A DNA stretch of 47,845 nucleotides from Paracoccaceae bacterium (lineage in GTDB: Bacteria > Pseudomonadota > Alphaproteobacteria > Rhodobacterales > Rhodobacteraceae). Positions 1 through 47,845 of the stretch are shown here, in pieces (positions within the stretch are counted from its first letter, which is position 1; each line of letters starts with the position of its first letter). Both the position numbers and the translations under genes were made by a program. Where the stretch lies: positions 1-47,845 of the forward strand of contig JACSRN010000097.1 of assembly GCA_014879735.1 (NCBI GenBank), written 5' to 3'. The notes beneath the pieces were generated by a model. It made no database searches. It was not told the DNA's origin and worked only from the letters and a program-made list of their open reading frames with translations.

Positions 1-1701
1 CAGTTGTCGCATTCGGGGCGGGTGACGCGGCGGATGATGAACGGCATGCGTGGCGTGGTCTTTGCGCCATCGTCGGTGCCCGAGAACCGTTTTCACGTCG
101 TCCCGCGCGAGATGCCGACCGAGATGGTGGCCGAGATCATCGCCGCGGCAGCCGATGGCGCCCGCCGCTATGCCGAGGCGGGCTATGACGGCGTCGAGCT
201 GATGGCAAGCCACGGGCTGCTGTTCGCGCAGTTCCTGAACCCCTCGGTCAACCGGCGCGACGACATGTATGGCGGTTCGGCGGAAAACCGGCTGCGGCCG
301 CTGCGCGAGGCGCTGCAGGCCGTCCGCCGCGCGGTGGGCGAAGGGGTGGTGGTCGGGCTGCGCATCTCGGCCGACGAGGTCGAAGACGGCGGGCTGGATG
401 CGGCCTCCGTCCTGACCATCTGCCGCCGCCTGTCCGACGATGGGCTGGTCGATTACATCAACACCACGCTCGGCACGATGTCGGGTCTTGGCGGGTCGAT
501 CCATGTGGTGCCGCCGATGGAGATCGACACCGCCTATGTCGCGCCCAGGGCCGCCGCGATCCGGGCGGTGGTCTCGGTACCGGTCTTCGTCGCGGGCCGC
601 ATCAACCAGCCGCAGATCGCCGAGGGGGTGCTGGTCGCCGGCCAGGCGGACATGTGCGGCATGACCCGTGCGCTGATTGTCGACCCGGAAATGCCGCGCA
701 AGGCGCGCGAGGGCCGGGGCGAAGAGATCCGCGCCTGCATCGGCTGCAACCAGGCCTGTATCGGGCATTTCCATGCCGGCTATTCGATTTCCTGCATCCA
801 GAACCCCTCGACAGGGCGCGAACTGCGGCTGCCGGTTGCCGTGCCGGCCGCGCCGCGGCGGCTGAAGGTGCTGGTCGCGGGCGGCGGCCCGGCGGGGATG
901 AAGGCCGCGGTGACGGCGGCCGAGATGGGGCACAGGGTCATCCTGTCCGAGGCCGCGGCGCAACTGGGCGGGCAGGCGGTGCTGGCGCAACTTTTGCCGG
1001 ACCGGGCAGAGTTTGGCGGGCTGGTGACGAATCTTGCGACCGAACTGGCATTGCAGCAGGTCGATGTGCGGCTGAACACCCGCGTGACCCCGGCCATGGT
1101 GCGCGAGATCGCGCCCGATGCCGTCCTTCTTGCCACGGGCTCCACCCCTGTCGACACCGCGGTCGAGGGCCGCGAGACCGGCCATGTGGTGGAGGCCACG
1201 GATCTGCTGGCCGGCAAGGCTGCGCCCGGTGCGCGGGTCGTGGTGGCCGACTGGCGCTGCGACTGGACCGGGATCGGGGTCGCGATCCTGCTGAACCGCA
1301 GGGGGCATCATGTCCGGCTGGCGGTGAACGGCATCTGTGCCGGGCAGAACCTGCAGCAATATGTCCGCGACCATTGGGCCGGCAAGCTGCATCAGGCCGG
1401 CATCGAGGTCATCCCCTATGCCCGCATCTTCGGGGTGGATGGTGACACGGCCTATTTCCTGCACGGTGCCAGCGGCCAGCCCATCATCCTGGAGGCGGTC
1501 GATACCGTCGTCTTGACCTCGGGTCGGGCGCCGGAGACCGGGCTGGAGCGTGCGTTGCAAGGAATGGGCGTAGCCGTCGCCACGCTCGGCGATTGCACCA
1601 TCGCCCGCAGTGCCGAAGAGGCGATCTATGACGGGCTGGCGATCACCCGCGAATTTCTGGGCGGCATCGCTGCTGCCGACATGACCAAAGGTGTGGCATG
1701 A
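1..1701 (+). CDS. NADH:flavin oxidoreductase, old yellow enzyme / dienoyl-CoA reductase type, 5'-truncated
   Basis: The reading frame is open from the first base: codons 1-6 read QLSHSG, the conserved QLxHxGR stretch inside the TIM barrel, so roughly the first 100 residues lie upstream of the window. The barrel motif YGGSxENR follows near codon 90. A 4Fe-4S motif CX2CX3CX11C has cysteines at codons 246, 249, 253 and 265. A dinucleotide-binding GGGPAG lies at codons 294-299, followed by an FAD/NAD(P) domain to the end. This order (FMN barrel, Fe-S, FAD/NADPH) is that of 2,4-dienoyl-CoA reductase, trimethylamine dehydrogenase and stachydrine demethylase relatives. The stop overlaps the next start by 4 bp, and the next genes are an acyl-CoA ligase and a crotonase. 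Reduction of an unsaturated acyl-CoA, or demethylation/deamination of an amine, is therefore plausible; the substrate is not known. Confidence 0.9.
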   Translation, partial: QLSHSGRVTRRMMNGMRGVVFAPSSVPENRFHVVPREMPTEMVAEIIAAAADGARRYAEAGYDGVELMASHGLLFAQFLNPSVNRRDDMYGGSAENRLRPLREALQAVRRAVGEGVVVGLRISADEVEDGGLDAASVLTICRRLSDDGLVDYINTTLGTMSGLGGSIHVVPPMEIDTAYVAPRAAAIRAVVSVPVFVAGRINQPQIAEGVLVAGQADMCGMTRALIVDPEMPRKAREGRGEEIRACIGCNQACIGHFHAGYSISCIQNPSTGRELRLPVAVPAAPRRLKVLVAGGGPAGMKAAVTAAEMGHRVILSEAAAQLGGQAVLAQLLPDRAEFGGLVTNLATELALQQVDVRLNTRVTPAMVREIAPDAVLLATGSTPVDTAVEGRETGHVVEATDLLAGKAAPGARVVVADWRCDWTGIGVAILLNRRGHHVRLAVNGICAGQNLQQYVRDHWAGKLHQAGIEVIPYARIFGVDGDTAYFLHGASGQPIILEAVDTVVLTSGRAPETGLERALQGMGVAVATLGDCTIARSAEEAIYDGLAITREFLGGIAAADMTKGVA

Positions 1702-3782
1702 CCCAACCCGTCTCGGCCCTGCTGCGCCCGCGGTCGCTGGCGATTGTCGGGGCCAGCCCCAGGGCGGACAGCTTTGGTGCAACGCTGCTGCGTTCGGTCC
1801 GGTCGCTGGATTTCGCCGGCCAGGTCCATCTGGTCAACCCGCGCTATGACGAGATCGACGGCCTGCCGTGCCATTCCGATATTGCGGCCATCCCCGGCGG
1901 GGTGGATTGCGCGGCGCTGGTGGTGGGCGACGCCCGCCTGCCTGCCGCCTTCGAGGAGGCCGCAGCAGCCGGTGTGCGCGGTGCGGTTCTTTTCGGCCGG
2001 GCCCATGGCGAGGCCGCAGACGGCCGCCCCGTTGCGCAGACGGTGCGGCGGATCGCGGCGGATGCTGGCATGGCTGTCTGCGGGGCGAATTGCATGGGGT
2101 TTCTGAACCTGGTCGACGGCCTGCAGGTCACGGGAATGCCGTTCCGGTCGCTGCCGGTGCCGTCGAGGGTGGCACTGATCTCGCATTCGGGGTCCACATG
2201 GTCGGGGCTGGTCGGCAACCGGCGTCAGATGGGCTTTGACTATGCCATCTCGGCGGGGCAGGAGCTTGCGACGACGGTTGCCGATTACATCGGCTTCCTG
2301 CTGGAGCACACCGGAGTCCGCGTCATCGTCTGCGTGCTTGAGACGATTCGCAATCCTGCCGGGTTTCGCGCCGCTGCCACGCAGGCCGAGGCGAAGGGGG
2401 TGCCCATCGTCGTGCTGAAACTGGGGCGCAGCGAGGCGGGACGGAACTTTGCGATCTCGCATTCCGGTGCGCTGTCGGGGGCGAACGCGGCCTATGACGC
2501 GGTGTTCGCGCATCACGGGATCATCCAGGTCCGCACGCTGGACGAGTTGCTGGACACGGCCGAGCTGCTGGCGATGACCCGCCCGATGACGGCGCCGGGG
2601 ATCGCACTCGGCACCGATTCAGGGGGCGAGCGGCAGTTGATTTCCGATCTTGCCGCGGACCAGGGGCTGGCATTCGCCGCGCTGCAGCCGCAGACTCTGG
2701 CCGCCGTACAGACCTATCTGGACCCGGGGATGGAGGCGTCGAACCCGCTGGATTACTGGGGTGACGGCGGGGACATCATGGCGCCGGTGCTGACCGCGAT
2801 GGCGGCCGATCCCGGCATTGGCATTGTGGTGATGGCGACGAACCTGCCGCCCGACCGCAATTTCTCAGAGCTTTCGGCAGCGGCAGTCCGCAAGGTGCAG
2901 GCCGCGACGCAGAAGCCGGTGGCGGTGATGGGCAATATCGCCACGACAACCTCGCCGGTGATTGCCGAGGAGTTGCGGGGCAGGGGGATAGCGGTGTTGA
3001 TGGGCACTGCAAGCGGATTGGCCGCGCTGCACCATCTGCAACGCTATCGCTTCGGGCGCCCGCCCGCCGATACCCCGGCAACCTCTCCCCTGTCCCCGGC
3101 GGCGGCAGCGATCCTTGACGCCGCGCCGGACGACAGCCTGCGTAGCGCCGAGGGGTTCCGCCTGCTGGATCTGGCCGGAATCCCGGTCGCCGCCTTTGCC
3201 GAGGTCACGTCGCCGGCCGGGATCGCGGCCTTTGCCGACCGCCACGGCTGGCCTGTCGTGCTGAAAATCGACGATGCCGCGATTGCGCATAAATCCGATC
3301 TTGGCGGCGTAATCCTGGGCCTGACCTCGGCGGTTCAGGCCGAAGCGGCCTATCGCACGCTGGTCATGCGCCATCCCGATGCCCCGATCCTTGTGCAGGC
3401 CATGGCCTCGGGGGTGGAACTGATCCTCGGCATGACCACCGATCCCGACTTTGGCCCGCTCGTCACTCTGGGTCTTGGCGGCGTGTTCACCGAGATATTC
3501 CGCGATGTCACCACGCTTCTTCCGCCCGTTTCGGCGGCTGCGGCCCGTCGCGCACTGGAGGGGCTGCAGGGCTATCCGCTGCTGACCGGGGCGCGGGGAC
3601 GGGCGCCCGTCGACCTGGACGCGCTGTGCGCGCTGATCGCGCGGTTCACCGCCTTTGCCGCAGGGGCGGCGGGGCGGATCGCCGAAATCGAGATCAACCC
3701 GGTTCTGGCCGGCCCGACGGGGGCCGTGGCCGTGGACTGCCTGACCCTGCGCCGGAAGGAGGCATCATGCCATGGCCACTGA
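1698..3782 (+). CDS. ADP-forming acyl-CoA synthetase (acetate--CoA ligase family)
   Basis: A 694-residue single-chain NDP-forming acyl-CoA ligase. Such enzymes interconvert carboxylate, CoA and ATP with acyl-CoA, ADP and phosphate through a phosphohistidine. In order there is an N-terminal CoA-binding Rossmann domain (about 1-140), a succinyl-CoA-ligase-like domain (about 150-450) with ISHSGALSG carrying the expected phosphohistidine at His255, and a C-terminal ATP-grasp domain (about 480-694) with the VLKID, HKSDLGGV and EIEINPVL segments. Full length for the family. The start overlaps the upstream stop (ATGA), and the end overlaps the crotonase start by 11 bp, so the three are one operon. 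An ADP-forming ligase beside a crotonase also recalls the FerA/FerB hydroxycinnamate pair, but the crotonase here is an ordinary hydratase by motif. The acid substrate is unknown. Confidence 0.9.
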   Translation: MTQPVSALLRPRSLAIVGASPRADSFGATLLRSVRSLDFAGQVHLVNPRYDEIDGLPCHSDIAAIPGGVDCAALVVGDARLPAAFEEAAAAGVRGAVLFGRAHGEAADGRPVAQTVRRIAADAGMAVCGANCMGFLNLVDGLQVTGMPFRSLPVPSRVALISHSGSTWSGLVGNRRQMGFDYAISAGQELATTVADYIGFLLEHTGVRVIVCVLETIRNPAGFRAAATQAEAKGVPIVVLKLGRSEAGRNFAISHSGALSGANAAYDAVFAHHGIIQVRTLDELLDTAELLAMTRPMTAPGIALGTDSGGERQLISDLAADQGLAFAALQPQTLAAVQTYLDPGMEASNPLDYWGDGGDIMAPVLTAMAADPGIGIVVMATNLPPDRNFSELSAAAVRKVQAATQKPVAVMGNIATTTSPVIAEELRGRGIAVLMGTASGLAALHHLQRYRFGRPPADTPATSPLSPAAAAILDAAPDDSLRSAEGFRLLDLAGIPVAAFAEVTSPAGIAAFADRHGWPVVLKIDDAAIAHKSDLGGVILGLTSAVQAEAAYRTLVMRHPDAPILVQAMASGVELILGMTTDPDFGPLVTLGLGGVFTEIFRDVTTLLPPVSAAAARRALEGLQGYPLLTGARGRAPVDLDALCALIARFTAFAAGAAGRIAEIEINPVLAGPTGAVAVDCLTLRRKEASCHGH

Positions 3783-4584
3783 CTATGAAACCATCCGCGT
3801 CGAACTGACCGGGGACGGCATTGCCCATATCGTGCTGAACCGGCCGCGCGTCCTGAACGCGATCAACACCACGCTGATGGGCGAGGTCACGGGCGTCGTC
3901 TCGGCCCTGCAGCACGATCCTGCGGTGCGTTGTTTTGTCCTGTCGGGCGAGGGCCGGGCCTTTTCGGCCGGGTTCGACCTCAAGGAATCCGCGGCGGTGG
4001 GCCAGCGCACGATTGCCGACTGGCGCCGGGTGCTGGAGGCGGATTTCGATTTCATCATGCAGTTCTGGGATTGCCCGAAGCCGACGATCTCGGCCATCCA
4101 CGGCCATTGCATCGGCGGCGGGCTGGAACTGGCCATCGCCTGCGACATCGCCATCGCCGCCGAAGACGCGATTTTCGGCGAGCCCGAGGTGCGGTTCGGC
4201 TCCGGGATCGTCGCCCTGGTGCTGCCGTGGATGATCGGGCCGAAACATGCCAAGGACATGCTGCTGACCGGCAACGACCGTGTCGGCGCCCGGCGGGCCG
4301 CGGAAATCGGCCTTGTCACCGAAACCGTGCCTGCCGGGGAACATGTCGCCCGGGCCTTGGGCAAGGCGCGCGAGATCGTGGCTGCCGCGCCGCTGTCGGT
4401 CGAACTGACCAAGCGTGCGATCAATCGCAGCTTTGATCTGCGCGGAATGCGCAGCGCCCTGCTGGCGGCGGTGGAGACCGATATTTTCATCGAGGCCGCC
4501 GGCGGCACGGAACGCAGCGAGTTCAACCGCATCCGCGCGGAAAATGGGTTGAAGGCCGCGATCGAATGGCGAAACAGCCGCTGA
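3772..4584 (+). CDS. Enoyl-CoA hydratase/isomerase (crotonase)
   Basis: A 270-residue crotonase-fold protein. FSAGFDLKE is the first oxyanion-hole strand and GHCIGGGLELA the second. The two catalytic glutamates are both present and the canonical 20 residues apart: Glu119 in GGGLELA and Glu139 in FGEPE. It should therefore be a genuine syn-hydratase of enoyl-CoA and not a feruloyl-CoA lyase, whose first site differs. The start was chosen because ATG at 3772 is preceded by a GGAAGGAGG Shine-Dalgarno about 10 bp upstream. The gene overlaps the ligase by 11 bp and is the last of that operon. Acting after the ligase, it would hydrate the unsaturated thioester; substrate not determinable. Confidence 0.9.
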   Translation: MATDYETIRVELTGDGIAHIVLNRPRVLNAINTTLMGEVTGVVSALQHDPAVRCFVLSGEGRAFSAGFDLKESAAVGQRTIADWRRVLEADFDFIMQFWDCPKPTISAIHGHCIGGGLELAIACDIAIAAEDAIFGEPEVRFGSGIVALVLPWMIGPKHAKDMLLTGNDRVGARRAAEIGLVTETVPAGEHVARALGKAREIVAAAPLSVELTKRAINRSFDLRGMRSALLAAVETDIFIEAAGGTERSEFNRIRAENGLKAAIEWRNSR

Positions 4585-4629
4585 GCCCTTGCCGGGGCCG
4601 TCCGGGTCGCGCAGGGCTCCCCTTGATCG

Positions 4630-4647
4630 ATACCGGCATCGGATGAC
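4630..4647 (-). promoter_or_regulatory. Weak copy of the GTnACC-N6-GGGTAT motif
   Basis: On the minus strand it reads GTCATC-cgatgc-CGGTAT, matching 10 of 12 half-site positions. It lies in the 208-bp gap before the aldo/keto reductase. It points away from that gene and lies about 145 bp from it, so the call rests only on the motif being a dyad. Confidence 0.3.
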
Positions 4648-4735
4648 AGGCCCTTGCCGCCATCTGCTACGGAATGGTTCGGGAAAGCGCCGGGTGGCAC
4701 GAAATTGCCGCGCGTTGGAAAATGCGCATTGATGA

Positions 4736-5776
<1,041 letters not shown>

Positions 5777-5785
5777 CCGGTATCG

Positions 5786-5810
5786 TGGCCTGGCCTGGCC
5801 TGGCCTGGCC
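5786..5810. repeat. Five tandem copies of TGGCC
   Basis: TGGCC is repeated five times without interruption, starting 9 bp after the aldo/keto reductase stop. It is a simple sequence repeat that could vary in copy number by slippage. No coding frame is affected. Confidence 0.95.
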
Positions 5811-6098
5811 GGACGCATAGCTCGATGCCATCATGGCCACGAACCCGGGCCACAAGGCTGCCATCCAATATCTGCGGGGCATGCCAGGCCGAAAAGCCCG
5901 GCGAGCAACCGAACGAATCCGTGGAATGCGGCGCGGCGCTTTGCAGGCCGGTCGATCTGGAACCGCCGCCGCTGCGCCTGCCGCCGGGTGCAGCGGTGGT
6001 GGAACGGATCCCTTGCAGGACGGCGGACCACCCGACGGCTGCTGTCGGCCCCGGCATGGACCGCCTAGCTGCTGGGGCGCTGTGCCGTGCAGCGCGGG

Positions 6099-6116
6099 TT
6101 CACCTCTCAGGGGTAT
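6099..6116 (+). promoter_or_regulatory. Shared motif site 1, upstream of flavin reductase/P450
   Basis: Reads TTCACC-tctcag-GGGTAT. It points at the flavin reductase but is 262 bp from its start, the longest distance of the set. Confidence 0.55.
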
Positions 6117-6378
6117 GGGACGACGCGCTGAAATGGCGGAGCATCGGGCGGCCGGTGCTGACCCGGGCGCGCGACAGCAGCATCCGCCGACGGGGTTCGC
6201 ATCCAGCCCGGAGGCCAGGCTGACAAGACCCAGCGCCATATTATGGCCGGCCTTAGGGGCGATCCTTGGGCTGCAGCCTTGAACGGCGGACAGTGGCAGG
6301 CGCCTTGCGCCTGTGGGTCTGAGTATCCTGGGCGTCTGGGCTCGGCGAGGCGGGTGAAAGGGACAAGGTGAGACAGGC

Positions 6379-6903
6379 ATGATGGACGGAGCACAAGGCA
6401 TGGAAACCGCTGTCGACCGCAATATCTTTCGCGAGGCGATGTCCCGGTTGGGGGCAGCCGTCTGTGTCGTCACCTCGAATGGCCCGGCGGGCCGCTGCGG
6501 GACGACCGTCACCGCGGTCAGCAGTGTCACGGATACGCCGGCCACATTGCTGGTCTGCCTGAACCGCAATGCGCGGGCCAATGCGGTGATCCGCGGGAAC
6601 GGCCTGTTCTGCGTCAATGTCCTGACGCATGACCATGTCGATCTGGCCGGGCATTTTGCCGGGCAGACCGGCGTGCCATCCGAATCCCGGCTCGATGGCA
6701 TCGATCACGGCGTTCTGGTGACGGGGGCGCCGGTGCTGGATGGTGCGTTGGTGGCATTCGACTGCCGGGTGCAGAATGTCATGGAATCCGGCACGCATTC
6801 GATCTTTCTGGCACAGGTGGCCGACATCCGGCTGGGTGACGAGGGCAAAGCCCTGATGTATTTCCAGCGTCGTTATGCGGCGCTGGACGAACGGGGCGCC
6901 TGA
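6379..6903 (+). CDS. Flavin reductase family protein (HpaC-like)
   Basis: A 174-residue FMN-binding split-barrel protein, the family of HpaC, RutF and other NAD(P)H:flavin reductases that supply reduced flavin to two-component monooxygenases. Family hallmarks visible are the start of the barrel around AAVCVVTS, the TAVSSVTDTPATLLVCLNR loop that holds the flavin, NGLFCVNVL, and the C-terminal HSIFLAQV strand. The length is normal. It has two candidate ATG codons (6379, 6382). The only class D oxygenase visible nearby is the acyl-CoA-dehydrogenase-like protein at 15019-16278, a likely partner since both carry the same upstream motif. The downstream P450 has its own reductase and would not need it. 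Confidence 0.88.
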   Translation: MMDGAQGMETAVDRNIFREAMSRLGAAVCVVTSNGPAGRCGTTVTAVSSVTDTPATLLVCLNRNARANAVIRGNGLFCVNVLTHDHVDLAGHFAGQTGVPSESRLDGIDHGVLVTGAPVLDGALVAFDCRVQNVMESGTHSIFLAQVADIRLGDEGKALMYFQRRYAALDERGA

Positions 6904-6928
6904 AAGACGTCACCTTTCGGAGGGATGG

Positions 6929-7081
6929 ATGCCAATTCAGCACCGCCTTAGCGTCAGGACCTGGCCGCTGCCTCAGACCGCGCGCCCGGATGGTTCCGTC
7001 TGGACACCCGGTCCGCAGGCCCCGATGCAGGGCCGGCAATCCACAGCCTTCCGGTTCATGACCGGGGCCGGACGGGAATGA
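6929..7081 (+). CDS. Possible small ORF (50 residues) before the P450
   Basis: ATG 6929 is preceded by CGGAGGG, and the frame ends at TGA 7079-7081, overlapping the P450 ATG as ATGA, which is the typical coupling arrangement in this window. The product would be a proline- and arginine-rich 50-residue peptide without recognised motifs. It may be a leader that couples translation of the P450, or chance. A degenerate GTCACC-N7-GGGAT resembling the shared motif lies at 6909-6926, directly before it. Confidence 0.3.
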   Translation: MPIQHRLSVRTWPLPQTARPDGSVWTPGPQAPMQGRQSTAFRFMTGAGRE

Positions 7082-9291
7082 ATGCCATGAACGATATCGC
7101 CGCCTTCCTCGACAGCATCACCCTGGATATGCTGGAGGAGAACCCCTATCCGATCTATGCGCGATTGCGCCGCGAGGCGCCGGTGGCCTTCGTGCCGGCG
7201 GCAGGGGTCTGGTTCGCCACCCGGTTTGAGGATTGCGAAGCCATCGGTACCGGCAAGATGGGCTTTGTCGGCGCCAAGGACCACCCCACGCTGCAGCGGG
7301 TGTTCGGATCACCCAATGTGCTGACCTCGGACGGCGAGGTCCATGACGAATTGCGCAAGGGGGTTGACCCCAGGCTGCAGCCGAATGCCGTCAACGACAT
7401 GGTGGATGCCGTCGTTCGGCCCATCGCGCGCGGCCGGCTGGAGGCGATCCGCGCCAATGGTCGCGCCGAACTGATGGGCGACTATCTGGAACCCGTCAGC
7501 GTCGAGGCGTTGCGCCATGTCATGGGGCTGGACGATCTGGTCGGCGCCGATACGCTGCGGCGCTGGTTCCACGATCTGAACCTGGGCATTGCCAATTTCG
7601 GGCTGGAGCCGGAGGGGTTCGCCATTGCCGATGCGGCCTCGGCCGAGATCGCGCGGGTGATCCGGCCGAAGCTGGAACATCTTGCCGCCCATCCCGACGA
7701 TTCCATGATGTCGCACATGCTCTGGGCCGGGCGGACGCCGGAGCAGGGCGCGCGGCCGTTCGAGTTCATCACCCCCTCGCTGCGGGTGATTCTGCTGGGC
7801 GGAATGCAGGAGCCGGGCCATGCAGCGGGCAGCACCGTGATGGGGCTGTTCTCGCGCCCCGAACAATGGCGGATGCTGAGCGAGAACCCCGACGAATACA
7901 TCCTGCCCGCAATCAACGAAGGGCTGCGCTGGATCGCACCGATCGGTTCGGTCGAGCGGCAGGCCTCGCAGGATGTTGATCTGCACGGTCAGCACATTGC
8001 GGCCGGCTCCATTGTCCAGGTGGTTCTCGGTTCGGCGAACCGTGACGAGACCCGGTTCGACGATCCCGACAGCTTTGACATGCTGCGCGCGGCGCGAGCG
8101 CATCAGGCCTTTGGCAATGGCGTGCATTTCTGCGCCGGGCATTTCTTCGCCCGCAAGGTCGAGGAGATCATGTTGCAGGAAATGGTGGCCGCCCTGCCGG
8201 GCCTGCGTCAGCAACCCGACAGCCAGATCGAGGTCTCGGGCTGGGTGTTCCGGGCGCCGAAGAAGTTTCCGGTCGAATGGCAGCCGGTTGTGGCGGCGCC
8301 CATCCGCACGAATATTTGCAGCACCGCCCCGGTGGTCACGCCGGCCCAGGCCGCTGACACCCGGATTCTGACGGTCATGGCGCTGCGACTGGTGGCCGAA
8401 GACGTGATCGAGATCGAACTTCGCGATCCCGAGGGCCGCGACCTGCCCGCCTGGGAGGCCGGTGCGCATGTGGATCTGTGGCTGCAGCCGGGCCGGGCGG
8501 CGCAATATTCGTTGTGCGGCGACCCTTCTGACCGCAAGCGCTGGCTGGTCGCGGTGTTCCGCGAGTCGGCCAGCCGCGGCGGGTCGCGTTTCGTGCACGA
8601 GGAGTTGCGGCCGGGGATGCGGCTGCATGTCGGCGGCCCCCGCAACCATTTCGCCCTGGAACCCGGGGCGGCGATCAGCTTCGTGGCCGGCGGGATCGGG
8701 GTGACGCCGATCCTGGCCCTGGCCCGGGCGGCGCGGGCGGCGGGTCGCGAGGTGGAGGTCGCCTATTGCGGGCGCCGGCGGACCGGCATGGCCTATGCTG
8801 CCGAGGTTGCCGATCTGGGCGGTACCCTGCATGCCCGGGACGAAGGGCCGCGCGCCGACATTGATGCGCTGGTCCGGGCCGCTGCAACGCGCGGGGCAGA
8901 GATCTATGTCTGCGGCGGCGATGCCTTGCGCGAAGCGGTGGAGGAGCGGGCCGGCGAACACGGCGTCACCGTCCGGTCGGAACGGTTCAGCGGCGTTGCC
9001 GCACATCGCGAGGGCGATTTCGCCTTTGACGTGACGCTGGCCCGGCGCGGTTGCACCCTGCACATTCCGGCCGACCGCAGCATCCTGGACGTGCTGGACG
9101 ACGAGGGGATCGAGGTGCGCCGGTCCTGCCAGGAGGGCAATTGCGGGTCTTGCGAAACGGCCCTTCTGGCGGGCGATGCCGATCACCGCGATGTCCTGCT
9201 GACGGCAAAGCAGCGTGCGGCGAACGACCGGATCATGCTCTGCGTCTCGCGGGCGATCCGGCCGGACGATCGCTTGGTGCTGGACCTCTGA
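7078..9291 (+). CDS. Self-sufficient cytochrome P450 fused to FMN/2Fe-2S reductase (CYP116B-like)
   Basis: A single 737-residue chain. Residues about 1-400 form a P450: ExxR helix at Glu281-Arg284, I-helix stretch GGMQEPGH at 241-248, and the haem loop FGNGVHFCAG with axial Cys352. After a short linker (about 405-430) comes a phthalate-dioxygenase-reductase-like module with a flavin-binding QYSLCG strand, the NAD-binding GGIGVTPILAL region and a C-terminal 2Fe-2S ferredoxin domain (CX4CX2C at Cys684, 689, 692 and Cys722). This domain order is that of CYP116B enzymes (P450RhF type), which use NAD(P)H directly to hydroxylate or dealkylate aromatic and aliphatic compounds. It is slightly shorter than typical members. 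The usual acid-Thr pair of the I-helix is not obvious and reads as QEPGH. The class assignment is strong; the substrate is unknown. Confidence 0.92.
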   Translation: MNAMNDIAAFLDSITLDMLEENPYPIYARLRREAPVAFVPAAGVWFATRFEDCEAIGTGKMGFVGAKDHPTLQRVFGSPNVLTSDGEVHDELRKGVDPRLQPNAVNDMVDAVVRPIARGRLEAIRANGRAELMGDYLEPVSVEALRHVMGLDDLVGADTLRRWFHDLNLGIANFGLEPEGFAIADAASAEIARVIRPKLEHLAAHPDDSMMSHMLWAGRTPEQGARPFEFITPSLRVILLGGMQEPGHAAGSTVMGLFSRPEQWRMLSENPDEYILPAINEGLRWIAPIGSVERQASQDVDLHGQHIAAGSIVQVVLGSANRDETRFDDPDSFDMLRAARAHQAFGNGVHFCAGHFFARKVEEIMLQEMVAALPGLRQQPDSQIEVSGWVFRAPKKFPVEWQPVVAAPIRTNICSTAPVVTPAQAADTRILTVMALRLVAEDVIEIELRDPEGRDLPAWEAGAHVDLWLQPGRAAQYSLCGDPSDRKRWLVAVFRESASRGGSRFVHEELRPGMRLHVGGPRNHFALEPGAAISFVAGGIGVTPILALARAARAAGREVEVAYCGRRRTGMAYAAEVADLGGTLHARDEGPRADIDALVRAAATRGAEIYVCGGDALREAVEERAGEHGVTVRSERFSGVAAHREGDFAFDVTLARRGCTLHIPADRSILDVLDDEGIEVRRSCQEGNCGSCETALLAGDADHRDVLLTAKQRAANDRIMLCVSRAIRPDDRLVLDL

Positions 9292-9310
9292 CAGGACGGG
9301 CCGTGTCAGA

Positions 9311-9328
9311 GTAACCGCCTGAGGGTAT
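9311..9328 (+). promoter_or_regulatory. Shared motif site 2, upstream of peptide ABC operon
   Basis: Reads GTAACC-gcctga-GGGTAT, 101 bp before the chosen start of the binding protein and oriented toward it. The bases after it (CGTCGGC) are identical to those after site 4. Confidence 0.75.
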
Positions 9329-9429
9329 CGTCGGCCCTCTTGGAAAAGATGAAGCTCACGCACAGGAATTCTTGCGATCCCAACACAGACCGTCGCCGTT
9401 CCGCGATGGCCAGCCAACAGGAAATACAG

Positions 9430-10968
9430 ATGGCACTCAGGTCTCCTTTCCTTTCCCGCCGGGGATTCATGCAGGTTGCGGGCGGCGCCACCCTGATGGG
9501 CCTGTCGGGGCTTGGCCGGGATTATGCCAGTGCGCAGACCACCGCCGGTTTGCTGCGCCTGGGCTTTGCCGGTGGCGGCAGCACCGAACGGTTCGATCCG
9601 CATGCCCCGGTCGGCCTTGCGGTCGGTGCGCTGTCGCAGTCGATCTTCGAGCAGATCACCCAGGTCGGCCCCGATTTTCTGCTGAACCGCTCCTTGGCCG
9701 AGGAGATCACGCCCAATGCGACGCTGGACCAATGGGATGTGCGACTGCCGGCCGGAGTGGAGTTTCACAACGGCAAGACGCTGACGGCCGAGGATCTGAT
9801 GTTCACCGTCCGGCGCATCCTGGACCCGAAAAGCCCGGGATATGCTGCCGGGCAACTGGCCTTCGTCGATCTCGACAACATGACCGCGCTGGACGAGCGC
9901 ACCGTCCGCTTCAAGCTGAAGGCGCCGTTTGCCTTCTTCGAACTGGCCTTCGGCGACGGCGGCGTCATGGGCGTGGTGCCTACCGATTTCTCGCTGGACA
10001 ATCTGGTCGGCACGGGCCCCTACAAGATCAAGTCGATCACGCCCGGCCAGCAGATCGAACTGGTCCGGCACGAAAACTACTGGGGCGATCGCCCGATCCT
10101 CGACGAGGTGGTGGCGCTGAACTTCAAGGATGATTTTGCGCGGGTGAACGCCCTTATCGGCGGGCAGATCGACGCGATGAACCAGTTGCCACTGAGCATG
10201 CTGAAGATGCTGGAGGGTCGCGAGGACGTCTCGACCCTGCTGTCGGACACCGGGCTGTTCAACCCGTTCTCGATGCGCGTCGATGAAGGCCCGTTCGCCG
10301 ACAACCGCGTCCGGCAGGCATTCCGGCTGATGGTCGACCGCGACGAGGCGGTGGCCCAGGCCTTCGGCGGCAATGCCTCGGTCTGCAATGACCTCTATTC
10401 GCCAATGGATCCCGATTACAACGGCAGCCTGATGCGCAGCCACGACCCGGAAAAGGCCAAGGCCCTGCTGAAGGAAGCCGGCGCCGAGGGGATGGAATGC
10501 ACGCTGGTCGTGGCGCCGGTGCGCTTTGGCATGGTAGAGGCGGCACAGGTCATCGCCAACCAGGCTTCGAAGATCGGCGTCACGGTGAACATCAAGAAGC
10601 TGGAGGCCGCGGCCTCGCGAAGCCCCGAGGTTCTGGACAGCCCGTTCAGCTTTGGCCTGTTCCCCGGCCTGTCGTATCATACCATGTGCGCCATCTCGGA
10701 CGGGCCCTATTCGACGCTGAACTCCACCCGCTTTGCCGATGATGAGTTCAAGAGCCTGTTCGACCAGGTCTCGGCCGAACCGGATGCCGGTAACCGGCAC
10801 GGGATCATGCAGCGGATGCAGGAAATCCAGTTCGACAAGGGCGGCTATCTGCTGCCGGCCTTCCCCAAGGCGGCCGATGCCTTCAGCGACCGGGTGAAGG
10901 GCGTGGTTCCCGACGCATCGGGTCTGGGTCTGGGGCGGTGCCGGTTCGGCGTGCTGTCGCTGGCCTGA
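9430..10968 (+). CDS. ABC transporter substrate-binding protein, peptide/opine family, Tat-exported
   Basis: A 512-residue family 5 (DppA/OppA-type) periplasmic binding protein that captures peptides, opines, nickel complexes or similar ligands. The N-terminus carries a twin-arginine signal, SRRGFMQ followed by a hydrophobic stretch, with cleavage likely after ASA. The mature domain shows FDPHAP, the W-x-VRLPAGVEFHNGKTLTAEDL region and the GTGPYKI turn typical of the family. The start at 9430 was preferred over an in-frame ATG at 9340: it has AGGAAA six to eight bases upstream and gives a signal peptide of normal length. It is the first gene of a four-gene importer operon, with the permease start 1 bp after its stop. 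Confidence 0.9.
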   Translation: MALRSPFLSRRGFMQVAGGATLMGLSGLGRDYASAQTTAGLLRLGFAGGGSTERFDPHAPVGLAVGALSQSIFEQITQVGPDFLLNRSLAEEITPNATLDQWDVRLPAGVEFHNGKTLTAEDLMFTVRRILDPKSPGYAAGQLAFVDLDNMTALDERTVRFKLKAPFAFFELAFGDGGVMGVVPTDFSLDNLVGTGPYKIKSITPGQQIELVRHENYWGDRPILDEVVALNFKDDFARVNALIGGQIDAMNQLPLSMLKMLEGREDVSTLLSDTGLFNPFSMRVDEGPFADNRVRQAFRLMVDRDEAVAQAFGGNASVCNDLYSPMDPDYNGSLMRSHDPEKAKALLKEAGAEGMECTLVVAPVRFGMVEAAQVIANQASKIGVTVNIKKLEAAASRSPEVLDSPFSFGLFPGLSYHTMCAISDGPYSTLNSTRFADDEFKSLFDQVSAEPDAGNRHGIMQRMQEIQFDKGGYLLPAFPKAADAFSDRVKGVVPDASGLGLGRCRFGVLSLA

Positions 10969-10969
10969 C

Positions 10970-11977
10970 ATGGGATCGGGACCCGCCATCGCCACCCCGT
11001 CGCGCCTGCAGCCCGTCCGCCGCGCGGCGGGATGGCTGATCCGCCGCGTCGCCGGCAGCCTGCTTGCGCTGGCTGCCGTCACCATCATGGTCTTTCTGGC
11101 GTTCAAGGCCATGCCGGAGGATCCGGCCCAGATCATTCTGGGCGAGATGGCGCGGCCCGAGGCGATTGCCGATCTGCGCGAGAAGCTTGGCCTCGACCGG
11201 CCTCTGGTGACGCAATATCTGGAATGGGTTGGCGGCATGCTGCGGGGCGATCTGGGCCGGTCCTGGGCTGGCGCCGCATTGCCGGTTGGCGAGCTTGTCG
11301 GGCCGGCACTGGTCAATTCGCTGGTTCTTGTCGCGCTTGGCAGCCTGTTCGCCATTCCGTTGGCGGTCCTGCTGGGCGTGCTGACGGCGCTGTGGCGCAA
11401 CAGCCTGTTCGACCATCTGGCCGACTATACCCTCCTGGGCATGAGCTCGATCCCTGAATTTGCCAAGGGCATCTTCCTTGTCCTTCTGTTGTCGATCGGG
11501 CTTTTCAACCTGTTGCCCGCCGCGGCGATGATCCCGCCTGGCGAGTTGCCGTTGTGGTATCCCGCGCAGATCGCGCTGCCGGTTCTGGTTCTGGTCCTGT
11601 CGGCGCTGCCCTATCTGACGCGGCTGGTCCGCTCGTCGATGATCGATGCGCTGAATTCGGAATATGTGCAGATGGCGCGGCTGAAGGGCGTGTCAGAGGC
11701 GCGCATCCTGTTTCGCCATGCGCTGCCCAACACCGCGGCGCCGGTGATCCAGGGCGCCGCGCTTTCCACCGCGCTGATGCTGGGCGGCTCGGTGGTGATC
11801 GAGAACCTGTTCCGTTATCCCGGGGTCGGCGCGCTGATGACCGACGCCATGACCAGCCGGGACCTGCCGCTGGTGCAGGCCGTGATCGTGTCCTTCGCGG
11901 CCTGCTACATGGTGATCAACCTGATTGCCGATGTGCTGATCCTTTACGCCAATCCCCAGTATCGGAGTGCCCGGTGA
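10970..11977 (+). CDS. ABC transporter permease, DppB type
   Basis: A 335-residue inner-membrane permease of the oligopeptide/dipeptide class. Six hydrophobic segments are visible, beginning with ALAAVTIMVFLAF. The periplasmic ILGEMARPEAIADLREKLGLDRP stretch is characteristic of DppB/GsiC proteins. The cytoplasmic EAA loop, EYVQMARLKGVSEARILFRH, contacts the ATPase. The N-terminus is about 20 residues longer than in classical DppB and rich in Arg. The ATG lies 1 bp after the binding-protein stop, and the end overlaps the next start as GTGA. Confidence 0.92.
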   Translation: MGSGPAIATPSRLQPVRRAAGWLIRRVAGSLLALAAVTIMVFLAFKAMPEDPAQIILGEMARPEAIADLREKLGLDRPLVTQYLEWVGGMLRGDLGRSWAGAALPVGELVGPALVNSLVLVALGSLFAIPLAVLLGVLTALWRNSLFDHLADYTLLGMSSIPEFAKGIFLVLLLSIGLFNLLPAAAMIPPGELPLWYPAQIALPVLVLVLSALPYLTRLVRSSMIDALNSEYVQMARLKGVSEARILFRHALPNTAAPVIQGAALSTALMLGGSVVIENLFRYPGVGALMTDAMTSRDLPLVQAVIVSFAACYMVINLIADVLILYANPQYRSAR

Positions 11978-12858
11978 GCATGATCGAGGAACAGCTTCTC
12001 GCCACTGGCCCGGCCGATCTGCCGGTTCCGGCGCAGCGTCCCGGGCTTTTGCGCCGCGCGCTTCGGCAGACCCGCGGCCGTATCGGTCTTGGCGTCCTGC
12101 TGGCCGTGGTGGCCCTGTCGGTGGCCGGCCCCTGGATTGCGCCGCATTCGCCCTATGATTTTGTCGCGATGCCGTTCCAGCCGCCCGATGCCGTGACCTG
12201 GCTGGGCGCCGACAACATGGGGCGCGATGTGCTATCGCGCATCCTGAACGGCGGCTGGATCCTGATGACGATGGCGCTGTCGGCCACCGCGCTGGCCATG
12301 CTGGCGGGAACTGTTCTGGGCCTTGTCGCGGGCTATGCCGGCGGGCGAACCGATGCGGTGATCATGCGGCTTCTCGACGTGGTGCTGGCGGTGCCCGAGC
12401 GGGTTCTGGTGCTGATGTTCGTTTCGGTCATTGGCGCAAATCAGGTGATCCTGACACTGGCGACGGGGCTGGTCTTCATCCCGTCCATCGCACGCACCGC
12501 ACGGGCGGCGACGATGGACATCGTGCGCAACGAATATGTCGAATATGCCGAGGCCATCGGCATGTCGCGTTGGCAATTGCTGCGCGACGAGATTTTGCCG
12601 AATGTGACGACGCCGCTGATGGTGGAGGCCGGGTTCCGCCTGACCTGGTCCATCGGGCTGATCACCGGGATCAGCTTCATCGGCTTCGGCACCCAGCCAC
12701 CCACGCCGGAATGGGGCCTGATGATCAATGAATCCCGCGATGGCCTGCTGTTTCAGCCCTGGGCCGTGGTGGCGCCGATCCTATGCATCGCCGCTTTCGT
12801 GATCGGGGTGAACCTGCTGGCCGATGCCATCGCCCGCGCGGCGGGGAGGACGGAATGA
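11974..12858 (+). CDS. ABC transporter permease, DppC type
   Basis: A 294-residue second permease subunit. The N-terminal helix (GVLLAVVALSVAGPWIA) is followed by a periplasmic segment with WLGADNMGRDVLSRIL, the conserved DppC/GsiD signature, and an EAA loop EYVEYAEAIGMSRWQLLRDE. GTG 11974 was chosen because GGAG lies 6 bp upstream and the GTGA overlap matches the style of neighbouring junctions; ATG 11980 in the same frame is the alternative. The end overlaps the ATPase start as ATGA. Confidence 0.9.
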   Translation: MSMIEEQLLATGPADLPVPAQRPGLLRRALRQTRGRIGLGVLLAVVALSVAGPWIAPHSPYDFVAMPFQPPDAVTWLGADNMGRDVLSRILNGGWILMTMALSATALAMLAGTVLGLVAGYAGGRTDAVIMRLLDVVLAVPERVLVLMFVSVIGANQVILTLATGLVFIPSIARTARAATMDIVRNEYVEYAEAIGMSRWQLLRDEILPNVTTPLMVEAGFRLTWSIGLITGISFIGFGTQPPTPEWGLMINESRDGLLFQPWAVVAPILCIAAFVIGVNLLADAIARAAGRTE

Positions 12859-14453
12859 CCGCTGTCGTTGACGTGCAGGGCCTGTGCGTGCGGCTGAGCG
12901 CCACCGGCGAGGAGGTCGTCTCGGACGTGACGTTTTCGATCGGCCGGGGCGAGATTCTGGGCGTGGTCGGCGAATCCGGTTCGGGCAAAACCTCCATCGG
13001 GATGACGCTGCTGGGCTATCTGCGCAAGGGGGCAGAGGTTTCGGCCGGAGAGATCCGGGTGGACGGGACCGACATGCGGCGCGCGCCAGAGGCCGAACTG
13101 CGCCGCATGCGCGGCGCAGTCGTCTCCTACATCCCGCAGGATCCGGCGGCGGCGCTGTCGCCCCGGCTGACCATCGGAACCCAACTGGCCGAGACACTGT
13201 CGGCGCATGGCCGGAAGGGGCGTGACGCTGCCGCCCGCATCGCCGCGATGATGCGGGCGCTGGATCTTCCCGATGACCGGGCCTTTCTGCGCAAATATCC
13301 CCATCAGCTTTCCGGCGGGCAAAAGCAGCGGATCTGCATCGGCATGGCGTTCCTGCTGAACCCGGCCGTGGTGATGCTGGACGAACCGACGACCGGGCTG
13401 GACGTGCTGACCCAGGATTCCGTGTTGCGCACCGTGCGCCGGCTGTGTGCCGACCATCAGGTTGCAGCACTTTATGTCACGCATGACCTGCCGGTCGTGG
13501 CGGGCGTGGCGCATCGGGTCATGGTGATGAAATCCGGCCATATCGTCGAACAGGGGCCGGTGGCCGAGGTTTTCGCCCGGCCACAACACGCCTATACCCG
13601 CGAATTGATTGCCGCCGCGCCGGACATTTCCTGCCGCCACCACTTCGGCCGCGCAGTGCCCGCGCCTGCAACTGCGACGTCGCCGGCCGGCCCGCCCGCG
13701 GCGCCGGTTCTGCGCGTGGTCGGGCTGGATGCGCATTACGACCGGCGCCAGGTGCTGCACGGGGTTGCGCTTGACCTTGCGCCGGGGGAATGTCTTGCAC
13801 TGGTCGGGCAATCCGGCTCTGGCAAAAGCACGCTGTCACGGACCATCATCGGGCTGCACAACGCTTCGGCCGGGGCCATCGTGCTGGATGGCGAGACGCT
13901 GGCCAACCTGGCGCGTGACCGCACGCCCGCGCAGCGCAAGCGCCTGCAATACGTGTTCCAGAGCCCGTTCACCGCGCTGAACCCGCGACGCAGCGTGGCC
14001 GAGGCGATCGCCGCGCCGATCCGGACCTTCGGCGAGACGCCGGACCGGACGCGCATTGCCGAACTGCTGGACATGGTGTCGCTGTCCCAAAGGGTGGCCA
14101 GCTTGTACCCGTCCGACCTGTCGGGCGGTGAACGGCAGCGCGTTGCCATCGCCCGGGCCATGGCCACCGACCCCGACGTGCTTCTGTGCGACGAGATCAC
14201 CTCGGCGCTGGACGTCAGCGTGCAGGCCGCCATCGTGCGGCTGCTGAAATCCCTGCAGGAGGAACGGCAGGTTTCAATGATCTTCGTCACCCACAACCTG
14301 GCATTGGTGCGGTCACTGGCCGACCGGGTTGCGGTGATGCAGGGGGGCCGGATCGTCGAGACCGGCCCGACGGATCGCGTGCTGGACAACCCCGAGGCGG
14401 ATTATACCCGGCTTCTGGTCGAGATCACGCCCTCCATGCAGCCCGCCGCCTGA
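12855..14453 (+). CDS. Fused double ATPase of the peptide ABC importer (DppD-DppF type)
   Basis: A 532-residue protein with two complete nucleotide-binding domains in tandem, replacing the separate DppD and DppF of the second importer in this window. Domain 1: Walker A GESGSGKT at 39-46, signature LSGGQKQR at 152-159, Walker B VVMLDEPTTGLD. Domain 2: Walker A GQSGSGKST at 318-326, signature LSGGERQR at 422-429, Walker B VLLCDEITSALD. The two are joined by an Ala/Pro-rich linker near residue 275. Both sites look competent, except that Walker B of domain 2 has CDEIT rather than the usual LDEPT. Fused ATPases of this layout (GsiA/YejF type) are known. Confidence 0.93.
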   Translation: MTAVVDVQGLCVRLSATGEEVVSDVTFSIGRGEILGVVGESGSGKTSIGMTLLGYLRKGAEVSAGEIRVDGTDMRRAPEAELRRMRGAVVSYIPQDPAAALSPRLTIGTQLAETLSAHGRKGRDAAARIAAMMRALDLPDDRAFLRKYPHQLSGGQKQRICIGMAFLLNPAVVMLDEPTTGLDVLTQDSVLRTVRRLCADHQVAALYVTHDLPVVAGVAHRVMVMKSGHIVEQGPVAEVFARPQHAYTRELIAAAPDISCRHHFGRAVPAPATATSPAGPPAAPVLRVVGLDAHYDRRQVLHGVALDLAPGECLALVGQSGSGKSTLSRTIIGLHNASAGAIVLDGETLANLARDRTPAQRKRLQYVFQSPFTALNPRRSVAEAIAAPIRTFGETPDRTRIAELLDMVSLSQRVASLYPSDLSGGERQRVAIARAMATDPDVLLCDEITSALDVSVQAAIVRLLKSLQEERQVSMIFVTHNLALVRSLADRVAVMQGGRIVETGPTDRVLDNPEADYTRLLVEITPSMQPAA

Positions 14454-14486
14454 GGTGGCGGCGACAAGTCCCGGAAAGGAAATGAC

Positions 14487-14858
14487 ATGCACAGGAAGAT
14501 TGGCCCGGATCTGCCGGCGAAGATCAGCCCGGCCACGCTGGCGGGGCACCATCTCTTTGCCACCAATATCCCAAGCGACGAAGACGATCGTTTTGTCGGC
14601 GGCGATGGCTATGCGCAGGCCAAGGCAACGTTTCAGGCATTGGTCCGCAATGTAGAGGCTGCGGGCGGGACCGCGGCCGATGTCGCGCAGGTGACGATCT
14701 ACATCATCGACAAGGGTGATCTGCCCGGCATGAACAAGGCCTGGGACGAGGTCTTTACCAAGGCCCCCTGGCCGACCAGGGCCACGGTTGTGGTGGCCGA
14801 TCTGGTCGGACCGCCCGGTATCCGCATCGAGACGACGGCAAGTGCAGTGATCGGCTGA
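14487..14858 (+). CDS. RidA family protein (enamine/imine deaminase)
   Basis: A 123-residue protein of the RidA/YjgF/UK114 family, small trimeric enzymes that hydrolyse reactive enamine/imine intermediates released by PLP enzymes or amine oxidases. The family features TFQALVRNVEAAGGTAADVAQVTIYI and the C-terminal PTRATVVVADL strand carrying the active-site arginine are visible, with a glutamate in IRIETTA. SD GGAAAGGAA precedes the ATG. It lies 33 bp after the fused ATPase, so it is probably the last gene of that operon, and a strong terminator follows. Its presence suggests that amine or amino acid oxidation occurs in the pathway. Confidence 0.9.
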   Translation: MHRKIGPDLPAKISPATLAGHHLFATNIPSDEDDRFVGGDGYAQAKATFQALVRNVEAAGGTAADVAQVTIYIIDKGDLPGMNKAWDEVFTKAPWPTRATVVVADLVGPPGIRIETTASAVIG

Positions 14859-14881
14859 AGGCCTTCATCGCCGCGACCACG

Positions 14882-14912
14882 ACAGGCCCCGTCCATCGCG
14901 GACGGGGCCTGT
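14882..14912 (+). terminator. Hairpin terminator after RidA
   Basis: A perfect 13-bp stem (ACAGGCCCCGTCC with its complement) and a 5-base loop ATCGC, followed by a short pyrimidine run. It lies 23 bp after the RidA stop. Confidence 0.8.
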
Positions 14913-14965
14913 TCTGTCCCGGCCCTGGGGCAATGCCCCGCGGTGCGACGCGCCCCCGGGCAAAG

Positions 14966-14993
14966 AAAGACCCGGCAGCCGGGGGCTGCCGGG
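14966..14993 (-). terminator. Hairpin terminator for the minus-strand monooxygenase
   Basis: A 10-bp stem CCCGGCAGCC with 3-base loop at 14971-14993. Reading on the minus strand, it is followed by TCTTTCTTTG, a fair T-rich tail, 25 bp past the stop of the acyl-CoA-dehydrogenase-like gene. Confidence 0.65.
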
Positions 14994-15018
14994 GCGCGGC
15001 ATCGCGATCTCCTGGGGG

Positions 15019-16278
15019 TCAGACCGCGATGCCGCGGTTGCGGAAATATTCGCCCACCGTCAATTCGGTGCGATGGTCAGCCTGGCCGGTACGGGTGCAC
15101 AGGGTGGTGATGTCGCGGTAGTAGCGCTGCAGCATCTGCCCGTCGCGCAGCGCGCCGGACCCGGCGTTGCGGCACAGGTCGGCGATCATCTCCCAGATCA
15201 TCTTCTCGGCCAGCTGGTAGACGCCATCCATCCGCATCCCGCGTTCAAGCGAGAAGGGCGCCTTGCCCGTCATCGCCTCTTGCGCGAAGAGCCGGTAGGT
15301 CTCGGCACCCTCCAGCACCATGTTGCGGGTGGCATCGGCAACCGTCAGCGCCTGCAGCAGCGGCCGCTGGTAATGCACGTTGGACGCGCGGCTTGGCGCG
15401 CTCGCACCGCCCTTGCCAACCGGCCGCTTGGTGATGGTCTCGACATAGGCGTCGATGGCGGCATAGGCGCAGCCCACGGCCATGGCCGCCAGCCCACCCT
15501 CCACGAAGCCGTTCATCAGGCCATTGTAGAGCGGGTTGCCATAGGCCGCTCCGCCCGGGGTCTTGCCGTCGATGGGTTTCGAGCGATCCATGATGAGCAC
15601 CATGTCATCGGGTACGAAGACATCCGTCAGCCGGCCGGAATGCGAACCCGAAGCCTTCATGCCGAGGATCGAGCCCCAGTCGTTCAGCATCTCGTACTGG
15701 CCCTTGGGCACGATCAGGCTGATCATCGGCGCTTCCCATGCGGTTGCACCGGCGGGCAGGGCGTCGTCGGGCAGGGGACCGCCGCCCATGAACCAGGTCG
15801 AATGCGGGATCCCCGACGAGAACATCCAGGTGCCCGAGACCCGCCATCCGCCCTCGACCTTGGTCCAGGACAGATTGACGCCGTTGAAACTCCAGGGTGC
15901 GGAAAAATCCGGCGTGTCGGCAAAGATCCGATCCTGCGCGGACTTCGGGAAATAGGAGGAGACGTTGACGGCATGGTGGGCGCCAAGACAGAACCACCAG
16001 GCGGTGGAGGGGCAGCCCTTGGCGATTTCCATGACCAGCCGGTAGAAATCGCGAAGCGACATCTCATAGCCGCCATAGACCTTTGGGGTCATGGCCCGGA
16101 AGAAGCCGGCGTCCAGGAACGCTTCGTAGATCTCGCGCGAGGGATAGGTGCGGGCTTCGGCCTCGGCCTGCTGGGCGCGGAGTGTTCCGCGCAAGGCGCG
16201 TGCCTTGTCGAGCAGATCCTCGATCGTCGCGGTTGCGGGGGCCATGGGCCGGAAAGAGATCTCGGTTTGCGCAGTCAT
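15019..16278 (-). CDS. Acyl-CoA-dehydrogenase-like flavin-dependent monooxygenase (class D)
   Basis: A 419-residue protein with the acyl-CoA dehydrogenase fold (N-terminal helical domain, beta domain with the APWSFNGVNLSW and GWRVSGTWMFSSG region, C-terminal four-helix bundle). The style resembles the oxygenase components of two-component monooxygenases such as HsaA, HpaB-C2, DszC and IacA, not true dehydrogenases: the N-terminal RxYPSREIYEAFLDAGFFRAMTPKVYGG and WWFCLGAHH stretches are typical. Such enzymes use reduced FMN/FAD from a separate reductase to hydroxylate aromatic or N-heterocyclic rings. The flavin reductase at 6379-6903 is the only visible partner. It is transcribed divergently from the FAD hydroxylase, and each gene has its own copy of the shared motif. 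Confidence 0.82.
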   Translation of the reverse strand: MTAQTEISFRPMAPATATIEDLLDKARALRGTLRAQQAEAEARTYPSREIYEAFLDAGFFRAMTPKVYGGYEMSLRDFYRLVMEIAKGCPSTAWWFCLGAHHAVNVSSYFPKSAQDRIFADTPDFSAPWSFNGVNLSWTKVEGGWRVSGTWMFSSGIPHSTWFMGGGPLPDDALPAGATAWEAPMISLIVPKGQYEMLNDWGSILGMKASGSHSGRLTDVFVPDDMVLIMDRSKPIDGKTPGGAAYGNPLYNGLMNGFVEGGLAAMAVGCAYAAIDAYVETITKRPVGKGGASAPSRASNVHYQRPLLQALTVADATRNMVLEGAETYRLFAQEAMTGKAPFSLERGMRMDGVYQLAEKMIWEMIADLCRNAGSGALRDGQMLQRYYRDITTLCTRTGQADHRTELTVGEYFRNRGIAV

Positions 16279-16347
16279 GTCATGCCCTCACGGCGAAAAG
16301 GTACGGATCATCTGCGCCAGCATTTCCTCATGGGTGCTGCGGGGGCG

Positions 16348-16365
16348 ATACCCTCGCGGGGTGAC
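16348..16365 (-). promoter_or_regulatory. Shared motif site 3, upstream of the class D monooxygenase
   Basis: On the minus strand reads GTCACC-ccgcga-GGGTAT, 69 bp before the start of the minus-strand gene and oriented toward it. It shares 17 of 19 bases with the site before the IclR gene, counting one flanking base. Confidence 0.8.
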
Positions 16366-16399
16366 GTCGGGATCCGCGCGTCGGTCGGGCGGCCCTGCC

Positions 16400-16417
16400 G
16401 TCGCCGTTCAAGGGTAT
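16400..16417 (+). promoter_or_regulatory. Shared motif site 4, upstream of the FAD hydroxylase operon
   Basis: Reads GTCGCC-gttcaa-GGGTAT, 49 bp before the start of the FAD monooxygenase. With site 3 it forms an outward-facing pair in a 188-bp divergent promoter region. Confidence 0.75.
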
Positions 16418-16466
16418 CGTCGGCAGTGCCCCGCAGATCGGAACATCGGGAAAAGGAAGAATCTCG

Positions 16467-18131
16467 ATGTTGCACACTGCCCCCGCCGAACCAAGGCCGA
16501 CAGATGTCCTTATCGCCGGTGCCGGACCCGTGGGTCTGGCGCTGGCGCTGGATCTGGGCCTGCGCGGCATTCCGACGCTGGTGCTGGACGGCGATCCCAT
16601 CCAGGCGACCGAACGGCGGAACCGCCGCGCGAATGCGATCAACACTCGCGCCATGGAATATATGCGCCGTCTGGGCGTCTCGCCAGACATTCATCGCAAG
16701 GCGGCGCTGGCCCGGCGTGCGGTGCGCGACGTGGCCTTTGTCACCTCTCTGACCGGGCATGAGTTGACGCGCTTTGTCGACGCCTTCGAATCCTCGCCCG
16801 AGCCGCCGCCGCCCGGCCTGTCGCCCGAGGAATACCTGCGGATCGACCAGGACGAGATCATGGCGATCCTGCGCCAGCATGCCGCGGCCTGCGCCAGCGT
16901 GCGCATTCTGGAGCGGACCCGGCTGTCGGCCTTTCGCGAGGAGACGGACGGCATCCATGCCACGACGGACACCGGCCTGACGCTGCATGCCCGCTGGCTG
17001 GTGGGGGCGGACGGCGGTGCCAGCACGGTGCGCCGGTTGTCGGGAATCGCGTTTTCAGGCGATGGCGGGCGGGCGCAGAACCTGAACATCACATGCCGGG
17101 CCGCGGAGGTGGATGCGGTGAACCGCCATGCCGATGCGGCGATCTTCTGGCTGGTGAACCCGCGGGCAGACGGGTTCTGCGGCAGCGACGGGCAGACATT
17201 CCGGCTGACGCTGATGGATGTGACGCCGGACCAGGAAGCTGCCGTCCGCGCCGATCCGCAGCCCTGGATCGAGGCAGCCTGCGGCGCCCCGGTCAGCGCA
17301 GAGGTGCTGAGCATCGATGGCTGGACGGCACATCACCTGGTCGCGTCCAGCTATCGGCGGGGGCGGGTGTTCCTGGCGGGCGATGCCGCGCATCTGCATC
17401 CCCCGACCGGCGGGCTGGGAATGAACACCGGGCTTGGCGATGCGTCGAACCTGGGGTGGAAACTGGCCGCCGTGGCGCAGGGCTGGGGTGGCGAGGCGCT
17501 GCTCGACAGCTATTCCGACGAGCGCCGGCCCCATGGCGCCACGGTTGTGGCACAGGCGAACCTGCAATACGACCGCCGCCCTGCGGCCTTCCACAAGCTG
17601 GGGCTGGAGGATGCCGGGCCTGCTGCCGATGCGGTGCGCGCCGCCACCGCGGCCGAGATCCGCGCGGCCAAGATGACGGAGTTCTTCAGCCGCGGCCTCG
17701 TCCTCGGCCAGACCTACCGTTCGTCAGTGATCGTCGATGCCGGCGAGCCGGTGATCAACCGCGACATCGTCACCTATGTGCCGACTGCGCAGCCGGGCGC
17801 GCGGCTGCCGCATGCCATGCTGGGGCAGGTATCGGTCTACGACCTCCTGTCGCCCGAGCGCTGCACGCTGCTGGCCGTGGGTGACGAGGGGCGCCGCGCC
17901 GCCGCGGCGACGCTGGTGGCCGCCGCGGCGGCGGCCGTGCCGCTGCATCTGGTCGAATGCCCGCAGGACTGCCTTGCCGGCTGGGAATACCCGCTGCTGA
18001 TCCTGCGCCCCGACGGCCATGTCGCCTGGCGTGGCAGGACCGCCCCCGACGGCGCTGTGCTGCGCCAGATTGCCGGAAAGGCGCCCGCCGGCGTCAGCCC
18101 CGCCGTCCGGCAGGAAGGAACCGTCGCATGA
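16467..18131 (+). CDS. FAD-dependent aromatic monooxygenase (class A, PheA/TfdB-like)
   Basis: A 554-residue single-component flavoprotein hydroxylase. The FAD-binding GAGPVG is at residues 18-23, the DG motif LVGADGGAS lies near 180, and the GD motif [22 protein letters not shown] near 305. The C-terminal 140 residues form the thioredoxin-like domain of the phenol/3-hydroxyphenylpropionate hydroxylase group, ending in a HVAWRG stretch. ATG 16467 follows AAAGGAAG at good spacing. Its end overlaps the next gene as ATGA, so the hydroxylase is cotranscribed with an amino acid importer. This suggests the imported compound or its breakdown product is hydroxylated. Confidence 0.9.
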
Positions 18132-18937
18132 CCCAGGTGATGCCGCCCCAGGTTGCCATCGAGGCGCTGCACAAGAGTTTTCATGCCCATGAGGTTCTGA
18201 AAGGCATCGATCTCACCGTGCGCCGCGGCGAGAAGGTTTCGCTGATCGGGCCCAGCGGATCGGGCAAGACCACGCTGCTGCGCTGCATCAACCTGCTGGA
18301 GGATCCGACCTCGGGGCGCCTGCTGTACGAGGGCGAGGAGATCGGCCGCCACGATGCCGATGCGCGCTGGATCCGCCCCCCCGAGGCCGAGCTTGCCCGG
18401 CTGCGCACCCATATCGGCATGGTGTTCCAGCGGTTCAACCTCTTTCCCCACATGAGCGCGCTGGACAATGTGATGATCGGCCCGGTCAAGGTGCTGCACC
18501 GCCCGCGCGAGGCAGTGCGGCAGGAGGCGCTGGCCCTGCTGGAGAAAGTGGGCCTGGCGGACAAGGCCCTCTACTACCCCTCGGCCCTGTCGGGTGGCCA
18601 GCAGCAGCGCGTCGCCATCGCCCGCGCCCTGGCGATGAAGCCCGGGTTGATGCTGTTTGACGAGGCGACCTCGGCGCTGGATCCGGAACTGGTGGGCGAG
18701 GTGCTGAAGGTGATGCATGACCTGGCCGACGAAGGCATGACCATGATCATCGTCACCCATGAGATGGACTTCGCGCGCGACGTTTCGGACCGTGTCGTGT
18801 TCATGGATCAGGGTCGCGTGGTCGAGGCAGGCCCACCGGCGCAGGTCTTCGGGGCGCCGCAGAAGGAGCGGACGCAGGCTTTCCTGCGCGCGGTCCTGCG
18901 GCACGAGACCTTTTTGCCGGAAGGCGCCGCATCGTGA
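18128..18937 (+). CDS. Polar amino acid ABC transporter ATPase (GlnQ/HisP type)
   Basis: A 269-residue nucleotide-binding subunit: Walker [10 protein letters not shown] at 41-49, Q-loop [10 protein letters not shown], signature LSGGQQQR, Walker [15 protein letters not shown], switch histidine in IIVTHEM. The residues between Walker A and the Q-loop include a [14 protein letters not shown] insertion seen in some proteobacterial GlnQ homologues. The start at 18128 overlaps the hydroxylase stop (ATGA). It forms one importer with the permeases at 19905 and 20570 and the binding protein at 21323. Confidence 0.93.
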
Positions 18938-19905
18938 CATCGCCGCTCTGGATCGGTGCCGGCGAGGTTGCCGCGCTTGTGACCATGCCCGAGATGATTG
19001 CCGCCCTGCGCGACGGATTCCGGCGGGGCGCCGTGATGGCTCCACGCCAGCGGCATGAGATCGAACCGGCAGATGGCGCAAGCCTGCTTGTCATGGCGGC
19101 ATGGGCGCCGGGTGTCGGCCGCGTCGTAAAGCTGATGAGTGCGGTTCCCGCGAACCGCGCGCGCGGCCTGCCCACCAGTGCCGAGATCGTGTCGCTGTTC
19201 GATCCGGTCACAGGCGCGCTGCTGGCGGCGATCGATTCCGCTGCCCTGACCAGCCTGCGCACGGCCGCGGCCTCGGCCCTGGCGGCGGACCACCTGGCCC
19301 GGCCGGACGCCCGCCGGCTGGCGGTCTTTGCCACCGGGCCGCTGGCGCCCTGGATGGCCGAGGCACATGCGGCCGTGCGGAACTATGATCGCGTCACGGT
19401 CTGGGGGCGGGATGCCGCGCGGGCCGCGGCGACCGCCGGGGCGATCGCGCGGCGGCTGCCGGGGGTGCAGGTGGTGTCCACCACCGATGCGGCATCAGCG
19501 GCGGCCGATGCCGATGTGATCACCACCGCGACGCGCGCGACGGTGCCGGTCCTGCGGGGTGCCTGGCTCTGCCCCGGCGCGCATGTCGATCTGGTGGGAG
19601 GCTACAAGCCGGACATGCGCGAAAGCGACGATGCGACGGTGGCAGGGGCGTCGATCTGGCTGGATCTGCGCAGCGCCGCGCTGGATGGCGCCGGCGACAT
19701 CCAGCAACCCCTGGCTGCCGGGGTGATCGCTGCCAGCGATATCTGCGGCGATCTGGCCGATCTGGTACGGCTGGACGGGCCGGCCCGGCGCATGCCGACA
19801 GAGCGGACCGTGTTCAAATCCGTCGGCTGTGCGCTGGAGGATCTCTATGCCGCGCGGCTGGTCTATGACCGGATGGCCGTGCGCCGCAGCGGAGGCGTGG
19901 CGTAA
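18934..19905 (+). CDS. Ornithine cyclodeaminase / mu-crystallin family protein
   Basis: A 323-residue NAD(P)-dependent enzyme of the OCD/mu-crystallin family, which includes ornithine cyclodeaminase, alanine dehydrogenase and delta-pyrroline carboxylate reductases. The family landmarks [37 protein letters not shown] (start of the Rossmann domain), and the VTVWGRD and [14 protein letters not shown] segments are present. The start codon is GTG, overlapping the ATPase stop as GTGA. Embedded in the amino acid importer operon, it may process the imported amino or imino acid; the exact reaction cannot be told from motifs. Confidence 0.88.
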
Positions 19906-20567
19906 TGGGAACCTGGGATTTCCGCATCGTCATGCTGGACTGGCCGGTTCTTCTGCAGGCCACCGGGCATACCCTGCTGTTGTGTGCCGTGGCCCTGCTG
20001 ATCGGCGTGCCGCTGGGCCTGGTGCTGACCATCTTGCGCCGCTTCGGCCCGGCGCCGGTGCGGAGCCTGACCATCGCCGTGGTCGAGTTCCTGCGGGTCT
20101 CGGCGCCGGTGGTGCTGATCATCTGGTTCTACTTCGCCTTCCCGATCCTGACCGGCATCAATGTCGACGCCTTCACCGCAGGCGCGCTGGCGGTTGGCGT
20201 GCAGGCATCGGCCTTCTTCTCCGAGATCTGTCGCGCCGGCATCAACGCGGTCGACCCCGGCCAGGTCGAGGCGGCAAAGGCCATCGGGATGCGGACCGGC
20301 ACGTTGATGGGCCATATCGTTCTGCCGCAGGCGTTGCGGCACATGATCCCGGTCATGGTCTCGCTGGTGGCAGAGATCGTGAAGGCAACCTCGCTGGTGG
20401 CGGTGATCGGCTATGGCGAACTGAGCTACGCCGCCAGCCGCATTGCCGCAGACACCTACCGGCCGGTCGAATCCTATACCGTCGTGGCGGTGATCTACTT
20501 CGTGCTGATCTTCTCGATCAGCCGGTTCGCCGCCCTGCTGGAGCGGCGGCTGGCCAGGAGGGCATGA
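19905..20567 (+). CDS. Polar amino acid ABC transporter permease 1
   Basis: A 220-residue HisM/GlnP-type permease with about five hydrophobic segments and an EAA loop, VEAAKAIGMRTGTLMGHIVLPQA. The FLRVSAPVVLIIWFYFAFP region is the usual substrate-pathway helix. The ATG overlaps the preceding stop (TAATG). Confidence 0.92.
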   Translation: MGTWDFRIVMLDWPVLLQATGHTLLLCAVALLIGVPLGLVLTILRRFGPAPVRSLTIAVVEFLRVSAPVVLIIWFYFAFPILTGINVDAFTAGALAVGVQASAFFSEICRAGINAVDPGQVEAAKAIGMRTGTLMGHIVLPQALRHMIPVMVSLVAEIVKATSLVAVIGYGELSYAASRIAADTYRPVESYTVVAVIYFVLIFSISRFAALLERRLARRA

Positions 20568-20569
20568 GC

Positions 20570-21244
20570 ATGGAGTATCGCTGGAACTTCGGCTTTCTGT
20601 GGGACAATGCCGGCTTCATCCTGACCGGGCTGGGCAATACCTTCATGCTGGCGGGGCTGTGCATGGCGTTGGGGTTGCTGGCGGGAAGCGTGCTGACCCT
20701 GATGCGCATCGGCCGGCTCATGCCCCTGCGCCTGCTGGCCGCGGGCTTCGTCGGACTGTTCCGCAATACGCCGCCGCTGGTGCAGCTGTTGTGGCTGTAC
20801 TACGCGCTGCCGATGCTGACCGGGGCGCAGTTGACCAGCTTCATGGCGGCGCTGGTGGCCTTTTCGCTCTATCTTGCGGCCTATCTGTCCGAGATCTTTC
20901 GCAGCGGGATTGCCGGGGTGGATCGTGGCCAGTGGGAGGCCGCCTCGGCCATCGGCATGCGCTGGTGGGGCCAGCTGCGCTATATCATCGTGCCGCAGAT
21001 GCTGCCGCGGATGCTGCCGGCGCTGGTCAGCCAGAGCATCGATGCCGTCAAGCTGACCTCCATCGCGGCGCTGCTGCCCTATATGGAATTCGTCTACAAC
21101 GTGAAGATCGTAGCCGACCAGAACTATCGCCCGCTGGAGGCCTATAGTGCGCTGGCGATCGGCTTTGCCCTGATCCTGATACCGCTGGTTCTGGCGGCCG
21201 GCTGGCTGGAACGGCGCGTCGCCGGCGGGCCGGCGGGCCGGTGA
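20570..21244 (+). CDS. Polar amino acid ABC transporter permease 2
   Basis: A 224-residue second permease. The family segment FVGLFRNTPPLVQLLWLYYALP and the EAA loop WEAASAIGMRWWGQLRYIIVPQ are present. ATG 20570 was chosen over ATG 20564 because AGGAGGG at 20556-20562 is then 7 bp away instead of 1. It is the last gene of the operon led by the FAD hydroxylase. Confidence 0.92.
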   Translation: MEYRWNFGFLWDNAGFILTGLGNTFMLAGLCMALGLLAGSVLTLMRIGRLMPLRLLAAGFVGLFRNTPPLVQLLWLYYALPMLTGAQLTSFMAALVAFSLYLAAYLSEIFRSGIAGVDRGQWEAASAIGMRWWGQLRYIIVPQMLPRMLPALVSQSIDAVKLTSIAALLPYMEFVYNVKIVADQNYRPLEAYSALAIGFALILIPLVLAAGWLERRVAGGPAGR

Positions 21245-21262
21245 GTCCTTCTTCAAGGGTAT
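21245..21262 (+). promoter_or_regulatory. Shared motif site 5, upstream of amino acid binding protein
   Basis: Reads GTCCTT-cttcaa-GGGTAT, starting directly after the permease stop and 60 bp before the binding-protein start. The right half and six-base core match site 4 (ttcaaGGGTAT); the left half is degraded. Confidence 0.6.
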
Positions 21263-21322
21263 TCAGGGAATCCGGCAGCGCCCTAGTCTAGACCTACAAT
21301 GACATCGCGCAGGGAAACCGAC

Positions 21323-22234
21323 ATGGACAATACCGAAGACATCATCAGATCGCGCAGGCTGCTTCTTGGCGCCGGTCTTGCGGGGGCAGCCGGGCTCGGG
21401 CTGGCCTCGACGCTGGTGCGGCCAGCGGCCGCGCAGGAGGCCGCGGGGACCGACACGTTCGAGCGGATGATCGCCACCGGCAAGCTGCGCATCGCGGCGG
21501 CCAACCTGGAGCCCTACTACTTCAAGGATATCACCAACAGCGATGCCCCCGGCGGCCTGCGGCAGGGTGATGTGACCTGGCGCGGGATGGGCATTGCCAT
21601 CGGCCTGCTGGTGGCCGAGCAGATCGGTGTCCAGCTGGAGGTTGTCGAGACCACCTGGCAGAACGGCGTGGCCACGCTGCAGGCCGATCAGGCCGATGTG
21701 ATGTTCTATCTGGACGGCACGCCGAAGCGGGCGACGGCAATCGATTTCCTTCCCACGCCGGTGTCGTGGTCCTCGATCGGCCTGCTGGTCCGCGACGATT
21801 TTCAGGGCGAGACCTGGGCCGATGTCGACAGCCCCGACTTTGCCATTGCGGTCGGTCAGGGCGGTTCGCCCGAGACCTTCATCAAGGGGCAGCTCAAGAC
21901 TGGCAATCTGGTCGCCTTCCCGGCGAATGCCGAGGGCTATGCCGCCTTCCAGAGCGGCCGCGTGCAGGCCATCGGTGGATCGGGGACCGAGCTGGCGCTG
22001 GTGCAGCACAATCTGGGCATGGGCAAGGTGTTTCTGCCAAAGCCCGCCATCGGCTATCCGAACGGCGCCGGCATCCGCTACGAGGCCGGCGGCAGGTTCC
22101 GGGCCTTCATGACCACGGCAATCAACTATCTCTACTTCGCCGGCAAGATCGAGGCGGGCTATCGCGACTTCATGGCCTTCCGCGGGATCGAGGGTGAGAA
22201 CGTCCTGCCGATCATGCGCGAGCGTTGGGGCTGA
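21323..22234 (+). CDS. Amino acid ABC transporter substrate-binding protein, Tat-exported
   Basis: A 303-residue family 3 periplasmic binding protein. A twin-arginine-type signal, RSRRLLLGAGLAGAAGLGLA, ends near PAAAQ. The mature protein has the family's ATGKLRIAA start, the MGIAIGLLVAEQIGVQLEVVETTWQN strand-helix and the QADQADVMFYLDGTPKRA ligand loop. ATG 21323 was chosen because AGGGAA lies about 7 bp upstream; ATG 21299 has none. It is separated from its permeases by 78 bp and has its own motif copy, so it can be expressed at a higher level than the rest of the importer. Confidence 0.9.
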   Translation: MDNTEDIIRSRRLLLGAGLAGAAGLGLASTLVRPAAAQEAAGTDTFERMIATGKLRIAAANLEPYYFKDITNSDAPGGLRQGDVTWRGMGIAIGLLVAEQIGVQLEVVETTWQNGVATLQADQADVMFYLDGTPKRATAIDFLPTPVSWSSIGLLVRDDFQGETWADVDSPDFAIAVGQGGSPETFIKGQLKTGNLVAFPANAEGYAAFQSGRVQAIGGSGTELALVQHNLGMGKVFLPKPAIGYPNGAGIRYEAGGRFRAFMTTAINYLYFAGKIEAGYRDFMAFRGIEGENVLPIMRERWG

Positions 22235-22283
22235 CCTACCTGCGGCGGCCCCGTGCCGCCGCACCCTTCTTGTCCTGCCCGAC

Positions 22284-22312
22284 AAAGGCCCGCCACCACC
22301 GGCGGGCCTTTT
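22284..22312 (+). terminator. Terminator between binding protein and LuxR gene, possibly bidirectional
   Basis: An 11-bp stem AAAGGCCCGCC with loop ACCACC and complement, ending in TTTT. On the opposite strand the stem is followed by TTTGTC, so it may also serve the minus-strand LuxR gene ending at 22337. Confidence 0.8.
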
Positions 22313-22336
22313 GGTTCCCGGCCGTTTCGTTTCCTG

Positions 22337-23155
22337 TCAGCTCAGGCTTTCGACCAGCGAGAAGTAGTGGGTGAACAGTTCGTTCTGGCTGGAGATCCGC
22401 AGCTTGGCATAGGCGCGCTTGCGATGGGTGGCCACGGTGTTGACGCTGATCCCGAGGTTCATGCTCAGCCCCAGGATCGTGTAGCCCAGGACGATGCCGG
22501 TGCAGACCTCGGCCTCGCGGCGGGTCAGCAGCTGGTTGTCCTGCATCATGACCTTGCTCACGCGCTCGAACAGCTTCTCGCGCGAGGGGCGGCAGACCGG
22601 GACGGGGGCCGCCTCGGCGCGGCGCGCCTGTGTCACCTCGGCATGTTTGGCCAGCACCTGCATCGCCACCGGCGCGGTGGCCTGCAGGGTTGCCATGTCC
22701 TGGGGCGAGAACCGCGACCGGCCGCGCTCGCGGTAGAAGCCGGCATAGACGCGCCGGCCGCCGCCGACATCGGCCGAAACGGCCAGCTCCTCCAGGATGT
22801 TGGGTTTTTCGTAGTATTCACGCCGATAGGCCGGGTCGCGGAAATGCGCGGGTGCGATCACCTCGGTGCGGATCGCGTCGCCGGCGCTCTGGTCGGAGGG
22901 GCGGTTCCAGACCGGATCGGCGCGATAGCCGCCATCGCGGTACAGGCCGGCCAGATGCCGCACCCGTTCCGCCGCCGCATGGGTCTGCGCCTCTGCCACC
23001 AGGGTGCGTACGCCGGTGTCGTCAGAAACGAAGACGGTGCAGTGATCGGCCCCCACCATCCTTTCGACGATGCCGAAGAACCTGTCGCCGAAGGCGGGGT
23101 TGCCGATGATTGAAACCATGTCCGACAGTGAACTGAATACGGATTCCGTCTGCAT
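22337..23155 (-). CDS. LuxR-family transcriptional regulator
   Basis: A 272-residue regulator. The C-terminal GerE-type helix-turn-helix (LLTRREAEVCTGIVLGYTILGLSMNLGISVN region, about residues 200-260) is clear, with the conserved TRREAE and NTVATH elements. The N-terminal 180 residues form a sensor that resembles GAF/autoinducer-like folds: GGYRADPVW and AGFYRERG-SRFSPQD are suggestive, but the full set of acyl-homoserine-lactone residues is not evident and no luxI gene is in the window. The start at 23155 was chosen over an upstream in-frame ATG because GAGGAG lies about 8 bp before it. It is transcribed alone; no shared motif is found upstream. Confidence 0.87.
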   Translation of the reverse strand: MQTESVFSSLSDMVSIIGNPAFGDRFFGIVERMVGADHCTVFVSDDTGVRTLVAEAQTHAAAERVRHLAGLYRDGGYRADPVWNRPSDQSAGDAIRTEVIAPAHFRDPAYRREYYEKPNILEELAVSADVGGGRRVYAGFYRERGRSRFSPQDMATLQATAPVAMQVLAKHAEVTQARRAEAAPVPVCRPSREKLFERVSKVMMQDNQLLTRREAEVCTGIVLGYTILGLSMNLGISVNTVATHRKRAYAKLRISSQNELFTHYFSLVESLS

Positions 23156-23258
23156 TTCCGAACTCCTCAGGGACCGATCGCACCAGGCGGGGCGACGACT
23201 TTCGTGCATTCAACGGCAGCGGTGTGGCTCTGCCAAGCCGGGAAAGCGGAATATGTTA

Positions 23259-23275
23259 CATTTTGTTCAAAAATG
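23259..23275. promoter_or_regulatory. Inverted repeat CATTTT-N5-AAAATG upstream of the LuxR gene
   Basis: A perfect 6-bp dyad with a 5-base spacer, about 105 bp upstream of the LuxR start and overlapping the T-tail of the preceding terminator. It could be a regulator site or simply part of the terminator tail. Confidence 0.3.
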
Positions 23276-23308
23276 CGCCCGGATATCGAACATGTGATAT
23301 CCGGGCGC
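23266..23308 (-). terminator. Strong terminator of the IclR-HAD-transaminase operon
   Basis: A perfect 13-bp stem GCGCCCGGATATC / GATATCCGGGCGC (23275-23308) with an 8-base loop. On the minus strand it is followed by ATTTTTG. It begins 24 bp after the transaminase stop. Confidence 0.88.
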
Positions 23309-23331
23309 GGTTCTCTTGCCAGCCCGGTCGG

Positions 23332-24690
23332 TCAGGCGGCGGTTGCTGCGGACAGCGCCTTGTCCAGCGCCTGTTCGATCTTGTCGATATGATGCGATTC
23401 GACCACCAGGCAGGGCGAGATGATGACATTCGCGCCCGAGGTGCGAAGCATGACCCCGGCGTCATAGGCGGTATCGAACAGCACCTGCATGGCCCCCTTG
23501 CCAAGCGGTGTCTTCGCCGAGCGGTCGCTGACCAGCTCCAGCGCGGCCATCAGGCCCTTTCCGCGGACGTCGCCCACGATGGCATGGCGCGTCTTCAGCC
23601 GCTCCAATGCGGCCAGCAGTTCGTCGCCGCGCAGTTTGGCATTGGCGACGATGCCTTGGCGTTGCACCTCTGCCAGCGTGGCCAGCGCTGCTGCGGCGCC
23701 GACCGGATGGCCGGAATAGGTATAGCCGTGGCTGATCGTGCCGCGCTCGTCCGAGGCCTCGAACACCTCGGCAATCCGTTCGGACACCAGCGTTGCGCCG
23801 ATCGGGAAGAAGCCGTTCGAGAGCGACTTTGCAGTGGTCATGATATCGGGCCGGATGCCCCAGAGGCGCGAGCCGCTTTCGGCCCCGGCACGGCCGAAGC
23901 CGGTGATCACCTCGTCGGCGATCAGCAGGATGCCGTGGCGGTCGCAGATCCGGCGCATCAGCGGGAACAGCGTTTCATGCGGCACGATCACCCCGCCCGA
24001 CCCCAGCACCGGCTCCATGATCAGCGCGGCGATGGTATCGGCGCCCTGGAAGGCGATCTCCTCCTCGAAGGTTTCGGCGATCCTCTGCGCGATGACCGCG
24101 CCATCCGCGGTGCCGAAGGGATTGCGATAGGCATAGGGTGCGGGCAGGTGGAAGGTGCCAGACAGCATCGGTTCGTAGTTGCGGCGGAAATTGGCGTTGC
24201 CATTGACCGAGGCACCACCCATGTGGGTGCCGTGATAGCCCTTCTTCAGCGAGAAGAACTTGGTCCGCTCGGGCTGGCCGGTCAGGCGGTGAAACTGTCG
24301 GGCCAGCCGCAGCGCGGTTTCCACACTGTCCGATCCGCCCGAGGTGAAAAAGGCTCGCGCCATGCCTTCTGGCGCAAAAAAATCGGTCAGCGCGACCGAA
24401 AGCTCGATCAGGCGGTCATGCGTCGTGCCGCGAAATGCGTTGTAATAGGGCATCCGGCCGATCTGGTCGATCATCGCCTGTTTGACCGCGGGCGCACTAT
24501 GGCCGAGGCTGACGTTCCACAGCCCGCCCACGGCATCCAGCATCCGATGCCCGTCGATGTCGATCACGTCGACCCCGTCGGATTCCACCACGATGCGGGG
24601 CGGGTTCTTCCGCATCCCGCCAGGATGCGCCATCGGGTGCCAGCCAAAGCGGGCGTTGTTTTCCTTGAGGAAGTTGGAATCCTTCATCAT
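23332..24690 (-). CDS. Class III (omega) aminotransferase, PLP-dependent
   Basis: A 452-residue fold-type I aminotransferase of the omega-amino acid:pyruvate / beta-alanine / putrescine transaminase group. Landmarks are DAVGGLWNVSLGH near the N-terminus, the FFTSGGSDSVETALRLAR phosphate-binding loop, LLIADEVITGFGRAG with the cofactor-binding Asp, and MTTAKSLSNGF with the Schiff-base lysine at Lys288. The length is typical. AGGAGA precedes two adjacent ATG codons. It lies 13 bp after the HAD gene and is the last gene of the IclR operon. It would remove the amino group from an amine or omega-amino acid, and the aldehyde formed could go to the aldehyde dehydrogenase at 30689-32173. Confidence 0.92.
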   Translation of the reverse strand: MMKDSNFLKENNARFGWHPMAHPGGMRKNPPRIVVESDGVDVIDIDGHRMLDAVGGLWNVSLGHSAPAVKQAMIDQIGRMPYYNAFRGTTHDRLIELSVALTDFFAPEGMARAFFTSGGSDSVETALRLARQFHRLTGQPERTKFFSLKKGYHGTHMGGASVNGNANFRRNYEPMLSGTFHLPAPYAYRNPFGTADGAVIAQRIAETFEEEIAFQGADTIAALIMEPVLGSGGVIVPHETLFPLMRRICDRHGILLIADEVITGFGRAGAESGSRLWGIRPDIMTTAKSLSNGFFPIGATLVSERIAEVFEASDERGTISHGYTYSGHPVGAAAALATLAEVQRQGIVANAKLRGDELLAALERLKTRHAIVGDVRGKGLMAALELVSDRSAKTPLGKGAMQVLFDTAYDAGVMLRTSGANVIISPCLVVESHHIDKIEQALDKALSAATAA

Positions 24691-24703
24691 CTTCTCCTGT
24701 GAG

Positions 24704-25360
24704 TCAGAGGCCCAGAAGGCGCAGCATCCGGGCCGCGCTTTCGGATGGTCGCGTCACGTCGAAATGCACGCAGGCCATGCCTGCGGCCTCGCCGCCGCGG
24801 AGGTTCTTCAGTTGGTCGTCGACAAAGACGCAATCGCCTGCGGCGAGGCCCAGGCCTTCGGTCACGAAGGCAAAGGCCCGCGGGTCCGGCTTGAGGATGC
24901 CGGTATAGGTGGCATCGACGATCAGTTCGAAATCGGCCATGAAGGGCAGCCGCTCGCGAAAGCCCTTGCCGTAAAACAGGTCCAGCTCGTTTGACAGGAT
25001 GGCCAGGCGGCGGCCCGCGGCCTTGGCCTGCGCGATCGCCCCACGGACTTCCGGCCGGATCACGGCGGCGGGATCGTCGCCGCGGGCACGGGCGATGAAC
25101 TGGGGGAATGCGGTCCAGCTTTCGCCCACCAGCGCTCCGGTCTCGGTCATCCGTCGATGCCAGTAGTCGCGTTCGGCGATCCTGCCGGCCTGCATGTCTT
25201 CCCAGAGGGTATCCTCCCCCGGCGGTGCGAAGGGCCCACGCCAGCGCAATGTGCCGGGCGCAAGGCCGAGCGCCCTTTCGGTCAGGTCGTGGGTCTCGAA
25301 CATCGTGCGGGAAATGACCCCGCCGAAATCGAGCACCAGTGCAGAGCGGGTCTGTACCAT
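24704..25360 (-). CDS. HAD-superfamily hydrolase (subfamily IA)
   Basis: A 218-residue haloacid-dehalogenase-like hydrolase. Motif I is VLDFGGV with nucleophile Asp11; the second aspartate of the usual DxD is replaced by Gly, as in the DFGGV group that includes soluble-epoxide-hydrolase N-domains and some phosphatases. Motif II is ILSNE, motif III the lysine of KPDPRAF, and motif IV VFVDDQLKN. The cap domain lies between about residues 20 and 90. It starts 4 bp after the IclR stop with AGGA upstream, implying translational coupling. A phosphatase or dehalogenase role is possible; the substrate is unknown. Confidence 0.87.
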   Translation of the reverse strand: MVQTRSALVLDFGGVISRTMFETHDLTERALGLAPGTLRWRGPFAPPGEDTLWEDMQAGRIAERDYWHRRMTETGALVGESWTAFPQFIARARGDDPAAVIRPEVRGAIAQAKAAGRRLAILSNELDLFYGKGFRERLPFMADFELIVDATYTGILKPDPRAFAFVTEGLGLAAGDCVFVDDQLKNLRGGEAAGMACVHFDVTRPSESAARMLRLLGL

Positions 25361-25364
25361 GTCG

Positions 25365-26087
25365 TCATCCTGAATGGCTGGGATAGCTGTCGGGGAAGGC
25401 GCCCGCAAAAAGGCGGGTGGCCTCGGCCGAGGCCCGCAGCAGGGCCGTGGCAATGTCGGTCTCGTACCCCGCGGTCATCCGCGAGATCGGCGAGGCGACC
25501 GCAATTGCCCCGAGGGCAAGGCCGTCCGGCCCGAAGATCGGGGCGCCGATCCCCAGCACGTCGGGGTCGAAGGTGCCCCGGGCACAGGCATAGCCGCGCA
25601 GCCGCGCCTCGGCGAGCAATGCGGGGTCCAGCGGGCCAATCACCGGCAGCGGCGGACCCCAGGCCAGGCAGGCCAGGCCGCTGGCGGTGGAACCGACGGT
25701 CAGCAGCCCGCCCGGCTCGACATGGACGCGGCTGGCATGCAGCCCTTCGGCGCTGGCGATGGTGACGATCTTGCCGCCGGCGATCAGCGAGGCATGGCTG
25801 GTTTCCTGGGTCTGCTGGGCCAGCGATTGCACGACGGGCTGCAGCAGCACGCCGGTCGGCATCACCGCCTCGCGCATCCGGGCCAGCCGCAGGACCGCGG
25901 GACCCAGCGCATAGCGGCGATCCGTGACGGACTGGTCCAGATAGCCGCCGGCCTGCAGGGCGCGAAGCATCCGGTGGCAAGTGGCCTTGTCGATTCCGCT
26001 CAGCCGGACGACATCGGTCAGCCGCAGCCGGGGTGCGGCTTCGGTGAAGAGATCCAGGATGGACAGGGCCCTCGTCACGGTCCGCAT
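25365..26087 (-). CDS. IclR-family transcriptional regulator 1
   Basis: A 240-residue IclR regulator. The winged helix-turn-helix is at about 1-65 (SILDLFTEAAPRLRLTDVVRLSGIDKATCHRML) and the effector domain follows (LAQQTQETSHASLIAGGKIV, then VGSTASGLACLA, then the C-terminal ALGAIAVASPISRM). No Shine-Dalgarno is evident before ATG 26087. It heads an operon with the HAD hydrolase and transaminase, and its divergent upstream region holds two outward-facing copies of the shared motif. That is the layout expected of an autoregulated IclR protein that controls the regulon, but this link is inferred. Confidence 0.9.
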   Translation of the reverse strand: MRTVTRALSILDLFTEAAPRLRLTDVVRLSGIDKATCHRMLRALQAGGYLDQSVTDRRYALGPAVLRLARMREAVMPTGVLLQPVVQSLAQQTQETSHASLIAGGKIVTIASAEGLHASRVHVEPGGLLTVGSTASGLACLAWGPPLPVIGPLDPALLAEARLRGYACARGTFDPDVLGIGAPIFGPDGLALGAIAVASPISRMTAGYETDIATALLRASAEATRLFAGAFPDSYPSHSG

Positions 26088-26123
26088 CTGGGGTATTCGT
26101 CCGGCTTCGGTTGCATGGGCTGC

Positions 26124-26150
26124 AGATTACGAAAGCGCAGGACGGTTCAA
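26124..26150 (-). promoter_or_regulatory. Possible promoter of the IclR operon
   Basis: On the minus strand TTGAAC (26150-26145) and TAATCT (26129-26124) are separated by 15 bp, starting 1 bp after the shared motif. The spacer is short for a sigma-70-type promoter. Transcription would start about 30 bp before the IclR ATG. Confidence 0.4.
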
Positions 26151-26151
26151 T

Positions 26152-26169
26152 ATACCCTCCCGCGGTGAC
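26152..26169 (-). promoter_or_regulatory. Shared motif site 6, upstream of IclR operon
   Basis: On the minus strand reads GTCACC-gcggga-GGGTAT, 64 bp before the IclR start and oriented toward it. Confidence 0.8.
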
Positions 26170-26186
26170 GATACTGATCCGCCTGC

Positions 26187-26204
26187 GTCACCCTTCGCGG
26201 GTCT
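26187..26204 (+). promoter_or_regulatory. Shared motif site 7, upstream of Tm-1-like gene
   Basis: Reads GTCACC-cttcgc-GGGTCT, 79 bp before the Tm-1-like start and oriented toward it. It lies only 17 bp from site 6 on the other strand. Confidence 0.65.
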
Positions 26205-26283
26205 ATGCCGCCGGCGGGTCGCCGGAAATATTGGGGCCGGAACCTGTGCCCGATCTGCCGGGCCACGCACGGAAAGACCCGCG

Positions 26284-27549
26284 ATGAGCAAGACCAAGAC
26301 CATCCTGATTGTCGGCACCTATGACACCAAGGCCGAGGAACTGGCTTTCGTCGAACAGGTCATCCGCGATCAGGGTGGCAAGGCGATCAGCATGGACGTC
26401 TCGGTTCTGGGAGAGCCGGGCCACCCGCCGACCCATTCCCGGCACGAGGTGGCGGCGGCAGCCGGAACCGACATAGCGGCCGTGGCCGCTTCGGGCGACG
26501 AGAACACCGCGATGGCGATCATGGCGCGCGGGGCGGCGGCGCTGGCCTTGCGGCTGCATGCCCGCGGCGCCTTTGACGGGATGATTGCGCTTGGCGGCAC
26601 GATGGGCACCGATCTGGCGCTGGACGTGGCGCTGGCCTTGCCGCTGGGTGTTCCGAAATACATCGTCTCCACCGTCGCCTTTTCGGCGGTGATCGCGCCC
26701 GAGCGGCTGCCCGGCGATGTGCAGATGATCCTCTGGGCCGGTGGGCTTTATGGCCTGAACGCCTTTTGCGCCTCGACGCTGGCCCAGGCTGCAGGCGCGG
26801 TGCTGGGGGCGGCCCGCGCAACCCGGCGGCCCGCGCCCGCCCGACCGCTGGTCGGCATCACCTCGCTTGGCAATGCCTGCCTGCGCTATATCAGAATCCT
26901 GAAGCCCGAGCTTGAGGCGCGCGGCTACGAGGTCGCGATCTTTCATTCGACCGGCATGGGCGGTCGCGCCTTCGAGGCATTGGCCGGCCGGCGCGGCATG
27001 GTGGCCGCGCTGGACCTCTGCCTGCAGGAGTTCAACAACGGCCTGTTCGGGTCGATCATCAACAGCGGTACGACCCGGCTGGAAAGCGCCGGCGCAGCCG
27101 GGGTGCCGCAGATCGTGGCGCCGGGTGCGGCTGACCTGGTGGACTGGCCCACCTGGGCGCCGCTGCCCGAATCCTTCAAGGACCGGCCGGTCCATGTCCA
27201 CAACAAGCTGATTTCCTCACTGACCATCAATGCCGAGGAACGCATCTTCGTCGCGCGCGAGATTGCGGCGCGGCTGAACCTTGCCACGGCGCCGGTCCAT
27301 ATGATGATGCCGCTCGGCGGGGTCGAGGCCTGGGACCGTCCCGGCGAGGTGGGGCATGCACCCGGGGATCTGGCGGCATTCTATGCCGCGCTGCGGGAAA
27401 GCCTGTCGCCCCGCGTCGCCCGGACAGAGCTTGACTGCCACATCAATGCGCCGGAATTTGCGGCGGCCGTGCTGCGCATCTTCGACGAATGGGTCGCGCT
27501 TGGCATCGTGCCGCCGGCGCAAAGCGAACCGGCGCGCGTCCCGGCCTGA
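26284..27549 (+). CDS. Tm-1-like ATP-binding domain protein (UPF0261)
   Basis: A 421-residue protein of the UPF0261/Tm-1-like family, whose plant member Tm-1 is a virus-resistance protein; the bacterial role is poorly defined. Family landmarks are the N-terminal ILIVGTYDTKAEELAFV, the GGTMGTDLALDVALALPLGVPKYIVST stretch, ITSLGNACLRYI at the second-domain start, the FHSTGMGGRAFE loop, and the C-terminal MMPLGGVEAWDRPG. The start at 26284 follows GGAAAG with normal spacing. Bacterial homologues often sit in catabolic clusters, as here, divergent from an IclR gene with a motif copy on each side. I cannot assign a reaction. Confidence 0.88.
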   Translation: MSKTKTILIVGTYDTKAEELAFVEQVIRDQGGKAISMDVSVLGEPGHPPTHSRHEVAAAAGTDIAAVAASGDENTAMAIMARGAAALALRLHARGAFDGMIALGGTMGTDLALDVALALPLGVPKYIVSTVAFSAVIAPERLPGDVQMILWAGGLYGLNAFCASTLAQAAGAVLGAARATRRPAPARPLVGITSLGNACLRYIRILKPELEARGYEVAIFHSTGMGGRAFEALAGRRGMVAALDLCLQEFNNGLFGSIINSGTTRLESAGAAGVPQIVAPGAADLVDWPTWAPLPESFKDRPVHVHNKLISSLTINAEERIFVAREIAARLNLATAPVHMMMPLGGVEAWDRPGEVGHAPGDLAAFYAALRESLSPRVARTELDCHINAPEFAAAVLRIFDEWVALGIVPPAQSEPARVPA

Positions 27550-27697
27550 CGCCACGCCCGTCGCGCATCCGGGCGGCCGGCGGCCCCCCGGGGCGCACGC
27601 TGACCGACACCGGGCCTCGGGCGCTGGCTTCTGCCCGGCAGGCATGAAAATGCCGCAGCGCGGAACGCTGCAGCTGGGATGACCGGGGCAAAAAGCG

Positions 27698-28093
27698 TCA
27701 GGTACGCGCGTCGATTTCGGCAAAAACCTGGCGGGCCAGCCGGAAGGCTTCGACGCCGGCCGGGATGCCGGCATAGATCGCAAGCTGGATCAGCGTGTCG
27801 CGGATCTCTTCCCGGCTGCATCCGTTGGTCAGCGCGCCCTTCAGGTGCAGCCTGAACTCCTCGCCCCGGTTCAGCGCCCCCAGCATGACGAGGTTGAGCA
27901 GGCTGCGGTCGCGGCGGCTGAGCGCACCATCGCCGCCCTCCCGTCCCCAGCCCGCACCCCAGCAGAATTCGGTTACGAGGTTCTGGAAGTCGCGGTTGAA
28001 ATCGTCGGCGGCCCCCAGCGACTTTTCCACATAGGCGGCGCCAAGCACCTCCTTGCGGATTTTCAGGCCCTTTTCGAAGGTCTCGGTCGGCAT
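27698..28093 (-). CDS. Carboxymuconolactone decarboxylase family protein
   Basis: A 131-residue small helical protein close to PcaC (4-carboxymuconolactone decarboxylase): the F-x-KG-x-KIRKEVLGAAYVEKSL N-terminus, TEFCWGAGWGR, and DRSLLNLVMLGALNRGEEFRLHLKGALTNG followed by EEIRDTLIQLAIYAGIPAG. Its start overlaps the stop of the FAH-family gene by 1 bp (TGATG), so the two form a pair and probably act in sequence. No other beta-ketoadipate genes are present, so it probably handles a related lactone or keto acid in this pathway. Confidence 0.88.
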   Translation of the reverse strand: MPTETFEKGLKIRKEVLGAAYVEKSLGAADDFNRDFQNLVTEFCWGAGWGREGGDGALSRRDRSLLNLVMLGALNRGEEFRLHLKGALTNGCSREEIRDTLIQLAIYAGIPAGVEAFRLARQVFAEIDART

Positions 28094-29010
28094 CAGAGCT
28101 TCTCCTCATTGCGGACCGGGTTGCGCAGGATGCCAAGGCCGGTGATCTCGACCTCCACCACATCGCCATCCTTCAGGAATTCGGGCGGATTGCGCTTGAA
28201 GCCGACGCCGGCGGGCGTCCCGGTCGGGATCAGGTCGCCTGGCTCAAGATCGATGAAATCCGCGATATGTTCGAGAATTGTCGGGATGTCGAAGATCATC
28301 GTGTCGGTATTGGCCGATTGTTTTTCCACGCCGTTGATCCGGGTAACGATCTGAAGCTTATGGGGATTGTCGATCTCGTCCCTGGTGACGAGCCAGGGTC
28401 CGCAAGGGCCGGAGTGACGGAAGTTCTTGCCGGCGGTATATTGCGTCACCCGGAACTGATAGTCGCGTACCGTGACGTCGTTGAAGATCGTATAGCCATA
28501 AACCAGATCCATCGCCTCGGCCTTGCCGATGCGGCGCCCGTTCGATCCGGCGCCCAGAACCACGGCCAGCTCGCCCTCCCAGTCCAGCTGATGCGAGACC
28601 GAAGGCACCGAAATAGCGGCGTCCTGGCCGATCTGGGTGCTGGCGAACCGGGCGAACAGGATCGGAATCTCCGAGATCTGCAGCCCGGCCTCGCGGGCAT
28701 GTTCGGCGTAGTTGCGTGCCACGCAGATGATCTTGGAGGGTCTGGGAACCGGCGGCAGCAGCACGGCATCGGCCAGCGGCGTCAGAAAGACATCCAGCTG
28801 CCCCGCTGCCGCCGCCTGCACCACCGCCCGGGCCGAGGCGTCCAGCACACTGGATTGCGCGAGGAACAGTTCGATGGCGGCGGGCAGCGGACGGACCGCG
28901 GCAGTCTTTGCCGCCAGCGCGGCGCTGGCGCGCTCCAGATCGACGATATTCTCGCCGACCACGGCCCCGAACCGGGGTTGGCCGAATTGTTCATAGGTGA
29001 CGAGCTTCAT
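28093..29010 (-). CDS. Fumarylacetoacetate hydrolase family protein
   Basis: A 305-residue FAH-superfamily enzyme. These divalent-metal enzymes cleave C-C bonds of diketo acids or hydrate/decarboxylate meta-cleavage products. An N-terminal domain (about 1-80) is followed by the catalytic domain: KIICVARNYAEHA, the metal site region DWEGELAVVLG, YGYTIFNDVTVRDYQ, KNFRHSGPCGPWLV and LEPGDLIPTGTPAGVGF. GGAGAACAAG precedes the ATG. It is divergent from the second IclR gene across a 110-bp region with repeated operators. Together with the decarboxylase-like gene and the VOC protein it suggests ring-cleavage chemistry. Confidence 0.92.
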   Translation of the reverse strand: MKLVTYEQFGQPRFGAVVGENIVDLERASAALAAKTAAVRPLPAAIELFLAQSSVLDASARAVVQAAAAGQLDVFLTPLADAVLLPPVPRPSKIICVARNYAEHAREAGLQISEIPILFARFASTQIGQDAAISVPSVSHQLDWEGELAVVLGAGSNGRRIGKAEAMDLVYGYTIFNDVTVRDYQFRVTQYTAGKNFRHSGPCGPWLVTRDEIDNPHKLQIVTRINGVEKQSANTDTMIFDIPTILEHIADFIDLEPGDLIPTGTPAGVGFKRNPPEFLKDGDVVEVEITGLGILRNPVRNEEKL

Positions 29011-29019
29011 CTTGTTCTC

Positions 29020-29062
29020 CGATTTTCGAACGTCTTTCGCCGATTTCCGAACTTCAATTCGG
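29020..29062. promoter_or_regulatory. Repeated operator between FAH and IclR 2
   Basis: Two direct repeats CGATTTTCGAAC (29020-29031) and CGATTTCCGAAC (29041-29052) start exactly 21 bp apart, two helical turns. The second copy also begins an inverted repeat CCGAA-N6-TTCGG (29047-29062). Closely spaced repeats in a divergent promoter are typical of IclR-type sites such as those of PcaU/PcaR/PobR; binding by the adjacent IclR is inferred. Confidence 0.65.
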
Positions 29063-29120
29063 GCGATGACCGGGCTATAAACGGCTGTCCGGACCCGGGT
29101 GGGATGCAGGGGAAGCGGAA

Positions 29121-29834
29121 ATGACCGAGATCAGCCTGACGGGCGATGCAATGCTCAGCGTGCTGGAATGCGTGGCGGCGCATGGGCCGATTTCGGCCAC
29201 GCAATGCGCACGGCACTGCAACCTCAACCGCACGGTGGCGCACCGGCTGCTGACGACGCTGATGCGGCGGCTTTATGTCGTGAAGACGACGGCGGGCTAC
29301 CTGCTTGGCCCGGCCGCCGTTTCCATTGCTGCGCAGGCGCAGCCCAGTATCGTCAGTATCGCCAAGCCCGAGATGGCGCATCTTGCCGCCGGCGTGCGCG
29401 AAAGCGTGGTGCTGCACGGGCTGATCGAGGACGAGGCAATCGTGCTGGATCAGGCGCTGGATCTGACGCATGTCGTGGTGGTGCGGCACAATCAGGGTTC
29501 GCGCCACCCGCTGTTCCGGGGGGCCAGCGGATGGTCGCTGCTGGCGTTCCAGCCCGGCCGCCTGACCGACCGCGTGTTGGCAGGCCTGCCCGAAACCGAA
29601 CGCGAACCGGCGCGCCGGCGGATCGAGAAGGTCCGCACGCTCGGCTATGCCCATTCGCGGGACGAGCTGCAACTGGGGGTGCACGGCCTGGCGGCGCCGG
29701 TCCGCGGCCGGGACGGCTTTGCCCAGGCCTCGATCGGAATATTGGTGCCGCAAAGCCGCGCCACCAATCTCTTGGGCATGAGCACGCCGCTGCTGGCCTG
29801 TGCCCGCGCCATCGAGGCCCGGCTTTCGGCCTGA
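29121..29834 (+). CDS. IclR-family transcriptional regulator 2
   Basis: A 237-residue IclR-like protein. The winged helix is at about 5-65 (SVLECVAAHGPISATQCARHCNLNRTVAHRLLTTL) and the effector domain follows (MAHLAAGVRESVVLHGLIEDEAIVLD, SRHPLFRGASGWSLLAF, LGYAHSRDELQLGVHGLAAPV). GGGGAAGCGGA precedes the ATG. It is divergent from the FAH/decarboxylase pair, which it probably controls through the repeats between them. It shares little sequence with the first IclR, and its promoter lacks the GTnACC motif. Confidence 0.9.
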   Translation: MTEISLTGDAMLSVLECVAAHGPISATQCARHCNLNRTVAHRLLTTLMRRLYVVKTTAGYLLGPAAVSIAAQAQPSIVSIAKPEMAHLAAGVRESVVLHGLIEDEAIVLDQALDLTHVVVVRHNQGSRHPLFRGASGWSLLAFQPGRLTDRVLAGLPETEREPARRRIEKVRTLGYAHSRDELQLGVHGLAAPVRGRDGFAQASIGILVPQSRATNLLGMSTPLLACARAIEARLSA

Positions 29835-29889
29835 TCCCCCGGCCGCAGCAGGCCACGACCGGGGCATGGCCGTGCCGGGGATGCCAGAA

Positions 29890-30477
29890 TCAGGCATTGA
29901 TCCCGGTGCGGATCGTCTGGCGTGCCTCGGCCGCGTTCTTTTCCCGCATATCGAGATAGGCTTCGAAATCGAAGGCGAGGATGTCGATTTCCTGGATCGG
30001 GTCATAGGGGCGGGCAGCGCCGTCCCAGCCGATGGTGTCGATGCCCCAGTAGAATTCCAGCAGGTTGCCGTCGGGATCGCGCGCATAGAAGCGGGGCTGG
30101 TTGCCAGGCCCGCCCTTGCGGCAATTGACGATCTCGATCCCGTCGTCGCGCATCAGGGTATAGAGCGCCTTCAGATCGGCGGGCGAGGACAGTTCGAACG
30201 CCAGATGATGCAACCCGAAGCCATAGCGTGGCACCGGCGGTGCGTCGTCGGGCAGGATCTCCTTGCGCATCTTGAAGATCGACAGCTCGTGATGCGTGGT
30301 GTCGCACCGGATGAAAGCACCGGCCTGAACGGCGACGCCATGACCAAGCCGGACCTCTTCGTATTCGAACTTCTCGGTCAGCCGCATCCCCAGATACTTG
30401 CTGTAGAACTCGATGGTCCGGTCGATATCGCGGACCGTCAGCCCGACATGGCCGATCTTTGTGACCTTCGGTTTCAC
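29890..30477 (-). CDS. VOC family protein, extradiol-dioxygenase/glyoxalase-like
   Basis: A 195-residue vicinal-oxygen-chelate protein. Two beta-alpha-beta-beta-beta modules are visible, with candidate metal ligands His10 (KIGHVGL), the His of GLHHLAFE and the Glu of NLLEFYWG, matching the His-His-Glu triad of type I extradiol dioxygenases. A C-terminal extension of about 45 residues is unusual for glyoxalase-like members. The start is GTG 30477, with GGAGGAA 5 bp upstream. It has its own copy of the shared motif. With the FAH hydrolase it could form a ring-cleavage pair. A glyoxalase or isomerase role cannot be excluded. Confidence 0.85.
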   Translation of the reverse strand: MKPKVTKIGHVGLTVRDIDRTIEFYSKYLGMRLTEKFEYEEVRLGHGVAVQAGAFIRCDTTHHELSIFKMRKEILPDDAPPVPRYGFGLHHLAFELSSPADLKALYTLMRDDGIEIVNCRKGGPGNQPRFYARDPDGNLLEFYWGIDTIGWDGAARPYDPIQEIDILAFDFEAYLDMREKNAAEARQTIRTGINA

Positions 30478-30540
30478 GCTTTCCTCCGTTCGCTATTGTG
30501 GCACTGCCGTTCTTTTATCGGGACGCTCCGGCGAATGGAT

Positions 30541-30558
30541 ATACCCGCAGAAGGTTAG
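30541..30558 (-). promoter_or_regulatory. Shared motif site 8, upstream of VOC gene
   Basis: On the minus strand reads CTAACC-ttctgc-GGGTAT, 63 bp before the VOC start and oriented toward it. The left half differs from site 2 in one base. Confidence 0.75.
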
Positions 30559-30688
30559 TCGGGTGGCCGGTCCACGGCGGCAATCCCGTGCCGTCATCCC
30601 CTGCCGGACAGGCCCGCAGGCGATGGGACACGACCCCGATACAAGCGCCATGGCCGCGCGATGGCACGGCCGCCGCCGGCCCGCCCGG

Positions 30689-32173
30689 TCAGAGCTGGAA
30701 CCAGGCCGTCTTGAGGTTGATGTATTTTTCCAGCGCATGAAGCGACTTGTCATGCCCGTTGCCCGACTGGCGGTGCCCGCCCAGGGGCACGGTCAGATCC
30801 GATCCGCCATAGGTGTTCACATGAACCACACCGGCGTCGATCGCCGCCACCATCCGGTGGGCGCGCGACAGGTTTCCCGTCCACACCGCCGAGGCCAGGC
30901 CGAAGGTGGTGTCGTTTGCCAGTTGCACGGCCTCGGCCTCGTCGCGGAAGGGCAGGACGGCCAGCACCGGGCCGAACACCTCCTCGCGTGCCAATGCCAT
31001 GCCGGGGCCGACACGGTCCATGACGGCGGGCCGCATATAGGTTCCGCCGGTTTCCTGCAGGATGCGCTCGCCGCCGGTGACGCGGCGGGCGCCTTCGGCC
31101 TCGGCCGTGGCGACATGGGAAAGATTCTGCTGCAATTGCGCCTCTGAGACCACCGCGCCGACCTCGGTCGTCAGATCCAGGGGGTCGCCCACCCGCATTG
31201 CCGCGGTCTGGCGGGCGACCCGCTCGACGAATTCGTCGTGAACCGACTGCTCCACCAGCAGCCGTGACCCCGCGACGCAGACTTGCCCGGCGTTGCGGAA
31301 GATCGCCTGGGTTGCAACCCTGGCGGCCCGGTCCAGATCGGGCGCATCGGCAAAGACGATGTTGGGCGACTTGCCCCCGAGTTCCAGGTAGACCCGCTTC
31401 AGATTCGACTGCGCCGAGGCAATCAGCAATTGCCGGCCAACGCCATTCGACCCGGTGAAGGCCAGAACGTCGACATCGCCGTGGCGGGACAAGGCCTCGC
31501 CCGCGACCGATCCCTTGCCGGTGACGACATTCAGAACCCCTTCGGGCAGGCCGCACTCCGTGCAGATCGCAGCCAGGCGCAGCAGCGTCAGCGAGGCGAG
31601 TTCGGCGGGCTTCAGCACCACCGAATTGCCCATGGCCAACGCGGGCGCCAGTTTCCAGGCCCCGATCATCATCGGCATGTTCCACGGCACGATCGCGCCC
31701 ACCACCCCCACGGGGCCGCGATGGACAAGCCCCAGAACGTCCGGCGCAGTGGGGGCGATCTCGCCGTAGATCTTGTCCAGTGCCTCGGCATAATAGCGGA
31801 AGGTGTTCGCGGCACCCAAAGGCTCTGCCTTCAGCGCCATAGACAGTTCGGTACCGTTGTCGCGCACGCCCAGAACGGCAATTTCCAGCGCCTCCGCCTC
31901 CAGCCGGTCGGCGATGCGGTGCAGGATTTTCTTGCGGGCCGCCGGTGCCATCCGCGACCAGGTCCCACGTTCGAAGGCATTGCGGGCCGCGGCGACGGCA
32001 CGATCCACGTCGCTGGCATCCCCGGCAGCGATCCGGGTCAGCGGCAGGCCATCAAGTGGCGAATGAACCTGGGTTTCGCCGCCGCGACCGTCCTGCCATT
32101 CTCCGGCGATCAGCAGCCTGCCCTGCGGCACGGGTTTCGTTCGGATCGCGTCGATCTGGGCTTGTGTCGTCAT
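30689..32173 (-). CDS. Aldehyde dehydrogenase (NAD(P)-dependent)
   Basis: A 494-residue aldehyde dehydrogenase of the betaine/gamma-aminobutyraldehyde-like group. WNMPMMIGAWKLAPALAMGNSVVLKPAE forms the cofactor site, LELGGKSPNIVF carries the general-base Glu and NAGQVCVAGSRLLV the catalytic Cys; EEVFGPVLAVLPF is also present. The start at 32173 gives the family's normal length. It would oxidise an aldehyde made by the transaminase or by oxidative dealkylation to the acid. It is divergent from the XRE-cupin regulator but carries its own motif copy. Confidence 0.92.
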   Translation of the reverse strand: MTTQAQIDAIRTKPVPQGRLLIAGEWQDGRGGETQVHSPLDGLPLTRIAAGDASDVDRAVAAARNAFERGTWSRMAPAARKKILHRIADRLEAEALEIAVLGVRDNGTELSMALKAEPLGAANTFRYYAEALDKIYGEIAPTAPDVLGLVHRGPVGVVGAIVPWNMPMMIGAWKLAPALAMGNSVVLKPAELASLTLLRLAAICTECGLPEGVLNVVTGKGSVAGEALSRHGDVDVLAFTGSNGVGRQLLIASAQSNLKRVYLELGGKSPNIVFADAPDLDRAARVATQAIFRNAGQVCVAGSRLLVEQSVHDEFVERVARQTAAMRVGDPLDLTTEVGAVVSEAQLQQNLSHVATAEAEGARRVTGGERILQETGGTYMRPAVMDRVGPGMALAREEVFGPVLAVLPFRDEAEAVQLANDTTFGLASAVWTGNLSRAHRMVAAIDAGVVHVNTYGGSDLTVPLGGHRQSGNGHDKSLHALEKYINLKTAWFQL

Positions 32174-32234
32174 GCCTGCACTCTGGCTGTCGCTGATTTT
32201 GCCCGAAGTTTCGGACGAGAATCCCCCCGGACCC

Positions 32235-32252
32235 AGTCCCTCGGAAGGTGAC
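32235..32252 (-). promoter_or_regulatory. Shared motif site 9, upstream of aldehyde dehydrogenase
   Basis: On the minus strand reads GTCACC-ttccga-GGGACT, 61 bp before the start and oriented toward the gene. The left half is perfect; the right half deviates at two bases. Confidence 0.6.
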
Positions 32253-32335
32253 GCCGGCCAGATGCTTGCTGCTTGGCGCCCGGATCGGCAAGAAAAGCGC
32301 CGCAGCGGGCGTCTGATCGGCGCGCGGAAAGAAGG

Positions 32336-32372
32336 AATTTTTCTGCTGGGCAAATTTTTTGTTGCAATGTCG
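32336..32372 (+). promoter_or_regulatory. AT-rich probable promoter/operator of XRE-cupin
   Basis: An AT-rich island in otherwise GC-rich DNA with AATTTTT repeated 17 bp apart (32336 and 32353), about 55-90 bp before the XRE-cupin ATG. No good -35/-10 pair stands out. Confidence 0.35.
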
Positions 32373-32427
32373 AAGTCCTTCGGCTGAAATCGCGCCTGGG
32401 GTGCAGCATCGTCAATCAAGGACCGCA

Positions 32428-33093
32428 ATGGGAAAGAAACCCGCAGGCGTACATTTCGCTCTCGGGCGGCGAATCCGCAAGCGCAGACAGTCGATGTCGA
32501 TGACCCTGCAGGAACTCAGCAATGTGTGCGGTGTGTCGGTAAGCTATATCAGCCAGGTCGAGCGCGACAATGCCGTGCCGACCCTTGGCACGCTTGCCGA
32601 AATCGCGGCGGCGCTGGATGTCAGCATCGACCATTTCATCGCCACGCCGCGGCAATCCGACAGCGTGACCCGCGCCGGAGAGCGCCAGCGCTTTTCGGTA
32701 TCCGGCACCTCGGTCGTCTATGAGCAGATCGGGGCAGAGTTCCCGGGGCACGAACTGACCTCCTTCGTGCTGAACGTGCCGCCGGGATATTGCTCCGAGA
32801 CGATCCAACACGCCGGCGAGGAGCTGATCTTCGTCCTGGAGGGCGAGATCCTGCAGGTCGTGGACGGACAGCAGTTCCTGCTGCGCGAGGGCGACAGCAT
32901 GCATTATCTGGGCCAGCATCCGCATTCCTGGTCGAACCCGGGCGATCGCATGGCGCGGTTGCTCTGGACAGGCAAGATGCTGCATGGCGCCACGCCCTCC
33001 GCCTATATTCCGCGCCGCGATGCCTTGATCGCAGCGCAGTCCGAAGATGCTACCGACGCGCCCGTAGGGGCGAGCGGCGAGCCTGCCAGATGA
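32428..33093 (+). CDS. XRE-family regulator with C-terminal cupin domain
   Basis: A 221-residue regulator: a helix-turn-helix of the XRE/Cro type at about 14-70 ([39 protein letters not shown]) and a cupin effector domain at about 105-190 ([43 protein letters not shown]). PuuR-like proteins of this build control polyamine, amino acid and peptide uptake genes. AAGGA precedes ATG 32428. It lies 37 bp before the Dpp-type operon in the same direction and is probably its local regulator. Confidence 0.92.
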
Positions 33094-33130
33094 TCCGGCA
33101 GCCGTTTTCAATCTCAACAGGGAGAAAAAA

Positions 33131-34723
33131 GTGAAGAAACTTCTCGTATTTGCCTCGGCGCTGGCGATGAGCGCCGCCATGGCGGAAGCCAAGACCTTCG
33201 TCTATTGCTCGGAGGCTTCGCCGGAAGGCTTCGACCCTGCTCCCTATACCGCGGGCGGCACGTTCGACGCCTCGGCCCATCCGGTGTTCAACCGCCTGAC
33301 CGAGTTCAAGAAGGGCACGACCGAGGTCGAGCCGAGCCTGGCGGAAAGCTGGGATGTCTCGGCTGACGGCACCGAATACACCTTCCACCTGCGCAAGGGC
33401 GTGAAGTGGCAGTCGAACGAGAAGTTCACCCCCACGCGCGATTTCAACGCCGACGACGTGATCTTCTCCTACGAGCGTCAGGGCAAGGCCGATCATCCGT
33501 GGCACCAGTATATCCCCGGGATCACCTATGAATATTATACCTCGATGGCGATGCCGGAACTGATCAAGTCGATCGACAAGATCGACGACTATACGGTCAA
33601 GTTCACGCTGAACCAGCCGGAAGCGCCGTTCCTGGCCAATATCGCCATGCCCTTCGCCTCGATCATCTCGAAGGAATATGCCGATGTGCTGGAGGCCGCT
33701 GGCACCAAGGAGGACATGAACAACCTGCCGATCGGCACCGGCCCGTTCAAGTTCGTGGCCTATCAGAAGGATGCGGTGATCCGCTACCAGAAGAACCCCG
33801 ATTACTGGGGCACGGCCCCGATCGTCGATGACCTGGTCTTCGCGATCACGCCCGATGCGGCGGTGCGCCTGCAGAAGCTGAAGGCCGGCGAATGCCATCT
33901 GATGCCCTATCCGGCCCCGGCCGACATCGAGGCGATCAAGGCCGATCCGAACCTGAAGCTGGATGAGCAGGCCGGCCTGAACGTGGGCTATCTGGCCTAC
34001 AACACCACGGTGGCGCCTTTCGACAATCCGGCGGTCCGCAAGGCGCTGAACATGGCGATCAACAAGCAGGCGATCGTCGATGCCGTGTTCCAGGGCGCGG
34101 CCCTGCCGGCGAAGAACCCGATCCCGCCGACGATGTGGTCGTATAACGACGCGATCCAGGACGACCCCTACGATCCCGAAGCCGCCAAGAAGATGCTGGA
34201 AGAGGCCGGTGTCGCCGGGCTGTCGATGAAGATCTGGGCGATGCCGGTGCAGCGTCCCTACATGCCCAACGCCCGCCGCACGGCGGAACTGATGCAGGAA
34301 GACCTGTCGAAGGTCGGCGTGAATGCCGAGATCGTGTCCTACGAATGGGGTGAATACCTGGCCAAGTCGATGGAACCGGGCCGTGATGGTGCGGTGATCC
34401 TGGGCTGGACCGGCGACAACGGCGATCCCGACAACTTCCTGTCGGTGCTGCTGTCGTGCGATTCCGCCGGGGAAGGCGGCGCGAACCGTGCCTTCTGGTG
34501 CAACGAGGACTTCTCGAAGCTGCTGAAGGAAGCCAAGACCACCGCCGATCCGGCCACCCGCACCAGCCTTTACGAACAGGCGCAGGTGATCTTCAAGGAT
34601 CAGGCGCCCTGGTATACCATCGCGCATTCGACCCAGTATGTGCCGATGTCGAACAAGGTCTCGGGCTTCGTGATGAGCCCGCTGGGCGACTTTACCTTCG
34701 ATACCGTGGACATCGCCGAATAA
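33131..34723 (+). CDS. ABC transporter substrate-binding protein, dipeptide family (DppA-like)
   Basis: A 530-residue family 5 binding protein. The start codon is GTG with GGGAGAAA upstream. A classical Sec signal ([19 protein letters not shown]) ends near residue 20, unlike the Tat-exported binding protein at 9430. The mature protein has [14 protein letters not shown] and [18 protein letters not shown], and is very close in style to DppA. Codons are strongly biased to the most frequent C/G-ending ones, as expected for a highly expressed binding protein. A hairpin separates it from the permease genes. Confidence 0.93.
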
Positions 34724-34748
34724 TCGACCCGCATTCAACTGAAACCGG

Positions 34749-34780
34749 ACGCGCGGGGACATGGCTCCCCGCGCGTTCTT
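34749..34780 (+). terminator. Intra-operon hairpin after the binding-protein gene
   Basis: An 11-bp stem ACGCGCGGGGA with loop CATGGC and complement, followed by TTCTT. Hairpins at this position in ABC operons usually act as partial terminators or mRNA 3'-end protectors that raise binding-protein output over permeases. Confidence 0.7.
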
Positions 34781-34795
34781 CAAGGGCAATGGCGT

Positions 34796-35803
34796 ATGGT
34801 CCGATTCATCCTTTCCAAGCTTCTTTACCTTGTCCCGACCTTCCTCGGGATCACCATCATCGCCTTCAGCTTCGTGCGGATTCTGCCCGGCGACCCGGTG
34901 CTGCTGATGGCGGGCGAGCGCGGTGTGACGCCTGAACGACATGCAGAGCTGAGCGCGCAGCTTGGGTATGACAAACCCGTGGTGATGCAGTATTTCGATT
35001 TTCTCGGCCGGCTGATGCACGGTGATTTCGGCAATTCCCTGGTCACAAAAAAGCCGGTGCTGACGGAATTCATGGCCCTGTTCCCGGCAACGGTCGAGCT
35101 GGGCCTCTGCGCCATCATCATCGCCACGCTGATCGGCGTGCCAGTCGGTGTGCTGGCGGCGATCAAGCGTGGCAGCTGGTTCGACCAGATCTCGATGACC
35201 ACGGCGCTGGTCGGCTTCTCGATGCCGATCTTCTGGTGGGGCCTGCTGCTGATCATCTTCTTTTCCGGCATCCTGGGCTGGACCCCGGTCTCGGGGCGGA
35301 TCAGCCTGCTGTATTTCTTTCCCAACGTGACCGGCTTCATGCTGATCGACAGCCTGCTGTCGGGGCAGAAGGGGGCCTTCACCTCGGCGCTGAGCCACCT
35401 GATCCTGCCCTCTGTCGTGCTTGCGACCATTCCGCTGGCGGTGATCGCGCGGCAGACCCGCTCGGCCATGCTGGAGGTGATGGGCGAGGATTACGTGCGC
35501 ACCGCCCGGGCCAAGGGCATGCCGCCCTCGCGGGTGATCGGTGTGCATGCACTGCGCAACGCGATGATCCCGGTGATCACCACCATCGGTCTGCAGATCG
35601 GCGTGCTGATGGCGGGGGCGATCCTGACCGAGACGATCTTCTCCTGGCCCGGTATCGGCAAATGGATGATCGATTCCATCGCCCGCCGGGATTATCCGGT
35701 GGTGCAATCGGGCCTGCTGCTGATTGCTGCACTGGTGATGGTGGTGAACCTGCTGGTTGACCTGACCTATGGCCTCATCAATCCGAGGATCCGCAACAAA
35801 TGA
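34796..35803 (+). CDS. Dipeptide ABC transporter permease (DppB-like)
   Basis: A 335-residue permease with the MVRFILSKLLYLVPTFLGI start of DppB proteins, RILPGDPVLLMAGERG in the first periplasmic region, and an EAA loop EDYVRTARAKGMPPSRVIGVH. It follows the binding protein after 72 bp. The end overlaps the next start as ATGA. Confidence 0.94.
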   Translation: MVRFILSKLLYLVPTFLGITIIAFSFVRILPGDPVLLMAGERGVTPERHAELSAQLGYDKPVVMQYFDFLGRLMHGDFGNSLVTKKPVLTEFMALFPATVELGLCAIIIATLIGVPVGVLAAIKRGSWFDQISMTTALVGFSMPIFWWGLLLIIFFSGILGWTPVSGRISLLYFFPNVTGFMLIDSLLSGQKGAFTSALSHLILPSVVLATIPLAVIARQTRSAMLEVMGEDYVRTARAKGMPPSRVIGVHALRNAMIPVITTIGLQIGVLMAGAILTETIFSWPGIGKWMIDSIARRDYPVVQSGLLLIAALVMVVNLLVDLTYGLINPRIRNK

Positions 35804-36714
35804 GCGACATCGCCCCCACTCCGGTCGTCAGGCTGTCCGATGCCGCGATCCGACGCCGCATGCTTGCCGAGTTCTGGTTCTATTTCCGCCAGAACCGCGG
35901 CGCGGTGGCTGGCCTGTTCGTTTTCATCTTGCTGGTTCTGATTGCGGTCTTCGCGCCGCTGCTGGCACCCCACGATCCGACGATGCAATATCGCGATGCC
36001 CTTCTGGTGCCGCCGGCATGGCAGGAGGGCGGTCGTGCGGCATTCCCGCTCGGCACCGATGCGGTCGGGCGCGATATGCTGTCGCGGCTGATCTATGGTG
36101 CGCAGTATTCGCTGTTCATCGGCATCGTCGTCGTGGCGATCGCGCTGATAGGCGGGGTGATCCTCGGGCTGCTGGCGGGGTATTTCGGCGGCTGGGTCGA
36201 TACCGTCATCATGCGGGTCATGGATGTGATCCTGGCCTTTCCCTCGCTTTTGCTGGCGCTGGTGCTGGTGGCGGTGCTGGGTCCGGGCCTGACCAATGCA
36301 ATGATCGCCATCGCCATCGTCTATCAGCCACATTTCGCCCGACTGACCCGCGCCGCGGTGATGAGCGAGATGAAGCGGGAATATGTCACGGCGGCCCGCG
36401 TGGCCGGTGCCGGCAACCTGCGGCTGATGTTCAAGACCATCCTGCCCAACTGCCTGGCGCCGCTGATCGTTCAGGCCACGCTGTCCTTCTCCTCTGCGGT
36501 GCTGGATTCTGCCGCGCTCGGCTTTCTGGGCATGGGCGCGCAGCCGCCGGCGCCGGAATGGGGCACGATGCTGGCCGAGGCGCGCGAATTCATCCTGCGC
36601 GCCTGGTGGGTTGTCACCTTCCCCGGCCTTGCCATCCTGATTTCGGTGCTGGCGATCAACCTGATGGGCGACGGGCTGCGCGATGCGCTTGACCCCAAGC
36701 TGAAGCGGAGCTGA
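35800..36714 (+). CDS. Dipeptide ABC transporter permease (DppC-like)
   Basis: A 304-residue partner permease: an N-terminal cytoplasmic segment, a first helix GLFVFILLVLIAVFAPLLAP, the signature PLGTDAVGRDMLSRLIYG, and an EAA loop EYVTAARVAGAGNLRLMFK. Stop and start junctions are tightly packed with both neighbours. Confidence 0.94.
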   Translation: MSDIAPTPVVRLSDAAIRRRMLAEFWFYFRQNRGAVAGLFVFILLVLIAVFAPLLAPHDPTMQYRDALLVPPAWQEGGRAAFPLGTDAVGRDMLSRLIYGAQYSLFIGIVVVAIALIGGVILGLLAGYFGGWVDTVIMRVMDVILAFPSLLLALVLVAVLGPGLTNAMIAIAIVYQPHFARLTRAAVMSEMKREYVTAARVAGAGNLRLMFKTILPNCLAPLIVQATLSFSSAVLDSAALGFLGMGAQPPAPEWGTMLAEAREFILRAWWVVTFPGLAILISVLAINLMGDGLRDALDPKLKRS

Positions 36715-36718
36715 GATC

Positions 36719-37558
36719 ATGGCGCTTCTGAACATCAAGAACCTGACGGTCAAATTCGCCACCGCCACTGGCAGCTTCACGGCCGTCGATGGGATCGACG
36801 TGCATGTGGATCGGGGCGAGGTGCTGGCCATCGTCGGCGAAAGCGGCTCGGGCAAATCGGTCTCGATGCTGGCGGTGATGGGGCTTCTGCCCGATACCGC
36901 CACCATCACCGCCGATGAGATGACCTATGACGGGCGCGACATCTCGAAACTGTCCAAGGCCGACCGGCGGCAGTTGATCGGTCGCGAGATCACGATGATC
37001 TTCCAGGAACCCGTCGCCTCGCTGAACCCCTCGTTCACCGTGGGCTTCCAGATCGAGGAGGTGCTGCGGCTGAACCTGGGCATGAGCCGCCGCGAAGCCC
37101 GCGCCAAGGCGCTGGATCTGTTCCGCTCGGTCGGCATTCCCGAACCCGAGGTCAAGATCAAGTCCTATCCGCACCAGATGTCGGGCGGGCAATGCCAGCG
37201 GGTGATGATCGCCATGGCCATTGCCTCCAACCCCCGCCTGCTGATCGCGGACGAGCCGACCACGGCGCTGGACGTGACGATCCAGAAGCAGATTCTCGAT
37301 CTCTTGATGAAGCTGCAGGAGGATTATGGCATGGCCCTGATCCTCATCACCCATGACATGGGCGTGGTGGCCGAAACCGCCGACCGGGTGGTGGTGCAAT
37401 ACAAGGGCAAGAAGATGGAAGAGGCGGACGTGCTGTCCCTGTTCGAGGCGCCGCAGAACCCCTATACCCGTGCGCTGCTTGCGGCCCTGCCGGAACATGC
37501 GACCGGAGACCGGCTGCCCACCGTATCCGACTTTTTCCAACAGGAGGTCGCAGGATGA
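36719..37558 (+). CDS. Dipeptide ABC transporter ATPase (DppD-like)
   Basis: A 279-residue nucleotide-binding subunit: Walker A GESGSGKS near residue 40, Q-loop [11 protein letters not shown], signature MSGGQCQR, Walker [13 protein letters not shown], switch His in LITHDM. It is shorter than enterobacterial DppD (about 327 residues) and lacks that protein's C-terminal extension. It overlaps the next gene by ATGA. Confidence 0.94.
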
Positions 37559-38409
37559 CCGAGAGCGTTCCTGTCGTCGAAGGCCGGGCCATCGTGCAGG
37601 ATTATCATGTGCCGGGCAGCATGTTTTCGAGCGGCAGGCTGGTGCGGGCGCTGAAGGGAATCGACTTCAGCGTGGCAAAGGGCCAGACACTGGCCATCGT
37701 CGGCGAAAGCGGCTCGGGCAAGTCGACGCTGGCGCGGATCATCGCGCTGATCGACGCGCCGTCGGAGGGCGAGCTGCGGATCGAGGGCAAACCGGTCGAT
37801 GTCTCGAAACACCGGCCCGGCCCCGAGATGCGTTCCAAGGTGCAGATGGTGTTCCAGAACCCCTATGGCAGCCTGAACCCGCGCCAGAAGATCGGCGATG
37901 TGCTGATGGAGCCGCTGGTCATCAATACCGCCGTGCCGGCGGGCGAGCGCCGCGACCGGGCCGAGGCGATGCTGAAAAAGGTCGGGTTGCAGCCCGAGCA
38001 TTTCAACCGCTATCCGCACATGTTCTCGGGCGGGCAGCGCCAGCGGATCGCCATCGCGCGGGCGCTGATGCTGAACCCCTCGCTTCTGGTGCTGGACGAG
38101 CCGGTCTCGGCGCTTGACCTGTCGGTGCAGGCACAGGTGCTGAACCTGCTGGCCGATCTGCAGGACGAGTTCGACCTGACCTATGTCTTCGTCAGCCATG
38201 ACCTGTCGGTGGTGCGCTATATCGCCGACGAGGTGATGGTGATCTCGAAGGGCGAGGCGGTCGAGACGGGCAGCCGCGAGGCGGTGTTCACCAATCCCCA
38301 GCACCCTTATACGAAATCGCTGTTCGCGGCGACGCCGGTGACGGATGTCGAGGCGATCCGCGCCCGGGTTGCACGGCGCAAGGCGGCCCGGCAGGCGCTG
38401 CCGGCCTGA
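37555..38409 (+). CDS. Dipeptide ABC transporter ATPase (DppF-like)
   Basis: A 284-residue second nucleotide-binding subunit: Walker [10 protein letters not shown] near residue 47, Q-loop VFQNPYGSLNPR, signature FSGGQRQR, Walker B LLVLDEPVSALD, and switch His in FVSHDLS. It pairs with the preceding ATPase to complete an importer with its own binding protein and two permeases. Confidence 0.94.
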   Translation: MTESVPVVEGRAIVQDYHVPGSMFSSGRLVRALKGIDFSVAKGQTLAIVGESGSGKSTLARIIALIDAPSEGELRIEGKPVDVSKHRPGPEMRSKVQMVFQNPYGSLNPRQKIGDVLMEPLVINTAVPAGERRDRAEAMLKKVGLQPEHFNRYPHMFSGGQRQRIAIARALMLNPSLLVLDEPVSALDLSVQAQVLNLLADLQDEFDLTYVFVSHDLSVVRYIADEVMVISKGEAVETGSREAVFTNPQHPYTKSLFAATPVTDVEAIRARVARRKAARQALPA

Positions 38410-38432
38410 ACGATTCTGCTGCATGGCCATGA

Positions 38433-38459
38433 GCCCGCCCTGCAGTCCGGCAGGCGGGC
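38433..38459 (+). terminator. GC-rich hairpin after the Dpp-type operon
   Basis: Stem GCCCGCC(c)TGC with one bulged C and a 6-base loop. There is no T-run after it, so it may be a weak terminator or an RNA-stability element between the ATPase and the peptidase gene. Confidence 0.4.
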
Positions 38460-38505
38460 CGCCGCAACTGCGTGGTGACATCCGCGCCCAAGGGAGCCTT
38501 CTGTG

Positions 38506-39663
38506 ATGACCGATTACGACAAGGCCCTGGCGCAGTTTTCCCGGGTGGAGGTCGCTGCCATTGCGCCGGCAGAACTGTCGGATCGGATCGCGGGACTTTG
38601 CGCCGCGATGCGGTCGGCGGGGCTGGCTGCGGTCTGGCTCGATGCGACCTCGTCGCTGGGCTATTATACTGGCCTGGCGCTGAAACCGTCCGAGCGCCTG
38701 CATGGTGCGCTGATCAGCGCCGAGGGCGGGCTGCTTTATGTCACCCCGAATTTCGAACGGCCGAAGCTGGAAACCCTGATCCGGCTGCCGGGCGAGATTG
38801 CCGTTTGGGAGGAGGAGGAAGATCCCTTCGCACTGATTGCCGGTCGGATCGGTGGCAGGATCGGGCTGGATCCGGCCATGTCCTTCGGGTTTGCCGCACG
38901 CCTGATGGCGATGCCCGGGCTGCAGGTCAGCTCGGCGCAGGATCTGATCGCGGCACAGCGCCGGATCAAGTCACCCGCCGAACTGGCCATCCTGCAGGAG
39001 GCGATGACGGCCAGCCTTGCGGTGCAGAAGGCGGTCCATGCCGGGCTGCGCCGCGGGATCGGCACGCGGGAGGTGACGGATTTCATCGATGCCGCGCATG
39101 GGGCGCTGGGTCTGGGGCCGGTCTTCGCCGCAGCCCAGTTCGGCGAGGCGACGGCCTATCCTCATGGCGTGCCGCATGAGCAGCGGCTGGCCGAGGGCGA
39201 CATGGTGCTGGTGGATCTGGGCGGCAACCTGCATGGCTATCACTCCGACATCACCCGGACCTATGTCTTTGGCGCGCCGACCGACCGGCAGCGCCACCTC
39301 TGGGCCTGCGAGCACCGTGCACAGCAGGCAGGGTTTGCGGCGGCGCGCCCGGGCATTGCCTGCGCGGCTGTCGATGCCGCGGCGCGGGCCTCGCTGGTGG
39401 CCGATGGCTTCGGTCCTGGCTACCTCGTGCCGGGCCTGCCGCACCGCACCGGCCACGGGCTGGGTCTTGACCTGCATGAAGAGCCCTGGATCGTTGCCGG
39501 CAACCGGATGCCCCTGGCGGCCGGCATGTGCTTTTCGATCGAGCCGATGCTCTGTGTCTATGGCGAATGCGGCGTCCGGCTGGAGGACATCGCCTATATG
39601 ACCGAGACCGGCCCGCGCTGGTTCTGTTCGCCCTCGGAATCGCTGGAGACACCGTTCGGCTGA
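38506..39663 (+). CDS. M24 family metallopeptidase (Xaa-Pro aminopeptidase-like)
   Basis: A 385-residue pita-bread-fold enzyme. An N-terminal creatinase/prolidase-type domain (about 1-150) precedes the catalytic domain with all five metal ligands: Asp237 (VLVDLGG), Asp248 (YHSDITR), His317 (TGHGLG), Glu346 (SIEPM) and Glu360 (RLEDIA). Members hydrolyse Xaa-Pro peptides or, less often, creatine-like substrates. ATG 38506 was chosen; GTG 38503 in the same frame also lies near AGGGAG. Directly downstream of a dipeptide importer, it is probably cytoplasmic and cleaves the imported peptide. Confidence 0.92.
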   Translation: MTDYDKALAQFSRVEVAAIAPAELSDRIAGLCAAMRSAGLAAVWLDATSSLGYYTGLALKPSERLHGALISAEGGLLYVTPNFERPKLETLIRLPGEIAVWEEEEDPFALIAGRIGGRIGLDPAMSFGFAARLMAMPGLQVSSAQDLIAAQRRIKSPAELAILQEAMTASLAVQKAVHAGLRRGIGTREVTDFIDAAHGALGLGPVFAAAQFGEATAYPHGVPHEQRLAEGDMVLVDLGGNLHGYHSDITRTYVFGAPTDRQRHLWACEHRAQQAGFAAARPGIACAAVDAAARASLVADGFGPGYLVPGLPHRTGHGLGLDLHEEPWIVAGNRMPLAAGMCFSIEPMLCVYGECGVRLEDIAYMTETGPRWFCSPSESLETPFG

Positions 39664-39703
39664 ACGGCGGCGCGCGCCGCAAAATGCGGCAAGGGCGTTT
39701 TCG

Positions 39704-39748
39704 ACAAAATTTGTTTCTTGACGCAAGAATTATTTTCTTCCGTAATAC
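39704..39748 (+). promoter_or_regulatory. AT-rich dyads and probable promoter of the NRPS region
   Basis: In a locally AT-rich island there are three overlapping dyads: ACAAAATTTGT (39704-39714), TTCTTG-ACG-CAAGAA (39715-39729) and AAGAA-N5-TTCTT (39725-39739). The second overlaps a possible -35, TTGACG (39718-39723), with TAATAC at 39743-39748 after a 19-bp spacer or CGTAAT after 17. This looks like a regulated promoter. Confidence 0.5.
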
Positions 39749-39764
39749 CGGAAGGAGTGCCGGC

Positions 39765-39944
39765 GTGTCGCAGGTCAATTGCAGGGTGAGGATTTGGACC
39801 ATGGCGGCAGGAGCGGCGGGCACCGTCTCGAATGACGTTCGGCGCCGCAGCCGCATTTCCGGTCCCCCGTCCCGAATGGAACTGCGCCGATTTTCCCGTC
39901 GCCTGCGCCGGACATTTTTTGGCTCGACGCCTAAAAGGGCTTGA
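39765..39944 (+). CDS. Possible 59-residue Arg-rich ORF upstream of the NRPS
   Basis: GTG 39765 lies 7 bp after GGAAGGAG (39750-39757), among the best Shine-Dalgarno sequences in the window. The frame ends in tandem TGA codons 4 bp before the NRPS start. The product is basic, with many Arg, and has no recognised motif; it is not an MbtH-like protein. 19 of its 59 codons end in A or T, clearly more than in neighbouring genes. A promoter using the -10 at 39743 would start within or beside the SD, which argues against it. It may be a leader or coupling peptide, or non-coding. Confidence 0.3.
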   Translation: MSQVNCRVRIWTMAAGAAGTVSNDVRRRSRISGPPSRMELRRFSRRLRRTFFGSTPKRA

Positions 39945-39948
39945 TGAC

Positions 39949-42900
39949 ATGCACGATTGTGCGACCTTCCTCGATCTGCTGATCGCCAGGTTCAAAGACG
40001 GCACGGCAAAGACAGCCTTCACCTTTCTCGATCAGGGGCGCCGCGATGACGTGAGCTATGCCCGGCTTGGTGCCGATGCGCAGGCGATGGCGGGGCGGAT
40101 TCAGCGGCAGGCCCAGCCCGGCGACCGGGTGCTGATCGTACTGCCGCCGGGGCGGGACTATGTGACGGCGCTGCTGGCCTGCGCCCTGGCCGGCATGGTT
40201 GCAGTGCCTGCGGTTTCGCCGTCTTCGGCCAAGGGGCTGCCGCGGCTGGCGCTGATCGCCGAGGATGCGGGGGCCACGCTGCTGCTGACCACTGCGGCGC
40301 TGGCGGCCCGGATCGACGCGGCGGAAACCCCGCTGGGCGGCGTGCCCCGGCTGCAGGTCGACATCGAAAGCCAGGGCGCGGGGGATTGGGCGAAGCCCGA
40401 TGTCGGCCCCGATGACCTTCTGTTCCTGCAATATACCTCGGGCTCCACCGGCGCACCCAAGGGTGTGATGATCAGCCATCGCAATGTCATGGCCAATCTG
40501 GCGCTCAGCCGCGACACATTCGCGATGACGGCCCAGGACATCATCGTCTCATGGTTGCCGCCGCATCATGATTTCGGGCTGGTGGGCGGCATCTTCTCGG
40601 CGCTGTTCAACGGCTGCCATGCGGTGCATCTGACGCCGCTGGCCTTTCTGACCCGGCCGCAGCGCTGGTTGCAGGCGATCAGCGAATTTCGCGCCACCAT
40701 CACCGGGGCGCCGAATTTTGCCTGGGACCTTTGCGCCGCCCGTATCGGCGAGGAGGAGCGGGCCGGGCTTGACCTTTCGTCGCTGCGGGTGGCCATCAAC
40801 GGTGCCGAGCGGGTGCGGCCGGAAACCGTTGCCGCCTTCTGCGAGGCCTTTGCCGGTTGCGGATTCGATCCGGCGGCGGTGACGCCGGCCTATGGCCTGG
40901 CGGAAACCACGCTGCTGGTCAGTGCGCGGCAGACGCATGTGCCGGGGCAGTTGCCGCGGACGGTCGAAAGCGCCGCGCCGGGTGCGGATGGCAATGGCCC
41001 GGCGCTGCACCGCGGTCCGTTGATCGGCCACGGCCCGGCCACGGGGGTCGTCATCGTCGGCCCGCAGGGACAGGAACTGCCGCAGGGCGAGCCCGGCGAG
41101 ATCTGGGTCAGCGGGGCCTCCGTCGCCAGCGGTTACTGGCGCAACCCGGCCGAGACCCGGGCGAGCTTTGGCCACCGCCTGCCCGGGCGCGAGGGCACTT
41201 TTCTCAAGACCGGGGATATCGGCCTGCTGGACCAGGGCGAGTTGTTCATCGCCGGCCGCAGCAAGGAAATGATGATTCTTGGCGGGCGCAACCTGTTTCC
41301 ACAGGACATCGAGCCCGATGTCGAGGCACTGAGCCCGGCCTTCCGCCGCAATGGCGCCGCGGTTTTTACCGTGGAAGAGGGGCGCGATACCCGGCTGGTG
41401 GTGGTGCAGGAGGTGCTGGACCGGCGTCTGCTGGAGACCGAGGGCCTGGTCGAGCGGCTGCGCGCCATGCTGGCCGAACAACATGAAATCGCCGATCTGG
41501 CCGCCCTGCTTCTGGTGCGGACCGGCGATCTGCCGCGCACCACCTCGGGCAAGATCCAGCGGTTCCGCTGCGCCCGGATCCTTGCCGATCACGGCTTTCG
41601 GCCGATCTGGTCCTGGCAGGCGGGTGCGGCTGCACAAAGCGATTTCGCGCCGCCGCATACGGCAACGGAAATCGAACTGGCGGCGCTGTGGCGCGAGTTG
41701 CTGGGCGGCGGCGATATCTCGATCCGCGACAACTTTCTGGAACTGGCGGGAAATTCGCTGCTGGCAACGCAGATCATCTCGGCGCTGGACCAGCGCTTCG
41801 GCGTGGACATTTCGCTGACCGCGCTGTTCGAGAACCCGACGATCGAGAAACTGGCGGTGGAGATCGACCATGTGCTGACGGCCCGCGCGACGGTGCTGCC
41901 GCAGGAGATCCTGCCGCGCCCGGCCTCGCCGCTGCAGGAGCGGCTGTTCTATCTGGACCAGTTCGCTCCGGGGGATCCGATCTATACCGTCAGCCGTGGC
42001 TATGGGCTGGATGGCGAGGTCAACGTGGAGGCGCTGGCCCGGGCCTGTGCCGAGCTGCTGCGCCGGCACGAGGTGCTGCGCTACCGTTTCGTGCTGAGCG
42101 AGGGCCGCCCCGTTGCGCAGCTTGTCCCCGATTGTGATGGTGCGCTGGAGTGCCGGATTGTGGCCGACCCGGCGCAGGCGGCCGCAGGCGAACGGGCACG
42201 GGCCTTCGATCTGCTGCAGGGCCGGTTGATCCGGGTTGCGCTGCTGACCCGGCAGGACGACGAGGAACGCCACCACCTGGTCCTTTGCGCGCATCGCATC
42301 GTGGCTGACGATGTCTCGATGGACCGCATCGCGGCGGAACTGGCCGAGCTCTATTCCGCTTACGCGGCGGGACTTGCCCCGCGTCTGGCCCCGCCGCGCC
42401 AGCATGCTGCCGAGGCGGTGGCCCAGCTGGACTGGATGGCATCGGACCGGGGGCGTGCCGATCTGGACTGGTGGCGAGCCGGGCTTGCGGGCGTGCCGGC
42501 CCTGCTGGCGCTGCCGACCGACCACAGCCGGGCGCCGGTGCAGGACCATGCCGGGGCGCGGCATGGCTTCTTTCTGCCGCTGCAGGCGACAGGTCCGGGC
42601 GAGGCCTCCGCGCTGGCGGCCACGGCCTTTGCCGTACTGCTGTACCGCTATTGCGGGCAGGAGGACATCTGCATCGGCCTGCCGTCCCGGCCTGCCACGG
42701 CCGGGGTAGGACCGCTGACCGATATGTTGCCGCTTCGGCTGGCGGTTGCGGGCGACATGCGCTTTGCCGATCTGCGCAACCGGCTGGCCGCGGCGCGGGC
42801 GGCGGCAGAAACCCGCAGCATGGTTCCTTTTGACGCGATGGTTGCGGCGATACAGCCGGAACGCCACCTCGGCCATTCGCCGATCTTTCAGGTCTTGCTG

Positions 42901-45900
42901 GATATCGCGGCGGAGGCGCCCGCCGGACCCGTCTTTCGCGGGCTGGTCACGCTGCCCGGGGCGCCGCCCGAACCGCGGGCCATGTATGATCTGACGCTGC
43001 GGCTGCGCCCGGCGGAAGGCGGCTTTGCGGCCGAGTTCGACTATGCGACGGCGCTGTTCGATGCAGCAACCATCGAGGCCATGGCGCGGCATCTGATCCG
43101 CGTGCTGGAGCAGCGCGATGCCCCCGGCTTGCTGGCCCATCCCCTGCCGGATGCGGTCGAGCAGCGGCGCCTCGTGCAAGACTGGCAGGCGACAGCGGTC
43201 GATTATCCAGAGGCGGCACCACTGGCGCGAATGTTCGAACTGCAGGCGGCGCGGATGCCGGATACCGCCTGCGTGGTGGCCGCCGGGGCGGAAACGCTGA
43301 GCTTTGCCGAGTTGAACCGCCGTGCCAACCGGCTGGCCCATGCGCTGATCGCCAAGGGGGTGGGGCCGGACGATCTGGTCGGGCTCTGCGTCGAGCGCGG
43401 TGCGGCGATGATGGTGGCGCTGGTTGCCATCCTGAAGGCCGGCGCAGGATATCTGCCGCTTGATCCGGCACTACCGCGCGCGCGGCTGGATTATATGATC
43501 GGCGATGCCCGTCCGCGTGCCATCGTGACGGTGTTGCACCTCGCAGGCACGGTGGCCGGCGCGGAATGTCCGGTGATTGCCGCCGACGATCCGGCGGCGG
43601 TGGCCGATCAGCCGGAGAGCAACCCCCCCGCCCGCGGGTCGATGCAGACGCTGGCCTATTGCATCTATACCTCCGGCTCGACCGGCAACCCCAAGGGGGT
43701 GATGGTCGCGCAGGCCGGCGTGGCGAACCGGCTGTGCTGGATGACCCGCGCCTATGGCGTGGTTCCGGGCGAGCGGGTTCTGCAGAAGACGCCCTACAGC
43801 TTTGACGTATCGGTCTGGGAATTGTTCTGGCCTTTGATCGCGGGGGCCACGCTGGTCATGGCCCGGCCCGGCGGGCATCAGGATGTCGCCTATCTGGCGC
43901 AGGTGATCCGCGAGCAGCGCATCACCACGATCCATTTCGTGCCACCGATGCTGGAGTTCTTCATCGACTATGCCGATCTCGGCGGCTGCGGCAGCCTGCG
44001 GCAAATTCTCTGTTCCGGCCAGGCGCTGCCTGTCGCGCTGCAAAACCGGGTGCTGGCGGCGCTGCCCGGTGTGGCGCTGCGCAATCTTTACGGTCCGACC
44101 GAAGCCTCCATCGAGGTATCGCATTGGGATTGCGTGCCGCGCGCTGGCCAGATGTCGGTTCCGATCGGCCATCCCATCGGCAATATCCGGCTTTATGTGC
44201 TGGATGCAGCCTTGAATCCCGTGCCCGTCGGCGTGGCGGGCGAGTTGTTCCTGGCCGGGATCGGCCTGGCCCGCGGCTATCTGAACCGCCCCGATCTGAC
44301 GGCCGCCGCCTTCCTGCCCGATCCGTTCGGACCGCCGGGGGAACGGATGTACCGTTCCGGCGATCTGGCGCGACATCTGCCGGATGGCGCGGTGGAATAT
44401 CTGGGCCGGATCGACGATCAGGTGAAGATCCGCGGCTTCCGCATCGAACTGGGCGAGATCGAGGCGCGGTTGAACGATCTGCCCGCGATCCGCGAGGCAC
44501 TGGTGGTGGCCAGCGACCCGGGCACCGGCGAGCGCAGCCTCGTGGCCTATCTGGTGGCAGAGCCGGGGGCGGGTGCCGACGAGGCGGCGGTCAAGGCCGC
44601 GCTGCTGGATTTGCTGCCCGACTATATGGTGCCGTCGTGGTTCGTCTGGCTGCAGGCCTTCCCGGTCACGGCCAATGGCAAGATCGACCGCCGCGCCCTG
44701 CCGAAGCCGAGCATGCTGCGCCCTGACGAGGGTTTCGTCGCCCCCCGGGGCGAGACACAGGTCGCAATGGCGGCGATCTGGGCGGCGCTGCTGGGCCGCG
44801 ACCGGGTGGGCGCGCAGGACCGCTTCTTCGATCTGGGCGGGCATTCGCTGCTGGCGACGCAGGCGATATCGAAGATCCGCGCCCGGTTTGGGGTGGATGT
44901 GCCGCTGCGGGCGGTGCTGTTCGACCGGCCGAGCCTGGCCGAACTGGCGGCCGAGGTCGATGCGCTGCGCGCCGGCCATCAGCACAGCAGCATGACCGCG
45001 ATCCGCCCGGCCCCGCGCGAGGCGGATCTGCAGCTTTCATTCTCGCAAAAACGGCTGTGGTTTCTTGACCAGCTCGAACCGGGAAACCCGTTCTACAACA
45101 TTCCCGCGCCGACGCGGCTGCGTGGCATGCTGGATGTGGCGGCGCTGCGGCAGGCCATCAACGGCATCGTCGCCCGGCACGAAAGCCTGCGCACCACCTT
45201 TCTCGACCATGACGGCGCGCCGGTTCAGGTCATCGCCCCGGCATTGGAACTGGATATCCCGCTGACCGATCTCAGCATGGAGCCCGACCCCGAGGCCGAG
45301 GCCCGCCGCCTTGCGGTCGAGGATGCGCAGACCCCGTTCCGGCTGGATCGGGCGCCGCTGCTGCGGGCGCGGCTGCTGCGGCTGGGCGAACAGGATCACG
45401 TCATCCTGTTCAACATGCATCACATCATTTCGGACGGCTGGTCGATGGGGGTGCTCGTCACCGAATTCGTGGCGCTCTACCGCGCCGCGGTCGAAGGCCG
45501 ACCCGACCCGCTGCCGCCGCTGGCGATCCAGTATCTCGATTTCGCCGCCTGGCAGCGCGACTGGCTGCAGGGTGACAATCTGCAACGGCAGCTGGATTAT
45601 TGGACCGAGCGGCTGGCCGATGCGCCGCCGGTGCTGCCCCTGCCCACCGACCGCCCGCGCCCGCCGGCGCAAAGCTATCGCGGCGCAACCTTCGACATCA
45701 CCCTGCCGGCCGATCTGACGGCCGAGCTTTATGCCCTGGGCGCGCGGCATCAAAGCACGCTTTACATGGTGTTGCTGGCGGCCTTCAACGTCCTGCTGGC
45801 GCGACATGCCCGGGTGCGCGACCTCTGCGTCGGCACCTATATCGCCAACCGTAACCGCGCCGAGATTGAAGGCCTGATCGGGTTCTTCGTGAACATGCTG

Positions 45901-47845
45901 GTTCTGCGCAGCGATGTGGCGCCGGAAGCAAGCTTCGCAACCTTGCTGCAACAGGTCCGGCGCACCGCGCTCGATGCCTATGCCAACCAGGATCTGCCCT
46001 TTGAATATCTGGTCGAGGAACTGCGCCCCGAGCGTCATCTGAGCCATTCGCCGCTGTTCCAGGTGGTCTTCGTGCTGCAGAACACGCCGATGGACGATCT
46101 GGATGCCTCCGGTCTGCGGACCGAGCCGCTGGCGGTGGAAAGCCATGTGTCCAAATTCGACCTGACGCTGCGGCTGACCGAACGGGCCGGGGTGCTGGAC
46201 GGCTGTTTCGAATATGCGACCGACCTGTTCGACGAAAGCAGCATCGCGGCCATGGCGGGGCAGTTCGATCACCTGCTGCGTGACATCATCCGCCGGCCCG
46301 ATGCGGCGCTGCGGGATCTGGAGCTGGTCGGGACCGACGACTCTGCCCGCCTGGCCGTGGCAGCCTGCGGCCCGGCCGCAGCTGCGTCGGTGCCGGTGTT
46401 GCAGGCCTTCGCCGCCCGCGTGGCCGAGGCGCCGGATCATCCGGCGGTGGCCGGTCCCGGCGGACTCAGCTATGCGGCGCTGGATCGCGCGTCGGCGGTG
46501 CTGGCCCGCCGGTTGCGGGCGGCAGGGGTGCAGCGGGGCACCGCGGTGGGGCTTTGCCTTGGCCGTGGTGCCGGGCTGGTGACGGCGATCCTGGCCTGCA
46601 TGAAGGCGGGGGCGGCCTGGCTGCCGCTTGACCCCGCCATGCCCGCGGCTCGGCAGCGCCTGATCCTGGGCGATGCCCGCCCGGCGGTGGTGTTGGCCGC
46701 GCCGCGCGATCACGCCGCGCTGCGCGAGGCCGGGGCCATGGCGGTGATCGATCCGGCGACGGTGACGGAGATAGAGGCAGAGGCGGAGGCCGCCGTCATG
46801 CCGCTGCCCGGCTGCACCGCCGAGGATCCGGCCTATATCCTCTACACTTCGGGCACGACCGGGCAGCCCAAAGGTGTTGTCATCCCGCACCATGGCCTGA
46901 TGAACCATGCTGCGCATCATATCGCGATGTGCGGGCTGGGCCGGCACGACCGGGTGCTGCAATTCGCAACCCCCGCCTTCGATACCTCGGTGGAAGAGAT
47001 CGTGCCCGCGCTGATGGCAGGCGCCACGCTGGTGCCGCGGCCCGACGGTTTTCTGGACACCGGCGCCGCCTTCGATGCCTTTCTTGCCGCGGAAGGCGTG
47101 ACCGTGCTCGATCTGCCAACCCGGTTCTGGCAGCATTGGACAGAGGACAGCGCCGGCATTCCCGCGTCGGTGCGACTGGTGATCGTCGGCGGCGAACAGG
47201 TGACGCGCCGGCAATTCGCCAGTTGGAGCCGCCGCCCCGAGGCCGCGCGGATCCGTTGGATCAACACCTATGGCCCGACCGAAGCCACCGTCATCGCCAC
47301 CGCTTGCGAGGGGGTGCCCGACCCCGATCCCCGGCGTGAGATTCCGATCGGGCGGGCGATCGCCGGTGTCACGCTGCGGCTGCTGGATGCGTCGATGGTC
47401 CCGGTTCCGCCGGGCATGGCCGGCGAGATCTGGCTGGGCGGGGCCGGGCTGGGGCTGGGCTATCTCAACCGGCCCGGGCTGACCGCGGATCGCTTCCGTC
47501 CCGATCCCTACTGCCTGCCGGGCGCGCGGCTTTACCGGACCGGCGATCTGGGGCGGATGCGCGCCGATGGCGATATCGAATTCCTCGGCCGGGTCGATGA
47601 CCAGATCAAGCTGCGCGGCTACCGGATCGAACCTGCCGAGATCGAGTCGGTGCTGCTGGAGGCCGGGGCCACTCAGGCGCTGGTCCTGCTGCAGGAGGAT
47701 GCGGCGGCCGGCCCGCGGCTGCTGGCCTATGCCACCGGCGCCGATGAGGCCGACCTGCGCCGCGCGGTCGATGCCCGCCTACCTGGCTACATGGTTCCTG
47801 GGCATATATTGGTTTTGCCGTTTTTTCCTTTGACGTTGAGCGGGA
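39949..47845 (+). CDS. Nonribosomal peptide synthetase with fatty-acyl-AMP ligase loading domain, 3'-truncated
   Basis: Open to the end of the window (2632 codons) and continuing beyond. Order: FAAL-type adenylation domain (about 1-570; QYTSGSTGAPKGV, SWLPPHHDFGLVGG, NGAERVRPET), carrier protein PCP1 (LAGNS, Ser603), condensation C1 (about 650-1080), adenylation A1 (about 1085-1590; TSGSTG at 1241, NGKIDR with Lys1578), PCP2 (GGHS, Ser1633), C2 (HHIISDG at 1824-1830) and A2 (TSGTTG at 2300), cut just before its final lysine. The A1 pocket reads DVWHLSLIEK, one residue from the serine code DVWHLSLIDK. The A2 pocket reads DTEDIGTVI plus an unseen lysine. C1 has HRIVADD in place of HHxxxDG. FAAL domains activate a fatty acid as acyl-AMP, so a lipopeptide is predicted. 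ATG 39949 was chosen by AAAAGGG and by the usual FAAL start; ATG 39832 in frame is possible. Confidence 0.95.
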   Translation, partial: MHDCATFLDLLIARFKDGTAKTAFTFLDQGRRDDVSYARLGADAQAMAGRIQRQAQPGDRVLIVLPPGRDYVTALLACALAGMVAVPAVSPSSAKGLPRLALIAEDAGATLLLTTAALAARIDAAETPLGGVPRLQVDIESQGAGDWAKPDVGPDDLLFLQYTSGSTGAPKGVMISHRNVMANLALSRDTFAMTAQDIIVSWLPPHHDFGLVGGIFSALFNGCHAVHLTPLAFLTRPQRWLQAISEFRATITGAPNFAWDLCAARIGEEERAGLDLSSLRVAINGAERVRPETVAAFCEAFAGCGFDPAAVTPAYGLAETTLLVSARQTHVPGQLPRTVESAAPGADGNGPALHRGPLIGHGPATGVVIVGPQGQELPQGEPGEIWVSGASVASGYWRNPAETRASFGHRLPGREGTFLKTGDIGLLDQGELFIAGRSKEMMILGGRNLFPQDIEPDVEALSPAFRRNGAAVFTVEEGRDTRLVVVQEVLDRRLLETEGLVERLRAMLAEQHEIADLAALLLVRTGDLPRTTSGKIQRFRCARILADHGFRPIWSWQAGAAAQSDFAPPHTATEIELAALWRELLGGGDISIRDNFLELAGNSLLATQIISALDQRFGVDISLTALFENPTIEKLAVEIDHVLTARATVLPQEILPRPASPLQERLFYLDQFAPGDPIYTVSRGYGLDGEVNVEALARACAELLRRHEVLRYRFVLSEGRPVAQLVPDCDGALECRIVADPAQAAAGERARAFDLLQGRLIRVALLTRQDDEERHHLVLCAHRIVADDVSMDRIAAELAELYSAYAAGLAPRLAPPRQHAAEAVAQLDWMASDRGRADLDWWRAGLAGVPALLALPTDHSRAPVQDHAGARHGFFLPLQATGPGEASALAATAFAVLLYRYCGQEDICIGLPSRPATAGVGPLTDMLPLRLAVAGDMRFADLRNRLAAARAAAETRSMVPFDAMVAAIQPERHLGHSPIFQVLLDIAAEAPAGPVFRGLVTLPGAPPEPRAMYDLTLRLRPAEGGFAAEFDYATALFDAATIEAMARHLIRVLEQRDAPGLLAHPLPDAVEQRRLVQDWQATAVDYPEAAPLARMFELQAARMPDTACVVAAGAETLSFAELNRRANRLAHALIAKGVGPDDLVGLCVERGAAMMVALVAILKAGAGYLPLDPALPRARLDYMIGDARPRAIVTVLHLAGTVAGAECPVIAADDPAAVADQPESNPPARGSMQTLAYCIYTSGSTGNPKGVMVAQAGVANRLCWMTRAYGVVPGERVLQKTPYSFDVSVWELFWPLIAGATLVMARPGGHQDVAYLAQVIREQRITTIHFVPPMLEFFIDYADLGGCGSLRQILCSGQALPVALQNRVLAALPGVALRNLYGPTEASIEVSHWDCVPRAGQMSVPIGHPIGNIRLYVLDAALNPVPVGVAGELFLAGIGLARGYLNRPDLTAAAFLPDPFGPPGERMYRSGDLARHLPDGAVEYLGRIDDQVKIRGFRIELGEIEARLNDLPAIREALVVASDPGTGERSLVAYLVAEPGAGADEAAVKAALLDLLPDYMVPSWFVWLQAFPVTANGKIDRRALPKPSMLRPDEGFVAPRGETQVAMAAIWAALLGRDRVGAQDRFFDLGGHSLLATQAISKIRARFGVDVPLRAVLFDRPSLAELAAEVDALRAGHQHSSMTAIRPAPREADLQLSFSQKRLWFLDQLEPGNPFYNIPAPTRLRGMLDVAALRQAINGIVARHESLRTTFLDHDGAPVQVIAPALELDIPLTDLSMEPDPEAEARRLAVEDAQTPFRLDRAPLLRARLLRLGEQDHVILFNMHHIISDGWSMGVLVTEFVALYRAAVEGRPDPLPPLAIQYLDFAAWQRDWLQGDNLQRQLDYWTERLADAPPVLPLPTDRPRPPAQSYRGATFDITLPADLTAELYALGARHQSTLYMVLLAAFNVLLARHARVRDLCVGTYIANRNRAEIEGLIGFFVNMLVLRSDVAPEASFATLLQQVRRTALDAYANQDLPFEYLVEELRPERHLSHSPLFQVVFVLQNTPMDDLDASGLRTEPLAVESHVSKFDLTLRLTERAGVLDGCFEYATDLFDESSIAAMAGQFDHLLRDIIRRPDAALRDLELVGTDDSARLAVAACGPAAAASVPVLQAFAARVAEAPDHPAVAGPGGLSYAALDRASAVLARRLRAAGVQRGTAVGLCLGRGAGLVTAILACMKAGAAWLPLDPAMPAARQRLILGDARPAVVLAAPRDHAALREAGAMAVIDPATVTEIEAEAEAAVMPLPGCTAEDPAYILYTSGTTGQPKGVVIPHHGLMNHAAHHIAMCGLGRHDRVLQFATPAFDTSVEEIVPALMAGATLVPRPDGFLDTGAAFDAFLAAEGVTVLDLPTRFWQHWTEDSAGIPASVRLVIVGGEQVTRRQFASWSRRPEAARIRWINTYGPTEATVIATACEGVPDPDPRREIPIGRAIAGVTLRLLDASMVPVPPGMAGEIWLGGAGLGLGYLNRPGLTADRFRPDPYCLPGARLYRTGDLGRMRADGDIEFLGRVDDQIKLRGYRIEPAEIESVLLEAGATQALVLLQEDAAAGPRLLAYATGADEADLRRAVDARLPGYMVPGHILVLPFFPLTLSG

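Follow-up and report, generated by a model that had tools for sequence, protein, structure and literature searches.

The window, by which is meant the whole 47,845-nt stretch of DNA analysed here, carries a cluster of catabolic and uptake genes with a LuxR-type regulator gene in its midst, as well as two IclR-type genes and ten candidate operators (Table 1). The monooxygenase and the P450 failed as markers of related clusters, no relative of at least 60% identity being found in searches by family, class, contig, and plasmid, and the LuxR protein worked as a marker. A tandem repeat check of positions 5700–6400 returned a TGGCC array only.

Table 1. Genes and candidate operators of the cluster, with mismatches of the operators to GTNACC-N6-GGGTAT, their matrix scores, and the bases found at the -10 spacing
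Feature	Position	Strand	Mismatches	Bits	At -10 spacing	Remarks
Candidate operator, TTCACCTCTCAGGGGTAT	6099..6116	+	1	19.0	GAGCAT	About 262 bp before the flavin reductase; gene assignment unsure
Flavin reductase	6379..6903	+				
Candidate operator, GTCACCTTTCGGAGGGAT	6909..6926	+		21.0	TAGCGT	Before the P450-reductase gene (7078)
P450 fused with reductase and 2Fe-2S domain	7078..9291	+				One protein
Candidate operator, GTAACCGCCTGAGGGTAT	9311..9328	+	0	11.1	GAAGCT	Before SBP5/Dpp/RidA genes; lowest by matrix
SBP5/Dpp-type importer and RidA-like protein	9430..14858	+				Start 9430 picked by eye
Acyl-CoA-dehydrogenase-like flavin monooxygenase	15019..16278	-				Best NCBIfam match HsaA, under its cut-off
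Candidate operator	16348..16365	-	0	16.2	nAnnnT absent from expected place	Before the acyl-CoA-dehydrogenase-like monooxygenase
Candidate operator	16400..16417	+	1	20.8	nAnnnT absent from expected place	Before FAD_binding_3 monooxygenase and ABC/OCD genes
FAD_binding_3 monooxygenase, ABC importer, ornithine-cyclodeaminase-like protein, SBP3	16467..22234	+				
Candidate operator	21245..21262	+	3	14.0	TAGTCT, one base away	Before SBP_bac_3
LuxR-family regulator, 290 aa	22337..23209	-				VqsR-like sensor domain and GerE helix-turn-helix; proposed regulator
Terminator-like hairpin	23275..23308	-				Between aminotransferase and LuxR; LuxR lies behind it
Class III aminotransferase	23332..24690	-				NF005683 over cut-off
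IclR1	25365..26087	-				In the operon behind operator 26152; motif elsewhere also without IclR1
Candidate operator	26152..26169	-	0	17.6	TAATCT	Before IclR1-HAD-aminotransferase (LuxR further downstream); counterpart in L066 at 20207
Candidate operator	26187..26204	+	1	25.3	AATATT	Before the Tm-1-like gene; counterpart in L066 at 20174
Tm-1-like (UPF0261) protein	26284..27549	+				
IclR2	29121..29834	+				Own promoter without motif; Rhizobium relatives occur without motif
VOC-family, extradiol-dioxygenase-like protein	29890..30477	-				NCBIfam matches under cut-off
Candidate operator	30541..30558	-	1	18.8	GATAAAA, close to the position	Before the VOC gene; counterpart in L066 at 15911
Aldehyde dehydrogenase	30689..32173	-				
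Candidate operator	32235..32252	-	2	16.3	GAAACT	Before aldehyde dehydrogenase; counterpart in L066 at 14321

Nine 18-mers written as GTNACC-N6-GGGTAT were presented in the first-pass annotation as nine promoters of one regulon under a single regulator. All nine are found at the coordinates and on the strands claimed; the consensus is matched exactly at three of them, with one mismatch at four, and with two and three mismatches at the other two. The distances hold as well, eight of the nine lying 49–101 bp from the likely start codon and five of these at 60–69 bp (hand count). The sites are real, but their number is not nine: the one before the P450 gene was overlooked, which makes ten, and the site at 6099, present as described, is doubtful as the flavin reductase promoter because of its distance from that gene. 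The promoters listed in the annotation as motif-free, those of LuxR itself, FAH/IclR2, XRE-cupin/Dpp2, and NRPS, have no intergenic matrix match of 9 bits or more. The annotation named no regulator, LuxR being listed there among the genes without a site at their promoter. A two-mismatch 18-mer at 4630 on the minus strand (11.0 bits), which faces the 3' end of ECH, probably arose by chance and was rejected as a site.

In the 4.39-Mb genome the exact consensus occurs three times, always in the window, and its backward control not at all; at up to one mismatch, seven of 33 genome matches fall in the window, which makes up 1.1% of the genome. A higher density of matches in the window than in the genome at large is found at zero to one mismatch but not at two or three. 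Two-mismatch matches number 455 genome-wide, fewer than the 549 of the backward control, and the 73 window matches at three mismatches compare with a shuffle mean of 70.3, so that the loose consensus alone carries no meaning. All ten window matches at up to two mismatches are intergenic, intergenic DNA accounting for 3.1 of the 47.8 kb. In a de novo search of this intergenic DNA with 6-N-6 seeds, the motif came out best at one mismatch (six sites versus three to five in 12 shuffles), and at two or three mismatches GC-rich seeds were best, the real DNA staying inside the shuffle range. Combined with the -10 pattern described below, the motif has three matches in the genome at up to one mismatch, all in the window, and 14 at two mismatches (six in the window) versus 16 for the backward control. 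These own-genome counts come from a pattern search; matrix scores refer to the window and the control loci.

The matrix was trained on 26 hand-picked sites from outside the window, with the sites of L089, L090, L109, and L146 left out; 47 sites had been picked by hand among gene-upstream matches with no more than two mismatches, and weaker matches in L085 (11867), L088 (11337), L091 (5246), L094 (13445), and L097 (13012) were never used. Since the training sites were chosen from motif matches, the matrix depends on the motif as first described, unlike the de novo run on eight LuxR loci reported below. It places nine intergenic window sites on top, at 14.0–25.3 bits, the next match scoring 11.2; these are eight of the nine sites first annotated and 6909–6926, with 9311 ranking eleventh. 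At 12 bits or more there are nine matches in the window versus 1.07 per 47.8 kb in the control loci.

The motif is also kept at orthologous promoters. In a Gemmobacter fulvus block (L066) it precedes HAD (exact) and ALDH, VOC, and the Tm-1-like gene (two mismatches each), even though IclR1 and AT3 are absent from that block; eight of its 12 matches at up to two mismatches lie away from these four promoters. In further genomes the motif stands before ALDH, VOC, AT3, and others. Together with the concentration at zero to one mismatch, this conservation supports one regulon under one regulator, the regulation itself being what we infer.

LuxR orthologs were taken as the best 80 loci of at least 539, 13 near and 67 distant, and the motif lies beside them in Rhizobium, Mesorhizobium, Pseudomonas, and others. 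Ten of the 13 near loci among these best 80 carry it at one mismatch. In these 13 (LuxR identity 38–51%; 196 kb) there are 23 matches at up to one mismatch, including three exact ones stemming from two loci (L092 and L093), versus means of 2.9 and 0.08, respectively, in 400 permuted motifs, the real counts exceeding those of every one of them; at two mismatches there is no excess (53 versus a permuted mean of 47.5, with 123 of 400 reaching 53). The near loci with no one-mismatch match are L091 (49%), with one two-mismatch site before FAH, L096 (38%), a 6.8-kb contig shared with L079, and L097 (38%), with a two-mismatch site before AT3; a reduced near set drops L090, a near copy, and L096. A de novo search (6-N-6 seeds, spacers 4–8) of the intergenic DNA of eight near loci out of the 13 (62 regions, the window excluded) placed the motif first, in nine regions versus 0.086 expected and with a score of 15.2 versus 5.3–6.6 in four shuffles. 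The second seed of that run was CTGTTCGTGCGCTATTTC (five regions, score 10.8).

Clusters without such a LuxR gave no exact match and a single one-mismatch match in 11 stretches, and two Rhizobium IclR2 loci lack the motif at zero to one mismatch. Over eight whole LuxR-bearing genomes the one-mismatch counts for the forward and backward motif are 35/33, 57/49, 43/59, 12/7, 39/31, 26/13, 27/25, and 9/16; only clustering tells real sites apart there. In the 67 distant loci of the best 80 of at least 539, the window motif is found exact four times, a count reached by four of 400 permuted motifs; L109, whose assembly also contains the near-LuxR locus L094, accounts for two of these matches. The 13 one-mismatch matches of the motif in these distant loci are at chance level.

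The consensus first proposed is better written TMACCNT-N2-RAGGGTA, and the window site is of the NarL-type 7-2-7 layout, with a left half that is degenerate in the window clade. At the distant LuxR loci (n = 66, from the best 80 of at least 539), the palindrome TACCCCT-N2-AGGGGTA, with up to two mismatches allowed, has 12 matches no more than 500 bp from the gene and none in the remaining 806 kb, a count that omits L099 (a partial match) and matches inside luxR. At three mismatches there are 29 near LuxR and 15 elsewhere; 76 permuted palindromes gave a mean of 2.9 near LuxR, one of them reaching 25 (24 elsewhere). Among these best 80 loci, the 7-2-7 form and the DNA-binding regulator occur together in alpha-, beta-, and gammaproteobacteria.

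Behind the motif, 11 of 36 hand-picked sites have a -10-like TAnnnT beginning at position 41, and no other offset between 24 and 69 has it in more than four; in the distant clade it stands at the equivalent place, within one base, in 19 of 28 chosen sites and in at most two in any three-offset bin clear of its usual place. The 28 comprise 24 of the 29 palindrome matches and four sites from L070, L074, and L075; near copies are among them (six from Pseudomonas, four Thioclava-like). The window sites 16348, 16400, 21245, and 30541 have no nAnnnT precisely at position 41. The fixed spacing would put the operator near -43, as in class II activation (operator centre near -41 to -44), and is also compatible with repression. 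A CGTC behind 9311 and 16400, considered as an ECF-sigma element, was dismissed because the other sites lack it.

The LuxR protein ends in a GerE domain (PF00196; 37.0 bits versus a cut-off of 23.5). Its sensor domain, of alpha/beta fold, has no match to Autoind_bind (PF03472) at E up to 1, as is also the case in L092 and L070; Pfam detects only a weak GAF match (E 0.04) and no receiver domain. A 24-sequence profile matched the ligand-binding domain of VqsR (5xhx) at E 1.3e-18 over profile positions 5–182, a PDB search with the single LuxR sequence having returned nothing at E 0.001, and the top matches of the fold search include TraR, RhlR, and SdiA. No autoinducer synthase is present among the window proteins scanned. 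In a 24-row tree a 100/100 branch sets the 14 near LuxRs apart from the rest, and the recognition helix reads NTVATHRK in the window clade and TVKVHRK, TVKIHRK, or TVRIHRR in the distant one; E141 is invariant in all 24.

The motif is a real feature upstream of about ten catabolic and uptake promoters and recurs at like promoters elsewhere among bacteria. The protein most likely to bind it is a LuxR-type activator whose gene sits mid-cluster, and the pathway as a whole is thus probably turned on by a single protein. We put at roughly 0.85 the probability that the sites are operators from which LuxR (22337–23209) activates about ten promoters, class II-like, in answer to a pathway compound. What was computed are the sites, their conservation, the co-occurrence with LuxR, the -10 spacing, and the fold; from these we infer direct binding, activation over repression, ligand, and substrate. 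A GerE-type helix-turn-helix dimer would bind the 7-2-7 site (TMACCNT, two bases, and the reverse complement of TACCCTY) with its centre about 43 bp upstream of the transcription start, touching the -35 region, and would recruit RNA polymerase to a -10 element separated from the motif by 22 bp. The VqsR-like domain at the N-terminus probably senses a pathway substrate or intermediate, and about ten promoters, those of the uptake, oxygenase, transaminase, aldehyde dehydrogenase, and ring-cleavage genes, would then be switched on together. The best reading from sequence is a putative aromatic/amine catabolic regulon activated by a LuxR protein whose sensor domain is VqsR-like; our guess for the substrate is an aromatic or methoxy-aromatic amine. 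The regulon proposed earlier gains support, and the identification of LuxR is new. Judged from listings of the open-licence PMC literature, no description of the motif or regulon was found, which is weak evidence of absence.

It is improbable that IclR1 binds the motif and autoregulates. The site at 26152 is IclR1's own promoter, and IclR1-like genes (43–51%) accompany LuxR in L085–L090, among the best 80 of at least 539 loci, but in the syntenic Gemmobacter fulvus block the motif is present and IclR1 is not, a 38% IclR1-like gene lying about 20 kb off with a different palindrome of its own. The motif and LuxR occur with no IclR detected in the examined stretches of L092–L095 and L097, seven of nine LuxR-less stretches with an IclR1-like gene carry GGTTCA-N5-TGAACC (zero to one mismatch) at the IclR promoter, and a separate TTCAYTATTATCAA element adjoins the motif in the L085, L086, L087, and L089 regions. 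Slightly less probable still is binding by IclR2, which is conserved in Gemmobacter: it is 75.5% identical in the motif-bearing block there and occurs in L086, yet Rhizobium plasmid clusters have IclR2 (49–51%) and no motif at zero to one mismatch, and among L085–L097, from the best 80 of at least 539 loci, it was detected in L086 only. Both proteins were rejected as the regulator on co-occurrence, as the motif does not track an IclR gene.

The fixed spacing to the -10-like TAnnnT would also suit a core-promoter or alternative-sigma-factor element rather than an operator, but the concentration of zero- to one-mismatch motifs in LuxR-linked clusters, the dyad symmetry, and a 7-2-7 form that tracks a DNA-binding regulator across proteobacterial classes make this very unlikely. 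It is hardly credible that the motif arose by chance, through a consensus drawn by eye from GC-rich DNA between genes; chance-level counts at two to three mismatches agree with this, while the concentration at zero to one mismatch, the kept orthologous promoters, the independent de novo recovery, and the -10 spacing speak against it.

Taken as operators of LuxR, the sites give an orphan LuxR clade a predicted DNA target, promoter geometry, and gene set, and a 7-2-7 site adjoining the gene would be a ready handle for reporters and ligand screens in this family; the regulon brings uptake genes, oxygenases, transaminase, and ring cleavage together as parts of one pathway, so that a search for its substrate becomes possible. 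At even odds, a proteobacteria-wide orphan LuxR family with a VqsR-like sensor may have moved from quorum sensing to amine and aromatic catabolism with a NarL-like 7-2-7 operator near -43, one branch having rewritten half-site and recognition helix together and taken over multi-operon pathways such as this ten-promoter regulon, and each member reading the substrate of its own pathway.

The closest systems described are the LuxR solos of subgroup E (PjeR and PolR) of fluorescent pseudomonads, which, according to the available part of PMC8546723, are orphan, have predicted non-AHL ligands, and are flanked by polyamine transport genes, three polyamines giving no induction in reporter tests; a family whose members each read their own substrate would explain this silence. 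In the one distant-clade Pseudomonas locus with scanned neighbours, L142, luxR is adjoined by genes for a PotA-type ABC protein and a solute-binding protein; judging by these neighbours, L142 may belong to subgroup E, for which that part of PMC8546723 gives no operator. PjeR is reported to have G113 changed to E (PMC8546723), and E141, aligned by eye, may be the same position. The window LuxR differs from subgroup E as a separate clade with aromatic/amine catabolic genes, and since LuxR solos are defined there by PF03472 plus PF00196, it is not filed under them for want of PF03472, though its fold is of that kind. With VqsR of Pseudomonas aeruginosa it shares a homologous ligand-binding domain, the part of VqsR that the comparison covered. 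It resembles LuxR, TraR, and RhlR in its two-domain fold and in an operator near -43, the lux box being centred at -42.5 (PMC4471428, available part), but its site is a 16-bp 7-2-7 one, not a 20-bp lux box, and Autoind_bind is not matched. Two inverted heptamers with 2-bp spacing are the mark of NarL/NarP sites; the window LuxR lacks the receiver domain of NarL/FixJ response regulators, and in its clade the left half-sites are altered (TMACCNT) and the recognition helix differs. The distant clade has the half-site pair TACCCCT/AGGGGTA of an engineered NarL site (PMC4549865, available part), its sites equalling TACCCCTAAAGGGGTA save for the spacer and up to two to three bases.

All nine 18-mers that the first-pass annotation had read as GTNACC-N6-GGGTAT operators are present where it placed them, but only three agree exactly with the written consensus. 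With up to three mismatches the window holds 73 matches against 70.3 expected, i.e. the chance level, and the regulon claim therefore had to rest on tighter tests. In the 4.39-Mb genome, of which the window is one entire contig (C160), all three exact matches lie inside the window and the backward control pattern has none; at one mismatch the window holds 7 of 33 matches, and at two the motif is not enriched across the genome (455 forward vs 549 backward). The ten window matches with at most two mismatches all fall within its 3.1 kb of intergenic DNA. A matrix trained on 26 sites, all from other genomes, ranked highest 26187, 6909, 16400, 6099, 30541, 26152, 32235, 16348, and 21245, in this order (14.0–25.3 bits, all intergenic), followed by 46749 (coding, 11.2 bits) and 9311 (11.1 bits). 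Eight of the nine annotated sites were thus recovered at the top and 6909 was added, but 9311, an exact match, proved the weakest.

Searched against the PLSDB plasmids at E 1e-20, the LuxR-type protein of the window (22337-23209, minus strand) matched just one relative, in Gemmobacter fulvus (70.7%). That plasmid keeps the block of genes for aldehyde dehydrogenase (ALDH), VOC, the second IclR (IclR2, 29121-29834), FAH, CMD, Tm-1-like, HAD, and LuxR proteins at 70.7–87.2% identity, without the first IclR (IclR1, 25365-26087) and the class III aminotransferase (AT3). The motif is conserved in its orthologous promoters, exactly at HAD and with two mismatches each at ALDH, VOC, and Tm-1-like, as is the outward-facing pair of sites; its 49.5 kb contain eight more matches with at most two mismatches elsewhere. 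An alignment scan of genome contigs yielded 539 LuxR relatives, the best 80 of which include Rhizobium, Mesorhizobium, Pseudomonas, Paucimonas, and Novosphingobium. With one mismatch or none, the motif occurs 23 times in the 13 nearest loci, compared with an average of 2.9 and a highest count of 17 over 400 permutations; three of these matches are exact (permuted mean 0.08), and at two mismatches the loci show no enrichment. The 23 are spread over 10 of the loci, and 15 lie 57–97 bp upstream of a called start, directed at the gene; another is 24 bp away, and the remaining seven either fall within rough ORF calls or lack a next gene close by. In L091, L096/L079, and L097 a near LuxR is present and no motif is found at one mismatch. 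A de novo search of intergenic DNA with the window left out returned the same motif first. In eight genomes with such a LuxR, one-mismatch counts are mostly near the backward control, and below it in two, clustering being the only whole-genome signal (in one genome, G693, 8 of 39 matches lie within 29 kb around LuxR).

Either IclR protein was also a candidate regulator. IclR1-like genes occur in 9 of 11 Tm-1-like stretches from ten other genomes, none with a LuxR match at E 1e-15, and these 11 stretches contain no exact motif and one one-mismatch match; seven of the nine carry GGTTCA-N5-TGAACC at the IclR promoter. IclR1 was rejected because the motif is nearly absent there and the IclR promoter mostly has another palindrome. 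IclR2 was rejected since Rhizobium clusters with its relative and without a LuxR match have no motif at zero or one mismatch. No IclR homolog was found within the up to 8 kb examined on each side of the motif-bearing loci L092–L095 and L097. Judged by sequence, LuxR is the factor common to the motif-bearing loci; we infer its binding to the motif, as well as the direction of regulation, transcription starts, and ligand. GGTTCA-N5-TGAACC (0–1 mismatch) is a separate operator-like palindrome of IclR promoters in Rhodobacteraceae AT3–IclR–ALDH–Tm-1-like clusters.

Features in the window and in loci of other genomes (L numbers)
Feature	Position	Observation
GGTTCA-N5-TGAACC	L056, L058-L063	IclR promoters
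GGTTCA-N5-TGAACC	L055, 8022	before AT3
GGTTCA-N5-TGAACC	L066 (Gemmobacter fulvus), 41274	
P450 fusion	7078-9291	single 737-aa protein: cytochrome P450, flavin reductase, 2Fe-2S ferredoxin domain
Acyl-CoA-dehydrogenase-like monooxygenase	15019-16278	matched at E 1e-60 in its own genome and one other (38%) among 295 of the family
XRE-cupin regulator	32428-38409	next to second Dpp-type importer, without motif
Open frame	39790-47845	>2,600 codons, past contig end; NRPS in first-pass annotation
TGGCC, five in tandem	5786-5810	3' of aldo/keto reductase gene
Strong hairpin	23274-23309	between aminotransferase and LuxR; partly kept upstream of LuxR in Gemmobacter

Gene calls from Pfam, with NCBIfam for 10 proteins, gave a flavin reductase, the P450 fusion, the acyl-CoA-dehydrogenase-like and an FAD_binding_3 monooxygenase, AT3, ALDH, an extradiol-dioxygenase-like VOC protein, FAH and CMD proteins, and as regulators two IclRs, one LuxR, and one XRE-cupin. 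They indicate an importer-rich cluster for degradation of aromatic or amine compounds. Its substrate is a guess from neighbouring genes: in Pseudomonas (L092) a near LuxR has Rieske VanA-like demethylases, FAH, and VOC as neighbours, and hpa genes adjoin the Gemmobacter block. Of 289 genomes of the class, each with few candidates scored, its own was the only one with a match to the P450 fusion at E 1e-100; relatives of the acyl-CoA-dehydrogenase-like monooxygenase at 44–45% adjoin LuxR in L086–L090. Near-identical GNGACCCCCCCGGGGTAT strings on five contigs of the genome (C11, C26, C83, C141, and C148) are perhaps a dispersed repeat.

Minus its outer bases, the motif consists of two heptamers with two bases between. 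In the 66 loci of more distant LuxR relatives, TACCCCT-N2-AGGGGTA occurs at two mismatches 12 times, in 11 loci, within 500 bp of the luxR gene and not once in the other 806 kb (29 near luxR and 15 elsewhere at three mismatches). Of 36 hand-picked sites, 11 have a TAnnnT hexamer beginning at position 41, downstream of the motif, and 21 have A and T at its second and sixth places; in the distant clade, TAnnnT follows at this spacing, give or take one base, in 19 of 28 chosen sites. Read by eye, nAnnnT stands exactly there in 6 of 10 window sites, and TAGTCT one base earlier at 21245. Given this fixed spacing, the operator centre is predicted at about −43.

In a tree of the LuxR proteins, a branch with full support separates the 14 near ones from the rest. 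Pfam detects GerE and no Autoind_bind in the window LuxR, whose structure model (mean pLDDT 87) has TraR, RhlR, and SdiA among its best matches, and a 24-sequence profile matches the VqsR ligand-binding domain (1.3e-18). Among five distant loci scanned for neighbours of luxR, a PotA-type ABC gene adjoins it in two (L142, Pseudomonas; L101, Sulfitobacter), a glutamine-synthetase-like gene in two (L117, L132), and an oligopeptide-type ABC gene in one (L129); the first of these arrangements resembles LuxR solo subgroup E of PMC8546723. The half-sites of the distant-clade palindrome are identical to those of an engineered NarL 7-2-7 site (PMC4549865), and the predicted position of the operator centre is that of the lux box, which sits at about −43 (PMC4471428).
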